This document shows positions 1 through 64,000 of a stretch of 64,000 nt of DNA, piece by piece. The position numbers and the translations under genes are program-made. This DNA comes from an uncultured Porticoccus sp. (GTDB taxonomy: Bacteria > Pseudomonadota > Gammaproteobacteria > Pseudomonadales > Porticoccaceae): the NCBI RefSeq assembly GCF_913061305.1, contig NZ_CAJXST010000003.1, forward strand, positions 186,001 to 250,000, read 5' to 3'. The notes beneath the pieces were generated by a model. That model saw nothing but the letters and a program-made list of their open reading frames with translations, ran no database searches and was not told the DNA's origin. Numbering within the stretch: position 1 is the first letter of the stretch; each line of letters starts with the position of its first letter.

Positions 1-97
1 TTTCAGCCACACACACCTGGCACGCCGAACGTTGAATCGTCTCGACCCAGAAACCGTCTGACTCCACGGTGGTGATTTTACCCCTTTCTTCAATCAC
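1..97 (-). CDS. rseC: RseC/MucC-like regulator, N-terminal fragment
   Basis: Partial gene running off the left edge. A GTG start at 97 gives 32 residues beginning MIEERGKITTVESDGFWVET, followed by the CxxC pair CQVC. This matches the start of SoxR-reducing/RseC (MucC) proteins, inner-membrane proteins that modulate the sigma-E anti-sigma system and are linked to SoxR reduction. The position fits: it is the fourth gene of a leftward rpoE-rseA-rseB-rseC operon, 76 bases after rseB. The transmembrane part lies outside the window, so the assignment rests on the N-terminus and synteny. Confidence 0.75.
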   Translation of the reverse strand, partial: MIEERGKITTVESDGFWVETIQRSACQVCVAE

Positions 98-173
98 TTC
101 AGTCCAGTGCCTGCAATGCCATAAATTTTTGCCAAATGGTGCCTGACGATATATAGAACAGATACACGTATTG

Positions 174-1163
174 TTATTGGTAGTTATGTTGAACCGGTAT
201 GACTGCATGTGCAACGGCCCTGGCGGTTTCGACCGGTATTTCACCAACCACCGAGATCAGAAAGTCTTGCCGTCTGATTTTGGTTTTGGTGAGATAAGCC
301 ACGGTTGCACCCCGCTGGGCTTGCATTTCAGGGATGTCGACGGCCTCACTACTATCGATAAACACAGAAAAAATTGCCAATCCATCGGTGTAGATAAGAG
401 TCTCTCGACCGGAGTCATCAGATTTCAGGTAACCCGCCAAACCGAAACCGGGTGGAAGCCAGGATTGCTGCCAATTTGATTGGGCTACCGATGACTCTAC
501 ATTACTCAGGCAGGTAGAAACCTTCGACGAAACTCTATGCACCTCCGGTTCGGAGGGGTCCAGTGATGCCTCGTCAATGGATCCCCCGATTTCGACATCT
601 GCAAATTGAAATCTTTCCAGGACGCGATTGTTGTCACCAATCAGCATTGACTGGAGCAATAAACCCGTTTCCTGATCAACCCCCAGTATGTATCCGTAAC
701 GGTAACTATCTTTTGGAATAACATGAACAGTTAGTGTCTCCCTACCGGCTATTCGATCCTTGGCCTTCGGATAGACATGATAGAGCTTTTCGAGATGATC
801 TTTCGGGACAGAGGCTGCCGCTGTCACAGAGCTCCTCAGCATGAGATCTCCGAGACGTTCGCATCGACGTTCGTCGCTCTGACGAGTGACTTCCTTTTTC
901 GGTCCACTCAATAAGAAAAGACGCTCAAACTCCTGACCATCCCTGACAGAGTGAAAGACCTTGATGGTTCTGAGAATGCCGCCGTGTTCGTAGGTAAATA
1001 TCCCGCTGTAGTCAAGTGTGCGGTTGGCGTCTGCCATTTTGGAAAGAATGGTCGTTGGAGAAGTCGTATCAGCGATCGCCAAGGGTGACGCGGCAATAAG
1101 TAATAGGCATATAGCCGCAAAATATCTGGAAATTGGCATGGTTTGCTGTGAATTACTGATCAT
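174..1163 (-). CDS. rseB: Sigma-E regulatory protein RseB/MucB
   Basis: Periplasmic partner of the anti-sigma factor RseA; in the family it binds the RseA periplasmic domain and off-pathway LPS/lipoprotein and protects RseA from proteolysis. The protein has a signal peptide (MPISRYF, then a hydrophobic stretch ending LAIA), the conserved SGIFTYEHGG start of the MucB/LolA-like domain, and a C-terminal domain around residues 230-320, which is full family length. The ATG at 1163 overlaps the end of rseA; a second ATG at 1139 begins right at the signal peptide and is equally plausible. Neither has a clear ribosome binding site, so translational coupling to rseA is likely. Confidence 0.88.
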   Translation of the reverse strand: MISNSQQTMPISRYFAAICLLLIAASPLAIADTTSPTTILSKMADANRTLDYSGIFTYEHGGILRTIKVFHSVRDGQEFERLFLLSGPKKEVTRQSDERRCERLGDLMLRSSVTAAASVPKDHLEKLYHVYPKAKDRIAGRETLTVHVIPKDSYRYGYILGVDQETGLLLQSMLIGDNNRVLERFQFADVEIGGSIDEASLDPSEPEVHRVSSKVSTCLSNVESSVAQSNWQQSWLPPGFGLAGYLKSDDSGRETLIYTDGLAIFSVFIDSSEAVDIPEMQAQRGATVAYLTKTKIRRQDFLISVVGEIPVETARAVAHAVIPVQHNYQ

Positions 1164-1812
1164 GCGTAGTGGGCATACGAGCAAATGGCAGCATGCCCTG
1201 ATTCGTATTCATTGCCGCGTGGCCGGTATGCTCAATCATTAAGCTATTGAGGTAGGCCTGTACCTGTTCGCGAGTGACTTCAGACTCGGTCGCCTGGTCG
1301 ACCACAATGACCGGCTGGGCCTGACTGGTCCGGTAACTCTCAGGATTGTTGCTGACACTGACTGTCCGGGCAGTGACAGAAGGTATACCAAAGTCGGCAG
1401 AGGTTCTGAGCTGGGCGGGAGAAAATTTGTTATCAACGGTTTTGGTCGAGGCAACGGCGGGCTGATGGGTGTCGGGCGTGTTGTATTGCTGGAAACCAAT
1501 AATGGCCACTGTAGCTACTGAGGCGGCAATGGCAAAACGGCCGAGGGGCCTGAGCATGCGCGCAGAGAGCGTGTTTACCTGTAAGGCCTTTTCATCTTCC
1601 AGGGCCGCACTTATGCTTGCGGAGAAGTCAACCACCTGTTCCGGAAGATCTCTTCTCATGGCGGCGGCAGCCATCTGGTAGCGACGCCAGGTATCACGAG
1701 ACTGCTCATTCCCGGAAATATCTTTCAAGACGCGATGAACCTCAAGCTCATCTGCCTGACCGTCCATCAATGCTGACAGGGACTCTTTCTCGCGATCAGT
1801 GCTACCGGTCAT
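1153..1812 (-). CDS. rseA: Anti-sigma-E factor RseA/MucA
   Basis: Membrane-bound anti-sigma factor that holds RpoE inactive until envelope stress triggers its proteolysis. Residues 1-70 (start MTGSTDREKESLSALMDGQ, then DTWRRYQ) are the typical RseA N-terminal sigma-binding domain. A single membrane segment lies near residues 90-107 (FAIAASVATVAIIGF), followed by a periplasmic tail of about 110 residues. It lies 165 bases after rpoE and overlaps or abuts rseB, the standard operon order. Confidence 0.9.
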   Translation of the reverse strand: MTGSTDREKESLSALMDGQADELEVHRVLKDISGNEQSRDTWRRYQMAAAAMRRDLPEQVVDFSASISAALEDEKALQVNTLSARMLRPLGRFAIAASVATVAIIGFQQYNTPDTHQPAVASTKTVDNKFSPAQLRTSADFGIPSVTARTVSVSNNPESYRTSQAQPVIVVDQATESEVTREQVQAYLNSLMIEHTGHAAMNTNQGMLPFARMPTTHDQ

Positions 1813-1977
1813 AAGAAACTACCTCAAAACTATTAGTGACCATGCCACAGTATGTTGTGGCCCTAAAACCTGCTTTTAAATCATCATTGACAAGAACAAT
1901 GGCACCCATACAGCTTTTGAACAAATAATTCCATATAGGACAGCCCGTTAGCTGAAAAAGTTCATTGATTCAGGAGA

Positions 1978-2562
1978 TCAACCTTCAAGTAACCGAATCT
2001 TTTCATCTATGGCCTCTCTGGCACGAAAAATGCGAGACCTAACGGTTCCTACCGGACATCCCATGACCTCGGCGATTTCCTCGTAACTGAGACCCTCAAA
2101 TTCTCTTAAAGTTACCGCAGTTCGCAAATCTTCTGGAAGATTTTTTATAGCCAAATCCACCACGGCCTCCAGCTCGTCCCGGTAAAGAAGATTTTCAGGT
2201 GAGTCAATGTCGCGGAGTTTCTCGCTACCCTCATAAAAAGCGGCCTCTTCTGCGTCGACATCACTGGCGGGTGGACGCCGATTCCGTGCGACCAGATAGT
2301 TCTTTGCCGTATTGACGGCAATACGATACAGCCAAGTATAAAAAGCACTTTCACCACGAAATTTGGCCAATGCCCGATAAGCCTTGATAAAGGCTTCCTG
2401 CACAACATCGTTAACTTCATCAAAATCTTTGACATAGCGACTGACAATCGCATGGACTTTGTACTGGTATTTCATCACCAGCAAGTCAAAAGCGCGTTTA
2501 TCGCCTTTTTGAACACGAGCGACGAGTAGCTTGTCAGTATCTTTTGCCTGCTCGTTATCCAT
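1978..2562 (-). CDS. rpoE: ECF sigma factor RpoE/AlgU
   Basis: 194-residue extracytoplasmic-function sigma factor directing RNA polymerase to envelope-stress promoters. Sigma region 2 is visible from about residue 25 to 95 (DEVNDVVQEAFIKAYRAL, FYTWLYRIAVNTAKNYL) and region 4 from about 130 to 190 (SYEEIAEVMGCPVGTVRSRI helix-turn-helix). Length and sequence fit the RpoE/AlgU clade closely. It heads the rseABC operon and is divergent from nadB, as in many Pseudomonas-like genomes. The upstream space holds a sigma-E-like promoter, which suggests autoregulation. Confidence 0.95.
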   Translation of the reverse strand: MDNEQAKDTDKLLVARVQKGDKRAFDLLVMKYQYKVHAIVSRYVKDFDEVNDVVQEAFIKAYRALAKFRGESAFYTWLYRIAVNTAKNYLVARNRRPPASDVDAEEAAFYEGSEKLRDIDSPENLLYRDELEAVVDLAIKNLPEDLRTAVTLREFEGLSYEEIAEVMGCPVGTVRSRIFRAREAIDEKIRLLEG

Positions 2563-2623
2563 GGTCGCTCCGATTGCCCCCGAATCGCGTGGTTGTTATT
2601 GCGTCTCAGGGCATTCAATTACA

Positions 2624-2652
2624 ACAGACCCGCCGGGTAAAGGGATGATTCC
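2624..2652 (-). promoter_or_regulatory. Candidate sigma-E promoter of rpoE within an inverted repeat
   Basis: On the minus strand GGAATCA (2652-2646) is followed after 16 bases by GTCTGT (2629-2624). This resembles the sigma-E/AlgU consensus GAACTT-N16-TCTGA and lies 62 bases before the rpoE start. The -10 element also forms part of an imperfect inverted repeat (CAGACCC at 2625-2631 against GGGTCTG at 2654-2660). The assignment is by pattern only. Confidence 0.4.
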
Positions 2653-2723
2653 CGGGTCTGTATTTATTTTTGGCTCGCTATACTATCATGCTCCACACTG
2701 GTTTCGAGGACTTTAGGTAGTTA

Positions 2724-4346
2724 ATGAAAAACCCCCATTGTCATGATGTGTTGGTGATTGGCAGTGGCGCTGCAGGAATGACTGTGGCGCTTGAACTGGC
2801 TGATAAATATCAAATTGCACTGATCAGCAAAAGTGCCATCCAGTCGGGATCTACCTGGCATGCCCAGGGTGGCATTGCCGCTGTTTTTGATACGGAAGAC
2901 TCTGTTGAATCCCACGTTGGGGACACCCTGGAAGCTGGCGCAGGACTGTGTCACGAAGATGCCGTGAGATTTACCGTTGAGAACGGGCCTGATGCAATCC
3001 GCTGGTTAGTCAAACAGGGCGTTCAGTTCACCCGCAATGAGGATAATGTTGATTACCATCTGACGCGGGAAGGTGGCCACAGTCACCGTCGAATTTTGCA
3101 TACTGCCGATGCCACGGGCAAGGAAGTTTCATCCTCTTTGGCAGACAGGGTGCTTCAGCACGCCAATATTCAGGTTTTTCCGAGCCACGTGGTTGTTGAC
3201 CTGATCACACAGGCCGACAGAGGTTCCAGCCGCATGCGATGTACGGGTGCCTATGTGCTGGATAACGAACAGGACTGTGTCCGTGTTTTTCAGGCAAAAG
3301 CTGTTGTATTGGCAACCGGCGGTGCCAGTAAGGCTTACCTATACTCCACCAATCCTGACGGTGCTACCGGCGATGGTATTGCCGTAGCCTGGCGTCGCGG
3401 TTGTCGGGTAGCCAACATGGAGTTCAACCAGTTTCATCCCACCTGTCTCTATCACCCCAATGCCAAGGCTTTTCTGGTTACCGAAGCCCTGCGTGGTGAA
3501 GGCGCTTACCTGACGCTGGCCAATGGTGAGCGTTTTATGGACAAGTTCCATCCGAAGGCAGAGTTGGCACCCAGGGATATTGTTGCCCGAGCCATAGATT
3601 TTGAAATGAAGCGGCTGGGCATCGATTGTGTCTATCTGGACATCTCGCATCGGCCCAAAGAGTTTCTAAAAAACCACTTTCCTACGGTTATGGCCCAGTG
3701 CCTAAAGTATGGAATAGACATCACTAAAGAAGCCATTCCCGTGGTTCCCGCAGCTCACTATACCTGTGGTGGTATCGTGGTAAACCAGAAAGGTCAGACC
3801 GACCTTTGGAATTTATACGCGATTGGTGAGACGGCTTTTACGGGCCTGCATGGTGCGAACCGTATGGCCAGCAACTCGTTGGTTGAATGCGTGGTTTACG
3901 GCCACGCGGCCGCCAGCGCCATTCGCGAAAGCATTGAGACGATTCCGGAACCGGATAAGGCGAGACCCTGGGATGAGAGTCGTGTCACCTATTCGGATGA
4001 AGATGTGGTGATCGCGCATAACTGGGATGAGTTGCGTCGTTTTATGTGGGACTACGTGGGCATTGTCAGAACCCGGAAGCGACTGGCCAGGGCTCATCAC
4101 CGGGTCAAACTGCTGCAAAAAGAAATCCATGAATATTACAGCAACTATAAAATTAGCCGGGATTTGCTGGAGTTACGCAATCTGGTGTTAGTGGCAGAGC
4201 TGATCATTCGCTCTGCAGAGCAACGCAAAGAGAGCCGCGGTCTGCATTACACGCTTGATTACCCGGACCTGTCCTCCGTCGCCAAAGATACCATTATGGT
4301 GCCAATCAATTTTGCCGGGCAAAACTTTATTGTCAGCAAGCGTTGA
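2724..4346 (+). CDS. nadB: L-aspartate oxidase NadB
   Basis: 540-residue flavoenzyme that oxidises L-aspartate to iminoaspartate, the first step of de novo NAD synthesis in the cytosol. The FAD-binding GxGxxG is GSGAAG at residues 13-18. The substrate-binding motifs of the succinate dehydrogenase/fumarate reductase flavoprotein superfamily follow (THAQGG-type segment [46 protein letters not shown]). The full C-terminal helical domain is present. It is divergent from rpoE and convergent with ygfX, one base apart. Confidence 0.95.
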
Positions 4347-4347
4347 C

Positions 4348-4752
4348 CTAACCTAACTGCAGCGTCACGTGAATCTTGCGCAGGTTCGCTGGTGAGGTGC
4401 TGTCAGGCAACACCAGAACACAATAACGTCTTTTCGGGCCGAGAAACCGAAGTAGCAATAGTCTGCCCAGCCGAAAAAAATGCGGTAAGACAACATCCAC
4501 TTGCTGATCGGCATGGTACAACTGCCAATTTCCGTTTATCCAGATTAGTCGCTTGACCGGCTGCCTATACCAGATAAGACAGGCATTTGCGCCACCCACC
4601 AATACCAGGATAATCGTTAAGATTTTCACCCAGAGAGGTATTGCCGAAACAATCAAAAGGCACACAGCAAGACCGTGAATGGACAGAATCCAGACCAGCA
4701 GCAGCAACGAACGATGAAGCGCTGTATCAACCGGGACGGGATCTTGAGTCAC
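4348..4752 (-). CDS. ygfX: YgfX/CptA-like membrane protein
   Basis: About 134 residues with two adjacent membrane helices near the N-terminus ([21 protein letters not shown] and [19 protein letters not shown]), then a soluble tail with W-rich strands ([13 protein letters not shown]) and the [14 protein letters not shown] segment typical of the YgfX family. Family members are encoded directly after sdhE; a toxin role affecting cytoskeletal proteins has been proposed in E. coli but is disputed. The GTG at 4752, overlapping the end of sdhE by 26 bases, is preferred; a longer reading frame reaches 4836 but would lie inside sdhE. Confidence 0.7.
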
Positions 4753-4972
4753 GAATGATCTGCACAATTTTTTGCAAGTCAGGGTCTTCCGGGGTTTCCC
4801 GGCGGAGGAACCAGCCGAACATATCCTGATCTTCACACTCGAGAAGCTTGTGATAGCGCTCCTGGTCTGCTGTTTCGAGAGTGGGGTAAATGTCGTCCAG
4901 GAAAGGCTGCAACACCAAATCCAGTTCCAGCATTCCGCGCCGGCTTGCCCAAAACAGTCGATTTCTTTCCAT
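4727..4972 (-). CDS. sdhE: FAD assembly factor SdhE (CptB)
   Basis: 81-residue cytosolic helical protein that promotes covalent FAD attachment to succinate dehydrogenase and fumarate reductase flavoproteins. The signature RGxxE is present as R12-G13-M-L-E16 in [10 protein letters not shown], and the remainder ([16 protein letters not shown]) matches the family. The ATG at 4972 has GAGG nine bases upstream; a TTG at 4993 is less likely. It forms a two-gene operon with ygfX and diverges from ygfZ, a common gammaproteobacterial arrangement. Confidence 0.9.
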
Positions 4973-5075
4973 CGCCGGTCGCCTCTGTCTCAATAAATAG
5001 GATGTGGGGCATTATAATGGAACAAGTGGGTTTAAACCCACCGGGACGGATACTTTCACCTCAACCGGGCAAACC

Positions 5076-6065
5076 ATGAACGATTGGCAAAAATACCTAT
5101 CCACACAAGGCGCTGTCATCAATGATGGCCAAATACACTTTCATGAATCACCAGCTGACTTCCCTGCACTGTTGACCCAGGGCGACGATATCCTGAGTCC
5201 CCTCCTTCACCAGGGTTTGATATCAGTAAAAGGCCCGGATGCGGCTCGTTTTCTGCAAGGCCAGATAACCTGTGACGTGCTTCAAGTGGCCATTGGCGAG
5301 TCCACCCACGGTGCTCGCTGCAATGTCAAGGGTCGGATGCTGGCCAGCTTTGTTCTATTCCATGCTGAAGATCAGCACTTTTTGCTTCAGTTACACCGCA
5401 GCCTGATTGCCCCGCTGATCAACGAGTTGACCAAATATGCAGTGTTCTTCAAAGTTGAGTTGACTGATATCAGTGATCACCACTGTTTGTTGGGAATTGC
5501 TGGGGCATCCGTTGAAAAAACCGGTCTGACTGACGCCGTCTATCAGTATCGGTTGGTTGATGGCAGAAAAATATTGATTGTTGCCGCTGAAAAAACACCG
5601 TCTGTATGGGAGGCATTACGGGATGCGCTAAAACCTGTGGGAACTGAGCTGTGGCAATTAATGGATATTCGATCCGGCCTTGGTCATGTGGAAGTCGGCA
5701 CTGCTGACCTGTTTATACCGCAAATGCTGAATTTTCAGGCGATCGGGGCAATCAGCTTCAAAAAAGGTTGTTACACGGGGCAGGAAGTGGTCGCACGTAT
5801 GAAGTATCTGGGGAAACTGAAGCGCCGCATGTACCGAATCAGAGTGCCTGCCCCCGCGGACCGTCTGCTACCTGGCATCCCCTGTTATCTGCAGGGCCAG
5901 AATCAATTTGTTGGGCATATCGTGTCCACAGCGCACTGTGATGCTGAGCGACTGGAAGTGTTGGTTGTATTGACCAAAGAAGCGGCAGAGAGTGATGATC
6001 TGGTGATGGGGTCACAGCTGTATCCGATTGTTGAAAAGCTACCTTTTCCATACGAAATATCATAA
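5076..6065 (+). CDS. ygfZ: Folate-binding Fe-S protein maturation factor YgfZ
   Basis: Cytosolic GcvT-like folate-binding protein that helps maintain some iron-sulfur enzymes. The family signature KGCYTGQE lies at about residues 229-236 and contains the conserved cysteine; KGPDAARFLQGQITCDV near residue 55 is the typical N-terminal block. The start at 5076 (MNDWQKYLSTQG) is preferred over an in-frame ATG 72 bases upstream because homology begins here. It is divergent from sdhE-ygfX. Confidence 0.92.
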   Translation: MNDWQKYLSTQGAVINDGQIHFHESPADFPALLTQGDDILSPLLHQGLISVKGPDAARFLQGQITCDVLQVAIGESTHGARCNVKGRMLASFVLFHAEDQHFLLQLHRSLIAPLINELTKYAVFFKVELTDISDHHCLLGIAGASVEKTGLTDAVYQYRLVDGRKILIVAAEKTPSVWEALRDALKPVGTELWQLMDIRSGLGHVEVGTADLFIPQMLNFQAIGAISFKKGCYTGQEVVARMKYLGKLKRRMYRIRVPAPADRLLPGIPCYLQGQNQFVGHIVSTAHCDAERLEVLVVLTKEAAESDDLVMGSQLYPIVEKLPFPYEIS

Positions 6066-6124
6066 ATATCATATTGTTGAATAGTATATTTCATTCTATT
6101 TATTAACATGTTTTGGAGCGAACA

Positions 6125-6541
6125 ATGCTGGCTTGGTTATCTGAACATCAGGTGCTGCTGACATGGCTTAGCATTGTGTCATTCATTACCTTTATTGGAA
6201 GCCTGCTCGCTCTGCCATGGTTGGTGGCAATGATACCGGAGGATTACTTTTTTTATGAAAGTCGCGAAACAACCGCATTGCAACAAAGGCATCCGGTCAC
6301 CCGGTATTTATTACTGGTTGGAAAAAACCTGTTGGGGTTAATCCTGTTGTGTGGTGGCTTTCTGATGTTGTTCATACCCGGACAGGGGCTGCTAACTATG
6401 GCGGTAGGACTATTGTTAATGGACTACCCTGGAAAATACGCACTGGAAAAGCGTATTGTCAGCACGCCCTCTATCTTAAAAGGGTTGAACTGGTTGAGGG
6501 CGAAACGGCATTTACCCGCACTGAAGGTGGATAAACCCTAA
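6125..6541 (+). CDS. PGPGW-type small transmembrane protein
   Basis: 138-residue membrane protein with two or three helices ([57 protein letters not shown]). The FIPGQG...LLMDYPGK pattern resembles the PGPGW family of predicted transmembrane proteins, whose function is unknown. The ATG at 6125 has GGAG at 6115-6118. It overlaps the end of ung by a few bases in convergent orientation. Confidence 0.7.
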
Positions 6542-7245
6542 ACTTTACCCCGGGCAGCCTCATGTACCTGCCAGTCTACTGGCTCCAGGCCCTGTTGTTT
6601 GAGGTACTGATTCGCTTTTGAAAAATGTCCACAACCCAGGAAGCCCCGATGGGCTGATAGTGGCGACGGGTGCGGTGCCCTGAGTACCAGGTGCTTATCG
6701 GTATCGATAATGGCCCCCTTTTTCTGGGCATAACTGCCCCATAACATAAATACCAACCCACGACGTTGGTCGTTTAATAGTTGTATTACCCGGTCGGTGA
6801 ATTGTTCCCAACCCTGCCCCTGATGGGACCCGGCACGGCCCTTTTCAACGGTCAATGTCGCATTCAGTAAAAACACACCCTGGGCAGCCCAGTCCATCAG
6901 ACAGCCGTGTCCGGGCGGCTGAATCCCGCAATCCTGTTGCAACTCCCGAAAAATATTTCGCAGGGATGGCGGAATATCAACACCGGGCATCACCGAGAAA
7001 CAAAGACCATGTGCCTGTTTGTCACCGTGGTAGGGATCCTGTCCGATAATGACCACTTTGACCTGGTCAAAAGGCGTACTATTGAATGCTGCAAACCAGT
7101 TTGATCCGCTGGGGTAGATGGTTTTACCTGTCTTTTTCTGGGCCTGCAGAAACTGTTTTAGTTTGACCATGTAGGGCAACTGGAACTGGTCTTCAAGTTT
7201 AGCCAGCCAGGAAGGATGGAGCTTGATTTGCGGGATTTCTGCCAC
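6538..7245 (-). CDS. ung: Uracil-DNA glycosylase
   Basis: 235-residue family 1 uracil-DNA glycosylase that removes uracil from DNA in base excision repair. The water-activating motif GQDPYHG includes Asp70; the [12 protein letters not shown] strand and the C-terminal DNA-intercalation motif [11 protein letters not shown] are intact. Start is GTG at 7245 with GGAAGAAA just upstream. It diverges from the patatin-like gene. Confidence 0.95.
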
Positions 7246-7345
7246 AGGTTTCTTCCGGTTATGATGGTAAAGCTGTGTAATAAACCGGAATTTCTACTTC
7301 AAATCAACCAAGGACTATTGTGATTAACCGCCAGGTGAACCTTGT

Positions 7346-8176
7346 ATGACAAAAATTGGACTTGCGTTGGGAGGGGGTGGAGCCAAAGGCATCAGCCACT
7401 TACTGATTCTGGAGACATTGGAGGAAATGGGGCTGAAGCCTTATTTCATCACCGGTACCAGCATCGGCGCATTAATTGGCGCCATGTATTGTGCGGGTAT
7501 GCCAACAGGTGAAATCAAGCAAATTTTTCTTCAGTTCAGCCTTCGCGATAATGAATCGCTCAAACATCTCGTCACCAGGAAACACTTGTTCAAATGGCTG
7601 GATTTTATTAGCCCGCAATTTCGTGGCCGGGGACTGATTCGGGTAGAGAACCTGTTGAATTATCTCTTCGAATCCGTTCATGCCACCCAGTTTTCCGAGC
7701 TCGACACGCCACTGAAGGTTGTGGCATCGGATTTCTGGAGCCGGGAACAGGTTGTTCTTCAGCAAGGGGCACTGATACCTGCGATTCGTGCCAGCATGTC
7801 TCTTCCCGGACTCTTTCAGCCCGTCACCATAGATGGACAGGTGCTGATAGATGGTGGCGCAGTAAACCCTGTACCGTTTGACCTGTTGCCCGATGACTGT
7901 GACATTACGATTGCTGTTGATGTGATTGGCACGCGCACCGTCTCCAATAAACTCCCATCCCTGTCAGAAGCCGTATTCAACACCTACCAGATCATGCAAA
8001 AAAGCATCATCAGGGAAAAACTGGCCAAGTTAGCGCCGGACATTTATATCGAGCCAAATGTGGCGGCGGTGAGAATGCTGGAGTTTTACAAGGCCAATTT
8101 GATTCTCAATAATGGTTCAAAAACCAAGAGCGAGCTAAAGCGGAAGCTCAACCGCGAGCTCAAACAGCTTCAATAA
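7346..8176 (+). CDS. Patatin-like phospholipase, RssA type
   Basis: 276-residue serine lipid hydrolase-fold protein. The oxyanion glycine-rich loop GGGGAKG (residues 9-15), nucleophile elbow GTSIG with Ser39, and catalytic Asp169 in LIDGG form the complete Ser-Asp dyad of bacterial patatins. It resembles the RssA/YchK branch; the natural substrate is not known. It converges with the downstream hydrolase gene and the two overlap by 17 bases at their 3' ends. Confidence 0.88.
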   Translation: MTKIGLALGGGGAKGISHLLILETLEEMGLKPYFITGTSIGALIGAMYCAGMPTGEIKQIFLQFSLRDNESLKHLVTRKHLFKWLDFISPQFRGRGLIRVENLLNYLFESVHATQFSELDTPLKVVASDFWSREQVVLQQGALIPAIRASMSLPGLFQPVTIDGQVLIDGGAVNPVPFDLLPDDCDITIAVDVIGTRTVSNKLPSLSEAVFNTYQIMQKSIIREKLAKLAPDIYIEPNVAAVRMLEFYKANLILNNGSKTKSELKRKLNRELKQLQ

Positions 8177-8942
8177 AACGTGCTATGGCTTCATTGGTCT
8201 CCCGGGGCTTTTCAATCGGCGTCCCGTGACCGGTATCGGCAATAACCACCAATTTGGCATTTTTCATGACATCGACCACCGCCTGTTTCAGCGCTACCGG
8301 TGAATAGTCCCGGTCACCCGTCAACATCAGGGTCGGCACCTCAATGTCAGCCAAATGCTCCAGAACCCCCCAGCCAAAAAGAGACTTGAGATTTTTTAGA
8401 TAAACTTTTTTGGGGTTGGAAGCAATCTGTCGGGTAAAGATATCAATCAACGCCTCTCTCCCCTCCCCCGGAAACATACTCTCTGCCACTTTGCGGGCAT
8501 AACGGTGCATACCCAGCAGATGAACTGACAGCACTCGTGTCCAGAGCATTTTTTTTGCGGCGAAGGTGTTGTCGGGGAGTGCTGGACCAGAATTGATGAT
8601 TGTCATGCTTTTTAAACGTTGTGGCGCATCCGCTGCGATCTGAAACGCGACCATCCCCCCCATGGACAGGCCAACAAGGTGCGCCTGATCAATACCCAGC
8701 TGGTCCATCAACCCGAGAACATCATTGGCGTGAACCGATATATCGTAATGACTATCGGGTTTATCTGACGCACCGTGCCCCCGAAAATCCGGGGCAATTA
8801 CCCGCCAGTGATCGCGAAAATAATCGATCTGCCCGGCCCAGTCCCTGCTGCTAACCCCCAGACCGTGTAAAAAAATAATTACATCGCCCTGTCCTTCGTC
8901 CAGGTAGGCCATCCTGACGCCATTGACGGTCGTCTGTTGCAT
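8160..8942 (-). CDS. Alpha/beta-fold hydrolase
   Basis: 260-residue alpha/beta hydrolase. HGLGVSSRDW holds the oxyanion HG, the nucleophile elbow is GLSMGG with Ser93, an acidic residue lies in TGDRDYSP, and the catalytic His is in DTGHGTPIEKP. The sequence resembles 3-oxoadipate enol-lactonase/epoxide hydrolase-like members of the superfamily, but no aromatic-degradation genes are nearby, so the substrate cannot be named. GGAG precedes the ATG. Confidence 0.85.
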   Translation of the reverse strand: MQQTTVNGVRMAYLDEGQGDVIIFLHGLGVSSRDWAGQIDYFRDHWRVIAPDFRGHGASDKPDSHYDISVHANDVLGLMDQLGIDQAHLVGLSMGGMVAFQIAADAPQRLKSMTIINSGPALPDNTFAAKKMLWTRVLSVHLLGMHRYARKVAESMFPGEGREALIDIFTRQIASNPKKVYLKNLKSLFGWGVLEHLADIEVPTLMLTGDRDYSPVALKQAVVDVMKNAKLVVIADTGHGTPIEKPRETNEAIARFIEAV

Positions 8943-9231
8943 TTCAGTCTCCGAATCTTTGTAAGATCACCGACTTTGCAGGATTGCGCTTTGTTCAGCA
9001 AGGTTCAGAAGACAAACTACCGCGGCAGAATCGTCAAAAAATATTCCTGCGAGGGATATTTTTGCCGGAAATGACCGTCGGTATTTGGTAATATTGGATC
9101 GCCGTTGTTGACGATAGTTAGCTCACGGCTTTTATCGCCCTGAGATATTTTAAAAACGGCTTAATCGGGGTTCCCTCGCAAAGATCCATGTCAATGGTCT
9201 TCCCCACTGGACAGGAAGGTGTAAATTTCTT

Positions 9232-10263
9232 ATGGATTTGCAGACCCGATACGATAGGCAGCTGGCATCCTGGCTGGTGGTATGCGCTGCCGTTATTCTG
9301 AGTATGATTCTTCTGGGGGGCGTTACCCGGCTGACGGGTTCGGGGCTTTCCATTGTTGAATGGGCACCCGTTTCCGGCGTTCTGCCACCATTGAACGAAC
9401 AGGAATGGCAGCAGACCTTCGACAAATACAAGCAGTTCCCCGAGTATCAGAAAGTGAACAGCGGCATGAGCCTGCCTGAGTTCAAGCGAATTTTCCTCTA
9501 CGAATATGCTCATCGGCTACTCGGCAGGCTGATTGGCGTCCTATTTCTGGTGCCTTTTCTGGCTTTCTATTTTAGTCGACGTATCAAGCCCGGATTGACG
9601 CCCAAACTTGTGGTCATGTTTATCCTGGGTGGCCTCCAGGGCTTGCTTGGCTGGTATATGGTCAAAAGTGGCCTGGTAGACAACCCGAATGTCAGCCAGT
9701 ATCGCCTGACAGCCCATCTGGGCACTGCCGTCATTATCTATGGCTATATTATCTGGGTCGCTTTCAGCTTGTTTTATCCACCAGAGCGCGACAGGCAGCA
9801 TGGCCAGCCGAGCTATCGGCGTTTCGCCGTTGTCCTTACGGGATTAGTCTTTCTGATGATACTTTCCGGAGGCTTTGTCGCGGGCACCGATGCGGGATAC
9901 GCCTACCCCACGTTCCCGTTGATGGGTACCAGTTTTGTCCCATCGGGTATTTATGGCACAGAGCCCTTCTGGCTCGCTATTTTTGAAGACATTACGACAA
10001 TCCAGTTCAACCACCGGATGTTTGCCTACCTGCTGATAGTAGTGATTATCAGTTTTGCGGTTGGTGCACTGAAACATGGGAATATTCGCCCGGAAGCCCG
10101 GGTCGGGGTCAAGCTGATGCTTATAATGCTGGTAGTTCAGGTTACGCTGGGCATTTCAACCCTGTTATTGCATATGCCGGTTCCTTTGGCGGCGGCTCAC
10201 CAGGGTGGTGCTATCCTGCTCTTCACCAGTGTGTTGTTTGTGTGCCACCGTTTAGGGAACTAA
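9232..10263 (+). CDS. ctaA: Heme A synthase, COX15/CtaA type
   Basis: 343-residue inner-membrane enzyme that converts heme O to heme A for aa3-type cytochrome oxidases. Eight membrane segments are visible and the four heme-ligand histidines occur in conserved contexts: EYAHRLLGRLIG, TAHLGTAVIIYG, QFNHRMFAYLLI and AAHQGGAILLF. The N-terminal GGVTRLTGSGLSIVEW is diagnostic. It is the proteobacterial/mitochondrial type, without the extracellular cysteine pair of Bacillus CtaA. Purine-rich AGGAAGG precedes the ATG. The 289-base upstream gap contains an imperfect AT-rich inverted repeat (9037-9064) of unknown role. No cytochrome oxidase genes lie in this window. Confidence 0.93.
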   Translation: MDLQTRYDRQLASWLVVCAAVILSMILLGGVTRLTGSGLSIVEWAPVSGVLPPLNEQEWQQTFDKYKQFPEYQKVNSGMSLPEFKRIFLYEYAHRLLGRLIGVLFLVPFLAFYFSRRIKPGLTPKLVVMFILGGLQGLLGWYMVKSGLVDNPNVSQYRLTAHLGTAVIIYGYIIWVAFSLFYPPERDRQHGQPSYRRFAVVLTGLVFLMILSGGFVAGTDAGYAYPTFPLMGTSFVPSGIYGTEPFWLAIFEDITTIQFNHRMFAYLLIVVIISFAVGALKHGNIRPEARVGVKLMLIMLVVQVTLGISTLLLHMPVPLAAAHQGGAILLFTSVLFVCHRLGN

Positions 10264-10309
10264 TGGCCTTTTTTGTTATCTTTTTATATCTCAAGTCTGG
10301 AGTGATCAA

Positions 10310-10615
10310 ATGAAAAAACTGACTGGAACTATCCTGGCATTAGTGCTGACAACTGCTGCGGGCCATGCATTGGCTGCCGGTGATATAGAGGCTGGAAAAA
10401 ACAAGGCTATGGCCTGCGCCGGTTGTCACGGTGCGAATGGTATCAGCAACAATGACATGTGGCCCAATCTGGCGGGGCAGAAAGCCGGCTACACCGCTAA
10501 ACAGTTAAGAGATTTTCGTGACGGAAAGCGCACTGATCCGGTGATGTCCGGCATGGCCAAACCCCTGTCCGATCAGGATATTCTGGACTTGGCTGCCTAT
10601 TTCGCCAGCTTGTAG
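10310..10615 (+). CDS. Periplasmic class I cytochrome c (c553 type)
   Basis: 101-residue monoheme cytochrome c. A signal peptide ends near GHALAAG, heme attachment is C36-A-G-C39-H40, and the distal Met is in MSGMAKPL (Met82 likely). NLAGQKAGYTAKQLRDFR is typical of the small c553-like cytochromes. It probably carries electrons to or from membrane oxidases; it is 46 bases downstream of ctaA, and a strong terminator follows. Confidence 0.9.
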   Translation: MKKLTGTILALVLTTAAGHALAAGDIEAGKNKAMACAGCHGANGISNNDMWPNLAGQKAGYTAKQLRDFRDGKRTDPVMSGMAKPLSDQDILDLAAYFASL

Positions 10616-10628
10616 GCAGCACATGCCA

Positions 10629-10659
10629 TAAAAAACCCGGCATCAGGCCGGGTTTTTTA
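10629..10659. terminator. Bidirectional Rho-independent terminator
   Basis: AAAAAACCCGGC, loop ATCA, GCCGGGTTTTTT: a GC-rich stem with a run of A on one side and T on the other. It can end transcription of both the cytochrome c gene (+) and purL (-), which converge here. Confidence 0.85.
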
Positions 10660-10671
10660 TGATCGGCAGTA

Positions 10672-13600
10672 TCAATCCACAAACCGCCGGGCATTGCGGA
10701 ACAACCGCAACCAGGCACCATCTTCCTGCCAGTCATCGGGATGCCAGGAATTGGTCACTGTACGAAACACTCTCTCTGGATGCGGCATCATAATCGTTGC
10801 ACGGCCATCCTCGCTGGTCACACCCGTGATGCCCAGAGGTGATCCATTCGGGTTGGCCGGATAGGTCTCTGCAATTTCCAGGAAATTATCGAGGAATCGC
10901 AGGGCTACCGCACCTGAGCCATCAAATGTTTCCGGATCCACCGATGATGCGAACTCCACTCTACCCTCACCGTGGGCAATGGCAATGGGCATATAGGAGC
11001 CCGTCATATCTGCAAGCAGGACCGAGGGTGATTTCTCTACCCTTACCAGGGAAAACCGCGCTTCAAACTGTTCTGACAGGTTCCTGACAAAGCGGGGCCA
11101 ATGATCGGCTCCAGGAATCAGCGATTTGAGGTTGGATAACATCTGACAGCCATTGCAAACACCGAACGTGAACGTGTCAGGCCGATGAAAAAACTGCTCA
11201 AACTGTGCGCGGGCCACAGGATTGAACAACACGGTCTTGGCCCACCCCTCCCCGGCACCGAGCACATCGCCATAGGAGAAACCGCCGCAGGCGGCCAACC
11301 CTTTGAAACTATCAAGGGCGACACGACCAGCGAGAATATCACTCATGTGGACATCGACAGTTTCGAAACCGGCCCGATCAAATGCAGCGGCCATTTCTAT
11401 CTGCCCATTCACGCCTTGCTCCCTGAGTATAGCCGCGCGAGGTCGGGCCCCACGGTTGACATAGGGGGCGGTAATATCCTCATTGATGTCATAGCTGAGG
11501 GACGCGCTCAATCCGGGATTATCAAAAAACAACCCGTCAAACTCCTGCCTGGCACAATTTTCATTGTCTCGACGTGCTTGAATCTCGTAGCTGGTTTCAC
11601 TCCAGCGTCGCAGTAATTCCGTGCGGCTGGAACTGAACAGGCAGTCGCCATCCTCATAAATCTCAATACTGTCAGTGTCGTCTAGCGTCGCTATGACACT
11701 GACCGGGATGGTGCTATCGGCAAAGCGCTGTTTAAAAGAAGCGGCTCGGCCTGCAGCCACCTGAACAACGGCCCCGAGCTCTTCGTTAAACAGGATAGAA
11801 AGGGCATCGCCTGGCTGTTCATCGAGACATATTCTGATACCTGTATTGCCGGCAAAAGCCATCTCTGCCAATGTGGCCAGCAAACCGCCATCAGACCGAT
11901 CGTGATAGGCGATCAGTTCACCGTTTTGATTGGCAGTCTGAATAGCGTCGAAAAAGGCTTTGAGCTTCTCTGGACTCAGTAAATCGGCCGGGGTATCGCC
12001 CAGCTGGTTGTAGGCCTGAGCCAATATTGAGCCGCCCAGTCGATTGCGGTTTTCGCCGAGATCAATGTACAACAGCACTGTGTCGCCGAGGTCGGCGCGC
12101 AATTCCGGCGTCAGTGTTTTGCGAACATCGGATACCGGGGAAAAAGCAGAAATAACCAGTGACAATGGTGATGTCACCGACTTCTCCTGTCCCTGTTCCT
12201 CCCAGGTGGTGCGCATGGACATGGAGTCCTTGCCGACCGGAATCGCAATGCCCAATTTTGGACAGAGCTCTTCGCCAATCGCTTGTACCGTGCGGAACAG
12301 TTTTTCGTCCTCACCAGGATGGCCTGCGGCACACATCCAGTTAGCGGATAACCTGACGTCAGCAAGCCGGTCAATGGCCGCTGCCGCAATATTGGTGATC
12401 GCCTCCCCAATCGCCATGCGGCCCGATGCCGGGGCATCCAGCAACGCAACAGGTGAACGCTCACCCATCGCCACCGCCTCACCACAGTAACTGTCGTAAC
12501 TGACGGTGGTAACTGCACAATCGGCGACAGGCACCTGGCAAGGCCCCACCATCTGATCTCTGACAACCATGCCGGTAACACTGCGATCACCGATGGTGAT
12601 AAGAAAGCTTTTACTGGCCACGGCCGGATGGGTAAGCACGCGATCGATGGCATCATCCAGCACAATGTCCGTGCGCTCAAAAGGCGCCGTTGTGACCGTC
12701 AGTTTTTCTGCTGTGCGGTGCATTTTCGGCGGTTTACCGAACAACACTGACATGGGGATATCCACCGGCCTGGCGGAAAAATGCCTATCGTTCAGCAGCA
12801 AATGCTTTTCAGAGGTGGCTTCGCCAACCACCGCATAGGGACAGCGTTCGCGCTGGCAAATTGCTTCAAAATCAGCCAGTTGCTCAGGCCTTACAGCGAG
12901 CACATAACGTTCCTGGGCCTCATTGCACCAGATCGCCAACGGTGACATGCCGGGTTCATCATTGGGCACATCGCGCAGTTCAAACCTGCCGCCGCAACCC
13001 CCATCTTTCACCAATTCTGGAAAGGCATTGGACAGGCCGCCGGCTCCCACATCGTGGATAAAGGCGATGGGATTGCCATTGCCCCGCTGCCAGCACTGAT
13101 CAATCACCTCCTGACAGCGGCGCTCAATTTCCGGGTTCTGTCGCTGTACCGAGGCAAAATCGAGATCCTCGGCGCTGCTGCCCGAGCTCATTGATGACGC
13201 GGCGCCGCCACCGAGACCGATCAACATTGCCGGCCCGCCCAGCACAATCAGTTTGCAGCCGCTTTCAAAGGGCTTTTTTTCGATGTGTTCTTCACGAATA
13301 TTGCCGTAACCGCCAGCGATCATAATGGGTTTGTGATAACCGCGGCGCTCGCCATTAAAGTCCTGCTCAAAGGTGCGGAAATAGCCACAGAGATTGGGTC
13401 GACCGTACTCATTATTGAATGCTGCACCACCGATGGGCCCCTCAATCATGATGTCCAGCGCACTGCTGATCCGGTCGGGCTTGCCGTAATCGGTTTCCCA
13501 TGGGCATTCAAAACCGGGGATATTGAGATTGGAAACTGAAAAGCCGGTAAGACCCACTTTTGGTTTCGACCCCCTGCCCACCGCGCCTTCATCGCGTATC

Positions 13601-14538
13601 TCACCGCCGGCACCCGTACCGGCACCGGCAAAGGGAGCGATTGCCGTCGGGTGGTTATGGGTTTCAACCTTCATCAGGAGATGAACAGGCTCTTGCGTGA
13701 ATTGATAGATTTTGCTGCCTGGGTCCGGGAAAAACCGGCCGGCACGACTGCCGATGATCACAGACGCATTATCGGAATAAGCGGACAACACGCCTTCGCC
13801 ACTTTGTTCAAACGTATTTTTGATCATGGAAAACAGGGATTTTTCCTGCTTCTGGCCATCAATTGTCCAGGAGGCATTGAAAATTTTATGGCGACAATGC
13901 TCTGAATTTGCCTGGGCAAACATCATTAATTCCACATCGGTGGGGTCCCTTTGCAGGTCATTGAAACAGCCCACCAGATAATCGATTTCATCATCCGCAA
14001 GGGCCAGCCCCAATGAGATATTAGCCCGGGATAGCGCCTGCCGTCCCTCTGCGAGCAGGGGCACCGTGATCATGGGTGCCGGTTGCTGGTGCTGAAACAG
14101 GCTCTCTGCCCTTTCCTGGTCAAAACAGACCATTTCCACCATGCGATCGTGGAGGGCATCGGCCAGCGCTATTTTGGAGTCTTGATGAATGTCGCCCCTC
14201 AAATAGTAGGCAATGCCGCGCTCTATCCGCTCGACTGATGTCACGCCGGCGTTGCGGAGGATATCCGTGGCCTTACTGGACCAGGGAGAGATGGTTCCGG
14301 CACGGGGCGTCACCAGCATCAGCATGCCGTCGTTATTCTCAGGGAGGATTTTCGGGCCGTATTCCAGTAATGACGTCAATGTCAAACACTCGGTTTCGCT
14401 CAGGGGTGAGACCAGATCCACAAAATGCCTGTATTCAGCGTAAACGGATTCCACAGCGGGATCGACTGACTGAAGAGACGCCAGTAACTGTCGCTGTCTG
14501 AAACTGGAAAGTACGGGGTTTCCGGGAAAAATCTGCAT
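10672..14538 (-). CDS. purL: Phosphoribosylformylglycinamidine synthase PurL
   Basis: 1288-residue large-type PurL that converts FGAR to FGAM with glutamine and ATP in purine synthesis. Order of parts: N-terminal PurS-like domain, linker, two AIRS-like ATP-binding halves ([26 protein letters not shown]-type segment near residue 300; [11 protein letters not shown] near residue 770) and a C-terminal class I glutaminase with [10 protein letters not shown] and HGEGR...MPHPERVFR. The start at 14538 ([14 protein letters not shown]) aligns with known PurL N-termini; a frame opening at 14634 is longer but lacks family similarity. Confidence 0.96.
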
Positions 14539-14799
14539 CTTAAGGTAACTCGTATGGGGCCATTCTGAAGGGGCAACATTGTACTGGAATTGCACTCTGA
14601 GCGTCATCGGGAGATTCCGGCCCGGCAGGAACACAGAAAACGGTTGAACCCTGAGACCTCTCTCACTAACCTAGGCCCCGCATTAAGCTATTATCAAAAA
14701 CGCATAGGCGTGTTATCCGCAGGGTTGTTCTTTATATATAGCAACAATATTCACCGGGCCAGAGGCTTTCCGAGAATGCGTGACACATTGGGTGTATAG

Positions 14800-16260
14800 G
14801 TGCTGGGTTTCTACTTCCATCTGAAAAAAGCCACAAAACGCATCCTGTATGGCCTACTGCTCTTTTTGTTCGCCCTGACGCTTTCCACCAGCCGCGCACC
14901 CACCCATCTCGAGGAGGTAATCAATCGGGGGGAATTGCGTGTTATCACCCTGATGGGCTCGACCACCTATTTTCAAAATGCCAAGGGCGAAGGCGGTTTC
15001 GAGTACTGGCTTACCAGTGCTTTTGCCGAGTATCTGGGTGTTGAGCTCAAGATAACTCCCAGGGAATCCGTCAGTGGCGCCATCGTTGCCATCGGCGGCC
15101 CATTGGGTGATATGGCCGCAGCGGGATTAACGGTGACGCCCCAACGCCAGAAAGCGCTTCGTTTCAGCGAAGCCTACTATGAAGTTACCCAAAAACTGAT
15201 CTATCGAAATGGATCCAGGCGACCTCGCGACATAGAGGATCTGGTTGGCGGGCAGTTACTGGTCATTCCCCAAAGCTCGCACAGCGAACGACTCGAAGAA
15301 CTGAAAAATGAGTACCCGTCACTTGAATGGCGGGAGGCCCCTGGCCTGGAAATGCTGGATTTGATGGCAATGGTGGATTCCGGTGAAGTGGCGTATGCCA
15401 TTGTCGATTCAATCTCCTTTCAGGTGGACCGGGGCATTTATCCCCGAGCTCGAGGCGCTTTTGATATTTCTGAACCACAGCCAATTGCCTGGGCTTTCCC
15501 CCGTCACGGCGACGATAGCCTGGTAGAAGCAGCAAACCGTTTTCTCGAGGAATATGAAGCATCGGGAGAGCTGGATCGATTAAAAAAGCGTTCGCTGATT
15601 CAGACCAACGAATTTAATTTTGCGGGATCCCAACTCTTCATGAAACGCGTCAGCAGTCGACTGCCCGATTATCAGGAAATGTTTCAGGAGGTAGCACAGA
15701 AATACGGCATTGAGTGGCAACTCCTGGCAGCCATCGCCTATCAGGAGTCGCATTGGGATCACAAGGCAACATCCCCGACCGGAGTTCGTGGGTTGATGAT
15801 GCTCACCCTGCCCACGGCTAAAGAGATGGGAGTAAAAAATCGCCTTGACCCCAGACAGAGCCTTGATGGCGGCACCCGATATTTCCTCCAGACCAAATCC
15901 CGTATCCCCGACGACATCACTGAACCAGACCGCACCTGGTTTGCCATGGCGGGTTACAACATTGGTCTCGGTCACCTTGAAGATGCAAGGGTGCTAACCG
16001 AGCGGGCGGGCAGAAACCCCCATCTGTGGAACGATGTCAAAGAGTTCCTGCCACTGTTACAACAGAAAAAACATTACAGCACGGTTAAGTACGGCTATGC
16101 ACGGGGCTACGAGCCCGTCAGCTATGTCAGGAACGTGCGTCATTTCCGCACCATACTCAACTGGCACACACTGGATGAGAAACGTCGCCTGGAACGAGAA
16201 AACCGTCTTGAGCTGCCAAACTCCAGTGACTGGAATACCGGTTCCATGCTGTCGCTATAA
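14800..16260 (+). CDS. mltF: Membrane-bound lytic transglycosylase MltF
   Basis: 486-residue envelope enzyme that cleaves peptidoglycan glycan strands. After an N-terminal hydrophobic anchor (ILYGLLLFLFALTLS), residues 40-270 are a solute-binding-protein-like regulatory domain (GELRVITLMGSTTYFQ) and residues 290-450 a lytic transglycosylase domain with catalytic Glu316 in YQESHWD and the motifs GVRGLMMLT and MAGYNIGLGHL. It starts with GTG at 14800. Its end overlaps tadA by six bases in convergent orientation, and it diverges from purL, a common gammaproteobacterial order. Confidence 0.93.
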   Translation: MLGFYFHLKKATKRILYGLLLFLFALTLSTSRAPTHLEEVINRGELRVITLMGSTTYFQNAKGEGGFEYWLTSAFAEYLGVELKITPRESVSGAIVAIGGPLGDMAAAGLTVTPQRQKALRFSEAYYEVTQKLIYRNGSRRPRDIEDLVGGQLLVIPQSSHSERLEELKNEYPSLEWREAPGLEMLDLMAMVDSGEVAYAIVDSISFQVDRGIYPRARGAFDISEPQPIAWAFPRHGDDSLVEAANRFLEEYEASGELDRLKKRSLIQTNEFNFAGSQLFMKRVSSRLPDYQEMFQEVAQKYGIEWQLLAAIAYQESHWDHKATSPTGVRGLMMLTLPTAKEMGVKNRLDPRQSLDGGTRYFLQTKSRIPDDITEPDRTWFAMAGYNIGLGHLEDARVLTERAGRNPHLWNDVKEFLPLLQQKKHYSTVKYGYARGYEPVSYVRNVRHFRTILNWHTLDEKRRLERENRLELPNSSDWNTGSMLSL

Positions 16261-16746
16261 TCCGGACTGGCCGGACTGCTTGCGACGCTGACGAAAGAAC
16301 TGGCTGACCAGCTTTCCGCACTGCTCGGCCAACAGGCCGCCGACGACCTCAATACGATGATTGAAATGCGTCTGCTCGGTTAATTGCAACTGGCTGGCCA
16401 CTGCGCCGGCACGTGGCTCTGCAGCACCGTAGACCAGGCGACCAATTCTGGCGTGAATCATTGCACCAACGCACATGGTACATGGCTCAATGGTGACATA
16501 GAGCGTCGTGTCGGGAAGGCGATAGTTGCTGACAGATCTTGCCGCATCACGCAGGGCGACAATTTCAGCGTGGGCGGTGGGGTCACAATCGCCGATCGAG
16601 CAATTCCAACCACGCCCGATCACTGAACCGTTGCGTACCACCAGTGCACCTACCGGCACTTCACCGGCAGCCCCGGCCTGTTCTGCCAGCGACATCGCCT
16701 CCAGCATCCACGCCCTGTCCTGCGGCTTGCAGCCTTTACCGGTCAT
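16255..16746 (-). CDS. tadA: tRNA adenosine(34) deaminase TadA
   Basis: 163-residue zinc deaminase that converts A34 to inosine in the tRNA-Arg wobble position. Zinc and catalytic residues are present: H59-A-E61 in TAHAEIVAL and P-C89-x-x-C92 in EPCTMC. The ATG at 16746 is preferred over a GTG nine bases upstream. It lies 22 bases after a small membrane-protein gene in the same direction. Confidence 0.95.
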   Translation of the reverse strand: MTGKGCKPQDRAWMLEAMSLAEQAGAAGEVPVGALVVRNGSVIGRGWNCSIGDCDPTAHAEIVALRDAARSVSNYRLPDTTLYVTIEPCTMCVGAMIHARIGRLVYGAAEPRAGAVASQLQLTEQTHFNHRIEVVGGLLAEQCGKLVSQFFRQRRKQSGQSGL

Positions 16747-16768
16747 TGCTGACACCCGCTGACATGAA

Positions 16769-16963
16769 TCATTTTACCGCATCCACTTCACTGCCCTGCC
16801 GATCCACTGCATCCTGTAAAAAGTTATCGAGGTTTTCGACGCGCTCAACTTTCTGCCGATAAATGGCCTCCGGTTGCTCAGTGGAAACAGGCATTTTTTT
16901 GCCGTTGAGTAACACCACATAAAGCACGCCAAGTACAACTAAAGCCAATAACAGGAATTTCAT
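16769..16963 (-). CDS. Small single-pass membrane protein, unknown
   Basis: 64 residues: an N-terminal hydrophobic helix (MKFLLLALVVLGVLYVVLLNGKK) followed by a charged, probably helical tail (YRQKVERVENLDNFLQDAVD). Not recognised. The ATG at 16963 has a GGGGG run as ribosome binding site; a GTG at 16978 is possible. It reads straight into tadA (gap of 22 bases), so they are probably co-transcribed. Confidence 0.6.
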   Translation of the reverse strand: MKFLLLALVVLGVLYVVLLNGKKMPVSTEQPEAIYRQKVERVENLDNFLQDAVDRQGSEVDAVK

Positions 16964-17265
16964 CGACTGAGCCCCCACTCTGTTTTGCCTTTCCGGACAT
17001 CATTACCGGCCCTAATGGCTACTCCTGGTTCCCGGCCATAATACAGCAGGCAGACAAACCGCGATTCATTATCTCTCTGGAGGCGTCTTTAACCAAAATG
17101 AACGCATCCCTCGACGGGTTTGCCTATGATACGCTGGTAATTCGTCCTGTTGGCAGACAGCTCCCGATTGTTTACAAAGTTACCGAATGCGGCCGGTTGG
17201 CAGATGGGCGAAGTGAGGACATTGCATTACCGGCGACCACAGTGGTTACAGGTGAGAAGACGAAG

Positions 17266-18264
17266 ATGCAGGATAAAAACCAGAAACTGAAACAGCCACC
17301 CTGGTTAATAAACAGCCATGGGGAGAGTCGTCGTGTCGGTGTCGAGCTCGAAATCAGCGGACTTGAACTTGATACCCTGGCTAGCGGCGTGGCTGAGATC
17401 CTTGGGCTTGATATAGAAACCAAAGGCCGTTACGAGCGCCTCCTCAAGGGTGACCCCGATGGTGACTGGCTGGTGGAGCTCGATTTTGATCTACTCAAAC
17501 GACTCGGGCGGGAGTCTCGCTCCGGCGACTCCCTGGGCGATCAGCTGGAAGAGACCAGCGAGGAATTATTGGCCTGGGCCGCCCAATCGCTGGTGCCACA
17601 CGAGATTGTGAGTCCTCCGCTGCCACTGGCCCGGCTTGGCGAAGTCGAGGGGCTCATCACACGGCTGCGCGAAAGGGGGGCCAAGGGCACATCAGACCGC
17701 GCCACCAACGCTTTTGGCATGCAATTCAACCCCGAACTACCGAGTCTCGAGCCGAGGCTTATCACTGCTTGCCTAAAAGCCTTTCTCTGCCTTTACGACT
17801 GGTTATACGTTCGCGCCGACATTGACCTCACCCGCCGTGTCACCAGTTACGTCGATCCCTTCCCGGCCAACTACGTCAAAAAGGTCATTGCAGCGGACTA
17901 CTGGCCCGATCTCGCGACCCTGATTGACGACTACCTCGCCGATAACCCAACGCGTAATCGTGCGCTCGACATGTTGCCGCTATTCATGTTTCTCGACGAA
18001 GATCGCGTCCGTGCAGGGGCCGACGACGCCCTGATCAAGGCACGCCCCACCTTTCACTACCGCCTGCCGGATTGCGAAATCGACAAGCCCGACTGGGGGC
18101 TTTATGTGTCGTGGAACGACTGGGTCGAGGTGGAGTGCCTGGCGGCGGATGAAACCCGCCTGCAGCGCTGCTGTGCGGCGTATCTGCAACATCTCAACAG
18201 CCCGCTCAAGCGCCTGTTCAGCAACTGGGCAAACACAGTGGAGAACAGGTGGCTCGACCAGTAA
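17266..18264 (+). CDS. Putative amidoligase (COOH-NH2 ligase superfamily)
   Basis: 332 residues with the opening RRVGVELEISGLELDTL typical of the putative amidoligase family (glutamine-synthetase-like fold, ATP-dependent amide bond formation). Further conserved-looking blocks are WLVELDFDLL, HEIVSPPLPLARL and NAFGMQFNPELPSLEPR. Glutamates in GVELE and EIVSPP are candidate metal/ATP ligands. The substrate is unknown. The following class I glutamine amidotransferase overlaps it by 16 bases, so they form one unit, in line with published genomic predictions that these ligases work with amidotransferase-like enzymes on peptides or amino-acid metabolites. The ATG at 17266 is where similarity begins; the frame is open from 17098. 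Confidence 0.75.
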   Translation: MQDKNQKLKQPPWLINSHGESRRVGVELEISGLELDTLASGVAEILGLDIETKGRYERLLKGDPDGDWLVELDFDLLKRLGRESRSGDSLGDQLEETSEELLAWAAQSLVPHEIVSPPLPLARLGEVEGLITRLRERGAKGTSDRATNAFGMQFNPELPSLEPRLITACLKAFLCLYDWLYVRADIDLTRRVTSYVDPFPANYVKKVIAADYWPDLATLIDDYLADNPTRNRALDMLPLFMFLDEDRVRAGADDALIKARPTFHYRLPDCEIDKPDWGLYVSWNDWVEVECLAADETRLQRCCAAYLQHLNSPLKRLFSNWANTVENRWLDQ

Positions 18265-18947
18265 TTGCCATTACGGGGCCCCAACGTGGCGCGATTGGCC
18301 CACGGCTACTGGTGGCGCTGGCGATTCGCTTTTACGGTGGGTGTCCGCTGCAACTGCGTCCGGGTGACGAGCAGCGGAACCTTGAGTATCACGGTGTCGT
18401 GGTGACTGGCGGTCACGACGTTGAACCGGTACTTTATGCGGCAGAACCTGAGATTGAACCCAACTACGACACCGCTCGCGATGCATTGGAAATCGCAGTG
18501 ATCAACGATGCGCTCGACCGAAAATTGCCCTTGCTGGGTATTTGCCGCGGTAACCAATTGCTCAATATTTGCCGGGGCGGAACGCTGCACCAGGACTTGC
18601 GCTCCCGACGCCGACAAACTTCCAACCGCCGGACCATCCTGCCAATCAAGACACTGTGTATCACCGCTGAACCGGAAACAGGAAACAGTGTGCTGGCCAC
18701 ACTTTTTGGGCATGGTCGTTCACGTATCAACAGCCTGCACAATCAGGGTATCGATCGGGTTGGTGATGGCCTTGTGGTCACCGGTCTCGACCTCGATGGT
18801 ATCGTGCAGGTTATTGAAGACCCCTCCCGGGATTTTCTGCTGGGTGTGCAATGGCACCCTGAATTCCTGCTGTATTTACGCCGTCAGCGCGCTCTGTTCC
18901 AAGAAATTGTCAGGTATGCAAAGGTGTATCAAGCGTGCGTTGACTGA
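18249..18947 (+). CDS. Class I glutamine amidotransferase / gamma-glutamyl hydrolase (peptidase C26)
   Basis: 232-residue PuuD-like enzyme. The nucleophile is Cys99 in LLGICRGNQLLN and the His-Glu pair is H203 and E205 in GVQWHPEFL; VVTGGHDVEP gives the oxyanion region. The family hydrolyses gamma-glutamyl amides or supplies ammonia. No polyamine (puu) genes are near. The GTG start lies inside the end of the amidoligase gene (GAGAACAG upstream), implying translational coupling and a shared pathway: either ammonia delivery to, or trimming of, the amidoligase product. Confidence 0.85.
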   Translation: MARPVIAITGPQRGAIGPRLLVALAIRFYGGCPLQLRPGDEQRNLEYHGVVVTGGHDVEPVLYAAEPEIEPNYDTARDALEIAVINDALDRKLPLLGICRGNQLLNICRGGTLHQDLRSRRRQTSNRRTILPIKTLCITAEPETGNSVLATLFGHGRSRINSLHNQGIDRVGDGLVVTGLDLDGIVQVIEDPSRDFLLGVQWHPEFLLYLRRQRALFQEIVRYAKVYQACVD

Positions 18948-19056
18948 ATGCAGCCACTGCCGACATCATCGGTCTGCACATTGCCCAGACAGTCAACCGG
19001 GAGTTGACTAGTGACTTCAATATTGTTTCTGTCGATCTGAGATAACTGCAAGTTTT

Positions 19057-20346
19057 CTAGCTGGGGGAAAGGAGAGTTGCGTGCGACTGTTCATGGACTG
19101 GATGACAAAACTGGTAAGTGCTGCGACCCGCCTTTTTGGCGCTGTACATAGCCTTGTCTGCACTCCGTATCATGATGTCGGCATCGACTCCATCCTCGGG
19201 ATAAACACTGATGCCAATGCTCAGGGTTACCTGGAGTTTGTGCCCGGAAATAATGTGTGGTGCAACGAATTTGGCCAACACTTTTTCGGCTATATGGGCA
19301 GCATCCGTCCTCGCTTCAATTTCGGTCAATAGAATGACGAACTCGTCACCGCTGTGGCGACTGACTGTGTCTGTACCCCGGACACAGGACACCATGTCAG
19401 CCGCAACCACTTGCAATAAATGATCGCCTACTGCATGCCCCTGGGTGTCGTTGATTTGTTTGAAATCATCAAGATCCAGAAACAGCAATGCAATTTGCTT
19501 GTGGTGTCGCTTGGCCATGCCAATGGCCTGAGTGAGCCGCTCAATAAGCAGCACCCGATTGGGCAGTCCGGTGAGAAAATCGTGTTGGGCGCGATGGCTC
19601 ATCTCCTGAATTACAGAGCCTGATTGCCGGGCATCATGAAAAACAATCACCGCCCCGGCCATGCCACCCTTGCGATTGCGGATGGGCGCCGCAGAATCCT
19701 CAATCGCCACATCGGTACCGTCGCGGCGAATCAGCACGCTGCCCAAAGCCAGCTCTACCGTCCGTTCTTCACTGATAGCCCGCTGTGCGGGGCTTATCGC
19801 CGGCTCCCGGGTAGTCCCGTTAATAATACAAAAGACCTCATCGACTGGCCGCCCAAGCGCCTCTTTTCTGGACCAGCCGGTCATTGTTTCGGCTACCTTG
19901 TTGATATAAATCACCTTGGCTGTCGGATCCACAACCAACACGGCATCGCCAATGGAATCGAGTGTGATCTTTGCCATATCTTCGAACGAGACATCACCAA
20001 AGGAACCCATGGCAAGGTCATTGGAGTGCGGCGCTTCCTCCTTCTTGTGAGATGAATCATCATGCAACAGTTTGTGTCTTTGCCAGCGAACCCAGCTCGT
20101 AGCTGCTCGAAGGCCACTGGCTAGATGATGAAAGGCCTTTCCTTCACCGGTGATTGTCAGAGAGCTGTTGCAATGTGGACATATTTCTCTCTGCCGGGAG
20201 TCGGTAACAGCCACTTCTTCATCAATGAGTATCAGGGAATTGTTGCAGTGGGGACAAACCTGCCTCTGCCCGGAGGCAGTAATACCTTTGCCGGGCAAAG
20301 GGTTGGAAGGCATCGATTTGTTCAATCTAATGATCATGGCAACCAT
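19057..20346 (-). CDS. Diguanylate cyclase-like protein: zinc-ribbon, PAS, SGDEF
   Basis: 429 residues. Residues 31-34 and 56-59 are two CPHC knuckles in near-identical contexts (CPHCNNSL, CPHCNSSL), suggesting a zinc ribbon. Residues 120-240 are a PAS domain (DSIGDAVLVVDPTAKVIYIN). Residues 255-415 are a GGDEF domain with DLDDFKQINDTQGHAVGDHL, an intact inhibitory site R323-GT-D326, and an active-site loop of SGDEF (332-336) rather than GGDEF. It probably makes c-di-GMP in response to a signal, though the altered first glycine leaves activity uncertain. The two CPHC units are also alike in DNA (period about 75 bases), so they arose by tandem duplication. Confidence 0.85.
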   Translation of the reverse strand: MVAMIIRLNKSMPSNPLPGKGITASGQRQVCPHCNNSLILIDEEVAVTDSRQREICPHCNSSLTITGEGKAFHHLASGLRAATSWVRWQRHKLLHDDSSHKKEEAPHSNDLAMGSFGDVSFEDMAKITLDSIGDAVLVVDPTAKVIYINKVAETMTGWSRKEALGRPVDEVFCIINGTTREPAISPAQRAISEERTVELALGSVLIRRDGTDVAIEDSAAPIRNRKGGMAGAVIVFHDARQSGSVIQEMSHRAQHDFLTGLPNRVLLIERLTQAIGMAKRHHKQIALLFLDLDDFKQINDTQGHAVGDHLLQVVAADMVSCVRGTDTVSRHSGDEFVILLTEIEARTDAAHIAEKVLAKFVAPHIISGHKLQVTLSIGISVYPEDGVDADIMIRSADKAMYSAKKAGRSTYQFCHPVHEQSHATLLSPS

Positions 20347-20609
20347 ACTAGATAGGCATTTTCAGTTGGTCTGTGCGCAACCCCACTCAGGATCCATGCG
20401 ATAAACTGAACGTACCAACCTTTACCGATTCGAGAACTACCTCCATTAGTGTGTCAGCGCACCGACGCCAGGCAACCTCGGTGCGTACTGTGCGTGACAG
20501 CCGTACAGACACTCAGCTATTACACAGGAGAACAGAAAGCAGAATAAAGCCGTCCGGCAGCCACCCGGCTGTTGCGGTACCAGTCGTCTTTTCACAACGG
20601 AGTACCAAG

Positions 20610-21446
20610 ATGAACAGATACACCCGAAAACTTTCACTGGCGTCAGCTATTTCGCTGGCCATTATGACCAGCGCCAACAGTCTGGCGGCTCCCGGGCCGT
20701 CCGAGGAAATCAATGAGGCGCGCCAGGAGAGCCAGATTCTGACGACCTATGCACTGAGTCGCCATCTGGATACGCACGATCTCAAGGTCACCGTGGATGA
20801 CGGTGTGGCAACGCTGACTGGCAAAGTCAGTGAAGAGGTCAGTAAAGAGTTGGCTAAACAGATCGCTCTGGGCGTTAACGGCATCGACGATGTCGATAAC
20901 CAGATTGAAGTTGACGCTGACTACACACCAACAACTTCCTCCGGTGAGCGCAGTTACGGCGAAGTGGTTCAGGATGCCTCAATCACTGCGGCGGTGAAAT
21001 CGAAATTACTGTGGAGCAAAGATGCCCCCGGTTTGTCCGTCAATGTGGAAACAACGTCCGGCAAAGTGACCTTGCTCGGCAGCGCCAACAGTCAGGGAGC
21101 AAAAGAGATGGCCGGTATGCTTGCCAGCAACACCTATGGGGTTGAGGCAGTAGACAATAAACTGGCGGTGGACGAAACGGAGAAGGCGGTTATGGCGGAC
21201 GCCAAAGAAGAAACAGCCAGCCTGGGGCAGCATATCTCCGACAGCTGGATCACTACCAAAGTAAAATCCAGTCTGATGTATTCCAATATAGTCCATAGTT
21301 CGGATATATCGGTCACTACCAGGGATGGTGTGGTTTCCCTGAACGGCAAGGTGGCCAGCGGCGCAGAACATGCTCTCGCCGTTGAACTTACCAGAAATGT
21401 ACAGGGTGTCACACGTGTTGACGCCAAGGCTTTAAACCACTCGTAA
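20610..21446 (+). CDS. Periplasmic protein with three BON domains (OsmY-like)
   Basis: 278 residues. A signal peptide ends at NSLAAPG. Three BON units follow: about residues 40-95 (LKVTVDDGVATLTGKV), 115-175 (LSVNVETTSGKVTLLGSA) and 205-270 (ISVTTRDGVVSLNGKV). BON domains are thought to bind phospholipid; OsmY-type proteins are envelope-stress or chaperone-like. The ATG at 20610 has ACGGAG upstream; the frame is open for 237 bases before it without similarity. A degenerate copy of the region's shared motif (20489-20508) lies about 100 bases upstream. The next gene, convergent, is a Crp/Fnr regulator four bases away. Confidence 0.87.
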   Translation: MNRYTRKLSLASAISLAIMTSANSLAAPGPSEEINEARQESQILTTYALSRHLDTHDLKVTVDDGVATLTGKVSEEVSKELAKQIALGVNGIDDVDNQIEVDADYTPTTSSGERSYGEVVQDASITAAVKSKLLWSKDAPGLSVNVETTSGKVTLLGSANSQGAKEMAGMLASNTYGVEAVDNKLAVDETEKAVMADAKEETASLGQHISDSWITTKVKSSLMYSNIVHSSDISVTTRDGVVSLNGKVASGAEHALAVELTRNVQGVTRVDAKALNHS

Positions 21447-21450
21447 GAGG

Positions 21451-22212
21451 TTATCGGGTCGGGAGGCAGTTGGGCTTCAACAGGCGATCTGTCTCCCGTT
21501 TAACCACCGCATAGCACTCGCAACTCAGTTGCTCCAGCCTGTGGCGGTCAATAACTTTGATGTGACCGCGCCGGTATTCGATAACACCGAGCTTTTGCAA
21601 CCGCCCCGCCGCCTCAGTCACCCCTTCACGGCGAACGCCGAGCATGTTGGCGATAAGCTCCTGGGTCATGATCAGGTGATTGGTGGGCAAGCGATCCAGG
21701 GACAGCAGCAGCCAACGGCACAACTGCTGGTCGATGGTATGGTGCCGATTGCACACGGCAGTCTGCGCCATTTGGGTGATCAGTGCCTGTGTGTAGCGCA
21801 ATACCAGCGACATCAACTGGCCGTGGCGGTTGAACTCATCGATCAGTCGTTGCCCCAGCAGCCGGTAACCAGTACCTCCGCTCTGAATCACGGCGCGACT
21901 GGACGTGCTCTCTCCACCCATAAAAAGGGAGATGCCCACCAGGCCTTCGTTGCCCACCACAGAAATTTCTGCCGATGAACCGCTTTCCATAACGTAGAGC
22001 AACGACACAATGGAGTCAGTGGGGAAGTACACATAGCGCATCTTGTCCCCCGCTTCATAGAGCACCTTACCCAGGGGCAAGGGCGTTTCCTCGAGGTGGG
22101 GAAAGAGCCGCTGTTGAGCGTCGGCTGACAATAAAGCGAGCAAGCGGTTTTGAGTGGGTTGAGTGGGTTGAGTGGGTTGAGTGGGTTGAGTGGCTTGCAT
22201 GGTCGGTGGCAT
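21451..22212 (-). CDS. Crp/Fnr-family transcription regulator
   Basis: About 253 residues. The N-terminus carries a TQP tripeptide repeat, then a cyclic-nucleotide-binding-like beta-barrel (LPLGKVLYEAGDKMRYVYFPTDSIVSLL) and a winged helix (LIMTQELIANMLGVRREGVTEAAGRL). No FNR-type N-terminal cysteine cluster is seen, so it is not an oxygen-sensing FNR; the ligand is unknown. The ATG at 22212 with AAGGAA upstream is preferred over a TTG at 22239. A second regulator of the same broad type lies just upstream. A 14-base palindrome (22329-22342) before the gene may be its own operator. Confidence 0.87.
   Translation of the reverse strand: MPPTMQATQPTQPTQPTQPTQNRLLALLSADAQQRLFPHLEETPLPLGKVLYEAGDKMRYVYFPTDSIVSLLYVMESGSSAEISVVGNEGLVGISLFMGGESTSSRAVIQSGGTGYRLLGQRLIDEFNRHGQLMSLVLRYTQALITQMAQTAVCNRHHTIDQQLCRWLLLSLDRLPTNHLIMTQELIANMLGVRREGVTEAAGRLQKLGVIEYRRGHIKVIDRHRLEQLSCECYAVVKRETDRLLKPNCLPTR
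22150..22194. repeat. In-frame 9-bp tandem repeat
   Basis: Five copies of TTGAGTGGG (last one TTGAGTGGC) within the 5' end of the Crp/Fnr gene, encoding the TQP repeat. Changes in copy number would lengthen or shorten the N-terminus without shifting the frame. Confidence 0.95.
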
Positions 22213-22328
22213 CGTCGATGTCTTCCTTATTGGGATCAACAGATAAGTGCTATTGTAGTTTGTCTGCCAAGGGTAAGGTACGACACAACATATATTGTTT
22301 TTTTATGGTTAAGGGTATTTTTTGGAAC

Positions 22329-22342
22329 CATCCGAACGGATG
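22329..22342. promoter_or_regulatory. Palindrome, possible operator
   Basis: CATCCGAACGGATG: two perfect 6-base arms around AA, 117 bases upstream of the Crp/Fnr start at 22212. It could be a regulator site or a small hairpin. Confidence 0.35.
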
Positions 22343-22434
22343 ATTGACACAGTGTCCTGGCGGTATGACGTGGGATCACAACCTGAAGACCATGGCAAAG
22401 GAATCTGTTTCCGATTGATCCTGGCAGGCGGCCA

Positions 22435-22563
22435 TGGGCTATCAGTTTCCCGGACACACCGTTATACATCCCTGTCGTCCCTCATGTTTTTCGTCCTGGT
22501 ACTTCCTTGTAGGCTCGTCTTTTGTCACCCTGACCTCAGACGGCCCGGGAAACTGATAGCCCA
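22435..22563. repeat. 19-bp perfect inverted repeat with 91-bp spacer
   Basis: TGGGCTATCAGTTTCCCGG at 22435-22453 is the exact reverse complement of 22545-22563. It lies in the 463-base gap between the two Crp/Fnr genes. The spacer has no convincing reading frame. It looks like a small MITE or a long stem-loop RNA; no target-site duplication is obvious. Confidence 0.8.
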
Positions 22564-22619
22564 CGGGTTTGTGCCATACCCGTAGTCAAGGAGATTACTT
22601 CAGCCGCTGGCTGGGCTCT

Positions 22620-22633
22620 GTACGCTATCGAAC
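22620..22633. promoter_or_regulatory. Shared 14-bp near-palindrome, copy 1
   Basis: GTACGCTATCGAAC, matching the recurrent GTRCGHTRGCGYAC element in this region with changes in the right arm. It lies between the upstream regulator's 3' end and the inverted repeat; no start codon is close by. Confidence 0.4.
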
Positions 22634-22675
22634 ATTAGGGGAAGTCGTTGGCAATCTGCTATAGGGAAACGGCAC

Positions 22676-23347
22676 TCAACGGAGGAGGCTCGCATAATTT
22701 TCAATGCTCGCCTGGTAGCATCGACAGGATTTAGCCTCAAGACCCTTGCGATCAACGATGGTGATTTTTCCGCGGCTGTAGCGGATGATGCCTTTCCGTT
22801 GCAGCTTGACTGCGGCAATGGTGACGGCTCCCCGTTGTACGCCCAGTATCTCGGCGAGTAGCAGATGGGTCAGGGGCAGGCAATTCGTCTGGGAGCGATC
22901 ATGAGCCAGCAAAAGAGCGCGTGGCAATCGCTTGGCCACCTCATGAAAACGGGTGCAACTGATAGTTTGCAGTAGCTCCACGAGAGCAACGTACAAATAG
23001 CTTTGCAGGATATGACTCAATGCAGGGTACCTTTGCATAGCCGCCTGCAGTATCTCGGCCTTGATCCGCATTGCCATGCAAGGGGTCTGAACGATACCGC
23101 GCTGCAGGGCGCGATTGATACCCAGAATCAGACTCGCGCCGAGCATGCCTTCGCTGCCTATGCTCTCTGTTTCGAAAGGCCGGTGACCGTCGAGTGCGTT
23201 AATCAGGGAGATGTTACCGGTTACAGGGAAATAGGCATGGCTGAAGGATTCTCCTGTTTCACAAAGGATTTCACCAACGGCAATTTCAACAGGCTCACAT
23301 TGGGCCAGCACAGCGTTGCGCTCCCGGGGGGGCAAGCGGTCAATCAA
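22676..23347 (-). CDS. Crp/Fnr-family transcription regulator (second)
   Basis: 223 residues: cyclic-nucleotide-binding-like domain (IAVGEILCETGESFSHAYFP) and C-terminal winged helix (LPLTHLLLAEILGVQRGAVTIAAVKL). It shares architecture with the neighbour at 21451-22212, including the C-terminal (S)CxCY segment, but identity looks low, so it is an old paralogue. The only in-frame start is TTG at 23347, after an in-frame stop; AAGGAATAAGG lies some 35 bases upstream, so the N-terminus is uncertain. A copy of the shared 14-bp element is 150 bases upstream. Confidence 0.83.
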   Translation of the reverse strand: MIDRLPPRERNAVLAQCEPVEIAVGEILCETGESFSHAYFPVTGNISLINALDGHRPFETESIGSEGMLGASLILGINRALQRGIVQTPCMAMRIKAEILQAAMQRYPALSHILQSYLYVALVELLQTISCTRFHEVAKRLPRALLLAHDRSQTNCLPLTHLLLAEILGVQRGAVTIAAVKLQRKGIIRYSRGKITIVDRKGLEAKSCRCYQASIENYASLLR

Positions 23348-23847
23348 ACGATTTCCATCTCGACCTATATCGACAGGCTCACCTTATTCCTTTTCAGTGA
23401 CATTGGGTTCTCCCGGAGGATCAATCAACCAGCCATTACATCAGGGGTGTCATGGCAGGAACGGCACAGAATATGACTGAAAATCGACGATGTTTCTGTG
23501 CGCTATCAAACGGAGCCAGTATCAGCCCCTGTTGGGTGCTGGTTGAATTGCCATTGGCGGCATGGCCTACCCGACTGCAGCGCATGGCTGACTAGAAATG
23601 GAATATTTGCGTGTGATACCGCACAGAGATAATTTTTTTAAGAAGACATTATGTGTTTCGCGAGTTGTGAGAGTGACCAGAAATTTTTATGGAGGACTCT
23701 CCCGGACACAGAACCGGCATTTGCAACAACGGCAACCGAGAGCCAGCCAATCCTGGAACGGCAACATGAAAACCCCGGCAGCCCCAGCCGAAAGTGACCA
23801 CACCCGGCAAGAGCAATAACCTAATTAACTAAAATAAGGAGTTTGGC
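23348..23847. other. 500-bp intergenic region
   Basis: Between the second Crp/Fnr gene and the small W-rich gene. It holds one copy of the shared 14-bp element (23498-23511). Short open frames here lack ribosome binding sites and family similarity. A purine-rich ribosome binding site for the next gene is at its right end. Confidence 0.5.
23498..23511. promoter_or_regulatory. Shared 14-bp near-palindrome, copy 2
   Basis: GTGCGCTATCAAAC. Read towards the Crp/Fnr gene at 22676-23347 it continues as GCGCACAGA, the same extension seen at the BON lipoprotein promoter. The distance to the annotated TTG is about 150 bases. Confidence 0.5.
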
Positions 23848-24108
23848 TTGAAGTGGAATGCCGCGCAGGGAAAGTGGAAAAACCCCTGGGTAAATGTGAT
23901 GGAACATCAGCTTGAGGCCAGTGCTAATCAGTTTGTTTTACTGGCCTATCGCTGGAATGGAGAAACAGTTGATAGCCCTGCCCCCGGCGCTATTACGAAT
24001 AAACTGGCCGTGCAAAAAACCAGACTCGTTCACTGGCCAATCACAAAAATTGTCGATGTCGAACCCGAACTGGAGTACCCGATTGGCAATTCAACCCGCT
24101 GGCTATAA
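23848..24108 (+). CDS. Small hypothetical protein upstream of CsbD
   Basis: 86 residues starting MKWNAAQGKWKNPWVNVM, soluble, tryptophan-rich at the N-terminus, no signal peptide or membrane segment. Not recognised. The reason for calling it real is a strong AAGGAG (23836-23841) six bases before a TTG start, and co-orientation with csbD 27 bases downstream. Confidence 0.55.
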   Translation: MKWNAAQGKWKNPWVNVMEHQLEASANQFVLLAYRWNGETVDSPAPGAITNKLAVQKTRLVHWPITKIVDVEPELEYPIGNSTRWL

Positions 24109-24135
24109 CGCCAGACAATATGACAGGAGAGACGT

Positions 24136-24339
24136 ATGAACTGGGATATCATTGAAGGTGACTGGAAACAGTTCAAAGGTAAGGTAAAAGCACAATGGGG
24201 CAAGTTGACTGATGACCGTCTTGATGTGATCGCTGGCAAGCGCGACCAGCTCAAGGGCGAAATTCAAGAGGCTTACGGCCTGACGAAAGACGAAGCCGAG
24301 AAGCAGGTCAAAGCTTTTGAAGACGTCAGCAAAAAATGA
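24136..24339 (+). CDS. CsbD-family stress protein
   Basis: 67 residues with the classic CsbD pattern (MNWDIIEGDWKQFKGKVKAQ, then WGKLTDDRLDVIAGKRDQL): a small, highly charged, helical cytosolic protein, abundant under general stress in many bacteria, biochemical role unknown. CAGGAGAG precedes the ATG. A clear terminator follows. Confidence 0.93.
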   Translation: MNWDIIEGDWKQFKGKVKAQWGKLTDDRLDVIAGKRDQLKGEIQEAYGLTKDEAEKQVKAFEDVSKK

Positions 24340-24371
24340 CGTTCGCTAAGTTTTGATGCTTTATACAAAAC

Positions 24372-24412
24372 CGCCAGGCAGAGATGTGCAAAGTTGCCTG
24401 GCGATTTTTATT
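24372..24412 (+). terminator. Rho-independent terminator after csbD
   Basis: Perfect 9-base stem CGCCAGGCA (24372-24380) and TGCCTGGCG (24395-24403) followed by ATTTTTATTATT. Confidence 0.85.
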
Positions 24413-24522
24413 ATTATAAATGGCCTTATTAATTAATAGTCACACTATTAATCGCCAAATTGCGAGTTGTAACACGCCGGGATGATATCCCGGCTGTCAT
24501 CCCTCACTGTATCAATCGTTGC

Positions 24523-24681
24523 TCAGATCCTTCCCGCCAGAAACAACACCAGCAGAACCAGTACGATAATGCCGACTATACCGCTGGGCATATAGCCCCA
24601 CTCCCGGCTGTGCGGCCATGCGGGAATGACGCCCACCAGAACCAGTATCAGAACAATGACAAGAACCGTTGTCAGGCTCAT
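24523..24681 (-). CDS. DUF3309-like small membrane protein
   Basis: 52 residues with two hydrophobic helices (TTVLVIVLILVLVGVIPAW and IVGIIVLVLLVLFLAG) joined by PHSREWGYMPSG, which is the DUF3309 pattern. Function unknown; such proteins accompany CsbD, GlsB and BON genes in stress regions. The ATG at 24681 has GGAG eight bases upstream. The shared 14-bp element sits 60 bases before the start. Confidence 0.85.
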   Translation of the reverse strand: MSLTTVLVIVLILVLVGVIPAWPHSREWGYMPSGIVGIIVLVLLVLFLAGRI

Positions 24682-24741
24682 TTGAAGTACTCCATAAAAT
24701 GGTTGAAGCTGAGACATTAGCTTGATTAAGCGTTCCCATCG

Positions 24742-24755
24742 GTACGCTATCGCAC
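24742..24755. promoter_or_regulatory. Shared 14-bp near-palindrome, copy 3
   Basis: Plus strand GTACGCTATCGCAC; towards the DUF3309 gene it reads GTGCGATAGCGTAC, 60 bases before the start codon. It also lies about 150 bases upstream of the divergent BCCT transporter gene. Confidence 0.6.
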
Positions 24756-24906
24756 AGTGGGGATTCCGGTCCCGCGCATGTGCCCTTTTCGTTCAGGTAT
24801 TAGATGGTTTTCCGGGGCACCACCGTATCTTCAGTGCAGGCAATTAGCCGCTATGTTAAGTTCGTCACTGCGCTTTTTTCACTGTACGCTGTTTGGATTA
24901 TTCGTC

Positions 24907-26553
24907 ATGAACAACCGTCCCGGCTGGGTCTTTTACACATCGCTGATTCTGCTGGCGGCATTTGTCGGCCTGGGCGCTACCAACCCCGAGCAGCTGTCGG
25001 CATGGGCTGGGGTCGGTCTGCAGTTTACGACCGAGCATTTTGGCTGGCTGTATCTGTTTGCCACCAGTGGTTTTCTGCTGTTCTGCATCGGTATTGCCTC
25101 GAGTGATTACGGCCATATCCGTCTGGGTGTGGAGGGCGAGGCCGCGGAATTTCCCTATCTCACCTGGTTGGGGATGATTTTTTCGGCTGGCATGGGTGTG
25201 GGACTGGTGTTCTGGGCGGTAGCCGAACCCATGAGTCACTTTGTCAGCCCGCCTTTCGGCGAGGCCGAGCCCCGTAGTCCCCAGGCGGCGGGGGCTGCGA
25301 TGCGCTATTCGCTGTTTCACTGGGGTTTTCATCAATGGGCCAATTTTGCGTTGGTGGGATTGTCCATTGCCTATGTGCGTTTCCGTATGCAGCGCCCGGG
25401 ACTGATCAGCGAGACTTTTCGGCCGCTGCTGGGTGACAGGGTGGACGGTGCTGGCGGCCATCTGATCAATATCCTGGCGGTGATATCGACGGTATTTGGT
25501 GTGGCTACTACGCTGGGGCTGGGCGTCATCCAGATTAACAGTGGGCTGGTGTCAGTGGGCGATGTGGTTTTTGGCACCACCCAGCAGCTGATGATTCTGG
25601 GCGGCATCTCGATGATTTTTTTGGTGTGTGCACTGACGCCGCTGGAAAGTGGTGTGCGTTACATCAGTGATCTGAACATGTTGCTGGCGGGCGCGCTGTT
25701 GGTGTTTGTATTTTTTGCCGGCCCCACCGATTTCATTACTGCCGCCATGACCAACGCCATCGGAGATTATTTTGGCAATATCATGGGCATGAGCCTGGTG
25801 ATGACACCCTACACCGGCGATGACTGGGTACAGCGCTGGACAATTTTTTACTGGGCCTGGGGACTATCCTGGGCGCCGTTTGTGGGCAGTTTTATCGCGC
25901 GGATTTCCCGCGGTCGCACCATCCGGGAATTTGTCATGGGTGTGATCGGCATGCCGGTGCTGCTGAGTGTGCTGTGGTTTTCGACCTTTGGCGGCTCGGC
26001 ACTGTATTTTGAACTGTTCGAAGGTGCGGCCCTGGGCGATGCGGTGGTGCAGGAAATGAGCTCTGCCCTGTTCGCTACCCTGGCGCTTCTACCGGGCGCG
26101 GACATTATCAGTATTTTGATGCTGGTGCTGATTATCCTGTTTGTAATTACCTCGGCCAACTCAGCTACTTTTGTGCTGGGTATGTTTACCAGCAAGGGTG
26201 TGCTCACACCCAGTCGCTGGTCGCGGGTAACCTGGGGTGTGATTCAGGTACTGGTGGCCGGCGTATTGCTGCTCAGTGGCGGACTGGCGGCACTGCAGAC
26301 CATCTCCATTGTGGCGGCCTTTCCGTTTATGATTCTGATGATTTTTATGGCCACCTCACTGCTCCGATCCCTGCGCACCGAGCGTCGCCAGCAGGAGCTG
26401 CACGAGGCCATGACCCGCGAGCGGTTGCTGCGACTACTGGACAGCAGCGATCACCTGGGGGAGCCGGAGCGGCCCACAGAGCTTGATGAATTGCGCGAAG
26501 AACTGATAGAACAGGTCAGCCAAGGGGAACCGGAACCGCCTCGACCGGAGTAA
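24907..26553 (+). CDS. BCCT-family transporter
   Basis: About 548 residues, twelve predicted membrane helices. The betaine/carnitine/choline transporter signature FYWAWGLSWAPFVGSFIARI followed by SRGRTIREF is intact, as are GMGVGLVFWAVAEP and HWGFHQWA. It probably imports a quaternary amine or compatible solute for osmoprotection. The C-terminus is a charged cytosolic tail (LRTERRQQELHEAMTRERLL). The N-terminus is uncertain: the ATG at 24907 directly precedes the first helix, one at 24853 would add 18 residues, and neither has a strong ribosome binding site. Confidence 0.9.
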   Translation: MNNRPGWVFYTSLILLAAFVGLGATNPEQLSAWAGVGLQFTTEHFGWLYLFATSGFLLFCIGIASSDYGHIRLGVEGEAAEFPYLTWLGMIFSAGMGVGLVFWAVAEPMSHFVSPPFGEAEPRSPQAAGAAMRYSLFHWGFHQWANFALVGLSIAYVRFRMQRPGLISETFRPLLGDRVDGAGGHLINILAVISTVFGVATTLGLGVIQINSGLVSVGDVVFGTTQQLMILGGISMIFLVCALTPLESGVRYISDLNMLLAGALLVFVFFAGPTDFITAAMTNAIGDYFGNIMGMSLVMTPYTGDDWVQRWTIFYWAWGLSWAPFVGSFIARISRGRTIREFVMGVIGMPVLLSVLWFSTFGGSALYFELFEGAALGDAVVQEMSSALFATLALLPGADIISILMLVLIILFVITSANSATFVLGMFTSKGVLTPSRWSRVTWGVIQVLVAGVLLLSGGLAALQTISIVAAFPFMILMIFMATSLLRSLRTERRQQELHEAMTRERLLRLLDSSDHLGEPERPTELDELREELIEQVSQGEPEPPRPE

Positions 26554-26915
26554 AAGCTGGCTAACAGCAGCGTTCCGACATTTAAACGCATCAGCTCCAC
26601 GATGGACTTCTGATCCTGTTGTGGTTGGTCGGGTTGACTGGTCGTCTGATCGCCACCCTGCTCAATCAGAGCTCGGCGGTAATCGTATTCGTTACGGTGG
26701 CACTGACCCGGCTAGGCTCGTGGTGGGACAGGTTAATGCGTGGTGTATCACTGTTGTGGCAGCTATCGCTGCTGTGGATTCCCCGGTTGGCTGGCAAGAG
26801 CCCGGTTAACGCCGAGCGAACAGAATTACTTGCACCAGTCAGGGCGCAGGTTTAAAAAGCGGAGTAACGTCGGGATAGTTGCGAGCTCTTTTCATCCATA
26901 GGCCAAGGTTAAGCC

Positions 26916-27329
26916 ATGACAATTAACACATCACAGACCAAGGACGCCACCGGCCGGGGCTGGGCAATAGTGATCTACGGGCTGCTGCTGGGCAGCATCA
27001 TGACCGTGGTGACGGCTCCGTTAGCTGCAATTCTGGCCCACTGGCGATGTCCCGGCAGCGCCCCCTGGGTGGCCAGCCATCTCCGTTTTCAGGCGCGTAC
27101 GTTCTGGATCGGCTTGATGGCCTGTGCCCTCGCTTTCGCCGCCTGGCAGGGGCTTGGCTACCTGGGTGCCCCGCCGCTCAGTGCCTGGATATTCGGGTAT
27201 CTGTTCTTCACTGCCCTGTTGATCTGGCTGGTGGGTCGCTGCGCCATCGGCATTCACCGGCTCACCGCCAATCTCCCAATAGATAACCCAAAAAGCCTGC
27301 TCTTGGGCCTGCACTCATCCAAGCAGTGA
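26916..27329 (+). CDS. Predicted membrane protein (COG3671/DUF4870-like)
   Basis: 137 residues with three hydrophobic helices and the segment WVASHLRFQARTFWIG, typical of the COG3671 membrane proteins. Function unknown. It is convergent with norD, whose stop codon is immediately adjacent. Confidence 0.7.
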   Translation: MTINTSQTKDATGRGWAIVIYGLLLGSIMTVVTAPLAAILAHWRCPGSAPWVASHLRFQARTFWIGLMACALAFAAWQGLGYLGAPPLSAWIFGYLFFTALLIWLVGRCAIGIHRLTANLPIDNPKSLLLGLHSSKQ

Positions 27330-29276
27330 TCAGCGCGACGTAACCCGCCGATAGATAGCGGGCAAAGCCTGGGGCAGATGCTCCGGCCGGCTAACCATAG
27401 CCCAGCCCCCTCGGCCAAACAGGCGGGGCAGATAGGCCTCCGCTTCTCTGTCCACTGTGACGGCAAACACCTGCACTTCCTGCTGCCGGGCGTCCAGAAT
27501 CGCCCTGCGGGTATCCTCGATAGCGTAACGGCCTTCGTAATAGTCAGTGTCGTTGGGCTTGCCGTCGCTGAGCATCAGTAGCAGACGGTGGCGCTGGTGG
27601 CGCTGTGCCAGAAGTTCTGTGCAATGACGAATGGCGGGCCCCATACGGGTGTAGTGACCCGGCTCCAGAGCCTGGATTCGTCGCTCCACCCGCTCCCCCA
27701 TGACCTCGTCAAAGGACTTGAGGGTACTCACCCAGACCCGCTCTCGCCGCCTGGAGGTAAAACAGTGGATGGCGTAGTCGTCGCCGGACAGCGCCAGGCC
27801 GTGGGCCAGAGCCAACAGCGCTTCCCGGGCCACATCAATTACCCGCCGGTCCTCCAGCCAGGCGTCCGTGGACAGGGAGACATCCACCAGAATATCCACC
27901 GCCAGATCCCGGGTACGTGGCAGTGACGCGAGGTAAAGACCGTCGTTGGCTGTGCCAGTGGCGGCCAGGTCGCAGTGGGCGCGGACGACGGCATCCATGT
28001 CCAGCTCCGTCCCCTCCAGTTGGCCTCGCAGCACCTCGCGGCCCGGGCGCAGCGCCTCAAACTGGCGCCGCACACTCAGAATCCTGCGCCGGGTCGCTTC
28101 GTCCTGTGGCATGATTTGCTCTGCCTCGCGATAGGGCTCGACAAGAACCTGGCAGTGCTCCGGTAGATAACGACCTTTGCGGTAGTCCCACTCCGGGTAT
28201 CGGTATTTTCCCGACAGCGGGGCACCGGTGGCGGCGTCTGGAGGCAGGTCCAGCTCGAGCCTGAGTTTGGCGGCGGCCTTTTTGCGGTGGGGGCTGACGG
28301 TGATCTCATCGAGCTGTTCAGCGGACTTGTGAGCATCTTCGTCCTGCTCATCGTCCACCAGACGGTTCAGGTTAACCATCTCGGCGATGGAAAGCATTTT
28401 CTCGAAGCGATTGAACACCAGAGGATCGTCCCGTTCACTTTCAGTTTGGCGGCGACGGCTGGCCTTGCGTCGCCCCTCCGGCCCCGTCTGGGCGACACTG
28501 TCGTCGGCAACCTCATCCTGTTCATCAGGCGTACGGGGCACCGTTCCCACCATTACTGCTTCTCCCCAAAGGGGTACCGGCAGCGGTGGTCGATAGCCTT
28601 TCGGTGCATGCCACTCACTCAGCGTCATCTCGTCGAGAACAACAGAATAAATATCTCTGGCAACACCGACCAGCGGCATCGAATCGCCAAGCAATCGACG
28701 GATCACAGCCTCCACCGCTTCCTCCATAACCGGTAGTCGCCGCCTGGGGCGGCGCGCCAGCAGTGCTGAACACAATCGGTCATGGCGAGCGCCCAGGCCC
28801 GGATAATGTGCCAGCACCATACCACGGGTGCGCCGCACTTCCCGGAGGGCGAGGATATCCCGCCGCAGGGGGTCCGGCTCAGACGGCAGTGACCGGGCGC
28901 AAGCCAGGTAAGCCGCCAGCCAGAAATACAGATCGCGATTGAGGTCCCGGTCGGGAAGCAGGTCGATGCGTGGCGGCAACAGCAGATGTTGTTCGTCCAC
29001 CCGGGCCAGATCCAGGAGCTCTTCGTCGAATCCCAGGCGCTGGCGCCAGCGGAGCCGATGTCCGGACGTCCGGGCAGATATGGCACTGAGCTCAAGACCC
29101 GGGTCTCCGCCGCTAAGGCGAAAAAAGACCGCCAGACTCTTCTCCAGCTCCCGGAACCTGACCATTGCCTCCGGATAATGGGGATAACTGGCAGCCCGGG
29201 AAGCCCAGCGGTGCCAGCGCCGCCCTACCCACTCTTCCAGCTCCAGAAACTCCAACAGACCTCGAGGGCTCATCAT
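27330..29276 (-). CDS. norD: Nitric oxide reductase activation protein NorD
   Basis: 648-residue protein with a C-terminal von Willebrand A domain. The MIDAS metal site D465-x-S467-x-S469 is in DILVDVSLSTDAW, and LMLSDGKPNDTDYYEGRYA is the conserved TPND-like block. With the NorQ ATPase it forms a MoxR/VWA pair needed to insert the iron centre into NorB. The gene overlaps norQ by four bases (ATGA). Confidence 0.93.
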   Translation of the reverse strand: MMSPRGLLEFLELEEWVGRRWHRWASRAASYPHYPEAMVRFRELEKSLAVFFRLSGGDPGLELSAISARTSGHRLRWRQRLGFDEELLDLARVDEQHLLLPPRIDLLPDRDLNRDLYFWLAAYLACARSLPSEPDPLRRDILALREVRRTRGMVLAHYPGLGARHDRLCSALLARRPRRRLPVMEEAVEAVIRRLLGDSMPLVGVARDIYSVVLDEMTLSEWHAPKGYRPPLPVPLWGEAVMVGTVPRTPDEQDEVADDSVAQTGPEGRRKASRRRQTESERDDPLVFNRFEKMLSIAEMVNLNRLVDDEQDEDAHKSAEQLDEITVSPHRKKAAAKLRLELDLPPDAATGAPLSGKYRYPEWDYRKGRYLPEHCQVLVEPYREAEQIMPQDEATRRRILSVRRQFEALRPGREVLRGQLEGTELDMDAVVRAHCDLAATGTANDGLYLASLPRTRDLAVDILVDVSLSTDAWLEDRRVIDVAREALLALAHGLALSGDDYAIHCFTSRRRERVWVSTLKSFDEVMGERVERRIQALEPGHYTRMGPAIRHCTELLAQRHQRHRLLLMLSDGKPNDTDYYEGRYAIEDTRRAILDARQQEVQVFAVTVDREAEAYLPRLFGRGGWAMVSRPEHLPQALPAIYRRVTSR

Positions 29277-30091
29277 TCATCGCCGAAGGTGGCACGGATG
29301 GCCTCCAGCAACCCTTCCTGAATGTCAATGTCATCGCTCAGCGGTTCCACCAGGGTAGCCCGGGCCGCCTGCAGTGTCGGCACTCCGGCTGCCATCAGGG
29401 TGGCGCAATAGATCAGCAGGCGGGTAGAAACAGTTTCTTCCAGATCCTGTCCCTTCAGCGTCCGTAGGCGGACCGCCAGATTCACCAGTGCCGTGCACTG
29501 ATCGACCGCCAAACCACTCTCCCGGGCGACAATATCCCGCTCCAGGGCCGGCGGTGGAAAATCAAAACTGAGTGCGACAAAGCGCTGACGGGTACTGGGC
29601 TTGAGGGATTTGAGAATATGCTGATAACCGGGGTTATAGGATACCACCAGCATGAAATCCGGAGGCGCCTGCAACAGTTCACCCGTGCGCTCCAGGGGCA
29701 ATACGCGGCGGTCGTCGGTGAGTGGGTGCAGGACCACGGTGACGTCCTTGCGCGCCTCCACCACTTCATCCAGATAACAGATACCGCCTTCCCGTACGGC
29801 CCGGGTCAGGGGGCCATCCACCCACTGGGTCTCGCCGCCACGCAGCAGATAGCGACCGGTGAGATCTGCCGCAGTCAGATCGTCGTGACAGGACACGGTA
29901 AACAAAGGCCTGTTTAGTTTGGCTGCCATATGGTGGACGAACCGGGTCTTGCCGCAACCCGTGGGTCCCTTCAGCAACAGCGGCAGCCGCTGCTCCCAGG
30001 CGTGACGAAACAGCTCACACTCGCCTCCAACGGGACGATAGAAAGGTAGATCCCCATCAGAATGGGAAACAGATTCGGCAGAGTCGGACAT
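29273..30091 (-). CDS. norQ: MoxR-type AAA+ ATPase NorQ/CbbQ
   Basis: 272-residue AAA+ protein. Walker A is GPTGCGKTR (residues 42-50), Walker B ICYLDEVVEA, sensor-1 region VVSYNPGYQ, and the C-terminal CbbQ domain is present. It remodels the NO reductase for activation together with NorD. The ATG at 30091 is preferred to a more distal GTG/ATG because homology begins at about GDLPFYRPVGGE. It lies 70 bases after norB. Confidence 0.93.
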   Translation of the reverse strand: MSDSAESVSHSDGDLPFYRPVGGECELFRHAWEQRLPLLLKGPTGCGKTRFVHHMAAKLNRPLFTVSCHDDLTAADLTGRYLLRGGETQWVDGPLTRAVREGGICYLDEVVEARKDVTVVLHPLTDDRRVLPLERTGELLQAPPDFMLVVSYNPGYQHILKSLKPSTRQRFVALSFDFPPPALERDIVARESGLAVDQCTALVNLAVRLRTLKGQDLEETVSTRLLIYCATLMAAGVPTLQAARATLVEPLSDDIDIQEGLLEAIRATFGDE

Positions 30092-30160
30092 GATTTTTTC
30101 CCGATTGATAACGGCGTCACCACCGACAGGCAATAGCGCCTTTCAGGTCTGCTATTGTCT

Positions 30161-31498
30161 TCAGACGGGTTCTGTCGGCGTGTCGGCAACCTGCTCCCGG
30201 GCTGGCCCGAAGGTGGCATAAAGGAACAACAGTGCGGCCACGGCCACTACCACGCCCGCCCCCAGACGCATGGCGTAGAACAGCCCCAGCTGGGACTGCA
30301 CCTCCATGTAGTTCATTCCCAGGACCCTTTGCAGGTGGGTCTGTACCACGCCGGCAAACGTCAGAGTAAATGTCATAAAGCACATGGCGGAGGTCATTAT
30401 CCAGAAGCTCCACATATTGAGGATCTGGTTATAAGGCTGCATCCGACGCAACTGGGGCATGGCGTAGGTGATGACGGCCAGCACCATCATCACATAGGCA
30501 CCATAGAAAGCCAGGTGACCGTGGGCAGCCGTGACCTGGGTGCCGTGGGTGTAGTAGTTGACGAAGGACAGGGTGTGCATGAAACCCCAGACACCTGCCC
30601 CGAAGAACGCCACAGTGGCACTGCCCAGGGTCCAGAGCATGGCGGCCTTATTCGGATGGTTGCGACGTCCCTTCCAGAACATGTAGAAGGCAAACAACAC
30701 CATGGCAAAGAAAGGCAGCACTTCAAGGGTGGAGAAAATACTGCCGATGGGCTGCCAGTACCAGGGTGCGCCGATCCAGTAGTAATGATGGCCGGTTCCC
30801 AGGAGACCGGAAAACAGGGCCAGTCCGATAATGACGTATAGCCACTTCTCAATGATTTCGCGGTCGACACCGGTCATCTTGATCAACAGATAGGCCAGCA
30901 GTGATCCCATGATCAACTCCCAGACACCCTCGACCCAGACATGGACGACCCACCACCAGTAGAGCTTGTCCACGGCCAGGTTGGCCGGATTGTAAAAGGC
31001 GAACAGCCAGAATATTGCTGCCAGCCACAGCCCCAGCATCAACACCATATTGATGGCCGTTCGGCGGCCCTTGTAGAGAGTAATACTGGTGTTGTAGAGA
31101 AAGATCAAAAAGGAGACGGTAATCAGGATTTTCGCCCAGAGGGGTTGTTCCAGAAACTCCCGGCCCTCATGGATACCAAACTGATAACTAATGAGAGAAC
31201 CGGCACCGGCCACGGCAAACAGGGCAAGCTGCAGGTAGGCCAGTTTGGGGCTGTGAATTTCCGTTTCCGCCTCCTCCGGCATCAGGTAGTAGGTGCACCC
31301 CATAAAACCCATCAACAGCCATACGATCAACAGATTGGTGTGGCTCATGCGCATGATGTGGAACGGCATGGCCTCGGTCATGAACTCGGGCAGGACATAG
31401 ACAGTAGCCGCCAGCAGGCCGAACACCACCTGCAGTACAAACAGAGCCATGGCGACCATGAAAAACGGGAGGGCCACCTTCTGGGTTTCGTATTTCAT
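30161..31498 (-). CDS. norB: Nitric oxide reductase large subunit NorB (cNOR)
   Basis: 445-residue, twelve-helix heme-copper superfamily subunit that reduces NO to N2O. Heme/non-heme iron ligands appear in MRMSHTNLLIVW, VVHVWVEGVWE, GTGHHYYWIG and TAAHGHLAFYGAY; the glutamate in VEGVWE is the non-heme iron ligand region. It lacks the N-terminal extension of quinol-type NorZ, in line with the adjacent norC. AAGGAG lies before the ATG at 31498. Confidence 0.95.
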   Translation of the reverse strand: MKYETQKVALPFFMVAMALFVLQVVFGLLAATVYVLPEFMTEAMPFHIMRMSHTNLLIVWLLMGFMGCTYYLMPEEAETEIHSPKLAYLQLALFAVAGAGSLISYQFGIHEGREFLEQPLWAKILITVSFLIFLYNTSITLYKGRRTAINMVLMLGLWLAAIFWLFAFYNPANLAVDKLYWWWVVHVWVEGVWELIMGSLLAYLLIKMTGVDREIIEKWLYVIIGLALFSGLLGTGHHYYWIGAPWYWQPIGSIFSTLEVLPFFAMVLFAFYMFWKGRRNHPNKAAMLWTLGSATVAFFGAGVWGFMHTLSFVNYYTHGTQVTAAHGHLAFYGAYVMMVLAVITYAMPQLRRMQPYNQILNMWSFWIMTSAMCFMTFTLTFAGVVQTHLQRVLGMNYMEVQSQLGLFYAMRLGAGVVVAVAALLFLYATFGPAREQVADTPTEPV

Positions 31499-31583
31499 CG
31501 CCAAATATCTCCTTTTAATTATTATCTCGGGGTTTCCGCCAGACTTTTTGGTGTTGAGGCGCCCCCACCTTTGGATGAATACA

Positions 31584-32036
31584 TCAGCCTGAAGGATGGG
31601 GGGGCCAACCCTGGGTGTCGATATCGTCTGTCCAGCGGAAAAAATCCACCAGGGCGTCAAGTTCTGGCTCGCTAAGGTCGAAGGCGGGCATTTTTCGCCG
31701 TCCCTCGATATTCAGCGGTTGCGCTTTGATCCAGCCCTTGATACCGGCCCGGGCTGCCTCCGGATTTTCCCGGCCACCATAGCGATGCCAGACATTACCC
31801 AGTTCGGGACCGAAGTATGCGCCCTCCCCCAGGATGGTATGGCAGTTGATACAACTGTTCTTTTCCCATACGTGTTTGCCCAGCTTGACAGACTCCGTCA
31901 ACCCTTCCTTGTCGGTAGAAATGTTCACCATGTAAAAATGGCTGTGGACAGTCAGAGCGGCGAAGACGATAAAAAAGAATAGCGAACCGCCAAAGAAGAT
32001 ATTGCGGGCTCCGGAACGAGTCAGTTTTTCCGTCAT
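31584..32036 (-). CDS. norC: Nitric oxide reductase cytochrome c subunit NorC
   Basis: 150-residue membrane-anchored cytochrome c that feeds electrons to NorB. An N-terminal helix (NIFFGGSLFFFIVFAAL) precedes the heme site C62-I-N-C65-H66; the axial Met is Met116 in RKMPAFDLS. GGAAGG precedes the ATG at 32036. It is the first gene of norCBQD. No canonical NNR/DNR box (TTGAT-N4-ATCAA) was seen in the upstream 220 bases, so regulation is unclear. Confidence 0.95.
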   Translation of the reverse strand: MTEKLTRSGARNIFFGGSLFFFIVFAALTVHSHFYMVNISTDKEGLTESVKLGKHVWEKNSCINCHTILGEGAYFGPELGNVWHRYGGRENPEAARAGIKGWIKAQPLNIEGRRKMPAFDLSEPELDALVDFFRWTDDIDTQGWPPHPSG

Positions 32037-32380
32037 AAACACCTTCCCATGCACGGTTATTGTTTTAGTTTTTCAACCGATGTTACACACCGTTCTATGC
32101 AGACTAGCACCTATCTGGCAATCCCTCCAATTCAATCCGCGTTACTGAAGTGAAGTACTACATACAGCTAACGCTTAATCGCATAAATAGCCCATACAAG
32201 ATGGCTCGGATCGGACCACAGGAACCCTGTTGAACCGGAGACGACGTCGAGCAGGTAATACCGAAAAAAGAACCCGGCGCAAGGCCGGGTCAAGAGGGGG
32301 TTATATCGAGTGCACGATGCTGAAATGGGAAACCGGTTCAGCAATCGCTGTCTACCGGGACCATAGGTAAATAAGTCTTC
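32037..32380. other. Intergenic region upstream of norC
   Basis: 344 bases between norC and the BON lipoprotein gene. It must contain the norC promoter, although no canonical FNR/DNR, NorR or NsrR site was recognised by eye, and it holds the terminator of the BON gene (32262-32290). Confidence 0.5.
32262..32290 (-). terminator. Rho-independent terminator of the BON lipoprotein gene
   Basis: On the minus strand ACCCGGC, loop, GCCGGGT then TTCTTTTTTC: a 7-base GC stem with a T-rich tail, about 90 bases after the BON stop codon. Confidence 0.75.
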
Positions 32381-32692
32381 CTACTTGATGGTCATGTCGT
32401 TTCTTACTGAAGTGACACCATTGATGCCACGGGCGATGTCCACGGCTTTATCCATGGCTTCTTTTGAGGTGACAAATCCGCTGAGTTGCACCACACCTTT
32501 AAAGGTTTCGACGTTGACTTCGCTGGACTTGACGACGGGGTCTTCGACCAGAGCCGTTTTCACCTTGGTGGTAATCCAGGTGTCGTCGATGTATTCGCCA
32601 GTGCTTTCGTTAGTCGAGCTTCCCGCGCAACCAACCGCAGTAATCAAAAGTACCGCAAGCAGTGATGTGAAAATTGCATTGATGGGGCTCAT
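32381..32692 (-). CDS. BON-domain lipoprotein
   Basis: 103 residues. A signal peptide ends in a lipobox-like LITAVGC (Cys22), so it is probably a lipoprotein. One BON domain follows (DDTWITTKVKTALVEDP, then VNVETFKGVVQLSGFV). It is a likely envelope-stress protein related to the three-BON protein at 20.6 kb, whose third unit also begins with DSWITTKVKSSL. The ATG at 32692 has CTGGAGAAG upstream. The shared 14-bp element is 64 bases upstream, and a leader very similar to this one is found at about 43.5 kb. Confidence 0.88.
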   Translation of the reverse strand: MSPINAIFTSLLAVLLITAVGCAGSSTNESTGEYIDDTWITTKVKTALVEDPVVKSSEVNVETFKGVVQLSGFVTSKEAMDKAVDIARGINGVTSVRNDMTIK

Positions 32693-32756
32693 CGTAATTC
32701 TTCTCCAGTTATCAGTATTGTTAGAACAATCATGGCAGTAAGGTGCGCAACGGTCT

Positions 32757-32770
32757 GTGCGCCGACGTAC
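32757..32770. promoter_or_regulatory. Shared 14-bp near-palindrome, copy 4
   Basis: Towards the BON gene it reads GTACGTCGGCGCACAGACC (32770-32752). It lies 64 bases before that start codon and about 210 bases before the divergent DUF883 gene. Confidence 0.6.
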
Positions 32771-32978
32771 ATATCCTTCAAACCAGATAGTCCTCGATTG
32801 ACTGGTCACTTGGCGCTGAAGCTGCGAATCAGTGTGTTGGTCGATAACAGTGACTGGCTAGACGGCTGTGTTCGCTGCCGCGCAGACAGGTGGGAGCTTT
32901 TGCGAGAGACTTTCAAGTGATTTCCAATGGAAGCCGAACGGCATCCACCCATGTTTCACCACAGCAACGGGGAATACC

Positions 32979-33266
32979 ATGAGTAAACCAGCCAATGGCG
33001 ATCATGCCACTACAGATCATCTTACTGAGCGCGCCCACGAGTCCGTGGACCAGATTGCCAGAACGGCGGGCAAGGCCGAGGAACGGATCCGCAAGGAAGC
33101 CGGGACTGCAGAGGATCTTGTCAGGAATGCCGGACAAAAAACCAGGGAAAGGTCTGGCGAAGCGCTGCAGTCCATTAGTGGCTTCGTGCGTGACAACCCC
33201 CTGACCTCCCTGGGCATTGCCTTTGCCGCAGGATCCTTGCTGTCTGCCTTAACACGCCGATCGTAG
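32979..33266 (+). CDS. DUF883 (YqjD/ElaB-like) protein
   Basis: 95 residues: a long charged amphipathic helix (SVDQIARTAGKAEERIRKEA, LVRNAGQKTRERSGEALQSI) and a C-terminal membrane anchor (PLTSLGIAFAAGSLLSAL). The family anchors ribosomes to the inner membrane in stationary phase in E. coli. The ATG at 32979 has CGGGGA upstream. It shares its last base with the start of the next gene. Confidence 0.87.
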   Translation: MSKPANGDHATTDHLTERAHESVDQIARTAGKAEERIRKEAGTAEDLVRNAGQKTRERSGEALQSISGFVRDNPLTSLGIAFAAGSLLSALTRRS

Positions 33267-33547
33267 TGTCTCGTCGCAACCAGTTGAGACAGGAGGCCGC
33301 ACAGGTGCGCGGCCGAATTGATCATAATGTCTGTCTTGTTTGCCAGCGTATCGACAGCTTTATTCGTCTCGCAAGGTTCCTCGCTGGCAGTCCTGCCGCA
33401 CTACCCCTTGCCTTTGTCGCCGGCATTCTGGCCGATCGACTGCGTGCGCCAGGCATCAAATATATCTACGAACTCTTGGCCGGCCTGGCAGGCCAGGTAA
33501 AAGCCATGCGGGCCGCTTCAGGCACAAATCCTCTCCACCGGTTATAA
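33266..33547 (+). CDS. Small membrane protein coupled to DUF883 (YqjK-like context)
   Basis: 93 residues starting at a GTG that overlaps the DUF883 stop (TAGTG). The basic N-terminus MSRRNQLRQEAAQVRGRI is followed by a hydrophobic segment (GSPAALPLAFVAGILADRL). The family is not certain; in enterics the gene after the DUF883 protein is followed by YqjE/YqjK, and this fits in position only. Overlap and conserved order support expression. Confidence 0.6.
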   Translation: MSRRNQLRQEAAQVRGRIDHNVCLVCQRIDSFIRLARFLAGSPAALPLAFVAGILADRLRAPGIKYIYELLAGLAGQVKAMRAASGTNPLHRL

Positions 33548-33670
33548 ATATGGGTACTTTCGAAAGGTAAAAAGGAAAGAAGTAATAAAGAGATGAGAGT
33601 ACTCAGGGCCCGCCGGTGCAAGCCGGCCTAAGGACCATGAGCCTGTATTCCAGTAGGCTGCACAACGGCC

Positions 33671-33699
33671 CCCGCCACGTGTTTTTGCTACGCGGCGGG
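33671..33699. terminator. GC-rich hairpin after the GlsB gene
   Basis: CCCGCCACG (33671-33679) pairs with CGCGGCGGG (33691-33699) with one G-T pair. There is no T-run on either side, so it may be a weak terminator or an mRNA-stabilising stem. Confidence 0.3.
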
Positions 33700-33710
33700 C
33701 GGCACACTGC

Positions 33711-33986
33711 TCAGTGTGCGGAACCTGCGGTGCTACGTTGGATCAGTTTCAGGACAGCGAGCAGGATCACTGCACCGATCAGCGAGACAATGAAGCTCAT
33801 GACCGTGATGCCCTCATTGATGGAGCCGGCACCGAGCAGCGGCCCTATCAGCCATCCGCCGATCAGTGCGCCAACAATGCCGACCACGACGTTGAGGATG
33901 ATGCCCTGCCGGGCATCGGTGCCCATGATCATGCTGGCGATCCAGCCAACCAGGCCACCCATGACGAGCCATATAATAATGCCCAT
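33711..33986 (-). CDS. GlsB/YeaQ/YmgE stress-response membrane protein
   Basis: 91 residues with three glycine-rich helices (MGIIIWLVMGGLVGWIASMI, GIILNVVVGIVGALIGGWL, FIVSLIGAVILLAVL), the transglycosylase-associated GlsB/YeaQ/YmgE family. Exact role unknown; general-stress induced in many bacteria. GGAGG lies upstream of the ATG at 33986. The most symmetrical copy of the shared motif lies 75 bases upstream. Confidence 0.92.
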   Translation of the reverse strand: MGIIIWLVMGGLVGWIASMIMGTDARQGIILNVVVGIVGALIGGWLIGPLLGAGSINEGITVMSFIVSLIGAVILLAVLKLIQRSTAGSAH

Positions 33987-34061
33987 GATTTCTACCTCCA
34001 GATAATTTTGACGCACCAGGCGTCAGTGGAATAAGCATATCTGTACCGTCTCGCAATCACC

Positions 34062-34075
34062 GTGCGCTAGCGCAC
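34062..34075. promoter_or_regulatory. Shared 14-bp palindrome, copy 5 (perfect)
   Basis: GTGCGCTAGCGCAC is a perfect 14-base palindrome, 75 bases upstream of the GlsB gene start. It is the best template for the motif found through this region. Confidence 0.65.
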
Positions 34076-34127
34076 TCTGGAGTATGAGAACTGGCATCTG
34101 ATAAAGGATTTGTGCCGACCGCACATG

Positions 34128-34158
34128 AAAACGGCAGAGGCTTTCGCCCCTGCCGTTT
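34128..34158 (-). terminator. Terminator downstream of the PRC-barrel gene
   Basis: AAACGGCAG with AGG continues the stem to CCCCTGCCGTTT around a short loop; on the minus strand the stem is followed by TTTTCATG. It lies about 40 bases after the PRC gene stop. Confidence 0.6.
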
Positions 34159-34194
34159 ATTCATTCAACCCCAACAAGTAAAGGGTTCTGGAAT

Positions 34195-34731
34195 TCAGTC
34201 TATTTTTACATATTTTGGCGCAGTGCTCAGACTTTCACGGGTCGCATCAATCCGCAATTCCATATCATCAGAACCGCCTGATTTCTTCACATCGTCCCAA
34301 CCTATGGCTACGTATTTCTCACCCATGCCCAGGAATCCGTCGACACCGACGACAATAGCCACGATTCGTCCGTCCTTATCAATGATAAGATCGTCCACCG
34401 AACCCACGTCCTCATCACCTTTGGTTTTAACATCAGCACCAATCAGGTTACTCGCGTGCATACCATTAGTCGGAGCAGAGCCCATATAGCCGCCCCGTTT
34501 CTGCATCTCATACTGTTTTTTCATGCCGGACTGATCGTCGCGCATGTTTTGCTTTTCTTCACCAGTCTGCGAGCCAAGCTGTTCAGGGCGCTTGCCTTGG
34601 GCACTTCCGGGAGTTTCTGTAACCAGTCGATTGGAGTCCTGGTTCTGATCTTGTGCCAGGACAGAACCTGTACCGAATGTGATCGCTGGCGTGACCAATG
34701 CATAAAATGCAAATGAATATAGCCTTTTCAT
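34195..34731 (-). CDS. Exported PRC-barrel domain protein
   Basis: 178 residues. A signal peptide ends near GSVLAQD, then a Q/N-rich, probably disordered linker (residues 28-80), then a PRC barrel (about 92-170: ASNLIGADVKTKGDEDVGSV, DLIIDKDGRIVAIVVGVDGF). PRC barrels are small beta domains often found in stress-induced proteins. It is distinct from the cytosolic PRC protein at 45.3 kb. A degenerate copy of the shared motif lies at 34898-34917. Confidence 0.87.
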   Translation of the reverse strand: MKRLYSFAFYALVTPAITFGTGSVLAQDQNQDSNRLVTETPGSAQGKRPEQLGSQTGEEKQNMRDDQSGMKKQYEMQKRGGYMGSAPTNGMHASNLIGADVKTKGDEDVGSVDDLIIDKDGRIVAIVVGVDGFLGMGEKYVAIGWDDVKKSGGSDDMELRIDATRESLSTAPKYVKID

Positions 34732-35099
34732 AGTAAGTATCCTTCGATATCAAATTTGTTAATCGGACTAAATGCCCTGCTTAACCACCTCATTACAGCT
34801 TGTCTTCTCCGGCTCTATTACCCGAAAGGGGACTATGCCGTGACGAGATATGGAACTCAGGATGAGGTTCCAATGTACGCCGATGGGATAGGTTCGTCGG
34901 TTCGCTGACGTACGTAGGCCTATGTGACCAAAACCTTACCCCACCGTTTGCCAACGCACAGAGATCTCCTGCCTGCAGCGTAATAATCAATGTCAGCGTG
35001 CTTCAGACATGAGGCTGCATTGCTGCGAACAAATAACCGGTGCCGACGATCATCAAGACAGTTCGTCCCTCATTACCAAGATTCCCCGGAGAAGTACCA
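34732..35099. other. Intergenic region between PRC-barrel and catalase genes
   Basis: 368 bases between divergent starts. It contains a degenerate version of the shared motif (TTCGCTGACGTACG, 34901-34914) and the catalase ribosome binding site (GGAG at about 35088). No small gene with a good start was found. Confidence 0.45.
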
Positions 35100-37514
35100 A
35101 TGGCCAGGAAAAAGACACCTGCTCGACCATCATCAGAGAAAATCAAAGGCGACAACCCCACCAATGCTGCACAGGTCCATGACGGCTTGCTCAGAACAAA
35201 CGACATTATTGCAGCACACGCCCGGGCAAGCGACGATCTGGTCGCCGCGATGCCACACAACAATATCAAGGAGCTTGAGCACGGTCATGGCAATGCCGTC
35301 GCGCCACCCACCGGAGAAACTGTAAAGCCGGATTCCAGTGCGTCGACCGCCAGTACAACCACAGAGAAAACCGGGTCCGCGAAGACCGGCGGCGCCGCGC
35401 CGCTCGGCACCAACGCCACCACCAAATCACTTGACCGGGTCCGGGTCGACGCAAGCGATCGACCCTTGACCACCAATCAGGGGGTATCCATTGGCGATAA
35501 CCAGAACACCCTGAAAGCGGGTTTGCGTGGGCCCTCGTTACTCGAAGATTTTATTCTGCGGGAAAAGATCACACACTTTGATCACGAGCGTATCCCGGAG
35601 CGAGTCGTCCATGCCCGAGGCTCAGCAGCGCACGGCTATTTCGAAGCCTACGACGCGTTCGGCAAGGTCACTCGTGCAGCGCCATTCGCCGAGAAAGGCA
35701 AAGTTACGCCTGTGTTTGCACGCTTTTCCACGGTAGCTGGCGAACGCGGTTCAAAAGATACCGCGCGAGACGCCCGCGGTTTTGCGGTGAAGTTCTATAC
35801 CGAGGAAGGCAACTGGGACCTGGTCGGAAATAACATACCGGTATTCTTCATTCAGGACGCGATGAAGTTTCCCGATCTGGTCCATGCCCTAAAACCGGAA
35901 CCGCATCACGGCATGCCGCAAGCAGGCTCCGCGCATGACACCTTCTGGGACTTCGTTTCACTGATGCCGGAGTCCACTCACATGTTGATGTGGGCGATGT
36001 CGGATCGTGGCATACCACGCAGCTATAGAATGATGCAGGGCTTCGGCGTCCATACCTTCCGCCTGGTCAACGATGAAGGTCATTCCGTCTTCTGCAAGTT
36101 CCACTGGAAACCGCTGCAGGGAACCCATTCACTCGTCTGGGACGAAGCCGTAAAAATCGCTGGCGCAGACGCCGATTTTCATCGGCGTGATTTGTGGGAA
36201 GCCATCGAGTCGGGTGAATTCCCCGAATGGGAGCTGGGACTGCAGATATTCACCGAGGAACAGGCCGAGGGCTTCAGCTTTGATGTGCTCGACTCGACCA
36301 AGCTGATACCGGAGGAATTGGTGCCACTTACGCCCGTCGGGCGCATGGTTCTCAACCGCAACCCGGATAACTTCTTCGCGGAAACCGAGCAAGTCGCGTT
36401 CTGTACGGCGCACATCATACCGGGCATCGACTTCTCCAATGATCCCCTGCTCGCCGGTCGTATCCATTCCTACTCCGATACACAGATCACGCGACTCGGC
36501 GGCCCCAACTTTCATGAGATCCCGATCAATTCGTCGCTTGCCCAGGTACAAAACAACCAGCGCGACGGCATGCACCGTCAGGCGCTCAATCGCGGACGCG
36601 TTGCATATGAGCCAAATTCACTGGCGGGCGGCTGCCCCTTTCAGGTGGGAGCAGCAGGATTCGTGTCTTTCCCCAAAGCCAGTGCCAGTGCCAGTGCCAG
36701 TGCCAGTGCTGAGGACAAGGTTCGCGGAAAACCGGAGAAGTTTGCCGAGCACTATGCCCAGGCCACCTTGTTTTTCAATAGCCAGACGGCTGTCGAGAAA
36801 GCGCATATTGCAGGCGCATTTCGTTTCGAGCTGAGCAAGGTCGCTGTCTCCGCCATACGTGAACGGATGTTGTCCTCGTTGGTGAATGTTTCAAAGGAAT
36901 TGGCCGCAGAAGTCGCAGCCGGTTTGGGTATGGAAATGCCCGAGGCTATGCCAAAGGCCATAGATAACCCACAGCCACCTGAAGTCACCAAATCTCCGGC
37001 CCTGTCGCTGACTGCGCTGCCCGGAGAGTGTGGTATCCGCACCCGTCAGATTGCCATTTTGGTTGAGAATGGCGTCCACTACACCCCGCTCGCCGAACTT
37101 TATACTGCCTTGACGGACGCGGGTGCGGTGGTTCATTTCGTCGGGCCACGGGTTGGCATATTCGTTGGCGACTCCGGCGAGGTAATAGAAGCAGACAAGT
37201 CGATGGAGAATTCTCCGGCAGTCCTGTTCGATGCACTGGTGCTGCCCGATGGCCGCGAGGCAATCCAGGCGCTCGCAGGCAACGGGCATACGATAGAGTT
37301 CGTCAAGGATCAGTTTAGGCACTGCAAAACGATTCTCGCCTTGGGTACCGGACGCGAGCTTCTGGTAATGGCCCGCATTGGATCAGACATTGATGAAGAC
37401 CCGGGTATCCTGCTGGCGGAAGGTACCAATGCGACCGGGATCGCATCCACATTCATCGACGCGGTCGCCGCCCATCGTCACCCAGCCCGCGACAACGATC
37501 CACCTTTGATATGA
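35100..37514 (+). CDS. katE: Large-subunit catalase, HPII/KatE type
   Basis: 804-residue clade II catalase that breaks down hydrogen peroxide. A long disordered N-terminus (1-140) precedes the barrel with catalytic His171 in [18 protein letters not shown] and the heme-Tyr region in the middle; a C-terminal flavodoxin/DJ-1-like domain (about 650-800, [16 protein letters not shown]) is typical of HPII. A serine-alanine repeat (S528-A537) sits in the segment before [16 protein letters not shown]. The ATG at 35100 has GGAG at suitable spacing; the frame is open from 35040. Confidence 0.94.
36681..36710. repeat. In-frame 6-bp tandem repeat in the catalase gene
   Basis: AGTGCC four times and then AGTGCT, encoding (Ser-Ala)5. 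It could vary in copy number by slippage without disrupting the frame. Confidence 0.95.
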
Positions 37515-37570
37515 GATCATGGGATTTGTACCAACCGTGAATAGAGCGCTAGTAAAAAAGAGGAGAGACC

Positions 37571-38278
37571 ATGATCAACGTTCAGATTTATCGATACAAC
37601 CCTGAGCATGACGCTTCACCTTATATGCAGTCTCTGTCACTTCCTGAAGAATTCCGCAACCGGATGGTTCTGGATGCATTGGAATACCTGCGGGAAAAAG
37701 ATCAAACACTGGCGTATCGGCGTTCTTGCCGGGAGGGGGTTTGCGGTTCAGATGGTATGAATATCAATGGCAAGAACTGGTTGGCATGCATAAAGCCCGT
37801 TGAGGAAGCAATGGGTACATCTGACTGCCTGATTATCAGACCACTGCCCGGCATGCCGGTCATTCGTGATCTCGTAGTAGATCAAACTCTCTTCTTTGAG
37901 CAATATAAACGCATCAAGCCGTGGCTTATCACCCATGATGCCCCGCCTTCGATTGAACGACGACAATCTCCAGAGAAGCGTGCCCAGCTTGATGGATTGT
38001 ACGAATGTATACTCTGTGGATGCTGTACGTCCCAGTGTCCTTCCTGGTGGTGGAACCCTGAAAAATACCTGGGACCTGCTGCATTATTACAGTCGTTGAG
38101 ATTTCTTCTCGATAGTCGTGATCAGGCTCGTATAGAGCGATTGGGAAATCTTCAGGATCCTTTTAGCCTGTTTCGCTGCCGAAGTATTGGCAACTGTTCC
38201 TGGGTGTGCCCCAAAGGACTTAATCCCATGGGAGCAATCGGCAGAATCAGACGTGAATTAATGCGCGAATCCACTTGA
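37571..38278 (+). CDS. Orphan succinate dehydrogenase/fumarate reductase iron-sulfur subunit
   Basis: 235 residues closely resembling SdhB. The [2Fe-2S] ligands are C53, C58, D61, C73 (CREGVCGSDG, as in E. coli SdhB), and the other clusters' cysteines are in CILCGCCTSQCP (146-156) and FRCRSIGNCSWVCPKG (203-213). No sdhA, sdhC or sdhD gene is nearby. At the position of the quinone-site histidine of E. coli SdhB (FRCHSIMNC) it has Arg204. It is therefore a divergent paralogue, perhaps with a different electron partner. AGAGGAGAG precedes the ATG. It follows the catalase gene by 56 bases and may be co-transcribed. Confidence 0.85.
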   Translation: MINVQIYRYNPEHDASPYMQSLSLPEEFRNRMVLDALEYLREKDQTLAYRRSCREGVCGSDGMNINGKNWLACIKPVEEAMGTSDCLIIRPLPGMPVIRDLVVDQTLFFEQYKRIKPWLITHDAPPSIERRQSPEKRAQLDGLYECILCGCCTSQCPSWWWNPEKYLGPAALLQSLRFLLDSRDQARIERLGNLQDPFSLFRCRSIGNCSWVCPKGLNPMGAIGRIRRELMREST

Positions 38279-38411
38279 TAAACGAGCACCTTGGGCAGAC
38301 GCGTACCCACCCGTAGGTGCCTCGGAAGAATTCGAGAAGCTGTGACTGAATCCGGATACTCTTCTCCCGCAACTTTTAGCGAACCTGTGCACAACCACAA
38401 AGGATGCAATC

Positions 38412-39710
38412 ATGGCCCAATTACCACTTCTGACTCTGGACAGGCTGCGCTTTGTTTTCAGTCGAATTAAAGAGCGCTTGTGGGTCAAACCACTGATACT
38501 TTGCGTCTTTTCTATAGGCGGTACATTCATGGCCATGCTGGCTGATGATATTGGTCTTGCCAGTGTGTTGCCCAAAGTCAATCTGGAATCTGTCGAATCC
38601 CTGCTGTCCATTATGGCTTCCAGCATGTTGGTCATTGCGACGTTTGCGGTAGGCTCAATGGTAGCCGCTTATGCCTCCGCCAGTGCCGGCGCCACCCCTC
38701 GTTCCATACCTCTGGTCATTGCTGATGACGTCACCCAGAACGCATTGTCTGCGTTTATCGGCGCCTTCATCTTCAGCATTGTGTCCCTGATAGCGGTTCA
38801 GAATGGCATGTTTGGCTCTGCGGGCCTATTTGCGATCTTTGCGCTAACCCTGCTGGTGTTCGCTATTGTCATCATCACTTTTGTTCGCTGGGTGGACAGG
38901 GTTGCCCGGCTGGGCCGGGTCGTCAACACTATTGAACAGGTGGAAAAGGCAGCCGGTAATGCACTGGATCGTCGTCGCCATGGGCCAACACTGGGCGCTT
39001 TGATACTCTCCCCGCATCAGGCCATGGACAGGAGTGTCGCCGTATACTCAGCGAGCGTTGGATATGTCCAGCATATTGATCTGGAGACGTTACAGTCTCA
39101 AGCTGAATCGCTTAAATGCCGGGTGATGGTGACAGCACTGCCCGGCGCCTTTGTGAGCACCAGCCATCCACTGCTTTATGTTAAAAGGGACATTGAGGGG
39201 TGCATTGAGGGCTGCGGGGCGTTCAAGTCAGACACCCTCTCCAGGGCATTCACGATCAGCCGAAATCGTACTTTTGAAGATGATCCCAGATTCGGGCTGC
39301 TTGCCTTGTCCGAGATCGCCGACAAAGCGCTGTCACCCGGCATCAATGACCCGGGAACCGCCATCAATGTTATTGGCACAATGGTACGACTGTTTACTCT
39401 TTGGCAATCCCCGCTTGAAAAGGACAGACTACTGGCGATTACCTATGACAGGGTATCCGTTCCCGAGCTGGTGATCGATGACCTGTTCGATGATGCCTTT
39501 ACCGCAATTGCCCGTGACGGCGCAGCTATGGTTGAAGTTGCCATCCGGCTGCAGAAAGCATTTTGTGCGCTGGCCGAAACAGGTAACCACGCGATGGTCG
39601 CCGCCGCCAGAAAACATTCACGAATGGCTCTGGTACGCTCAGAACACGCCATGTCAGTTCAGCAAGATATCGATGCTGTGCGAAGCGCTGCCGCGTTTTC
39701 AGCCGCGTAA
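38412..39710 (+). CDS. DUF2254 membrane protein
   Basis: 432 residues with four hydrophobic segments in the first 165 residues (LILCVFSIGGTFMAMLADDI, SMLVIATFAVGSMVAAYAS, SAFIGAFIFSIVSLIAV, LFAIFALTLLVFAIVIITF) and a soluble C-terminal region containing ALSPGINDPGTAINVIGTMV, the conserved DUF2254 block. Function unknown. AAAGGA lies before the ATG. Confidence 0.88.
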   Translation: MAQLPLLTLDRLRFVFSRIKERLWVKPLILCVFSIGGTFMAMLADDIGLASVLPKVNLESVESLLSIMASSMLVIATFAVGSMVAAYASASAGATPRSIPLVIADDVTQNALSAFIGAFIFSIVSLIAVQNGMFGSAGLFAIFALTLLVFAIVIITFVRWVDRVARLGRVVNTIEQVEKAAGNALDRRRHGPTLGALILSPHQAMDRSVAVYSASVGYVQHIDLETLQSQAESLKCRVMVTALPGAFVSTSHPLLYVKRDIEGCIEGCGAFKSDTLSRAFTISRNRTFEDDPRFGLLALSEIADKALSPGINDPGTAINVIGTMVRLFTLWQSPLEKDRLLAITYDRVSVPELVIDDLFDDAFTAIARDGAAMVEVAIRLQKAFCALAETGNHAMVAAARKHSRMALVRSEHAMSVQQDIDAVRSAAAFSAA

Positions 39711-39799
39711 GTTCAGGACGCACTGACGAGCAACGGACCGAAGTGTCGGAGTCAGCTCCGCCTGACAAAAACCTGTCCCGCACAGTGGTACGGCTGACC

Positions 39800-39813
39800 G
39801 TGCGCTAGTGTAC
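39800..39813. promoter_or_regulatory. Shared 14-bp near-palindrome, copy 6
   Basis: GTGCGCTAGTGTAC, with the symmetry extending outwards as CCGTGCGCTAGTGTACGG. It is 160 bases upstream of the phasin-like gene. Confidence 0.55.
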
Positions 39814-39973
39814 GGACCCTGTGCCCCGTTTTCTGTAGTATCAAAAATGCAAGAAACCCCGGTTGCCACGAATAAATTTCGAGTGTGGTAGGACCGTGCC
39901 CGGCAAACCGTGAACCCGATTCCTGCAACAGCCCGGGGGTATGACCCATCGCCCTCGAAACCAGAGCACGACT

Positions 39974-40375
39974 ATGAAAAAGCGAAAGAAGAACAAACTG
40001 AATGATGATGTGGCACAACTGGCGGTGGCCGCGCCGATGGTGATTGCTCATCGTATGAGGCGTATGGTACAAGCCGGTGCCTCGCCATCAACAGATGACC
40101 GCAGGGAGATGAATCGCATGGGCGAAGAGAAGTTCGATGCATTTACCGAGTCATGGAACGGCACGGCGACGGGGATGACTCTAGCCTACATGAACTTTGG
40201 TCTCGACCTGATGCGCCTGGCTTGGTCTCCCTGGTACCGGACCGGAGGATTAATGAAAGCTGCGGCTGTGCGGTTCAGTGAGGCCACCAGGACCAGTATG
40301 GAGGGATCACTCATCCCGGTACGCCGACGTGCCGTAGCAAACGCAAAGCGGCTTGGGCGCAAATGCCGAGGTTGA
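39974..40375 (+). CDS. Phasin-like small protein
   Basis: 133 residues. The block LAVAAPMVIAHRMRRMVQAG followed by SPSTDDRREMNRMGEEKFDAFTESW resembles small phasin-family (polyhydroxyalkanoate granule-associated) proteins of Pseudomonas and Burkholderia. The N- and C-termini are strongly basic. No PHA synthase gene is in the window, so granule binding is inferred from sequence only. The ATG at 39974 starts the basic MKKRKKNK stretch; the frame is open from 39941. Confidence 0.65.
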   Translation: MKKRKKNKLNDDVAQLAVAAPMVIAHRMRRMVQAGASPSTDDRREMNRMGEEKFDAFTESWNGTATGMTLAYMNFGLDLMRLAWSPWYRTGGLMKAAAVRFSEATRTSMEGSLIPVRRRAVANAKRLGRKCRG

Positions 40376-40440
40376 ACCTGTCCCTCGCTGGGGAAGAGTT
40401 GGTCGTGGAGACTTATTCAGCAATTATCTGGATTCGAAGG

Positions 40441-41805
40441 TTAACTGGCAGAAGATCTGTCCGTATTATCAGCGGTGTCGAAAAAATACAGCCGGTTAGA
40501 ACCGGATTCTTTGGCTTTATACATGGCCTGATCCGCAGCCTCCAGTAGAGCGACTGGCGAGGCCGCATCCCGTGGGTAGAAAGAGATGCCAATGCTGACG
40601 GAAATCTGGACAGTCTGTTCCGCGATCTGAAAAGGTGTCGCCAGGGCATCAATGATCTTCTGGGCCACCAGCTCGGCGTCCTTGCGCCGTTTAGTGCCAA
40701 TGAGAATTACGGTAAATTCATCACCGCCCATACGGGCAACCGTATCCACCTCCCGAACACAATCAGTCAGCCGCCCTGCCACGTCAGCCAGTAAACGATC
40801 CCCCACCTCATGGCCAAACGAATCGTTGACGTCCTTGAAGCCATCAAGGTCTGTGAACAGTACGGCAAGAGGCGAACTACTGCGCTTGGCATGCTTGACT
40901 TCCTGTTCCAGCCGATCCAGGAACAGACGTCGATTCGGCAGTCCGGTCAGCAGGTCATGATGGGCGTTATGCCAGATTTTTTCCTCGGCGAGCGCCTGTT
41001 CGGTAATGTCCCGGGAAATGCAGACAGTTGCTTCGGTGTTTTGATCCTCGTCCAGCACGGGTGCCAGCAGATATTCAAACCGTTCGCCCTTGCCAGAAGC
41101 AAACTTGTGGACGAACTTGCCCCGGTAGGTGGACTGGTCGGTAATTACCTTTTCCAGATTGCGCTGGAAGTCCGCTGCGAACGGGAACCCGAGATCAAAG
41201 GTGGTTTTTCCGATGATCTCCTCGGGCTCCAGTGCGAAAAGGTCGGCGGTAGCCTTGTTTGCGTATATAAACCGGCCTTTGAGATCCAGTACATAAATCG
41301 GGTCGGGCGATGCGAGCAGAACGGCACCGAACAGCCGGGTTTCCATCTCTTTCAAGATCGCATACTGCTCCAGTGATTCAGCGACGGCCTGGTCAATCGC
41401 TTCATGAAACCGGGTGAGATCTTCAAGTTGATCGCAGGAAATCGTTGGGCAGGCTTTAGTCCAGTGTGACACCACGCTGGCACGCAGGGCCCGAAACTCG
41501 GAAATGGTTTCCATGACACTGAAACCGCTGGTCTGTCGATCACCACCGTGCACTTCTGCCCAGGACTCCTCCCCCTCTATCTCCACCGGCCCATGGCCCT
41601 TCGATTTGGCGGCCTGTTCTGACTCACTCTGACGTGAATCTAGATCATCGGCAATCTCCAGCAGCATGTCTCTGGCATGATCGCGCAGCCCGGTCTTGCC
41701 CATATGTCTGGCATGGAAGATGGTTTGAGCAAAGGCTTGCCAATCCTGAAGAATTGGCTCTATTTCTGCCCGAATATAATCTGCTAATCGCATGTTCATC
41801 TTCAT
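40441..41805 (-). CDS. Diguanylate cyclase with RsbRD-like and PAS domains
   Basis: 454 residues: N-terminal helical domain resembling RsbRD_N (LADYIRAEIEPILQDWQAFA, about 5-150), a PAS domain (160-275, SPDPIYVLDLKGRFIYANKA) and a GGDEF domain (280-445) with active-site GGDEF at 360-364 and the inhibitory site R351-EV-D354. It should synthesise c-di-GMP. It is encoded 28 bases after the endonuclease/exonuclease/phosphatase gene, probably in the same transcript. Confidence 0.92.
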   Translation of the reverse strand: MKMNMRLADYIRAEIEPILQDWQAFAQTIFHARHMGKTGLRDHARDMLLEIADDLDSRQSESEQAAKSKGHGPVEIEGEESWAEVHGGDRQTSGFSVMETISEFRALRASVVSHWTKACPTISCDQLEDLTRFHEAIDQAVAESLEQYAILKEMETRLFGAVLLASPDPIYVLDLKGRFIYANKATADLFALEPEEIIGKTTFDLGFPFAADFQRNLEKVITDQSTYRGKFVHKFASGKGERFEYLLAPVLDEDQNTEATVCISRDITEQALAEEKIWHNAHHDLLTGLPNRRLFLDRLEQEVKHAKRSSSPLAVLFTDLDGFKDVNDSFGHEVGDRLLADVAGRLTDCVREVDTVARMGGDEFTVILIGTKRRKDAELVAQKIIDALATPFQIAEQTVQISVSIGISFYPRDAASPVALLEAADQAMYKAKESGSNRLYFFDTADNTDRSSAS

Positions 41806-41833
41806 TTTTTACTCACAATAAGAATAGAAAGGA

Positions 41834-42907
41834 TCAGGGCAGACGTTCATCCGTTTGTTGTTTACCCTCTTCGATCTTCTCGTCTACCTGTTTGCCTTCT
41901 GTCCGGTTTGTATCCGGTTCTTCCTGGTCGACAGCTGCCCCGGGCTCCAGACTCAGTTCGATAAAAATCGGAAAATGGTCCGATCCCCAGGCGGGCCCTC
42001 TCTCCATGTGGACGAGTTTGAAATGATCGGAATGGAAAACGTGATCGAGCGGCCAGCGCAGGAGCGGATTCCTGGCGTTATAGCTGTTGTACATGCCCCG
42101 TCCCACACGCGGGTCGAGCAGGCCACTGGCTTTCTGAAACAGTCTCGTGGAGTAAGACCAGGCTACATCGTTAAAGTCCCCTGCAATGATTGTTGGCCTG
42201 TCGCGCTGCGCCGTTTCCCGGCCCAGGATCAGTAGTTCCGCATCCCGTTTAGTGGTCTCGGTCGCATATTTTGGATTGGGCGGATCGGGGTGAACGAAAT
42301 GCATAGAGACCCGATCATCTGACGGCAGCACCACCTGCGTGTGCATCGACGGGATACTGTCCTTGAGAATAAACCGGATTTCGGGATCGATCATTTCCAG
42401 TCGGCTGTACAAAAGCATGCCATAGGTGTTGTCGAGCGGGTTCTTGAGCGTGTACGGATACGTCTCTTCCAGTGACCTGAGTGCTTCCTCCCACCACTCG
42501 TCTGTCTCCACGGTCAGGATCACGTCCGGATCATACTCGCGCACGATATCCAGAAAAGCGCCCGACTCCCGGTTGCCCATCAGCACGTTGGCAACCAGCA
42601 GTCTGAGGTGAGCCTCGTCCGAGCGCGACTCAGACGCCAAGACCTGCCTCGGCATCAGCACCGTGTACGGAAGCATCTTCACTATCTGAAAACCAACTGC
42701 CAGCACCAACAGGCCGAGAACGACGGATTCGTAGACCTGTTTCTCATCCAAGAAATAAAGATAGAGGGCAAGCAGTGCGATGCCTACGATGGTGATCTGT
42801 CCTCTTGGAAAATCAAAAATACGAATCCACCATTGGTTGTGACGCAATAACGGGAGAGCCGTAGCCGTCACCAGTAGCAGGGCCAGCAAGATCAGAACAA
42901 TTTTCAT
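41834..42907 (-). CDS. Membrane-anchored endonuclease/exonuclease/phosphatase family protein
   Basis: 357 residues. Three N-terminal hydrophobic segments (IVLILLALLLVTATALPLL, GQITIVGIALLALYLYFL, SVVLGLLVLAVGFQIV) precede an EEP domain: RLLVANVLMGN, DVILTVETDEWW, IIAGDFNDVAWSY and WGSDHFPIF contain the expected Asn, Glu, Asp and His metal/catalytic residues. The acidic tail is probably disordered. Substrate unknown (phosphodiester bonds in nucleic acid or lipid head groups). Confidence 0.87.
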   Translation of the reverse strand: MKIVLILLALLLVTATALPLLRHNQWWIRIFDFPRGQITIVGIALLALYLYFLDEKQVYESVVLGLLVLAVGFQIVKMLPYTVLMPRQVLASESRSDEAHLRLLVANVLMGNRESGAFLDIVREYDPDVILTVETDEWWEEALRSLEETYPYTLKNPLDNTYGMLLYSRLEMIDPEIRFILKDSIPSMHTQVVLPSDDRVSMHFVHPDPPNPKYATETTKRDAELLILGRETAQRDRPTIIAGDFNDVAWSYSTRLFQKASGLLDPRVGRGMYNSYNARNPLLRWPLDHVFHSDHFKLVHMERGPAWGSDHFPIFIELSLEPGAAVDQEEPDTNRTEGKQVDEKIEEGKQQTDERLP

Positions 42908-42950
42908 GGGATTTGAAAGGGATCCTCGGAGGAGCGTGACTTAGCCCTCA

Positions 42951-42986
42951 ATGGGATCAATACGACCTGCGATGGGATCAATACGA
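42951..42986. repeat. 15-bp direct repeat upstream of the EEP gene
   Basis: ATGGGATCAATACGA occurs at 42951-42965 and 42972-42986, a 21-base period, 44 bases upstream of the EEP start at 42907. It is possibly a paired binding site or a slippage product. Confidence 0.8.
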
Positions 42987-43182
42987 GAAAGGCTATCACT
43001 CGGGATTCCGTAATGATTGCAAAAGACATACCTCCCGAGCCGTGCTGCGATAGCGTTTTTACCGGGTAGAACTATTGCGTTTATGACCATCTCCGGCGAG
43101 AGGAACTGGACCCGCTCGACTACCTGCACAGATGTGCAGGGCAGTCGTCGTTGCGTACCCAATTCTGGGAAATGGTAGCGGA

Positions 43183-43344
43183 TCAGTTGTCAGTGGCATC
43201 TTCGAAGGCATCACCGGTGTCTTCAATTTTATCGTCAGCCTCTTCCCCAGCCTCTTCGAGAGGACCCTGGTTGTCGCAGGCAGACAGCGAGATCATCAGA
43301 GCACTCGCGAGCAAGGTGGCTGTCATGGTTTTGCCAAATTTCAT
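43183..43344 (-). CDS. Small acidic lipoprotein
   Basis: 53 residues: MKFGKTMTATLLASALMISL followed by lipobox LSAC (Cys23) and an acidic tail (EEAGEEADDKIEDTGDAFED). Not assigned to a family. The ATG at 43344 has AGGAG ten bases upstream. It lies downstream of what looks like a duplicated BON-lipoprotein promoter and leader (43412-43530), which probably drives it. A near-palindrome CCTGCACAGATGTGCAGG (43124-43141) lies after the stop codon. Confidence 0.7.
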   Translation of the reverse strand: MKFGKTMTATLLASALMISLSACDNQGPLEEAGEEADDKIEDTGDAFEDATDN

Positions 43345-43411
43345 GGATATTTAACTCCTGGTTGGTTACTGAAATACACCGGACCCATACCTGAATCTGC
43401 AAAGGTGCAGG

Positions 43412-43444
43412 TTATGTATGAACATCCGTATTGATGGGGTTCAT
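43412..43444 (-). pseudogene. Truncated start of a BON-lipoprotein paralogue (leader remnant)
   Basis: A 10-codon frame, MNPINTDVHT then stop. Its first codons and the preceding leader up to about 43530 match the start and leader of the BON lipoprotein gene at 32692 (MSPINAIFTS): shared stretches include ATCATGGCAGTA and the 14-bp element at nearly the same distance (67 against 64 bases). It is best read as a decayed gene whose promoter survives. Confidence 0.6.
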
Positions 43445-43511
43445 AGTGATTTCTTCTCTGATTCCCATCAGTGTAGGGGTTAAATCATGGCAGTATGACG
43501 CAGAATGATCT

Positions 43512-43525
43512 GTGCGGCAGCGTAC
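43512..43525. promoter_or_regulatory. Shared 14-bp near-palindrome, copy 7
   Basis: Leftwards it reads GTACGCTGCCGCACAGATC (43525-43507), 67 bases before the remnant ATG at 43444 and 168 bases before the small lipoprotein gene. Confidence 0.6.
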
Positions 43526-43547
43526 GCACTGCTCAAATGGGACTCGC

Positions 43548-43976
43548 TCACTTCTCCTGTGGTCCCTGTCCTGCACTGTCAAAGAGAGACTGGGCATTGG
43601 TAAGCAGGTTATTGACGCTGGCCCGGCTCTCACGAAAGGCAAGGTCCCGTCTAATGTACCGCAGCCGCCAGAACGCCAGAGCCGCGAATACCAGATGTGC
43701 CAACGCTACCGTCAACATGGCGCCCGGCAGGCTGAACGTCTGCAGGCTGGTCAGCGCGACCACCAATGCCGCTCCGGTGAACAGCCAGCCACCCACCAGT
43801 AACAACGCTATTACCACGGTCAGTCCGATCATCGCCAGCGCCGTGTGTCCGCACAGCCGTGCCTCCACTACCACAAGACGCACCATGTCAGCCGACATGG
43901 CCTTCAGGATGTGTGCAATGCCCAGGATGTCGTTGCTTCCGCCGTCCGGATCCTGGCTGGATTCTGCTTCCCTCAT
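43548..43976 (-). CDS. Holin-superfamily (YqjE-like) membrane protein
   Basis: 142 residues with two long hydrophobic segments (ALAMIGLTVVIALLLVGGWL, GAMLTVALAHLVFAALAFW) preceded by an amphipathic helix and followed by a charged tail. This matches the YqjE/phage-holin-III superfamily of small stress-region proteins. The ATG at 43976 overlaps the AI-2E gene stop (ATGA), so it is translationally coupled. Confidence 0.72.
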   Translation of the reverse strand: MREAESSQDPDGGSNDILGIAHILKAMSADMVRLVVVEARLCGHTALAMIGLTVVIALLLVGGWLFTGAALVVALTSLQTFSLPGAMLTVALAHLVFAALAFWRLRYIRRDLAFRESRASVNNLLTNAQSLFDSAGQGPQEK

Positions 43977-45175
43977 GGTGTGGTATCCAGGTTGCTCAGC
44001 GTGTGTTTCAGGCTTGCCTTGATCTCGCGCCAGATGGCTACGAAGAATGCTGTCAGCGGGACCGCGAGTATCATGCCGATAACGCCACCTAAGGCCGTGC
44101 CCCAAAAGAACAGGGAAATAACCACGAGTGCAGGGTGCAAACCCGAGCGGTTGGCCATGATTTTCGGTGTCAGCAGCCAACTCTCGATCACTTGTACTGC
44201 GGCAAAGATTACCCCGGCAAAAACCAGTAATTCGACACCGCCATCCGGTTGAAAATAGGCCATGGGCAGAACCACCAGCAGGCCGACCAGAGTACCCAGG
44301 AAGGGGACGATATTCAGTAGCCCAAGCACGAACCCGGCAAGCACACCGAACTCCAGGCCGATCAACGTAAAGCTGATGGCATACAAGGTGCCCATGCACA
44401 CAGCAATGATCAGCTGGCCCTGAAAGAATGTGGTGACGTATTCCACAAACACATCTATAAAATACAGTGCTTTCTGCTGGGTTGGTGTGTGAAATACGGA
44501 TAACAGTTCGGAAACCTTTCCCCTGAGCCGGTCCCCGGAAAGCAGAGTGAAGAACAGGAATAGGGGCACAAAGCTGATACCCGCCAATACCCCCAGATAG
44601 GACATGATGGTCGTGCCGGTATCTTCCAGAACTGGCAAAACTGGCTGGGATTCCTCCCCCCCGTTACTCTCCACGCTGGTAGAGATCATGGAGCTGAGTT
44701 CCGGAAAGTGTGCGGAGAAACGTTCCTGCCAGCTTGCCAGTGTATCCGGCAAAACAGTCATCAACTGGACAACCTGGCTGATCAGCACGGGGACGAGCAG
44801 AAAAATCAGACCGCCGATACCCGCCATAAAGACGGTCAGCAGAAGCATGATAGCCAGCACGCGGGGCAAGCGAAGCCGTTTCTCCAGAAACCCTACCACC
44901 GGATAAAGCACCAGTGCCAGAATACCCGCCAGGGAAAGCGACAGGAGAAGATTATTGAACACACTCAGCACCCAACCGAGTGACCACAGAATGATGGCGA
45001 TCAGTGCGGTCATTGCAACCAGGGACAACAGAACCGCCGTGTAGCGAAACAGGCGAAGCTCAGCCACGTTGAAGAGTCGTTTATGGGGATGTAACGTCGC
45101 CGGGTCTCGATCGACAACACTCGCACCACCAGCCAGGGATTCCTGCCTGCCTTGGGACGTTGCGAACTTCTGCAT
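43973..45175 (-). CDS. AI-2E family (PerM-like) membrane transporter
   Basis: 400 residues with about eight helices and the family's conserved C-terminal half (GFVLGLLNIVPFLGTLVG, then LTPKIMANRSGLHPALVVISL). Family members include autoinducer-2 exporters and Na+/H+ antiporters; the substrate cannot be inferred here. The N-terminal 40 residues are hydrophilic. Confidence 0.88.
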   Translation of the reverse strand: MQKFATSQGRQESLAGGASVVDRDPATLHPHKRLFNVAELRLFRYTAVLLSLVAMTALIAIILWSLGWVLSVFNNLLLSLSLAGILALVLYPVVGFLEKRLRLPRVLAIMLLLTVFMAGIGGLIFLLVPVLISQVVQLMTVLPDTLASWQERFSAHFPELSSMISTSVESNGGEESQPVLPVLEDTGTTIMSYLGVLAGISFVPLFLFFTLLSGDRLRGKVSELLSVFHTPTQQKALYFIDVFVEYVTTFFQGQLIIAVCMGTLYAISFTLIGLEFGVLAGFVLGLLNIVPFLGTLVGLLVVLPMAYFQPDGGVELLVFAGVIFAAVQVIESWLLTPKIMANRSGLHPALVVISLFFWGTALGGVIGMILAVPLTAFFVAIWREIKASLKHTLSNLDTTP

Positions 45176-45323
45176 TAGTTGCTGCCGGATTGGTTGAAAA
45201 GCAGCGGCCCGCCACCGGCCACTGCGATGCTATTTTGCCATGACGCATGGCCCCGTTCGCACGGTTGATCCTGGTAAGTGCTAATACCCGAACCTTCCTC
45301 GCCCAGCCTCCTGGGCTATCTGT

Positions 45324-45704
45324 TCACCGGACATAGTAGGACTCAACGGTCGAGTTCCAGGCGGGGTCGGCCATATTTGGCCATTGATCCTTGTCGAAGC
45401 CCGGGGCGTTCTTCAGGCGCTCAACATCCACGTCGAGTATGAAACGCTTGTTCTCCTTATCCTGCTTCAATGCCTTCCACGGCACCGCGAACAGGCGGTC
45501 GCCCATACCCATAAATCCGCCTGATGCCAGGACTACATAACGTATCTTGCCCTCTGCTATATCAAGCATAACGTCCTGAATCTTGCCGAGCTTTTCATTC
45601 TGCATGTTACAGACTTCGTCGCCGGTAATGGTGGCGGCACTCAGTAACGTGACGCCGATCTGCATATCATCGGTGGCATTAAACTGTGTCGTTGAATAGT
45701 CCAT
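45324..45704 (-). CDS. Cytosolic PRC-barrel protein
   Basis: 126 residues without a signal peptide. A PRC barrel (about 20-95: GDEVCNMQNEKLGKIQDVML, then GKIRYVVLASGGFMGMGDRL) is followed by a short tail ending WNSTVESYYVR. The ATG at 45704 has AGGAG nine bases upstream; an ATG at 45725 overlaps the csbD stop but lacks a ribosome binding site. It forms an operon with csbD. Confidence 0.87.
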   Translation of the reverse strand: MDYSTTQFNATDDMQIGVTLLSAATITGDEVCNMQNEKLGKIQDVMLDIAEGKIRYVVLASGGFMGMGDRLFAVPWKALKQDKENKRFILDVDVERLKNAPGFDKDQWPNMADPAWNSTVESYYVR

Positions 45705-45721
45705 TTCGTTTTTCTCCTGGT

Positions 45722-45901
45722 TCATTTCGCTGGTTTCTTGGAGTCGCCATTGACATCACTCAACACGGCTCCAGCCTTGCCGCCATGCTTCTCGGCTTTA
45801 CCCTTGTACTCCATGCTTTTGTCATTGGTCACTTTGCCGGCAACTTCCCTGGCCTTCCCTTTCGCTTCGTTCGCATGACCTTTGAGCTGATTTTTGTTCA
45901 T
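45722..45901 (-). CDS. CsbD-family protein (short)
   Basis: 59 residues starting MNKNQLKGHANEAKGKAREV: the CsbD repeat of charged KGxAxExxGK units. It is a second, more lysine-rich paralogue of the protein at 24.1 kb. The start has GGAGATTAG upstream. A partial version of the shared motif (46007-46027) lies 106 bases upstream, and the PRC-barrel gene follows directly. Confidence 0.85.
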   Translation of the reverse strand: MNKNQLKGHANEAKGKAREVAGKVTNDKSMEYKGKAEKHGGKAGAVLSDVNGDSKKPAK

Positions 45902-46122
45902 GAGCTAATCTCCAGATGAGTGTTCCGTTTGGCTTTTGCCGCTTACCATGACCTCATGTCAATGCATGGCTGAGACTCCCAAGGTAGTTGAAGCTCAAGC
46001 CCTGGTCTGTGCGGAACAACACGTAACCTCGGGTTCAGATATGCCATAAAGCCGCGCTGACGGCATGGCAGGCCACTGCTGTTCGGATTCAGCAATGGGC
46101 AACCGGCCTCGGCGAATACTGG

Positions 46123-46965
46123 TTACAGGGCGATCTGGGTTATCGGGCTGGCGCAGCTCTCAGGGAGCTCGTCTGTGTGTACTTTGAAACATTTCAGGGT
46201 GCTCGGTCCGAATGCTGTGCTGATAGCAACATCAGCGGCATCGCGGCCACGAGCGATAAGAATACGGCCGATGCGGGGCATGTTGTTGCGCGGGTCGAAT
46301 ATGTACCATTGGCCATCGAGATAGGCTTCAAACCAGGCAGCGAAATCCATTTCTCCGTAGGGTGGCGGAATACCCATATCGCCCAGATAACCTGTGCAGT
46401 AGCGGGCGGGGATGTTCATGCAACGACACAGGGTGATGGCAAGATGCGCAAAGTCGCGGCACACGCCCTGTTTCTCCTGAAGAACCTCCCACGCGGTTCT
46501 TGTGCTTCGCGCATGGTGGTAGCCAAACTCAATATGATCATGAACGTAGTCGCATATTGCCTGGACCCGGGACCAACCTGTCACATTATTGCTGAACAGT
46601 TGCCAGGCAGTCTCTACCAGTGGGTCCGTTTCGCAGTACCTGCTGCCAAGCAGGAACAGCAGTGTCTCGTCAGGAAGTTGTTCGACCGCGGTTTGTCTTG
46701 CCTCCGGATTCACCGCATCGGGCAACCCGCTGTCGTTGATGATGGCCTCCGTGGATAAGCGCAGGATCCCTTCCGGCGCGACGATACGTGTGCATTGATT
46801 TCCGTAACTGTCGAAATAGGCCGCAATGGGGATTGGCGGGGTCGCAACCACGTGATCGGGGACAATCAGGTCCTGGGCCCGGCTGGAATGCACCTTGAGT
46901 GTAAGAATCATTGGGGTCGGTTTGGGGCAGTCGAATACCAGTTCGTAGCCGATGCGGATCTTCAT
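46123..46965 (-). CDS. Transglutaminase-like protein (Anbu-cluster type)
   Basis: 280 residues: an N-terminal beta domain (1-110) and a transglutaminase-like core. The catalytic Cys169 is in QGVCRDFAHLA and Asp224 in YIFDPRNN. In the HAW motif that normally supplies the catalytic His, the sequence is DFAAWFEAYL (Ala209). This variant occurs in a subfamily usually found with Anbu proteasome-like genes; whether it is an active protease/transferase is uncertain. The ATG at 46965 opens the family-like MKIRIGYEL; the frame is open from 47076. Confidence 0.83.
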   Translation of the reverse strand: MKIRIGYELVFDCPKPTPMILTLKVHSSRAQDLIVPDHVVATPPIPIAAYFDSYGNQCTRIVAPEGILRLSTEAIINDSGLPDAVNPEARQTAVEQLPDETLLFLLGSRYCETDPLVETAWQLFSNNVTGWSRVQAICDYVHDHIEFGYHHARSTRTAWEVLQEKQGVCRDFAHLAITLCRCMNIPARYCTGYLGDMGIPPPYGEMDFAAWFEAYLDGQWYIFDPRNNMPRIGRILIARGRDAADVAISTAFGPSTLKCFKVHTDELPESCASPITQIAL

Positions 46966-47009
46966 AGTATGGACCCTGTTCTGTGTTGGATGCATTGTGA
47001 GTGGCGTTA

Positions 47010-47747
47010 TCATGAATAATAGTCTCTGAGTACGGTCTGCAAAGAGGTAATGATCAACTCCCGCAGACCAGTCCATTGCCTTGCAGGAAACAGAAGATTT
47101 TTCTGGTTGAGTTCCAGCTCGATACCCAGATAGGCGTCGGGCGGGAATTTCTTTCTCAGCGTTGAAGTAAAACCATCGTTGCGGCCTTCATAGGGAAAGT
47201 TGCGACGTACTTCAAGGTCGGGGGCAGACACCCTGAGCACAGATTTCCAGTTCGCGCACAGGGCTCGTTCTCCCTGCCGGGCCGGATCATAGAGCAGGCC
47301 GATGTCTGCATGCCGCACCACGCCATTGAAGTTGTTTGTGAAGCTATGGCAGGAAATGTGAATCACCCTGCCCCGCCGGGCAATTTGCTGTGCAACCAAT
47401 GCTTCAGCTTCACTGCGATAGGGTTGGTAATGGTGTTCTAATATCGTTTGGCGAATTTCAGCAGGCAGCTCTTGAATCGCGCCCATGTGCAGGTTTCGAT
47501 GGCCGATGGAGCGATTCAGATCCACCACCAGACGGCTGACCGTGGAGGTCAGCAGTGGCGCGCCAAAACGCCTGGCCAGGGCCTTGGCCATGATCAGGGC
47601 TCCGGGGTCAAAACCGCGATGGCTTTCCAGTAATGTGCGGCCGTTGTGGAACAAATGACGATAAGGCTCGGGAACATGATTGCCACCATGCTCACAGGTA
47701 ATGACCAGTGCCATTGTTGCCGGGGTCAGGTTGTTTTTTCGGGTCAT
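47010..47747 (-). CDS. N-formylglutamate amidohydrolase-family protein
   Basis: 245 residues of the FGase family. ITCEHGGNHVPEPYR, HRGFDPGAL, RLVVDLNRS and HISCHSF contain the expected metal-binding His/Asp/Glu residues. In histidine degradation HutG hydrolyses formylglutamate, but no hut genes are present. The family members beside Anbu/transglutaminase genes may act on other N-acyl or amide substrates. It is 44 bases upstream of the transglutaminase-like gene in the same direction. Confidence 0.85.
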   Translation of the reverse strand: MTRKNNLTPATMALVITCEHGGNHVPEPYRHLFHNGRTLLESHRGFDPGALIMAKALARRFGAPLLTSTVSRLVVDLNRSIGHRNLHMGAIQELPAEIRQTILEHHYQPYRSEAEALVAQQIARRGRVIHISCHSFTNNFNGVVRHADIGLLYDPARQGERALCANWKSVLRVSAPDLEVRRNFPYEGRNDGFTSTLRKKFPPDAYLGIELELNQKNLLFPARQWTGLRELIITSLQTVLRDYYS

Positions 47748-47774
47748 CTGGTCACCCCATACTATTCGACAACA

Positions 47775-47996
47775 CTACCACTTCAGGTTCGGCAATCGCC
47801 TGAAGACATCACGGGTACCTGCACGCCAATCCTTGCCCAGTGTCGTGAAATAGCCATCGCCCGGATCAAAGCGTCGGCGCATGGTTACGGCGAGACTGTC
47901 GAGCCTGTAGCAGATCAGGTCGATGGGCATACCGACGGACAAATTACTGCGCATAGTGGATTCGAAGGGCAACAGGACACATTTCGCATCTGACAT
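47775..47996 (-). pseudogene. C-terminal remnant of Anbu (proteasome-type protease)
   Basis: A 73-codon frame beginning MSDAKCVLLPFESTMRSNLS and continuing VGMPIDLICYRLDSLAV to DVFRRLPNLKW. This resembles the C-terminus of COG3484/Anbu proteins (pattern DAAKCALVSxDSTMRSNLSVGPPIDL). The N-terminal catalytic two-thirds are missing, and similarity stops abruptly near 47990. Next to the transglutaminase-like gene this is most simply a relic of a former Anbu operon. Confidence 0.6.
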
Positions 47997-48405
47997 CAGG
48001 GCAACCGGAAAACATAGCGATCTACCACTATGCTTTAGGCATCGCAGGGCGGCGAAGCGAATCTCGCAACGACCCAGTATGAAGTCAGTGAAGGCACTGA
48101 TCTGTACGTTAAACCACAAAGATTGCCTCTCAGGCCAGGTTGGGTTTTACGGAACCAGCGCTTATTTACCTGTATGAGGTTCAGCGAACGGAGACTGTCG
48201 CCGCAACGTGGGAGTATCACTATACGTTTTCTTGCAACAGCGAGTGCGCAAGGATCAGCAGGAATAATGACTGGTTGCAAACCAGGGATTTACCTGCCAC
48301 GCCGTCATGTACCTCAGAGACTAACAGGCCGTTACAACCCTATGTTTTCATATACTGCCGCCGAAACAGTGTTCGGGATCAAACGTCCAATGCAGCAAAC
48401 GTATC
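47997..48405. other. Intergenic region, probable decayed sequence
   Basis: 409 bases between the Anbu remnant and the antiporter gene. Frames extend through it but show no family similarity or ribosome binding sites. It contains the antiporter promoter by position only. Confidence 0.4.
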
Positions 48406-49734
48406 ATGTCTAACTCACTCTGGTTTCTGTTGGTAGGCGGCTTGTTGCTTGCGCGGGGATTGACGGCAACTATACTGCAGCGCTCGCCCATCACTCCGGC
48501 CATGTTCTATCTGGCTCTCGGGCTTCTGCTCGGCCCCTCGGTACTGAACCTGTTTCATTTCAACCCCCTCCAGCAATCCGCGTTGCTCGAGGTACTTACC
48601 GAAGTGGTCGTGTTGATCTCGTTATTCTCCGCTGGCGTCAAGATGCCAGCGCCTGTCAGCTTTTCACGCTGGCGTGCACCAATCCTGCTGGCCTCAGTGT
48701 CCATGGCGCTCAGTGTCGGGATGGTCGCAGCCTTTGCTTATTATGTTCTCGGCCTGCCATTGGGTGCCGGCGTTCTGCTGGGTGCCATCCTCGCACCCAC
48801 CGATCCGGTGCTGGCCACTGATGTACAGACCCGTCATCCCGGTGACCGCGAACCTCTGCGATTTACGCTGACTTGCGAAGCGGGCATGAATGACGGCAGT
48901 GCTTTTCCTTTTGTGATGCTGGGCCTGGGGATGCTCGGTTTGCACGATCTCGGCGAATTCAGCTTGCGCTGGGTCTTGGTTGATGTGCTCTGGGCTACTG
49001 CTGCCGGCGTCGCAATCGGGCTGGTGGCAGGGCGTGCTCTAGCCTATTTGGTGCGCAGACTTCGAGGCTCTCAGCCCCATTACAATCTCATGGACAATTT
49101 TCTCGCTCTCGGTCTGATCGGTGTGGTCTATGGTTTGAGCCTGCTGGTCGATGCCTGGGGCTTCCTGGCGGTATTTTTCGCTGCCGTCAGCTTGCGGCAA
49201 ACTGAACTCGAACTTGCCGGCCCCCAGGAAAACCCGAACCCTGTACAGCCAGGTTCGATTGAACCGGAAGCAGAGGCAGAGGCAGAGGCAAAAAGTACCA
49301 GTCCAGATACCAACTCCCCAACATCGGTCAGCGGCGGCGCACTGATCTTTAAGGAACAACTGGAACGACTTTCGGAAATGATGCTTGTGCTGCTCATCGG
49401 CGGCACGCTGTTTCTCGATTCCTGGCGCTTGCCTGCGGTGGGACTGGCACTGTTTCTGTTTGTGGTGGTACGTCCGCTCAGTGTCTTTATTGGTCTGCTG
49501 GGAACGAAAACCTCATGGCCGTTGCGCGGTATGGTGGGATGGTTCGGGGTCCGGGGCATTGGCTCCCTGTTCTATCTGATGTTTGCCATCCAGCATGGTT
49601 TGTCCGAGGAGATCGCCCTGGAACTGGTCGGCCTGACGCTGATTGTAGTGGCGCTATCCATTGTCATCCACGGCATCAGTGTCAAACCGTTGATGGCCCG
49701 CTTTATGTATAACCGCAACAGTTCAGGTTCTTGA
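48406..49734 (+). CDS. CPA1-type sodium/proton antiporter
   Basis: 442 residues, about twelve helices. The ion-binding motif region GAILAPTDPVLATDV, then CEAGMNDGSAFPFVML (equivalent of the ND motif) and GWFGVRGIGSLFYL are characteristic of Na+(K+)/H+ exchangers. A cytosolic loop (about 280-310) holds a Glu-Ala repeat. It probably contributes to pH and salt tolerance. Confidence 0.9.
   Translation: MSNSLWFLLVGGLLLARGLTATILQRSPITPAMFYLALGLLLGPSVLNLFHFNPLQQSALLEVLTEVVVLISLFSAGVKMPAPVSFSRWRAPILLASVSMALSVGMVAAFAYYVLGLPLGAGVLLGAILAPTDPVLATDVQTRHPGDREPLRFTLTCEAGMNDGSAFPFVMLGLGMLGLHDLGEFSLRWVLVDVLWATAAGVAIGLVAGRALAYLVRRLRGSQPHYNLMDNFLALGLIGVVYGLSLLVDAWGFLAVFFAAVSLRQTELELAGPQENPNPVQPGSIEPEAEAEAEAKSTSPDTNSPTSVSGGALIFKEQLERLSEMMLVLLIGGTLFLDSWRLPAVGLALFLFVVVRPLSVFIGLLGTKTSWPLRGMVGWFGVRGIGSLFYLMFAIQHGLSEEIALELVGLTLIVVALSIVIHGISVKPLMARFMYNRNSSGS
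49267..49290. repeat. In-frame 6-bp tandem repeat in the antiporter gene
   Basis: Four copies of GARGCA encoding (Glu-Ala)4 in a predicted loop. Confidence 0.9.
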
Positions 49735-49833
49735 GAATGCGGGCACGCTGAAGATAACTGATCTCACCAGACTAATTTCTGTCGCGATAGGCTACTATGA
49801 CGGCTATATACCGAGAGCAAGTATGGAGTCTCT

Positions 49834-50442
49834 ATGCATACAACCGTTGATGAATCCGATGTCTATAGGAAACTGCGAGAAAAGGCTGAATCACACTTGC
49901 AGGCGGGCACAACACCAATAGCAGGTCACTGGTCGATGGGGGTTGATGCTCTACGTCTGCTCCACGAACTGTCCAGTAACCCCAATAAGGCGGGAGATGC
50001 CCTCAAGTTGCTACATGAGCTGCAGGTCTACCAGGTGGAACTTGACTTGCAGAACGAGGAAATGGTCGCTAATGAGCGGGCACTTGGGGAGGAACTCGGC
50101 CTTTACCGGACACTATACAATTACGTCCCTCTTGCCTATTTTGTCATCGATTTCAAGGGCGTTGTCATTCAGAGCAATCTTGCCGCCGCCGAGCTCTTTG
50201 GCATTGGCCAGGACGACATGGAAGGGCAGCGTATCGACACTTTTATAAACCACCAAAACCGGCCACTGCTGCATGGCCTGCTACAGCGTGTCGCACAAGG
50301 CAGCACCGGGGATTCCTGCGTGGTCGGGATCGGTGAGGGCACCAAAGTTTCCCGACACTTGCAGATCCGGGCAACCCGCTCACCAGAACGCGAGTATATT
50401 CTGTTGGCCTGCTGCGAGAACGCAAGTACAGATACAGAGTAA
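49834..50442 (+). CDS. PAS-domain protein
   Basis: 202 residues: an N-terminal helical segment (DALKLLHELQVYQVELDLQN, then EEMVANERAL) and one PAS domain (about 90-195, YNYVPLAYFVIDFKGVVIQS). No output domain. The helix resembles that in front of PAS sensors of the CheB-CheR-PAS type, and that fusion is encoded 26 bases downstream, so the two are likely partners. GGAG lies before the ATG. Confidence 0.85.
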   Translation: MHTTVDESDVYRKLREKAESHLQAGTTPIAGHWSMGVDALRLLHELSSNPNKAGDALKLLHELQVYQVELDLQNEEMVANERALGEELGLYRTLYNYVPLAYFVIDFKGVVIQSNLAAAELFGIGQDDMEGQRIDTFINHQNRPLLHGLLQRVAQGSTGDSCVVGIGEGTKVSRHLQIRATRSPEREYILLACCENASTDTE

Positions 50443-50468
50443 GTTACTCCCATTAGTAGTTAGGAACC

Positions 50469-53051
50469 ATGACGGCCTTGATCACTGCCAGCCCAGCGAC
50501 ACCAACCCCGGAGGCCATACGCATCGTGGGCATTGGCGCGTCTGCGGGCGGGCTGGCACCGCTGGAGCAGTTCCTTGCCCACGTCCCACCGCACAGCCAC
50601 ATGGCCTATGTGGTAGTACAACATCTCGATCCTACCCACAAGGCACTGCTGCCAGAATTGCTCCAGCGCATTACCCCAATGTCGGTACAGGAAGCCACAC
50701 AGGGTATGTCTGTCGAGCCGGACTGCGTTTATGTGATTCCGCCCAATACGGAGCTCAGCGTTGTCGACGATTTGCTGACCCTCGCAAAACCCATGGAACC
50801 CAGGGGCATGCGCCTGCCCATCAATGTGCTGTTTTCTTCCCTGGCCAGCGCTCGGGGGGAACGAGCCATAGGGGTAGTACTGTCCGGCATGGGCTCCGAC
50901 GGCACCCTGGGCCTGCAGGCAATCAAGGCCGTAGGCGGTCTCACCGCAGTACAACAGACTGACACGGCACAGTTCGACGCCATGCCGAAAAGCGCCATCG
51001 CCGCAAACTGCGCCGATATCATTGCCCCTCCTGACGAGTTGCCCGCCCGCATCCTATCCTGTGTTGACCAGGTGCCAAACCGGGATATACCTGACATGAA
51101 TACGGTTGAACCCGAGCTGGAATCAACCCCCATGCAGCGTATCCTCGGCCTGCTGCACCGCCACACCCGCCACGATTTTTCGCTGTACAAACCCAGTACC
51201 CTGCACCGCCGTATGGAGCGACGCATGGCGATCCACAACCTTGCCACCCCAACGCTATACGCGGATTTCCTCAAGCAGAATCCCCAGGAAATCGACCTGC
51301 TGTTCAAGGAAGTACTGATCGGAGTGACCAGCTTTTTCCGCGATGCCCCGGTGTGGCAACATCTCATCGATACTACCCTGCCAGAACTGCTGGCGCGGCA
51401 GCGCGGAGAACCGAATCTGCGCGCCTGGTCGATCGGCTGCTCAACCGGGGAAGAGGCCTACTCTCTGGCCATAGCCTTCACTGAGGTGCTGGACAAGCTG
51501 CCGGCACCCCATGGCTTCACACTGCAGATCTTTGCCTCAGACCTGAGCCCTGACGCCATTGCCACTGCCCGTCGAGGCCACTACCCCGCCGACATCAGCA
51601 AGAGCGTCTCTGCGGAGCGCCTGGCGAGGTTTTTCAGCGCCCATGACGACGGTTACCGGATCAACAGCGATATCCGTGACCTGGTGCTGTTCGCCCAGCA
51701 GGATGTGGTGCTTGATCCGCCGTTCACCCGGCTCGATCTGATTGCCTGCCGCAACCTGTTGATCTACTTCGACCAGAGCCTGCAACGCAAACTCATTCCC
51801 CTGTTTCACTACAGCCTGCGCCCCGGGGGTGTACTGCTACTGGGAAGTTCAGAGACAGTGGGTCGCTACGAGCAGCTGTTTACCCCCATTCAATCCAAGC
51901 TGCGACTTTATTTGCGTCAGGATAATGCCCAGCATCGCGACATCCGGTTGCCGGTAAAGTCGTTCCCTCCCCTGTCCAGGATAGCCAAGGAGCTTCCCGT
52001 GCCACCCAGTAAGCCATCCCGCCAGAAAAATGATAATCTGCAAGCAGCAGCCGACCAGGTATTACTGCAGGTCTACGCTCCGGCTGCAGTCGTGGTCAAC
52101 GATGAAGGCGATATCGTCTATATCAGTGGGCGCACTGGAAAGTACCTGGAACCTGCCGCAGGCAAGGCCAACTGGAATTTTCATGCCATGGTGCGGGAAG
52201 GTCTGCGGGCACCCATCGGCAACGCTCTGCGTCAGGCTGCGAAGCAGAGCGAACCGCTGCACTTGCAAGACCTTCAGGTGCAACTGCCCGGCGGAGGAAT
52301 CCAGAGCATCGATATTACAGTACAGGCGCTGCGGGAACCGACCGCTCTGCGCGGCACGAAGATGATAGTGTTCCGCGATATTGCCCCAACTCAGGCCGGC
52401 CCGACCAACAAAAGCAAATCTGGAGCAACCGCGCAACGGGCCCATACCGCCGAGCTGCAACAGTGCCAGGATGAGATCCAGACCTTGCGGGAGGAAAACC
52501 GCGCGTCCCATGAAGAACTGCAGTCAGCCAACGAGGAATTGCAATCGACCAATGAGGAATTGCAGTCAACCAATGAAGAGCTGACCACGTCAAAGGAGGA
52601 AATGCAGTCCATGAACGAGGAGCTGCAAACCATCAACGCGGAGATGCAGACCAAGCTTGATGATCTTTTTCTTGCTCAAAGCGACATGAAAAATCTGCTC
52701 AACAGTATCGAGATCGCCATCCTGTTTCTCGACCATAATCTTAACGTACGCCGCTACACCGAGCGGGCATCAAAAATCATCAACATTCGCGAAAGCGATA
52801 TTGGCCGCCCACTCAGTGATCTCACCACCAGCCTGAGATATCCGGAACTCAACGACGATGCCCTCGACACCCTGAGTACCCTGGTGTTTTCCGAGAAGCA
52901 GATTCTTGCCACCGACGGCCGCTGGTTTACAGTGCGGATCATGCCCTATCGCCGACTGGACAACGTGATTGACGGGGTGGTGATCACCCTGCTCGACATT
53001 ACCGAGACCAAGGAGTTGGAGCAGACCCTGCGCAGGGATTTGAAATCGTAA
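50469..53051 (+). CDS. CheB-CheR-PAS fusion protein
   Basis: 860 residues. CheB methylesterase domain at 15-200 with the full triad Ser25 (GIGASAGG), His52 (QHLDPTH) and Asp144 (GMGSDGTLG). CheR methyltransferase at about 220-490 with SAM motif GCSTGEEAYSLA and ACRNLLIYF. A PAS-like segment lies near 530-640, a coiled coil at about 665-740 built from NEELQST repeats, and a final PAS domain at 745-855. There is no receiver or kinase domain, although longer relatives end in a histidine kinase. It probably controls a non-chemotaxis signalling route together with the PAS protein upstream. Confidence 0.92.
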   Translation: MTALITASPATPTPEAIRIVGIGASAGGLAPLEQFLAHVPPHSHMAYVVVQHLDPTHKALLPELLQRITPMSVQEATQGMSVEPDCVYVIPPNTELSVVDDLLTLAKPMEPRGMRLPINVLFSSLASARGERAIGVVLSGMGSDGTLGLQAIKAVGGLTAVQQTDTAQFDAMPKSAIAANCADIIAPPDELPARILSCVDQVPNRDIPDMNTVEPELESTPMQRILGLLHRHTRHDFSLYKPSTLHRRMERRMAIHNLATPTLYADFLKQNPQEIDLLFKEVLIGVTSFFRDAPVWQHLIDTTLPELLARQRGEPNLRAWSIGCSTGEEAYSLAIAFTEVLDKLPAPHGFTLQIFASDLSPDAIATARRGHYPADISKSVSAERLARFFSAHDDGYRINSDIRDLVLFAQQDVVLDPPFTRLDLIACRNLLIYFDQSLQRKLIPLFHYSLRPGGVLLLGSSETVGRYEQLFTPIQSKLRLYLRQDNAQHRDIRLPVKSFPPLSRIAKELPVPPSKPSRQKNDNLQAAADQVLLQVYAPAAVVVNDEGDIVYISGRTGKYLEPAAGKANWNFHAMVREGLRAPIGNALRQAAKQSEPLHLQDLQVQLPGGGIQSIDITVQALREPTALRGTKMIVFRDIAPTQAGPTNKSKSGATAQRAHTAELQQCQDEIQTLREENRASHEELQSANEELQSTNEELQSTNEELTTSKEEMQSMNEELQTINAEMQTKLDDLFLAQSDMKNLLNSIEIAILFLDHNLNVRRYTERASKIINIRESDIGRPLSDLTTSLRYPELNDDALDTLSTLVFSEKQILATDGRWFTVRIMPYRRLDNVIDGVVITLLDITETKELEQTLRRDLKS

Positions 53052-53281
53052 CCGGAAGCCCATAACCTCATAACCCAAGGACCACCTTTCTTTACCACTG
53101 TCTTATTCCCTGCGTTGTCAGGTTTTCCACAGGCTTTTCCGGCATTGACCGGGGCCGGATACTCACATACTTTGCTGTGCGGTTTGGCACAGTGGTATTG
53201 TAAAGCCTGACGCCGTAGACCAGCCTTTCTAAAATACCAATCAGCAGCAATGTGCCCTAACCGCCAACTGAGTAACAAAAC

Positions 53282-54484
53282 GTGAAAACATTCGCCGTAC
53301 ACCGCATCCTCATCCTTGGGATACTCGCGATCCCGGGGCTGTCGTCGGCAAACACCGAGTTTTCCAGCTGTCTCACATCACTTCAGGCACAGGCCCGCAG
53401 CGCGGGCATCAACGAGAGCATTCTGAAGGATGTCATCCCCGGTCTGCAGCAGCAGGAGCGGGTCATCAGTCTTGACCGGAAGCAACCCGAGTTTCTGCAG
53501 ACCTTTTCCGAATACCTTGATCTGCGGGTCACCCCGGAGCGTGTCGAACGCGGGCAGGCGCTACTGGAGCAGCACCGGCCGTTTCTCCTGGATCTGCAGG
53601 AGCAGTATGGCGTACCTCCGCAGTACCTCGTGTCCTTCTGGGGTCTGGAAACCAATTACGGCAGCTACCTCGGTCGCATGCCAACACTCGATTCACTGGC
53701 GACTCTGGCCTGTGATCAGCGGCGCAGTGATTTTTTCTCAGGTGAATTCATCGCAGCCCTGCAGCTGATGCAGCGCGAATCCCTCGAACCTGCGGATATG
53801 CAGGGGTCCTGGGCAGGCGCCGTAGGACATACCCAGTTCATGCCCTCTTCATACCTGCGCTATGCCGTGGACGGTGACGGCGATGGCCAGATCGACCTGT
53901 GGCGCAGTGAGCGCGACGCCCTGGCATCCGGCGCCAACTACCTGAAATCCCTGGGCTGGCAGTCTGGCCTTCGCTGGGGCCGCGAGGTGCAGTTGCCGAG
54001 CGACTTCCCGTTCCAGCATGCCGGACAGCGCGATCAGCGCCGTCCGTTACAGGCGTGGGCCGACTACGGAGTAAAGCGAAGTGATGGTGGAACACTGCCC
54101 ACCGCCAGCGTGGATGCTGCGTTACTGGTACCGGCAGGACACCGCGGTCCCGCGTTGCTCGTCTACGACAATTTCGAGATCATCATGCGCTGGAATCGCT
54201 CCGAGCTCTACGCCATTGCCGTTGGGCACCTGGCGGATCGCATCGCCGGTGCCGGGGCACTGCGCGATAGCGGTAGCGCCCAGGGCCCCCTGCGCAAGAC
54301 CGATATCGAGCTCGCCCAGAAGACACTGAACACACTCGGTTACGATGCCGGTCCGGTGGACGGTGTGCTGGGCTCCGCGACCCGCAGTGCACTGCGTGAA
54401 TTCCAACTTGCCAACAATATGGTTGCAGATGGCTATCCCAACCCATCGACGCTGGAGGCTATCGCCAGTCATGACAGTCGTTGA
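53282..54484 (+). CDS. Lytic murein transglycosylase, MltB family
   Basis: 400 residues. A signal peptide ends at GLSSANT. The SLT_2 domain spans about 28-320 with catalytic Glu123 in SFWGLETNYGSYLG and the motif GAVGHTQFMPSSYLRYAVDG. A C-terminal PG_binding_1 domain (about 340-395, LNTLGYDAGPVDGVLGSATR) targets peptidoglycan. It starts with GTG. No lipobox is seen, so it is probably a soluble periplasmic member. Confidence 0.92.
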   Translation: MKTFAVHRILILGILAIPGLSSANTEFSSCLTSLQAQARSAGINESILKDVIPGLQQQERVISLDRKQPEFLQTFSEYLDLRVTPERVERGQALLEQHRPFLLDLQEQYGVPPQYLVSFWGLETNYGSYLGRMPTLDSLATLACDQRRSDFFSGEFIAALQLMQRESLEPADMQGSWAGAVGHTQFMPSSYLRYAVDGDGDGQIDLWRSERDALASGANYLKSLGWQSGLRWGREVQLPSDFPFQHAGQRDQRRPLQAWADYGVKRSDGGTLPTASVDAALLVPAGHRGPALLVYDNFEIIMRWNRSELYAIAVGHLADRIAGAGALRDSGSAQGPLRKTDIELAQKTLNTLGYDAGPVDGVLGSATRSALREFQLANNMVADGYPNPSTLEAIASHDSR

Positions 54485-54718
54485 TCTTTTTCAGCACGTC
54501 CCGGAGTGTTTAACCGGGGCCTGGCTGATCCCGACCTGCTCAACGCCATACCCAGAAACCCGCGCACAGTACCTGAAACATTAAACTCCACAGGCCTCTT
54601 CTTTTGGTGGTCTCTGTAACGAACGCCCGTTCACTGCATCCAAAGCAAGAGCAGCGATCTTGCGCAGAGCGGGAAGCCAATTGTTTATGCTTGCGGATCA
54701 TTACGAGGGGGCCGGCGC

Positions 54719-54955
54719 GTGTTGAAATGTCGAGATATCGTTAACACGGCCGATCAACTGCTCGACGGCGACATGGACCGCCGTCAACTGCTGGCCACAA
54801 AAATGCATCTGTTGTTGTGCCGCCACTGCCGCCGCTATGTACGCCAGTTGCGCGCCCTGTTGTGCGCCATTCCTTTTATGCACAAAAAAGCCAGCGACAC
54901 CGAAGTATCCAAAGTGATGGAGCATATCCACAGCCATCGGGGCAACCACCCCTAG
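54719..54955 (+). CDS. Small zinc-finger anti-sigma-like protein (orphan)
   Basis: 78 residues: MLKCRDIVNTADQLLDGDMD and then H-x3-C-x2-C in KMHLLLCRHCRRYV, the zinc-binding helix of zf-HC2/ChrR-type anti-sigma factors. Such proteins are usually next to an ECF sigma gene; none is adjacent here. GAGGGGG precedes a GTG start (or TTG at 54722). Function inferred from the motif only. Confidence 0.72.
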   Translation: MLKCRDIVNTADQLLDGDMDRRQLLATKMHLLLCRHCRRYVRQLRALLCAIPFMHKKASDTEVSKVMEHIHSHRGNHP

Positions 54956-55271
54956 CGGGGGGAGGTATCCAGCTCTGTAGGACGCTGTAACCCCGGCCCC
55001 TGCCGCCACCAGTGGTCTCAGCTAGGGGCATTGTTGCTGATTTTTGCCATTGGCCTGTGCCTTCTCCACAAAAATCTGGTGGCCATTGTAGGTCATGTGT
55101 TGAGAGAAACCGTCTTGAACTTGAAATTACGGAGATCACCGCGCTGGATAATTTCTCGAATTACTATTAATAGATAAATATAGTTAGCTGATTTTATTAA
55201 CAATTATATTGAAAAAATACCCTAATGACTGATAAGGTGTTTCTGCCTCAACATGGCTCAATGGAGCACCC
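54956..55271. other. Intergenic region with an AT-rich right end
   Basis: 316 bases. The left part is GC-rich with no recognised element. About 55140-55230 is strongly AT-rich against its surroundings and probably holds the antiporter promoter. No small gene was supported. Confidence 0.4.
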
Positions 55272-57104
55272 ATGCACGCCGCCACCCTTATGCTGATTAT
55301 TTTGAGCGCCGGACTTGCCAGCCAATGGCTTGCCTGGCGAATCCATCTGCCGGCAATCGTTGTGCTGATTACAGCCGGCCTTTTGCTGGGACCTGTGAGC
55401 GGCATCATCGAACTGGGTTTATCTCAAACCGAACTGACAGAGCTCATTGGTATGGGGGTCGCGATTATCCTGTTCGAAGGCGGTATGGATTTGAAGGTTG
55501 GCGAAATTCGGCGCGTTGGTCACGGCGTGGGCCGCCTGACCATTCTTGGCCCGCCGCTGGCTTGGGTTTTCGGTGCACTGGCCGCACATTTTGTTGCCGG
55601 ACTGAGCTGGCCGGTCGCTTGGGTACTGGGCGCTATTCTGGTGGTCACAGGTCCGACTGTGATTCTGCCTTTGCTGCGTCAGGCCCGTCTCAACGGGGAG
55701 TCGGCTTCACTGCTGAAATGGGAGGGAATCGTCAACGACCCGATGGGTGTATTGCTGGCGGTACTCACTTTTCAATACTTCACGCTGGCCGGGAGCGATT
55801 GGTCTCAGGTACTCACAGGGCTCGGAGCGGCAATCGCCGCAGCAGCGCTGTTTGGAGGTGTGGGAGGATGGCTCACAGGCTGGTTCTACCGTCGCGGAGG
55901 AGTCCCTCCTCACCTCAAGCCACCGCTACTGATGTTGCTGGTGCTGGCGGCTTACTGGGCCAGTAATCTGGTCCAGCATGAGGCAGGGTTACTTACTGTG
56001 ACGGTGATGGGCCTGGTCATCGGCAATATGAAACTGGTCGAGCGCGAGCCACTGCGTCACTTCAAGGAAAATCTCACCATCGTGCTGGTATCAGTGCTAT
56101 TCATCGTCATCCCTTCTCAGCTCAGAATCGATCAGTTGGAGCTGCTGAACTGGCGAGTGATGGCCTTCGTGCTGGCCATCCTCTTGCTGGTGCGGCCGCT
56201 GTCCATCTTTCTGGCAACGCTGGGTGCACCCATGCGCGGCAAGGACAAACTACTGCTGGCGTGGATTGCGCCGAGAGGTATCGTAGCCGCAGCCACTGCG
56301 GGCATCTTTGGTCCGGCACTGGTTGCTGCCGGCTATCAGGACGCCGAACTGCTTCTACCGATCGTTTTCCTGATCATTTTCGTGACCGTATTGGCGCACG
56401 GTCTTACTCTGGGGCCACTGGCGCGAAAATTGTTTCTGGCGGCAAAGGAAGAAAACGGTCTGCTGATCGTAGGAGCCTCTCCCTGGACTCAGGCCCTGGC
56501 AAAGGCCCTCAAGGATCTTGAGGTAGACGTGGTTGTCACCGATGGATCTTATCAACGCCTAAAACCAATCCGCATGGATGGCATCAAGGTCTACTATGGA
56601 GAAATTCTCTCCGAACATGCCGAGCATGAGTTAGATGACGAGCATCTGAGTTTTCTGCTGTGCGCTACCGACAATCATTACTACAACGCGCTGGTCTGCA
56701 AGGCACAGGGCGCCCAGTTCGGACACCACCGCACTTTTCAGCTGCGCCCTCACGAGGAGTCAGGCCAGGAGCAGAAGCGCCTGACCTTGCAGCAGCGCGG
56801 CTATTTCGCCTTTGAGCCTCCAACGGATTTTTATACCCTCCAACAACGTCTGAACGATGGCTGGACAATACAGTCAACGCGCCTGAGCGAGGATTTCAAT
56901 CTCGACCAGTTGAAAAGCCGGCTGGGTGAATCCGGCCTTGACTGGTTATTGCTCGGCAGTCTGTCTCCACAGGGTAAATTACGAATTTGTTCGAGCGAAC
57001 AGCCCTTCAAGTTCTCCACTGGTTGGACTTTACTCTATTTTTGCCCAGGGGATGCCACCATGACCCAAACGGATAGAACGAAGCCAACCGACACAACTTC
57101 CTGA
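55272..57104 (+). CDS. CPA-type cation/proton antiporter with regulatory C-terminal domain
   Basis: 610 residues. Residues 1-390 form about twelve helices with LFEGGMDLKVGEIRRV, GAILVVTGPTVILPLL, KWEGIVNDPMGVLLAV (ion-binding ND) and WIAPRGIVAAATAGIF. A cytosolic region from about 395 has a Rossmann-like start (NGLLIVGASPWTQALAKALK) resembling TrkA-N/RCK domains, followed by a further small domain. It likely exports Na+ or K+ under nucleotide or redox control. It is unrelated in detail to the antiporter at 48.4 kb, which lacks this tail. Confidence 0.9.
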   Translation: MHAATLMLIILSAGLASQWLAWRIHLPAIVVLITAGLLLGPVSGIIELGLSQTELTELIGMGVAIILFEGGMDLKVGEIRRVGHGVGRLTILGPPLAWVFGALAAHFVAGLSWPVAWVLGAILVVTGPTVILPLLRQARLNGESASLLKWEGIVNDPMGVLLAVLTFQYFTLAGSDWSQVLTGLGAAIAAAALFGGVGGWLTGWFYRRGGVPPHLKPPLLMLLVLAAYWASNLVQHEAGLLTVTVMGLVIGNMKLVEREPLRHFKENLTIVLVSVLFIVIPSQLRIDQLELLNWRVMAFVLAILLLVRPLSIFLATLGAPMRGKDKLLLAWIAPRGIVAAATAGIFGPALVAAGYQDAELLLPIVFLIIFVTVLAHGLTLGPLARKLFLAAKEENGLLIVGASPWTQALAKALKDLEVDVVVTDGSYQRLKPIRMDGIKVYYGEILSEHAEHELDDEHLSFLLCATDNHYYNALVCKAQGAQFGHHRTFQLRPHEESGQEQKRLTLQQRGYFAFEPPTDFYTLQQRLNDGWTIQSTRLSEDFNLDQLKSRLGESGLDWLLLGSLSPQGKLRICSSEQPFKFSTGWTLLYFCPGDATMTQTDRTKPTDTTS

Positions 57105-57165
57105 GCGTAAATGAAGCCGGCACGACTCAAACCGTGGCCGATGTGGCAACCGAGCAAGCGGCTGG

Positions 57166-59163
57166 TTAGTCCGGCTTCGAAGGGGCAACACCTGGATTTT
57201 CAAAATCGCTTGTACGGGATGTCGCACAGGAAGCTTTCTTTCTCGACCCCGTTGCCAGCATAAAAACCAGTAGAACTGAAAGTTGCGCCAGTATCCCCTG
57301 CCAGCTGGACTTGACGCCAATCCAGTCGATTTCGAAACTGACAGGTAATGGGGTGATACCAATGAGGGCTGCTTCCTGCAGTGCCGATACAGCCTTGCCC
57401 ATCAAAATGAATGCCAGGGCCAGCAACAGGTAGGTGGTAATGGAAAAGAATTTGGCAATAGGCAACTTCACCGAATAACGGGCCAATACCCAGGCCAGAA
57501 GCACCAGTAAACCGACACCGAGAGCAAAACCGCCGATAACCGATGGGTATTGAGTGGATACCGCCTGCGTGAGCAGCGCCTGATAAAACAATACCGTTTC
57601 AAACACTTCGCGATACACCACGATAAATGCGAGTAACGCCAGCCCCCACAGTGTCCCCGACGTCAGGTGGGTATTGATATGCTGCTGGATATAGGCCTGC
57701 CACTGCGCGGCATGGGTTTTACTGTGCATCCAGATGCCGACATAGAGCAACACCAATACCGCCAACAGCGCCGCGACACCCTCCATAACTTCCCGGCTGG
57801 CACCACTGATACTGATCAGTGACTGTGCCGCCGCCCAGGTGGCAACACCGGCCAGCAATGCCGCAACCCAGCCCAAATGCACATAGCGAAGCCCGTCCTT
57901 GCGCCCGGTTCGCACTAACACGGTGACCATGGCAATAACCACCAGTAACGCTTCAAGCCCCTCGCGCAACAGGATGACCAGGCTTGCACCAAACAGTGTG
58001 GCATTGGACAGTGTGGACTCGGATAACAACCGATCCGCGTCATCCAACTGTGCCAGTGTTTGGCTCATCGCCGCTTCCACCACGCCTGCAGGTTGTGGCT
58101 GTTTAAATAGTTGCCGCATTGCCATCATGTCGGCTTCCAGCATCTGGCGCAGTGCTTTATCCTGCGTGTCCAAACTGTTTTCGATCAACTCGAAACCGTC
58201 CAGATAGGCACTGACCGCCAGTGTCTGTGCGGCTTGGTAGTCGCCCCGCTGGTGCGCCGCCTGTGCAAGCAGCAGTTGGTTGCGGGTGATTTTAAGGGGA
58301 TCGGCTGATACCTCGAACAGCGGCTCCGGATTGGCTCGCAGGCTTTCCACAGCCTGCAGAGTAACCTCCGGATGATCGGCAGCCAGTTGTGCCGGATTAT
58401 GGTTGACCAATTGCTGCAAGGTGACATTGGATACCTCACCCGGTACAGGCGAGCCGGATTGAAATGCCAGACTGCCAACGTAGAAGGCCAGAGACCAGCG
58501 TTCCTGTTCTGACAACTGGTCAAAAGCCGGCATCGCGGTTTCATCTATACCGCGAGAGATAGCATCGTACAGGCCCAACAGTGATCGATTAAGGGCCCGC
58601 TCTTTGTCAGAAAAATCGGTTGGAGCTGGCGTCAGTTGCGCAGCCAGCACACCATCGCCGCCACCGGACACACCATGACAAGAGGCGCACTGATTCTCAA
58701 AAAGCTGTTTGACGCTCGCCCTGGGCAACAGGCGATCAGGTAGGGATGACTGCGGTATCAGAGCCAATAAAGAACCTCGCAAGTTACCGCTCATTTGCCG
58801 AATAGTCGCGGTATCTTGTTTCTTCTGGATGGCATACTGTAACGCACTTGCCTGGGCTGCCAAGTCGTCAGCCTTGGCTGGTTTTTTCTGAATAGCGGAA
58901 ATATTAGTCACAATAAGCTGGGAAAATTCGAGCATTTCCCGATATTCACCCTCGTTGGTCACCCGTCCATCTCTAACGGCTTCCACGTAATCCACAGCAA
59001 TGTATTCGGCCAGTTGTGCCAATTGACGTAGCTGAGCAAAGCTGTCATCCATCTCTGCCTGACTGGCTCTGGGATACAAACAGGATAAGGCCACCAGTAT
59101 TACTGCGATATTCAGAACCAGTAGTTTCGAATGTGTAAAACGGCGTACCCAGTGAGCCTGCAT
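57166..59163 (-). CDS. FTR1-family iron permease with fused cytochrome c domain
   Basis: 665 residues. An N-terminal hydrophobic signal is followed by a periplasmic region with a heme c site C159-A-S-C162-H163 (NQCASCHGVSGGGDG) and EfeO-like helical sequence. Seven helices follow with two iron-transport motifs, REGLE in ILLREGLEALLVVI and REVFE in VVYREVFETVLFY. It is a ferrous/ferric iron importer of the high-affinity FTR1/EfeU class. A Fur box 24 bases before the start predicts iron repression. Confidence 0.92.
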   Translation of the reverse strand: MQAHWVRRFTHSKLLVLNIAVILVALSCLYPRASQAEMDDSFAQLRQLAQLAEYIAVDYVEAVRDGRVTNEGEYREMLEFSQLIVTNISAIQKKPAKADDLAAQASALQYAIQKKQDTATIRQMSGNLRGSLLALIPQSSLPDRLLPRASVKQLFENQCASCHGVSGGGDGVLAAQLTPAPTDFSDKERALNRSLLGLYDAISRGIDETAMPAFDQLSEQERWSLAFYVGSLAFQSGSPVPGEVSNVTLQQLVNHNPAQLAADHPEVTLQAVESLRANPEPLFEVSADPLKITRNQLLLAQAAHQRGDYQAAQTLAVSAYLDGFELIENSLDTQDKALRQMLEADMMAMRQLFKQPQPAGVVEAAMSQTLAQLDDADRLLSESTLSNATLFGASLVILLREGLEALLVVIAMVTVLVRTGRKDGLRYVHLGWVAALLAGVATWAAAQSLISISGASREVMEGVAALLAVLVLLYVGIWMHSKTHAAQWQAYIQQHINTHLTSGTLWGLALLAFIVVYREVFETVLFYQALLTQAVSTQYPSVIGGFALGVGLLVLLAWVLARYSVKLPIAKFFSITTYLLLALAFILMGKAVSALQEAALIGITPLPVSFEIDWIGVKSSWQGILAQLSVLLVFMLATGSRKKASCATSRTSDFENPGVAPSKPD

Positions 59164-59186
59164 TTACGAGATCTCTGATTATTTTT

Positions 59187-59205
59187 GATAATGATAATTA
59201 ATCTT
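59187..59205. promoter_or_regulatory. Fur box
   Basis: GATAATGATAATTAATCTT matches 15 of 19 positions of the consensus GATAATGATAATCATTATC. It sits just upstream of the FTR1-family gene. Confidence 0.8.
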
Positions 59206-59505
59206 AATTGTAAACCCTGTGCTATCTATGAAGTCAAGCGTGCGAATGGTTTCTCGGCATTTTGTTGTGACACGATACCAGAGCGAAGCCCGAGGACTAC
59301 CGTGAACGGTCTAGGTCTATGACAGGGAGAATTGAAGAGTTTCCGACCTTACCTGGCTAACCTCCCCCTGTTTTTTTCCTATCGCACTACCCTTCAGTTT
59401 TCCGGGAAGCCGGGTGAATGAGTTCGGTGAGAAAATAGAAACATGCACCAGCCAGGTGAAAGCATGTCTAAAAACACCGTTATTGCTACTACCCTGTCAT
59501 CTTGA
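59206..59505. other. Intergenic region
   Basis: 300 bases between the FTR1 promoter and the 3' end of the deacetylase-like gene. Nothing recognisable; no clear terminator. Confidence 0.4.
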
Positions 59506-60210
59506 TCAGAGCGCGTCGCCATAGCCAATAAAGCGCCAGCGCTCCTGCAACAACTCGCGCAACGAGCCACCGAGACGAAGATTCAGATCCTGCGGATGAA
59601 CACCGATGCGCAGGGTTCGCCGGGAGATGCGGGCCATCCCGATTTGGCTACTGTTCCATAGCCGGAGGCTCCCCGCACGAAACGCCGAATCGGCTTCGAA
59701 GCCCACCAGTGGCAGTGGATGCAAATAATCGGTGCGCAGCTCCAATACACCGCGCAGCACCTCAATTCGCTCGAAATTCAGCGATGTCAGCGAGTGCCGC
59801 GCAACTGCACCCAGCGCCCAGGCCGGGGGTACATAGAGCGACGGCGCAGGCAGATCGTGTTCGGCGAACCAGCCGTGTGAGCGGCGCATCAGCGCCAGGA
59901 TACCTTTGCCGTCGAGCGCCAGGTGTTCAGCCGCGTTGCGCGACAGTAGGATCGAGTGCAGTCGATGGTAGAGGCCGCGCGGTGTCCCTACACGGTGCAG
60001 CCAGCCGTGCGCGGCGAGTTCGTGGCCTAGGCCCGCCAGCTCCCGTAGCCGGTCGAGTTGATCGTCACGCCAGTTGCATCCGGGCACTACCAGCAGGGTC
60101 ATGGGCGGAATGGTGTAACTGCTGCAGAGTGCCAGGAAATCTTCCACCAGCGAAAGCGTCTCGGGCATGACGTCGTGCATCGACAGCACCGCTCGTGGTT
60201 GGCTATTCAT
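59506..60210 (-). CDS. Polysaccharide deacetylase-fold protein
   Basis: 234 residues. RAVLSMHDVMPETLSLVEDF and TLLVVPGCN with HELAAHGWLH resemble the metal-binding strands of NodB/DUF2334-like deacetylases (SxHD and HxxxxHG-type motifs). It probably removes acetyl groups from a sugar made by the upstream glycosyltransferase, whose gene it overlaps by eight bases. It is the last gene of the operon. The ATG at 60210 is used. Confidence 0.8.
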   Translation of the reverse strand: MNSQPRAVLSMHDVMPETLSLVEDFLALCSSYTIPPMTLLVVPGCNWRDDQLDRLRELAGLGHELAAHGWLHRVGTPRGLYHRLHSILLSRNAAEHLALDGKGILALMRRSHGWFAEHDLPAPSLYVPPAWALGAVARHSLTSLNFERIEVLRGVLELRTDYLHPLPLVGFEADSAFRAGSLRLWNSSQIGMARISRRTLRIGVHPQDLNLRLGGSLRELLQERWRFIGYGDAL

Positions 60211-61360
60211 GCCGGTTTTTGCGCGCGTACCGTTCCACAAAATCCAGCCACTGATTGATGGTATGGCTGTTCAGGGTTTCGGCGGCCCTGCGTGCAGCGG
60301 CAGCTTTGTCCTGCCAGGTGCTCACCGGAAGTTCACTCAGCTGGTGCAACACTTGCGCCAGTGACTCGCCCTCACCCAGGGTGAACAGCGAGTCCTTGAG
60401 CAGTGGCCAGTCGTGAATGCCGGCGTTGGCGGCCACCAGCGCAGGACGGCCGCGCGCCATCGCTTCCAGGGCGACAGTGCCAAAGGTCTCCATGTGCGAG
60501 GGCAATATCAGCAGTCCGGCGGCGTCCATTTCGACACGCAGGGCGTCGCGTTCCAGCCAGCCGGTCAACCGCAGATTGGGCAGCGATTGTGCCTCGCGCT
60601 CGAGTTCACTACGCAGCGGACCGTCGCCAGCTATGACAAAGCGGATGTCCGGCAGTGCTTTCACAGCATCGAGGACAACAGGCAGGTTTTTCTCCGGCGC
60701 CAGACGCCCGGCGAACAATACCTGCCGCAGCGTCTGTTCGGGAGGCACGATCGGGGTGTCGAGAAACGCTCGCGATAACGGGGTACCCATCATATCCACG
60801 CGCCGAGCGCCAAGGCGTTCCACGGTGGCGTTGAGACCAGGGTTGTTGACCAGCACCGAGTCACTGTTGCGGCAGAGAATACGATTGACCTGCTCCAGGT
60901 ACCAGTGAGCCAGGCGATAAAACCAGGTGTCACCGTAAAGTTTCACCAGCCCTTCGAAATGCGTGTGGAACGCAGTCAGAAATCCAGCACCGCTGCGTCT
61001 GGCAAGCCAAAGCCCCAGCAACCCGAATGGCCCCGGCGTTACCGAGATTACCAGGTCAGGCCGCAGCGCACGAAACTCACGGCGGATACGCAGCACATTG
61101 GGGGTGATGAGTTTCTGGGTAGAGTCGCCGGGCAGAGGCAGGGCGAAGCGCAGTAAACGTTTTTTCACCACTGGCTGGAACAGTATCAGTTCGCCGAGTT
61201 GCGGCCCGAGCTGGGCGGCCAGGTCTTCGTAATAGGCCCCGGCACCATTGCGTGCGGGTAATGCGTCGGAAAAAATTGCCACCCGCAGCCGGCTGGCATC
61301 GCGTTGTCGCTGGCCCGATTTGGAATCCAATGCAGCCCCAATCTTGATATCGTTACTCAT
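60203..61360 (-). CDS. Glycosyltransferase family 4 protein
   Basis: 385 residues with the GT-B architecture: N-terminal acceptor half from RVAIFSDALPARNGAGAYYE and C-terminal donor half with LFAGRLAPEKNLPVVLDAVK, FVIAGDGPLRSELE and LILPSHMETFGTVALEAMAR, where the glutamates of the EX7E motif are present. A cytosolic or membrane-associated sugar transferase; donor and acceptor unknown. It overlaps the genes on both sides. Confidence 0.9.
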   Translation of the reverse strand: MSNDIKIGAALDSKSGQRQRDASRLRVAIFSDALPARNGAGAYYEDLAAQLGPQLGELILFQPVVKKRLLRFALPLPGDSTQKLITPNVLRIRREFRALRPDLVISVTPGPFGLLGLWLARRSGAGFLTAFHTHFEGLVKLYGDTWFYRLAHWYLEQVNRILCRNSDSVLVNNPGLNATVERLGARRVDMMGTPLSRAFLDTPIVPPEQTLRQVLFAGRLAPEKNLPVVLDAVKALPDIRFVIAGDGPLRSELEREAQSLPNLRLTGWLERDALRVEMDAAGLLILPSHMETFGTVALEAMARGRPALVAANAGIHDWPLLKDSLFTLGEGESLAQVLHQLSELPVSTWQDKAAAARRAAETLNSHTINQWLDFVERYARKNRHE

Positions 61361-62523
61361 GTGGAGTCCGCCGGTGGTTCGAGTATCTCCCGGTAAATGC
61401 TTACCAAGTGGGGTTGCGGCGCCACGGATTCTGACAGCGGCGAGTGAACGTGCCCGCTGCCGCCACCATAGTCACGGGCTTCTCTGGCGGCGTTCTCCAG
61501 TACCCGTTGCAACGCATCGGTGAGCGGGATCTCCAGCTGGCGCAGTGTCGCGGCGATGGCGGTCTGCGTTTCATTCTGTAATTGACTGTGATCGATCACC
61601 GCGAAACGGCTGGCCGGCAGGCAGCGGCGCTGCTCACGCAATTGCTGGTAGACATGTTCCAGGCTCGTTCGGAATTCATGCGTGACGAGATCTGCGGCCG
61701 CCGTCGTGCCAAAAAATACCAGACCGTCGCGAACGGAGCTGAGCTGGGAGCGCAGCGCACCACCCGGCTCACGCAGACAGATCAGAAAGCGTGAGTCATC
61801 AAAATTTTCAGCGAGATCGGGCAGCCAGGAACCGAAGGCGGCGTTCTTCGACAACAGTCGGCGTCCTCTACCATTGACGTAGAGATGCTTCTGTAGGCAG
61901 GACCGGTAAAAATTCAGCAGCACGGTGCGTTCGCAATCCGGCAGTTCTCGCAATCGGCCCAGCAGCCACAACGACTCACTGGCGGGAAAGGCCAGCACCA
62001 GGATAAAACAGCCACCCGCGGGCAACAGCGTGAGGTAATCCTCTTCGGCAGCCTGCAGGCCAACCTCGTGAATGTGAGCGAACCCACCGGTCACTCGACG
62101 GGTAAGCGCATCACCGAGTCGCTGCAACGGTCTGCCGAGCAACCGATCCAGGGCAGCGAACAGACCAAACAGTTTCCGCTCTGAAACCGATGGGGCTAAC
62201 AGTGCTTCCCAGGTATGAAAGGTAGTGAAACTGGCCGTATCGCGAGCCAGTGTGCGGTGCAGGAAAGTCGTTCCACTGCGGGGTACGCCACTGATGAACA
62301 GTGGCTGGCGGATTTCAACACGGCGCCAGCCGGAAAAAAACAGCTCGTCGAGCAGAAAACCCAGCCAGTGTATGGCCTGCAACAACAGGAACAGCGGAAA
62401 CAGTATCAGCAGGACGGCCAGCCGCCGGGGACCCAGTGGCGCAGCGCGACGACCTTCTGTCCCGAAGGCTTCAATAAACCAGCGCGCGTGCAGTCGCACA
62501 CTGAGCAGGAAAGCATCTCTCAT
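61357..62523 (-). CDS. Sulfotransferase-family protein
   Basis: 388 residues. The 5'-phosphosulfate loop PLFISGVPRSGTTFLHRTL (about 91-109) is clear; the 3'-phosphate-binding region is in DSRFLICLREPGGALRSQLS. A hydrophobic helix (LAVLLILFPLFLLLQAIHWL) precedes the catalytic domain, so it is probably membrane-bound. It would transfer sulfate from PAPS to a sugar or lipid. The ATG at 62523 overlaps the gtrA stop (ATGA) and matches the start of homology. Confidence 0.85.
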   Translation of the reverse strand: MRDAFLLSVRLHARWFIEAFGTEGRRAAPLGPRRLAVLLILFPLFLLLQAIHWLGFLLDELFFSGWRRVEIRQPLFISGVPRSGTTFLHRTLARDTASFTTFHTWEALLAPSVSERKLFGLFAALDRLLGRPLQRLGDALTRRVTGGFAHIHEVGLQAAEEDYLTLLPAGGCFILVLAFPASESLWLLGRLRELPDCERTVLLNFYRSCLQKHLYVNGRGRRLLSKNAAFGSWLPDLAENFDDSRFLICLREPGGALRSQLSSVRDGLVFFGTTAAADLVTHEFRTSLEHVYQQLREQRRCLPASRFAVIDHSQLQNETQTAIAATLRQLEIPLTDALQRVLENAAREARDYGGGSGHVHSPLSESVAPQPHLVSIYREILEPPADST

Positions 62524-62993
62524 GAAGCCGCACCGGGGTTTTCCGCCCGGTCGCTGAACACCAGCCTGCTGGACACAGAAAAGTTGAATGCCAGGCCGAC
62601 CATTCCACCGATCCAGATGGCAACCAGTGGCAACAGCAGCAGTGACTGCGGCTGGATCAGATGACTGTGACCCAGCGCAATTACGCCGCTGAACACGGCG
62701 TAGTTGAGAAGCCCTCCAGTGGTATGAACGCCGAAATGTCCGGCCATCTGGCGATGAAAGCTGCCGCGCTGGCCGCGCCCGAAAGTGAAGTAACGGTTGA
62801 GCAGATAACCCACCATGATCGCTGTGGTCAGCGAAATGATACGGGCGACATATAAATTCATACCGAACAGCCAGGGCAGCAGGTAAGTGCCGCCGGCATC
62901 GATTAAAGAAACCTTCACCCCAACGGTGGCGAAACGCAGAAACTGGGCGAGGCGGCTGTGCGAATGCAGGTAACGACTGAGGTACCACTTCAT
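62520..62993 (-). CDS. GtrA-family membrane protein
   Basis: 157 residues, four helices (FLRFATVGVKVSLIDAGGTY, VARIISLTTAIMVGYLLNRY, GGLLNYAVFSGVIALG, LVAIWIGGMVGLAFNFSVS) with the GtrA pattern FxxVG...NRYFTF...NFxxSRxxVF. GtrA-like proteins are thought to flip or handle lipid-linked sugars. First gene of the GtrA-sulfotransferase-GT4-deacetylase operon. Confidence 0.9.
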   Translation of the reverse strand: MKWYLSRYLHSHSRLAQFLRFATVGVKVSLIDAGGTYLLPWLFGMNLYVARIISLTTAIMVGYLLNRYFTFGRGQRGSFHRQMAGHFGVHTTGGLLNYAVFSGVIALGHSHLIQPQSLLLLPLVAIWIGGMVGLAFNFSVSSRLVFSDRAENPGAAS

Positions 62994-63120
62994 CGGGAAC
63001 TTTTGCCGGGATTAAGACAGGAGCAACGGACATTATCGGATGCCGGCAGGAGCTGTCAATCCGCGTCTTTCGGGCACAAAGACGACATCCTTTCCGCCTC
63101 GGCCTGTGATCTGACTAAAA

Positions 63121-64000
63121 TCAACTGTCCAACGAATACCCCCGCCACAGGTAATACACCACGGGCAACACTAGCAATGTCAACACTACTGCGCTGATCA
63201 TGCCACCCACCATTGGCGCCGCAATCCTGCTAACCACTTCCGCTCCCGTGCCCGTACTGAGCATAATGGGCAGTAACCCGGCAATGGTGGAGACCGTAGT
63301 CATCATCACTGGCCTTACGCGAAGCCCGGCCCCCTGTATGACAGCCTCCAGGACCTCTCCCTTACGTGGTTTCACTCCCTGCTCACTGCACTGGCGCAAC
63401 AACCGAGAGTAAGATTGATTGAGGTAGGTGAGCATAATGATGCCTATCTCCACCGTAACACCGGCGAGCGCAATAAATCCAACGGCCACTGCAACTGAAA
63501 AATTGTAACCCAGAAGGTACATGAGCCAGATGGAACCGATCACAGCCAGCGGCAGTGTACCGAGGATGATGGCAATTTCAGTAAAGTTACGAAAGTTCAT
63601 ATACAGCAGCACGATAATGATGGCCAAAGTCAGCGGAATCACATAGGTCAGCTTTTCCTTGGCCCGCTGCATGTACTCATACTGGCCGGACCATGACACC
63701 GAATAGCCCGCAGGCAAATCCAGTTCGCTCTGAACAGTCGCCATGGCCTGTTCGACGTAACTGCCCACATCCACACCGTCAATATCGACAAAGATCCAAC
63801 CATTCAGCCGTGCGTTCTCGCTCTTGATGGCCGGAGGGCCGTCTTCTACATACACTCTCGCCACATCAGCCAACGCAATACGCTGGCCGCCAGGTGTGAC
63901 GATAGGCAACAGCGAGAGCTGTTCCGGTGAATCGCGGTAATCCTGTGGATAGCGCAGATTAATAGGATAACGCTCCAGTCCCTCAATGGTCTGTGCCACG
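63121..64000 (-). CDS. Heavy-metal RND efflux pump (CusA/CzcA), C-terminal part
   Basis: Last 293 codons of an RND inner-membrane pump; the start lies beyond the right edge. The porter segment (YPINLRYPQDYRDSPEQLSL) and helices 8-12 (LTYVIPLTLAIIIVLLYMNF, ALAGVTVEIGIIMLTYLNQ, VMMTTVSTIAGLLPIMLSTG, VVLTLLVLPVVYYLWRG) match heavy-metal efflux (HME) members closely. It exports monovalent or divalent metal ions to the outside with adaptor and outer-membrane partners that are not visible here. Confidence 0.9.
   Translation of the reverse strand, partial: VAQTIEGLERYPINLRYPQDYRDSPEQLSLLPIVTPGGQRIALADVARVYVEDGPPAIKSENARLNGWIFVDIDGVDVGSYVEQAMATVQSELDLPAGYSVSWSGQYEYMQRAKEKLTYVIPLTLAIIIVLLYMNFRNFTEIAIILGTLPLAVIGSIWLMYLLGYNFSVAVAVGFIALAGVTVEIGIIMLTYLNQSYSRLLRQCSEQGVKPRKGEVLEAVIQGAGLRVRPVMMTTVSTIAGLLPIMLSTGTGAEVVSRIAAPMVGGMISAVVLTLLVLPVVYYLWRGYSLDS

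Follow-up and report, generated by a model that had tools for sequence, protein, structure and literature searches.

Related Crp/Fnr systems

CRP from E. coli, CRP from M. tuberculosis and GlxR from C. glutamicum share the operator TGTGA-N6-TCACA, and FNR, DNR and FixK the operator TTGAT-N4-ATCAA. NtcA, whose signal is 2-oxoglutarate, has the operator GTA-N8-TAC. Activators of Class II classically bind with their site centred at −41.5, at promoters whose −35 is degenerate. In Burkholderia cenocepacia the lxa (low-oxygen-activated) locus is a stress-gene cluster with Crp/Fnr genes. We know of no shared control for DUF3309, CsbD, BON, PRC and GlsB, which are genes of unknown role that co-occur in many proteobacteria.

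The window (the whole stretch of DNA analysed, 64 kb) carries an island with such genes and with two Crp/Fnr regulators:

21451-22239, minus strand: Crp1, Crp/Fnr regulator and proposed activator, recognition helix LGVRREGVTEAAG, C-terminal CECY
22676-23347, minus strand: Crp2, second Crp/Fnr regulator, helix LGVQRGAVTIAAV, Pfam HTH_Crp_2 2e-12

By its cNMP-binding-like beta-roll, long dimer helix and Crp-type HTH, Crp1 belongs to the Crp/Fnr superfamily, the Pfam cNMP domain being barely above its cut-off (27.6 vs 27.5). It differs from CRP and GlxR in its predicted half-site, which has C-G for A-N, in its targets and in a Cys/His set that is invariant in the Crp1 family (C163, H166, H167, C174, C240 and C242); it also has Glu in the place of CRP Arg185. 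From FNR it differs in the half-site, in lacking an N-terminal cysteine cluster and in having the six invariant residues placed elsewhere. Membership in the FNR subfamily was rejected (21.4 bits with the NCBIfam Fnr model vs a cut-off of 228; no Cys before residue 163), as was identity with NtcA (21.1 bits with the NCBIfam equivalog vs 244.95). NtcA is a sequence match to Crp1 in a PDB search, and the outer bases GTA/TAC of its operator stand at the same positions as in the Crp1 element, which has an additional CG/CG core; the targets of NtcA also differ from the Crp1 set.

The palindrome and its promoter context

The initial annotation had listed seven intergenic copies of a 14-bp near-palindrome, and all are present at their coordinates: those at 24742 and 34062 match the consensus exactly, that at 23498 departs from it at two bases, and the other four (22620, 32757, 39800, 43512) depart at one. 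The copy at 34062 is indeed a perfect palindrome. Allowing at most 2 mismatches, the window holds 21 strand-counted matches (13 places; 5.9 expected), and 0 of 100 shuffled windows had at least 21. The full element is T-N2-GTRCG-N4-CGYAC-N-GA, and the half-sites in the window are mixed (GTACG/GTGCG). The sites are given here with the distance to the −10 box, the box itself and the gene behind it:

22592-22633, minus strand: GTTCGATAGCGTAC-AGA, 22 nt, TAATCT; ahead of crp1, score 19.1 with the 14-column matrix
23470-23511, minus strand: GTTTGATAGCGCAC-AGA, 22 nt, CATATT; ahead of crp2
23611-23652, plus strand: GTGTGATACCGCAC-AGA, 22 nt, CATTAT; ahead of 23848-24108 and csbD1 (24136-24339)
24714-24755, minus strand: GTGCGATAGCGTAC-CGA, 22 nt, TAATGT; ahead of DUF3309 (24523-24681)
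32729-32770, minus strand: GTACGTCGGCGCAC-AGA, 22 nt, CATGAT; ahead of the BON lipoprotein (32381-32692)
34034-34075, minus strand: GTGCGCTAGCGCAC, 22 nt, TATGCT; ahead of a GlsB/YeaQ-like gene (33711-33986, Pfam Transgly_assoc)
34872-34913, minus strand: GTACGTCAGCGAAC-CGA, 22 nt, TACATT; ahead of a PRC-domain gene (34195-34731)
34946-34987, plus strand: weaker site GTTTGCCAACGCAC-AGA, TAATAA at 21 or AATAAT at 22 nt; ahead of catalase HPII (ORF 35040-37514)
39800-39841, plus strand: GTGCGCTAGTGTAC-GGA, 22 nt, TAGTAT; ahead of a phasin PhaP6-type gene (39941-40375)
43484-43525, minus strand: GTACGCTGCCGCAC-AGA, 22 nt, CATGAT; ahead of the BON-leader remnant and, behind it, a 53-aa ORF
20449-20491, plus strand: GTGTGTCAGCGCAC-CGA, 23 nt, TACTGT; ahead of the three-BON gene (ORF 20373-21446)
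20345-20386, minus strand: weaker site GTGGGGTTGCGCAC-AGA, 22 nt, TAGTAT; ahead of a PAS-GGDEF gene (19057-20337)
45981-46022, minus strand: degenerate site GTGTTGTTCCGCAC-AGA, 22 nt, TACCTT, low matrix score; ahead of csbD2 (45722-45901)

For csbD1, one CsbD match lies below the cut-off and the assignment comes also from a separate search; the catalase HPII match is likewise below its cut-off (1002 vs 1102 bits). The 53-aa ORF (43183-43344) is intact and reads as a small lipoprotein with no Pfam match. The promoters at 32757 and 43512 resemble copies of each other.

The 60-75 bp noted between the palindrome and DUF3309, the BON lipoprotein, GlsB/YeaQ and the BON-leader remnant were read off correctly. 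Of the three degenerate copies proposed earlier, the one at the PRC gene stands, at 34900-34913, the one at csbD2 is weak (46009-46022), and the three-BON gene is better served by 20449-20462; the sites at 23611 (csbD1), 20373 (PAS-GGDEF gene) and 34946 (catalase HPII) had not been listed. The region from 1 to 19 kb, where no copy had been noticed, has one 2-mismatch match, at 16461, which is without a −10 box.

The direction given to the element by the extension CGCACAGAY is real: among 115 singly oriented sites elsewhere, GA at positions 15-16 is on the promoter side in 94 and on the other side in 20. This AGAY is the core of a predicted weak −35. A −10 box of the form YAnnnT lies exactly 22 nt gene-wards of all seven sites first listed, and within the range of 5 to 59 nt no second spacing is shared by two sites (chance about 2e-7, corrected for 55 spacings). 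This distance places the palindrome near −41.5, the position of a Class II activator. Behind 226 matrix matches the box is found at 22 nt in 67 cases, at 23 nt in 29 and at 21 nt in 23, other spacings from 10 to 39 having only 2-12, and in 100 sites the flanks outside the 14-column matrix are T(−3) in 77%, G15 in 86% and A16 in 98%. The sequences thus have the features of a Class II promoter, with the dyad about 41.5 bp ahead of the predicted start, a −10 box, and a weak −35 overlapped by the site. Dependence on sigma-S was considered and not adopted, C at −10 position 5 in 54 of 100 sites being suggestive only.

Restriction to the island and conservation beside Crp1

The window sites had been one source of the directional 17-mer. 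It matches the 2.68-Mb genome exactly at 10 places; nine lie in the window island, among them the 34946 site, and the tenth is inside an ORF. With at most 1 mismatch, the bare 14-mer is found at 14 places of the genome; 6 of them belong to the window, and the other 8 are all in ORFs of at least 100 aa, none with YAnnnT at 22 nt. It is therefore only the bare 14-mer that is as common inside genes; the putative functional unit, site plus −10 box at 22 nt, is peculiar to the island and Crp1 loci.

Nine window sites served to train a matrix, which was run on 80 loci with orthologues of Crp1. At a score of at least 15 it gave 226 strand-counted matches, compared with 6 for the reversed matrix and a mean of 7.6 for 5 permuted ones. 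For site plus −10 box the numbers were 180 compared with 2 (reversed) and 0-2 (5 permuted), so that the composite sites recur across genera beside Crp1. With a threshold of at least 14 (+3 being added for a −10 box), a site lies ahead of 41 of the 80 crp1 genes, 35 of them with the box, vs 0.7% with 20 permuted matrices; the remaining 39 have none at that score. At a score of at least 11 outside long ORFs, 16 of the 80 loci are without a composite site. None was seen in G117 (19 kb) or the more distant G131 (17 kb), both with Crp1-type genes, nor, for more distant homologues, in the stretches retrieved from Comamonadaceae, Microvirga, Methylobacterium, Variovorax, Methylomagnum and Cupriavidus P-10. 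In G065, a fragmented assembly, two sites and DUF3309 are present and Crp1 was not found. In twelve loci with other Crp/Fnr genes there were two matches, a weak one (12.0) outside long ORFs and a second that falls within an ORF. The bare 14-mer, matched in 61 of 144 relatives, is not tied to Crp1 and is thus unusable as a marker.

That bare 14-mers also turn up within genes and in genomes that lack Crp1, and that two window promoters are copy-like, would fit a chance GC-rich palindrome or an island-borne mobile repeat with no regulator. We consider this extremely improbable in view of the fixed 22-nt distance, the conservation across genera with degenerate spacers, the 180 matches vs 0-2 in controls and the covariation of residue and base described next.

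Crp1 as the probable binder

Five loci have an S-type regulator, with Ser at the residue that aligns with CRP E181; of their 32 half-sites, 28 have A and 4 have C at position 3. Where this residue is Glu, position 3 is G in 155, T in 87, A in 73 and C in 5 of 320 (101 loci; E-type loci L147-L149, L192, L193, L199 and L200, with the helix unfound or unclassed by the pattern, were omitted). G or T thus occupies 242 of 320 half-sites with Glu, and A or C 32 of 32 with Ser vs 78 of 320 with Glu: the sites track the specificity residue of the regulator, as those of a Crp1 regulon should. It should be noted that every named S-type regulator, among them that of a Paraburkholderia strain (L286), comes from Burkholderiaceae, so that the type probably reflects one evolutionary event.

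We therefore estimate at roughly 0.85 the probability that the palindrome is the Crp1 operator and that Crp1 is a Class II activator of its own gene and of a mobile stress/envelope set. A Crp1 dimer would bind the palindrome, centred near −41.5 and overlapping a weak −35 (nGAC) that a TAnnnT-like −10 box follows after 17±1 bp, and would turn transcription on; it is only the position that suggests activation rather than repression. Besides crp1 itself it would activate compact, presumably horizontally moving small envelope/stress genes (DUF3309, BON, CsbD, PRC, GlsB, small lipoproteins, catalase and phasin), elsewhere together with diguanylate cyclases and cyclic-glucan-synthase-like GH94 enzymes. 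A regulon under a Crp/Fnr binder, the first interpretation of these sites, is supported as far as sequences can tell; the evidence points to Crp1, not equally to both regulators.

The site ahead of crp2 itself and the mixed half-sites in the window would agree with Crp2 or a Crp1-Crp2 heterodimer as main binder. This is improbable, because 88 sites were found in the 56 of 80 loci in which the search pattern detected no second helix, because the base covariation tracks the Crp1-type helix, and because position-3 A is not clearly commoner with both helices (15 and 24 of 77 vs 12 and 19 of 88). A division of labour in the heterodimer, Crp1 on GTGCG and Crp2 on GTACG, is unsupported by these counts.

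Somewhat less improbable, yet still unlikely, is that Crp1 represses at the same sites or that Crp1 and Crp2 compete, as activator and repressor, on one operator. Each of the two regulator genes in the window is preceded by a site, and 24 of the 80 loci have a second helix of another type (for example RRSG, QRGA, QRSA). The −41.5 centre with its degenerate −35 is, however, an activating position, and the base make-up of the 77 sites in these 24 loci shows no clear difference from that of the 88 in the other 56.

Predicted target genes and distribution

Activation by Crp1 would reach both crp genes, DUF3309, BON, CsbD, PRC and GlsB in the window, and these genes may respond to stress. The 115 ORFs behind sites elsewhere include HTH_Crp_2 (31), BON (12), DUF3309 (8), GGDEF (7), PRC (7) and CsbD (3), and diguanylate cyclases and giant GH94 enzymes are predicted targets that the initial annotation did not have. 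CsbD is present in 8 of 10 Crp1 genomes vs 11 of 134 others, and CsbD loci have sites in 5 of 17 cases in Crp1 genomes vs 0 of 13 without Crp1, at only p = 0.05.

An uncharacterised Crp/Fnr branch very probably reads the palindrome and turns on a gene set in many beta- and gammaproteobacteria. The soil bacterium P. capeferrum WCS358 (L067) is one carrier of crp1. No description of the Crp1 operator or regulon was found in the literature with searches that were mostly weakly worded and probably missed spellings of "Crp/Fnr", nor in the passages available from PMC11719878, PMC10778927 and PMC4603805 (a reference-list passage). The predicted regulon is directly testable, since its operator is defined, its regulator is named and the Glu/Ser switch provides an internal control; the matrix allows members to be sought in any genome, and orphan genes become linked with diguanylate cyclases and cyclic-glucan-type enzymes.

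More tentatively, and we would rather doubt it in full, Crp1 might be the founder of a widespread subfamily with the code GTRCG-N4-CGYAC that governs a mobile envelope-stress/biofilm package (BON, CsbD, PRC, DUF3309, diguanylate cyclases, GH94 glucan synthase) and that is carried by plasmids too, pKLC102 being one. The inducing signal could then be sensed via C163, H166, H167, C174, C240 and C242, residues of the hinge and of the C-terminal helix; this would make Crp1 a sensor of metal, redox state or thiols that differs from the FNR cluster.

The likeness to lxa is one of general make-up, a stress cluster with Crp/Fnr genes. In one strain of B. cenocepacia a Crp1-type gene, accompanied by sites like those of the window, is carried on a 3.2-Mb replicon, and the genes beside the B. 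multivorans Crp1-type copy are Spy, YSC84, DUF1003, BON and DUF3309.

The promoter element

As judged from sequence comparisons, the palindrome belongs to a real regulon of a Crp/Fnr protein, of a known kind, with predicted Class II-type promoters and its own DNA code. The target set is unusual and apparently mobile and, as far as our searches of limited reach extend, the regulon has no earlier label in the literature. It is found in an island of small stress genes (DUF3309, BON, CsbD, PRC, GlsB), which includes:

21451–22239 (-), Crp1, a Crp/Fnr regulator and the proposed activator
22676–23347 (-), Crp2, a second Crp/Fnr regulator

The seven near-palindromes GTRCGHTRGCGYAC reported ahead of small stress genes in the initial annotation (22620, 23498, 24742, 32757, 34062, 39800 and 43512) are all present, two fitting the printed consensus exactly and the remaining five with one or two mismatches; the annotation put them forward as a candidate regulon that the two Crp/Fnr proteins might bind. 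At up to two mismatches the window contains 21 strand-counted matches; shuffled sequences average 5.9 (sd 2.5), and not one in 100 attained 21.

When nine island sites are aligned towards the gene, a -10-like hexamer follows at a constant 22 nt (TAATCT, CATATT, CATTAT, TAATGT, CATGAT, TATGCT, TACATT, TAGTAT and CATGAT). Site 34946 has TAATAA at 21 nt and site 20449 TACTGT at 23 nt; no such hexamer is present behind the two within-gene matches (40319, 16461). YAnnnT is found at 22 nt in all seven annotated sites and at every other distance from 5 to 59 nt at most once. A 14-bp dyad at this distance is centred near -41.5. The direction mark AGAY, recognized already in the initial annotation, coincides with the position expected of a -35 hexamer (CAGACn, separated by 17 bp from the -10), which has GAC in common with TTGACA, and distances of 21, 22 or 23 nt equal spacers of 16, 17 or 18 bp. 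In Class II activator promoters the activator site overlaps a poor -35. Since the putative -35 hexamer coincides with AGAY at a spacer of 16–18 bp, the palindrome overlaps a poor -35, in which the island sites are Class II-like. Another weak site-like element, GTGGTTTAACGTAC-AGA with CATACT 22 nt on, lies at 48076–48117 (-) and has no clear target gene.

Distribution in the genome

At up to one mismatch the bare 14-mer occurs at 14 places in the 2.68-Mb genome (reversed control: 3 matches), six of them in the window. The other eight are all within ORFs of at least 100 aa and, whichever way they are read, lack a YAnnnT box at 22 nt. A directional 17-mer, GTNYGNYRNCGNACNGA, composed from the island sites and the consensus of other genera, has ten exact matches, nine in the window and the tenth within an ORF and without a -10 box; at up to one mismatch it yields mostly noise (135 matches versus 91 in the reversed control). 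A motif as common within genes as outside them, which would argue against a regulon, is seen with the bare 14-mer only. Two BON loci beyond the island, scanned over 3.2 kb each, have no site. As far as the 14-mer, 17-mer and BON-locus scans reach, the predicted regulon of this Porticoccus genome is the island.

Relatives of Crp1 and the site in other genera

Crp1 is present in 10 of 144 relative genomes (E 1e-20) and in 0 of 16 other genomes of the genus, a rarity suggesting that the island was probably acquired. An alignment search of named genomes gave at least 588 Crp1 relatives, of which the best 80 were retained with flanks (1.44 Mb in total; Pseudomonas, Rheinheimera, Marinobacter, Nitrosomonas, Aeromonas, Colwellia and others). 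In these 80 loci, a matrix from nine window sites found 226 strand-counted matches (score ≥15) versus 6 for the reversed matrix and a mean of 7.6 for five permuted ones, and the distance to the -10 box peaks at 22 nt. Composite matches, i.e., palindrome plus -10 box (score ≥13, -10 at 21–23 nt), numbered 180 versus 2 reversed and 0–2 with the five permuted matrices; they occur in 75 of the 80 loci, and 43 of the 180 lie within long ORFs by a crude gene mask. The consensus of 100 sites is T-N2-GTGCG-nTAg-CGYAC-N-GA, in which the flanking T, G and A are outside the 14-column matrix used for finding sites.

Several observations count against a Crp1 regulon. Of the 80 loci, 16 have no composite site (score ≥11) outside long ORFs. 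One relative with Crp1 (G117) has no composite site in 19 kb, nor has a distant relative (G131) in 17 kb. Among the 144 relatives, presence of the bare 14-mer shows no association with that of Crp1; a site is found in 5 of 17 CsbD loci of Crp1 genomes versus 0 of 13 in genomes without Crp1. In G065 a 7-kb contig (C133, locus L247) carries sites and DUF3309, and a search of this genome for Crp1 found none; either the gene is missing from the assembly or the regulator is encoded elsewhere.

Predicted target genes

A simple selection that weighed distance, length, start codon and letters resembling a ribosome site gave 126 distinct downstream ORFs. The domain scan covered 115 of them, the excluded ones being 11 of the 12 over 2,000 aa. 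Domains found were HTH_Crp_2 (31), BON (12), DUF3309 (8), GGDEF (7), PRC (7), CsbD (3), DUF5670 (3), Band_7 (2) and Rick_17kDa (2). The twelve giant ORFs (2,805–2,968 aa) are likewise preceded by sites, and the single one included in the scan encodes a cyclic-glucan-synthase-like protein of family GH94. In the Pseudomonas aeruginosa element pKLC102 (L145, 1–14400), Crp1 adjoins an 8.5-kb gene annotated GH94, and matches to a site with a -10 box point to this gene and to a desaturase.

The GGDEF genes behind sites elsewhere point to the window's PAS-GGDEF gene (19057–20337) as a member missed in the initial annotation. This diguanylate cyclase gene and the three-BON gene are divergent, with one site apiece (19057–20386). 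The promoter at 43512 (43183–43525) is similar to the one ahead of the BON lipoprotein (32757), with the CATGAT box and leader start in common; its leader ends after about ten codons and is followed by an intact 53-aa ORF that reads as a lipoprotein.

Which regulator would read the site

In geometry, the GTRCG half-sites are spaced by N4 as in FNR sites, while their G-T-G takes the positions of G-T-G in the TGTGA of CRP. A site stands ahead of the crp1 gene itself in 41 of 80 loci (35 with a -10 box; permuted matrices 0.7%). In 56 of the 80 loci, which together hold 88 sites, Crp1 is not accompanied by a second, Crp2-type helix.

Five loci have a regulator with LGVRRSGVTEAAL in place of LGVRREGVTEAAG (S-type, Ser for Glu). 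The changed residue aligns to the Glu of the GlxR Arg-Glu pair, which corresponds to CRP E181, the residue reading this base pair. Half-site position 3 in these loci is A 28, C 4, G 0 and T 0 (n=32), and with Glu regulators G 155, T 87, A 73 and C 5 (n=320, 101 loci). For the first two S-type loci, Fisher's test returned 1.5e-9, although neither the sites of one locus nor those of one clade are independent of each other. The Burkholderia multivorans island has a copy in B. cenocepacia with similar sites, which was left out of these counts. In six of the loci compared, the same AAL helix carries Glu; sites occur in four of these (10 half-sites: G 6, A 4) and are lacking in two. NtcA, whose sites have GTA, is not known to have this Glu.

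Features of Crp1

An invariant Cys/His set, partly common to Crp2, is located at Crp1 residues 163–174 and 240–242; none of it lies at the N-terminus, the place of the FNR cluster. The 5'-terminal part of the crp1 ORF (22146–22190) contains a short tandem repeat with a unit like GAGTGGGTT; it encodes repeated Gln-Pro-Thr near the N-terminus, and its copy number may be variable.
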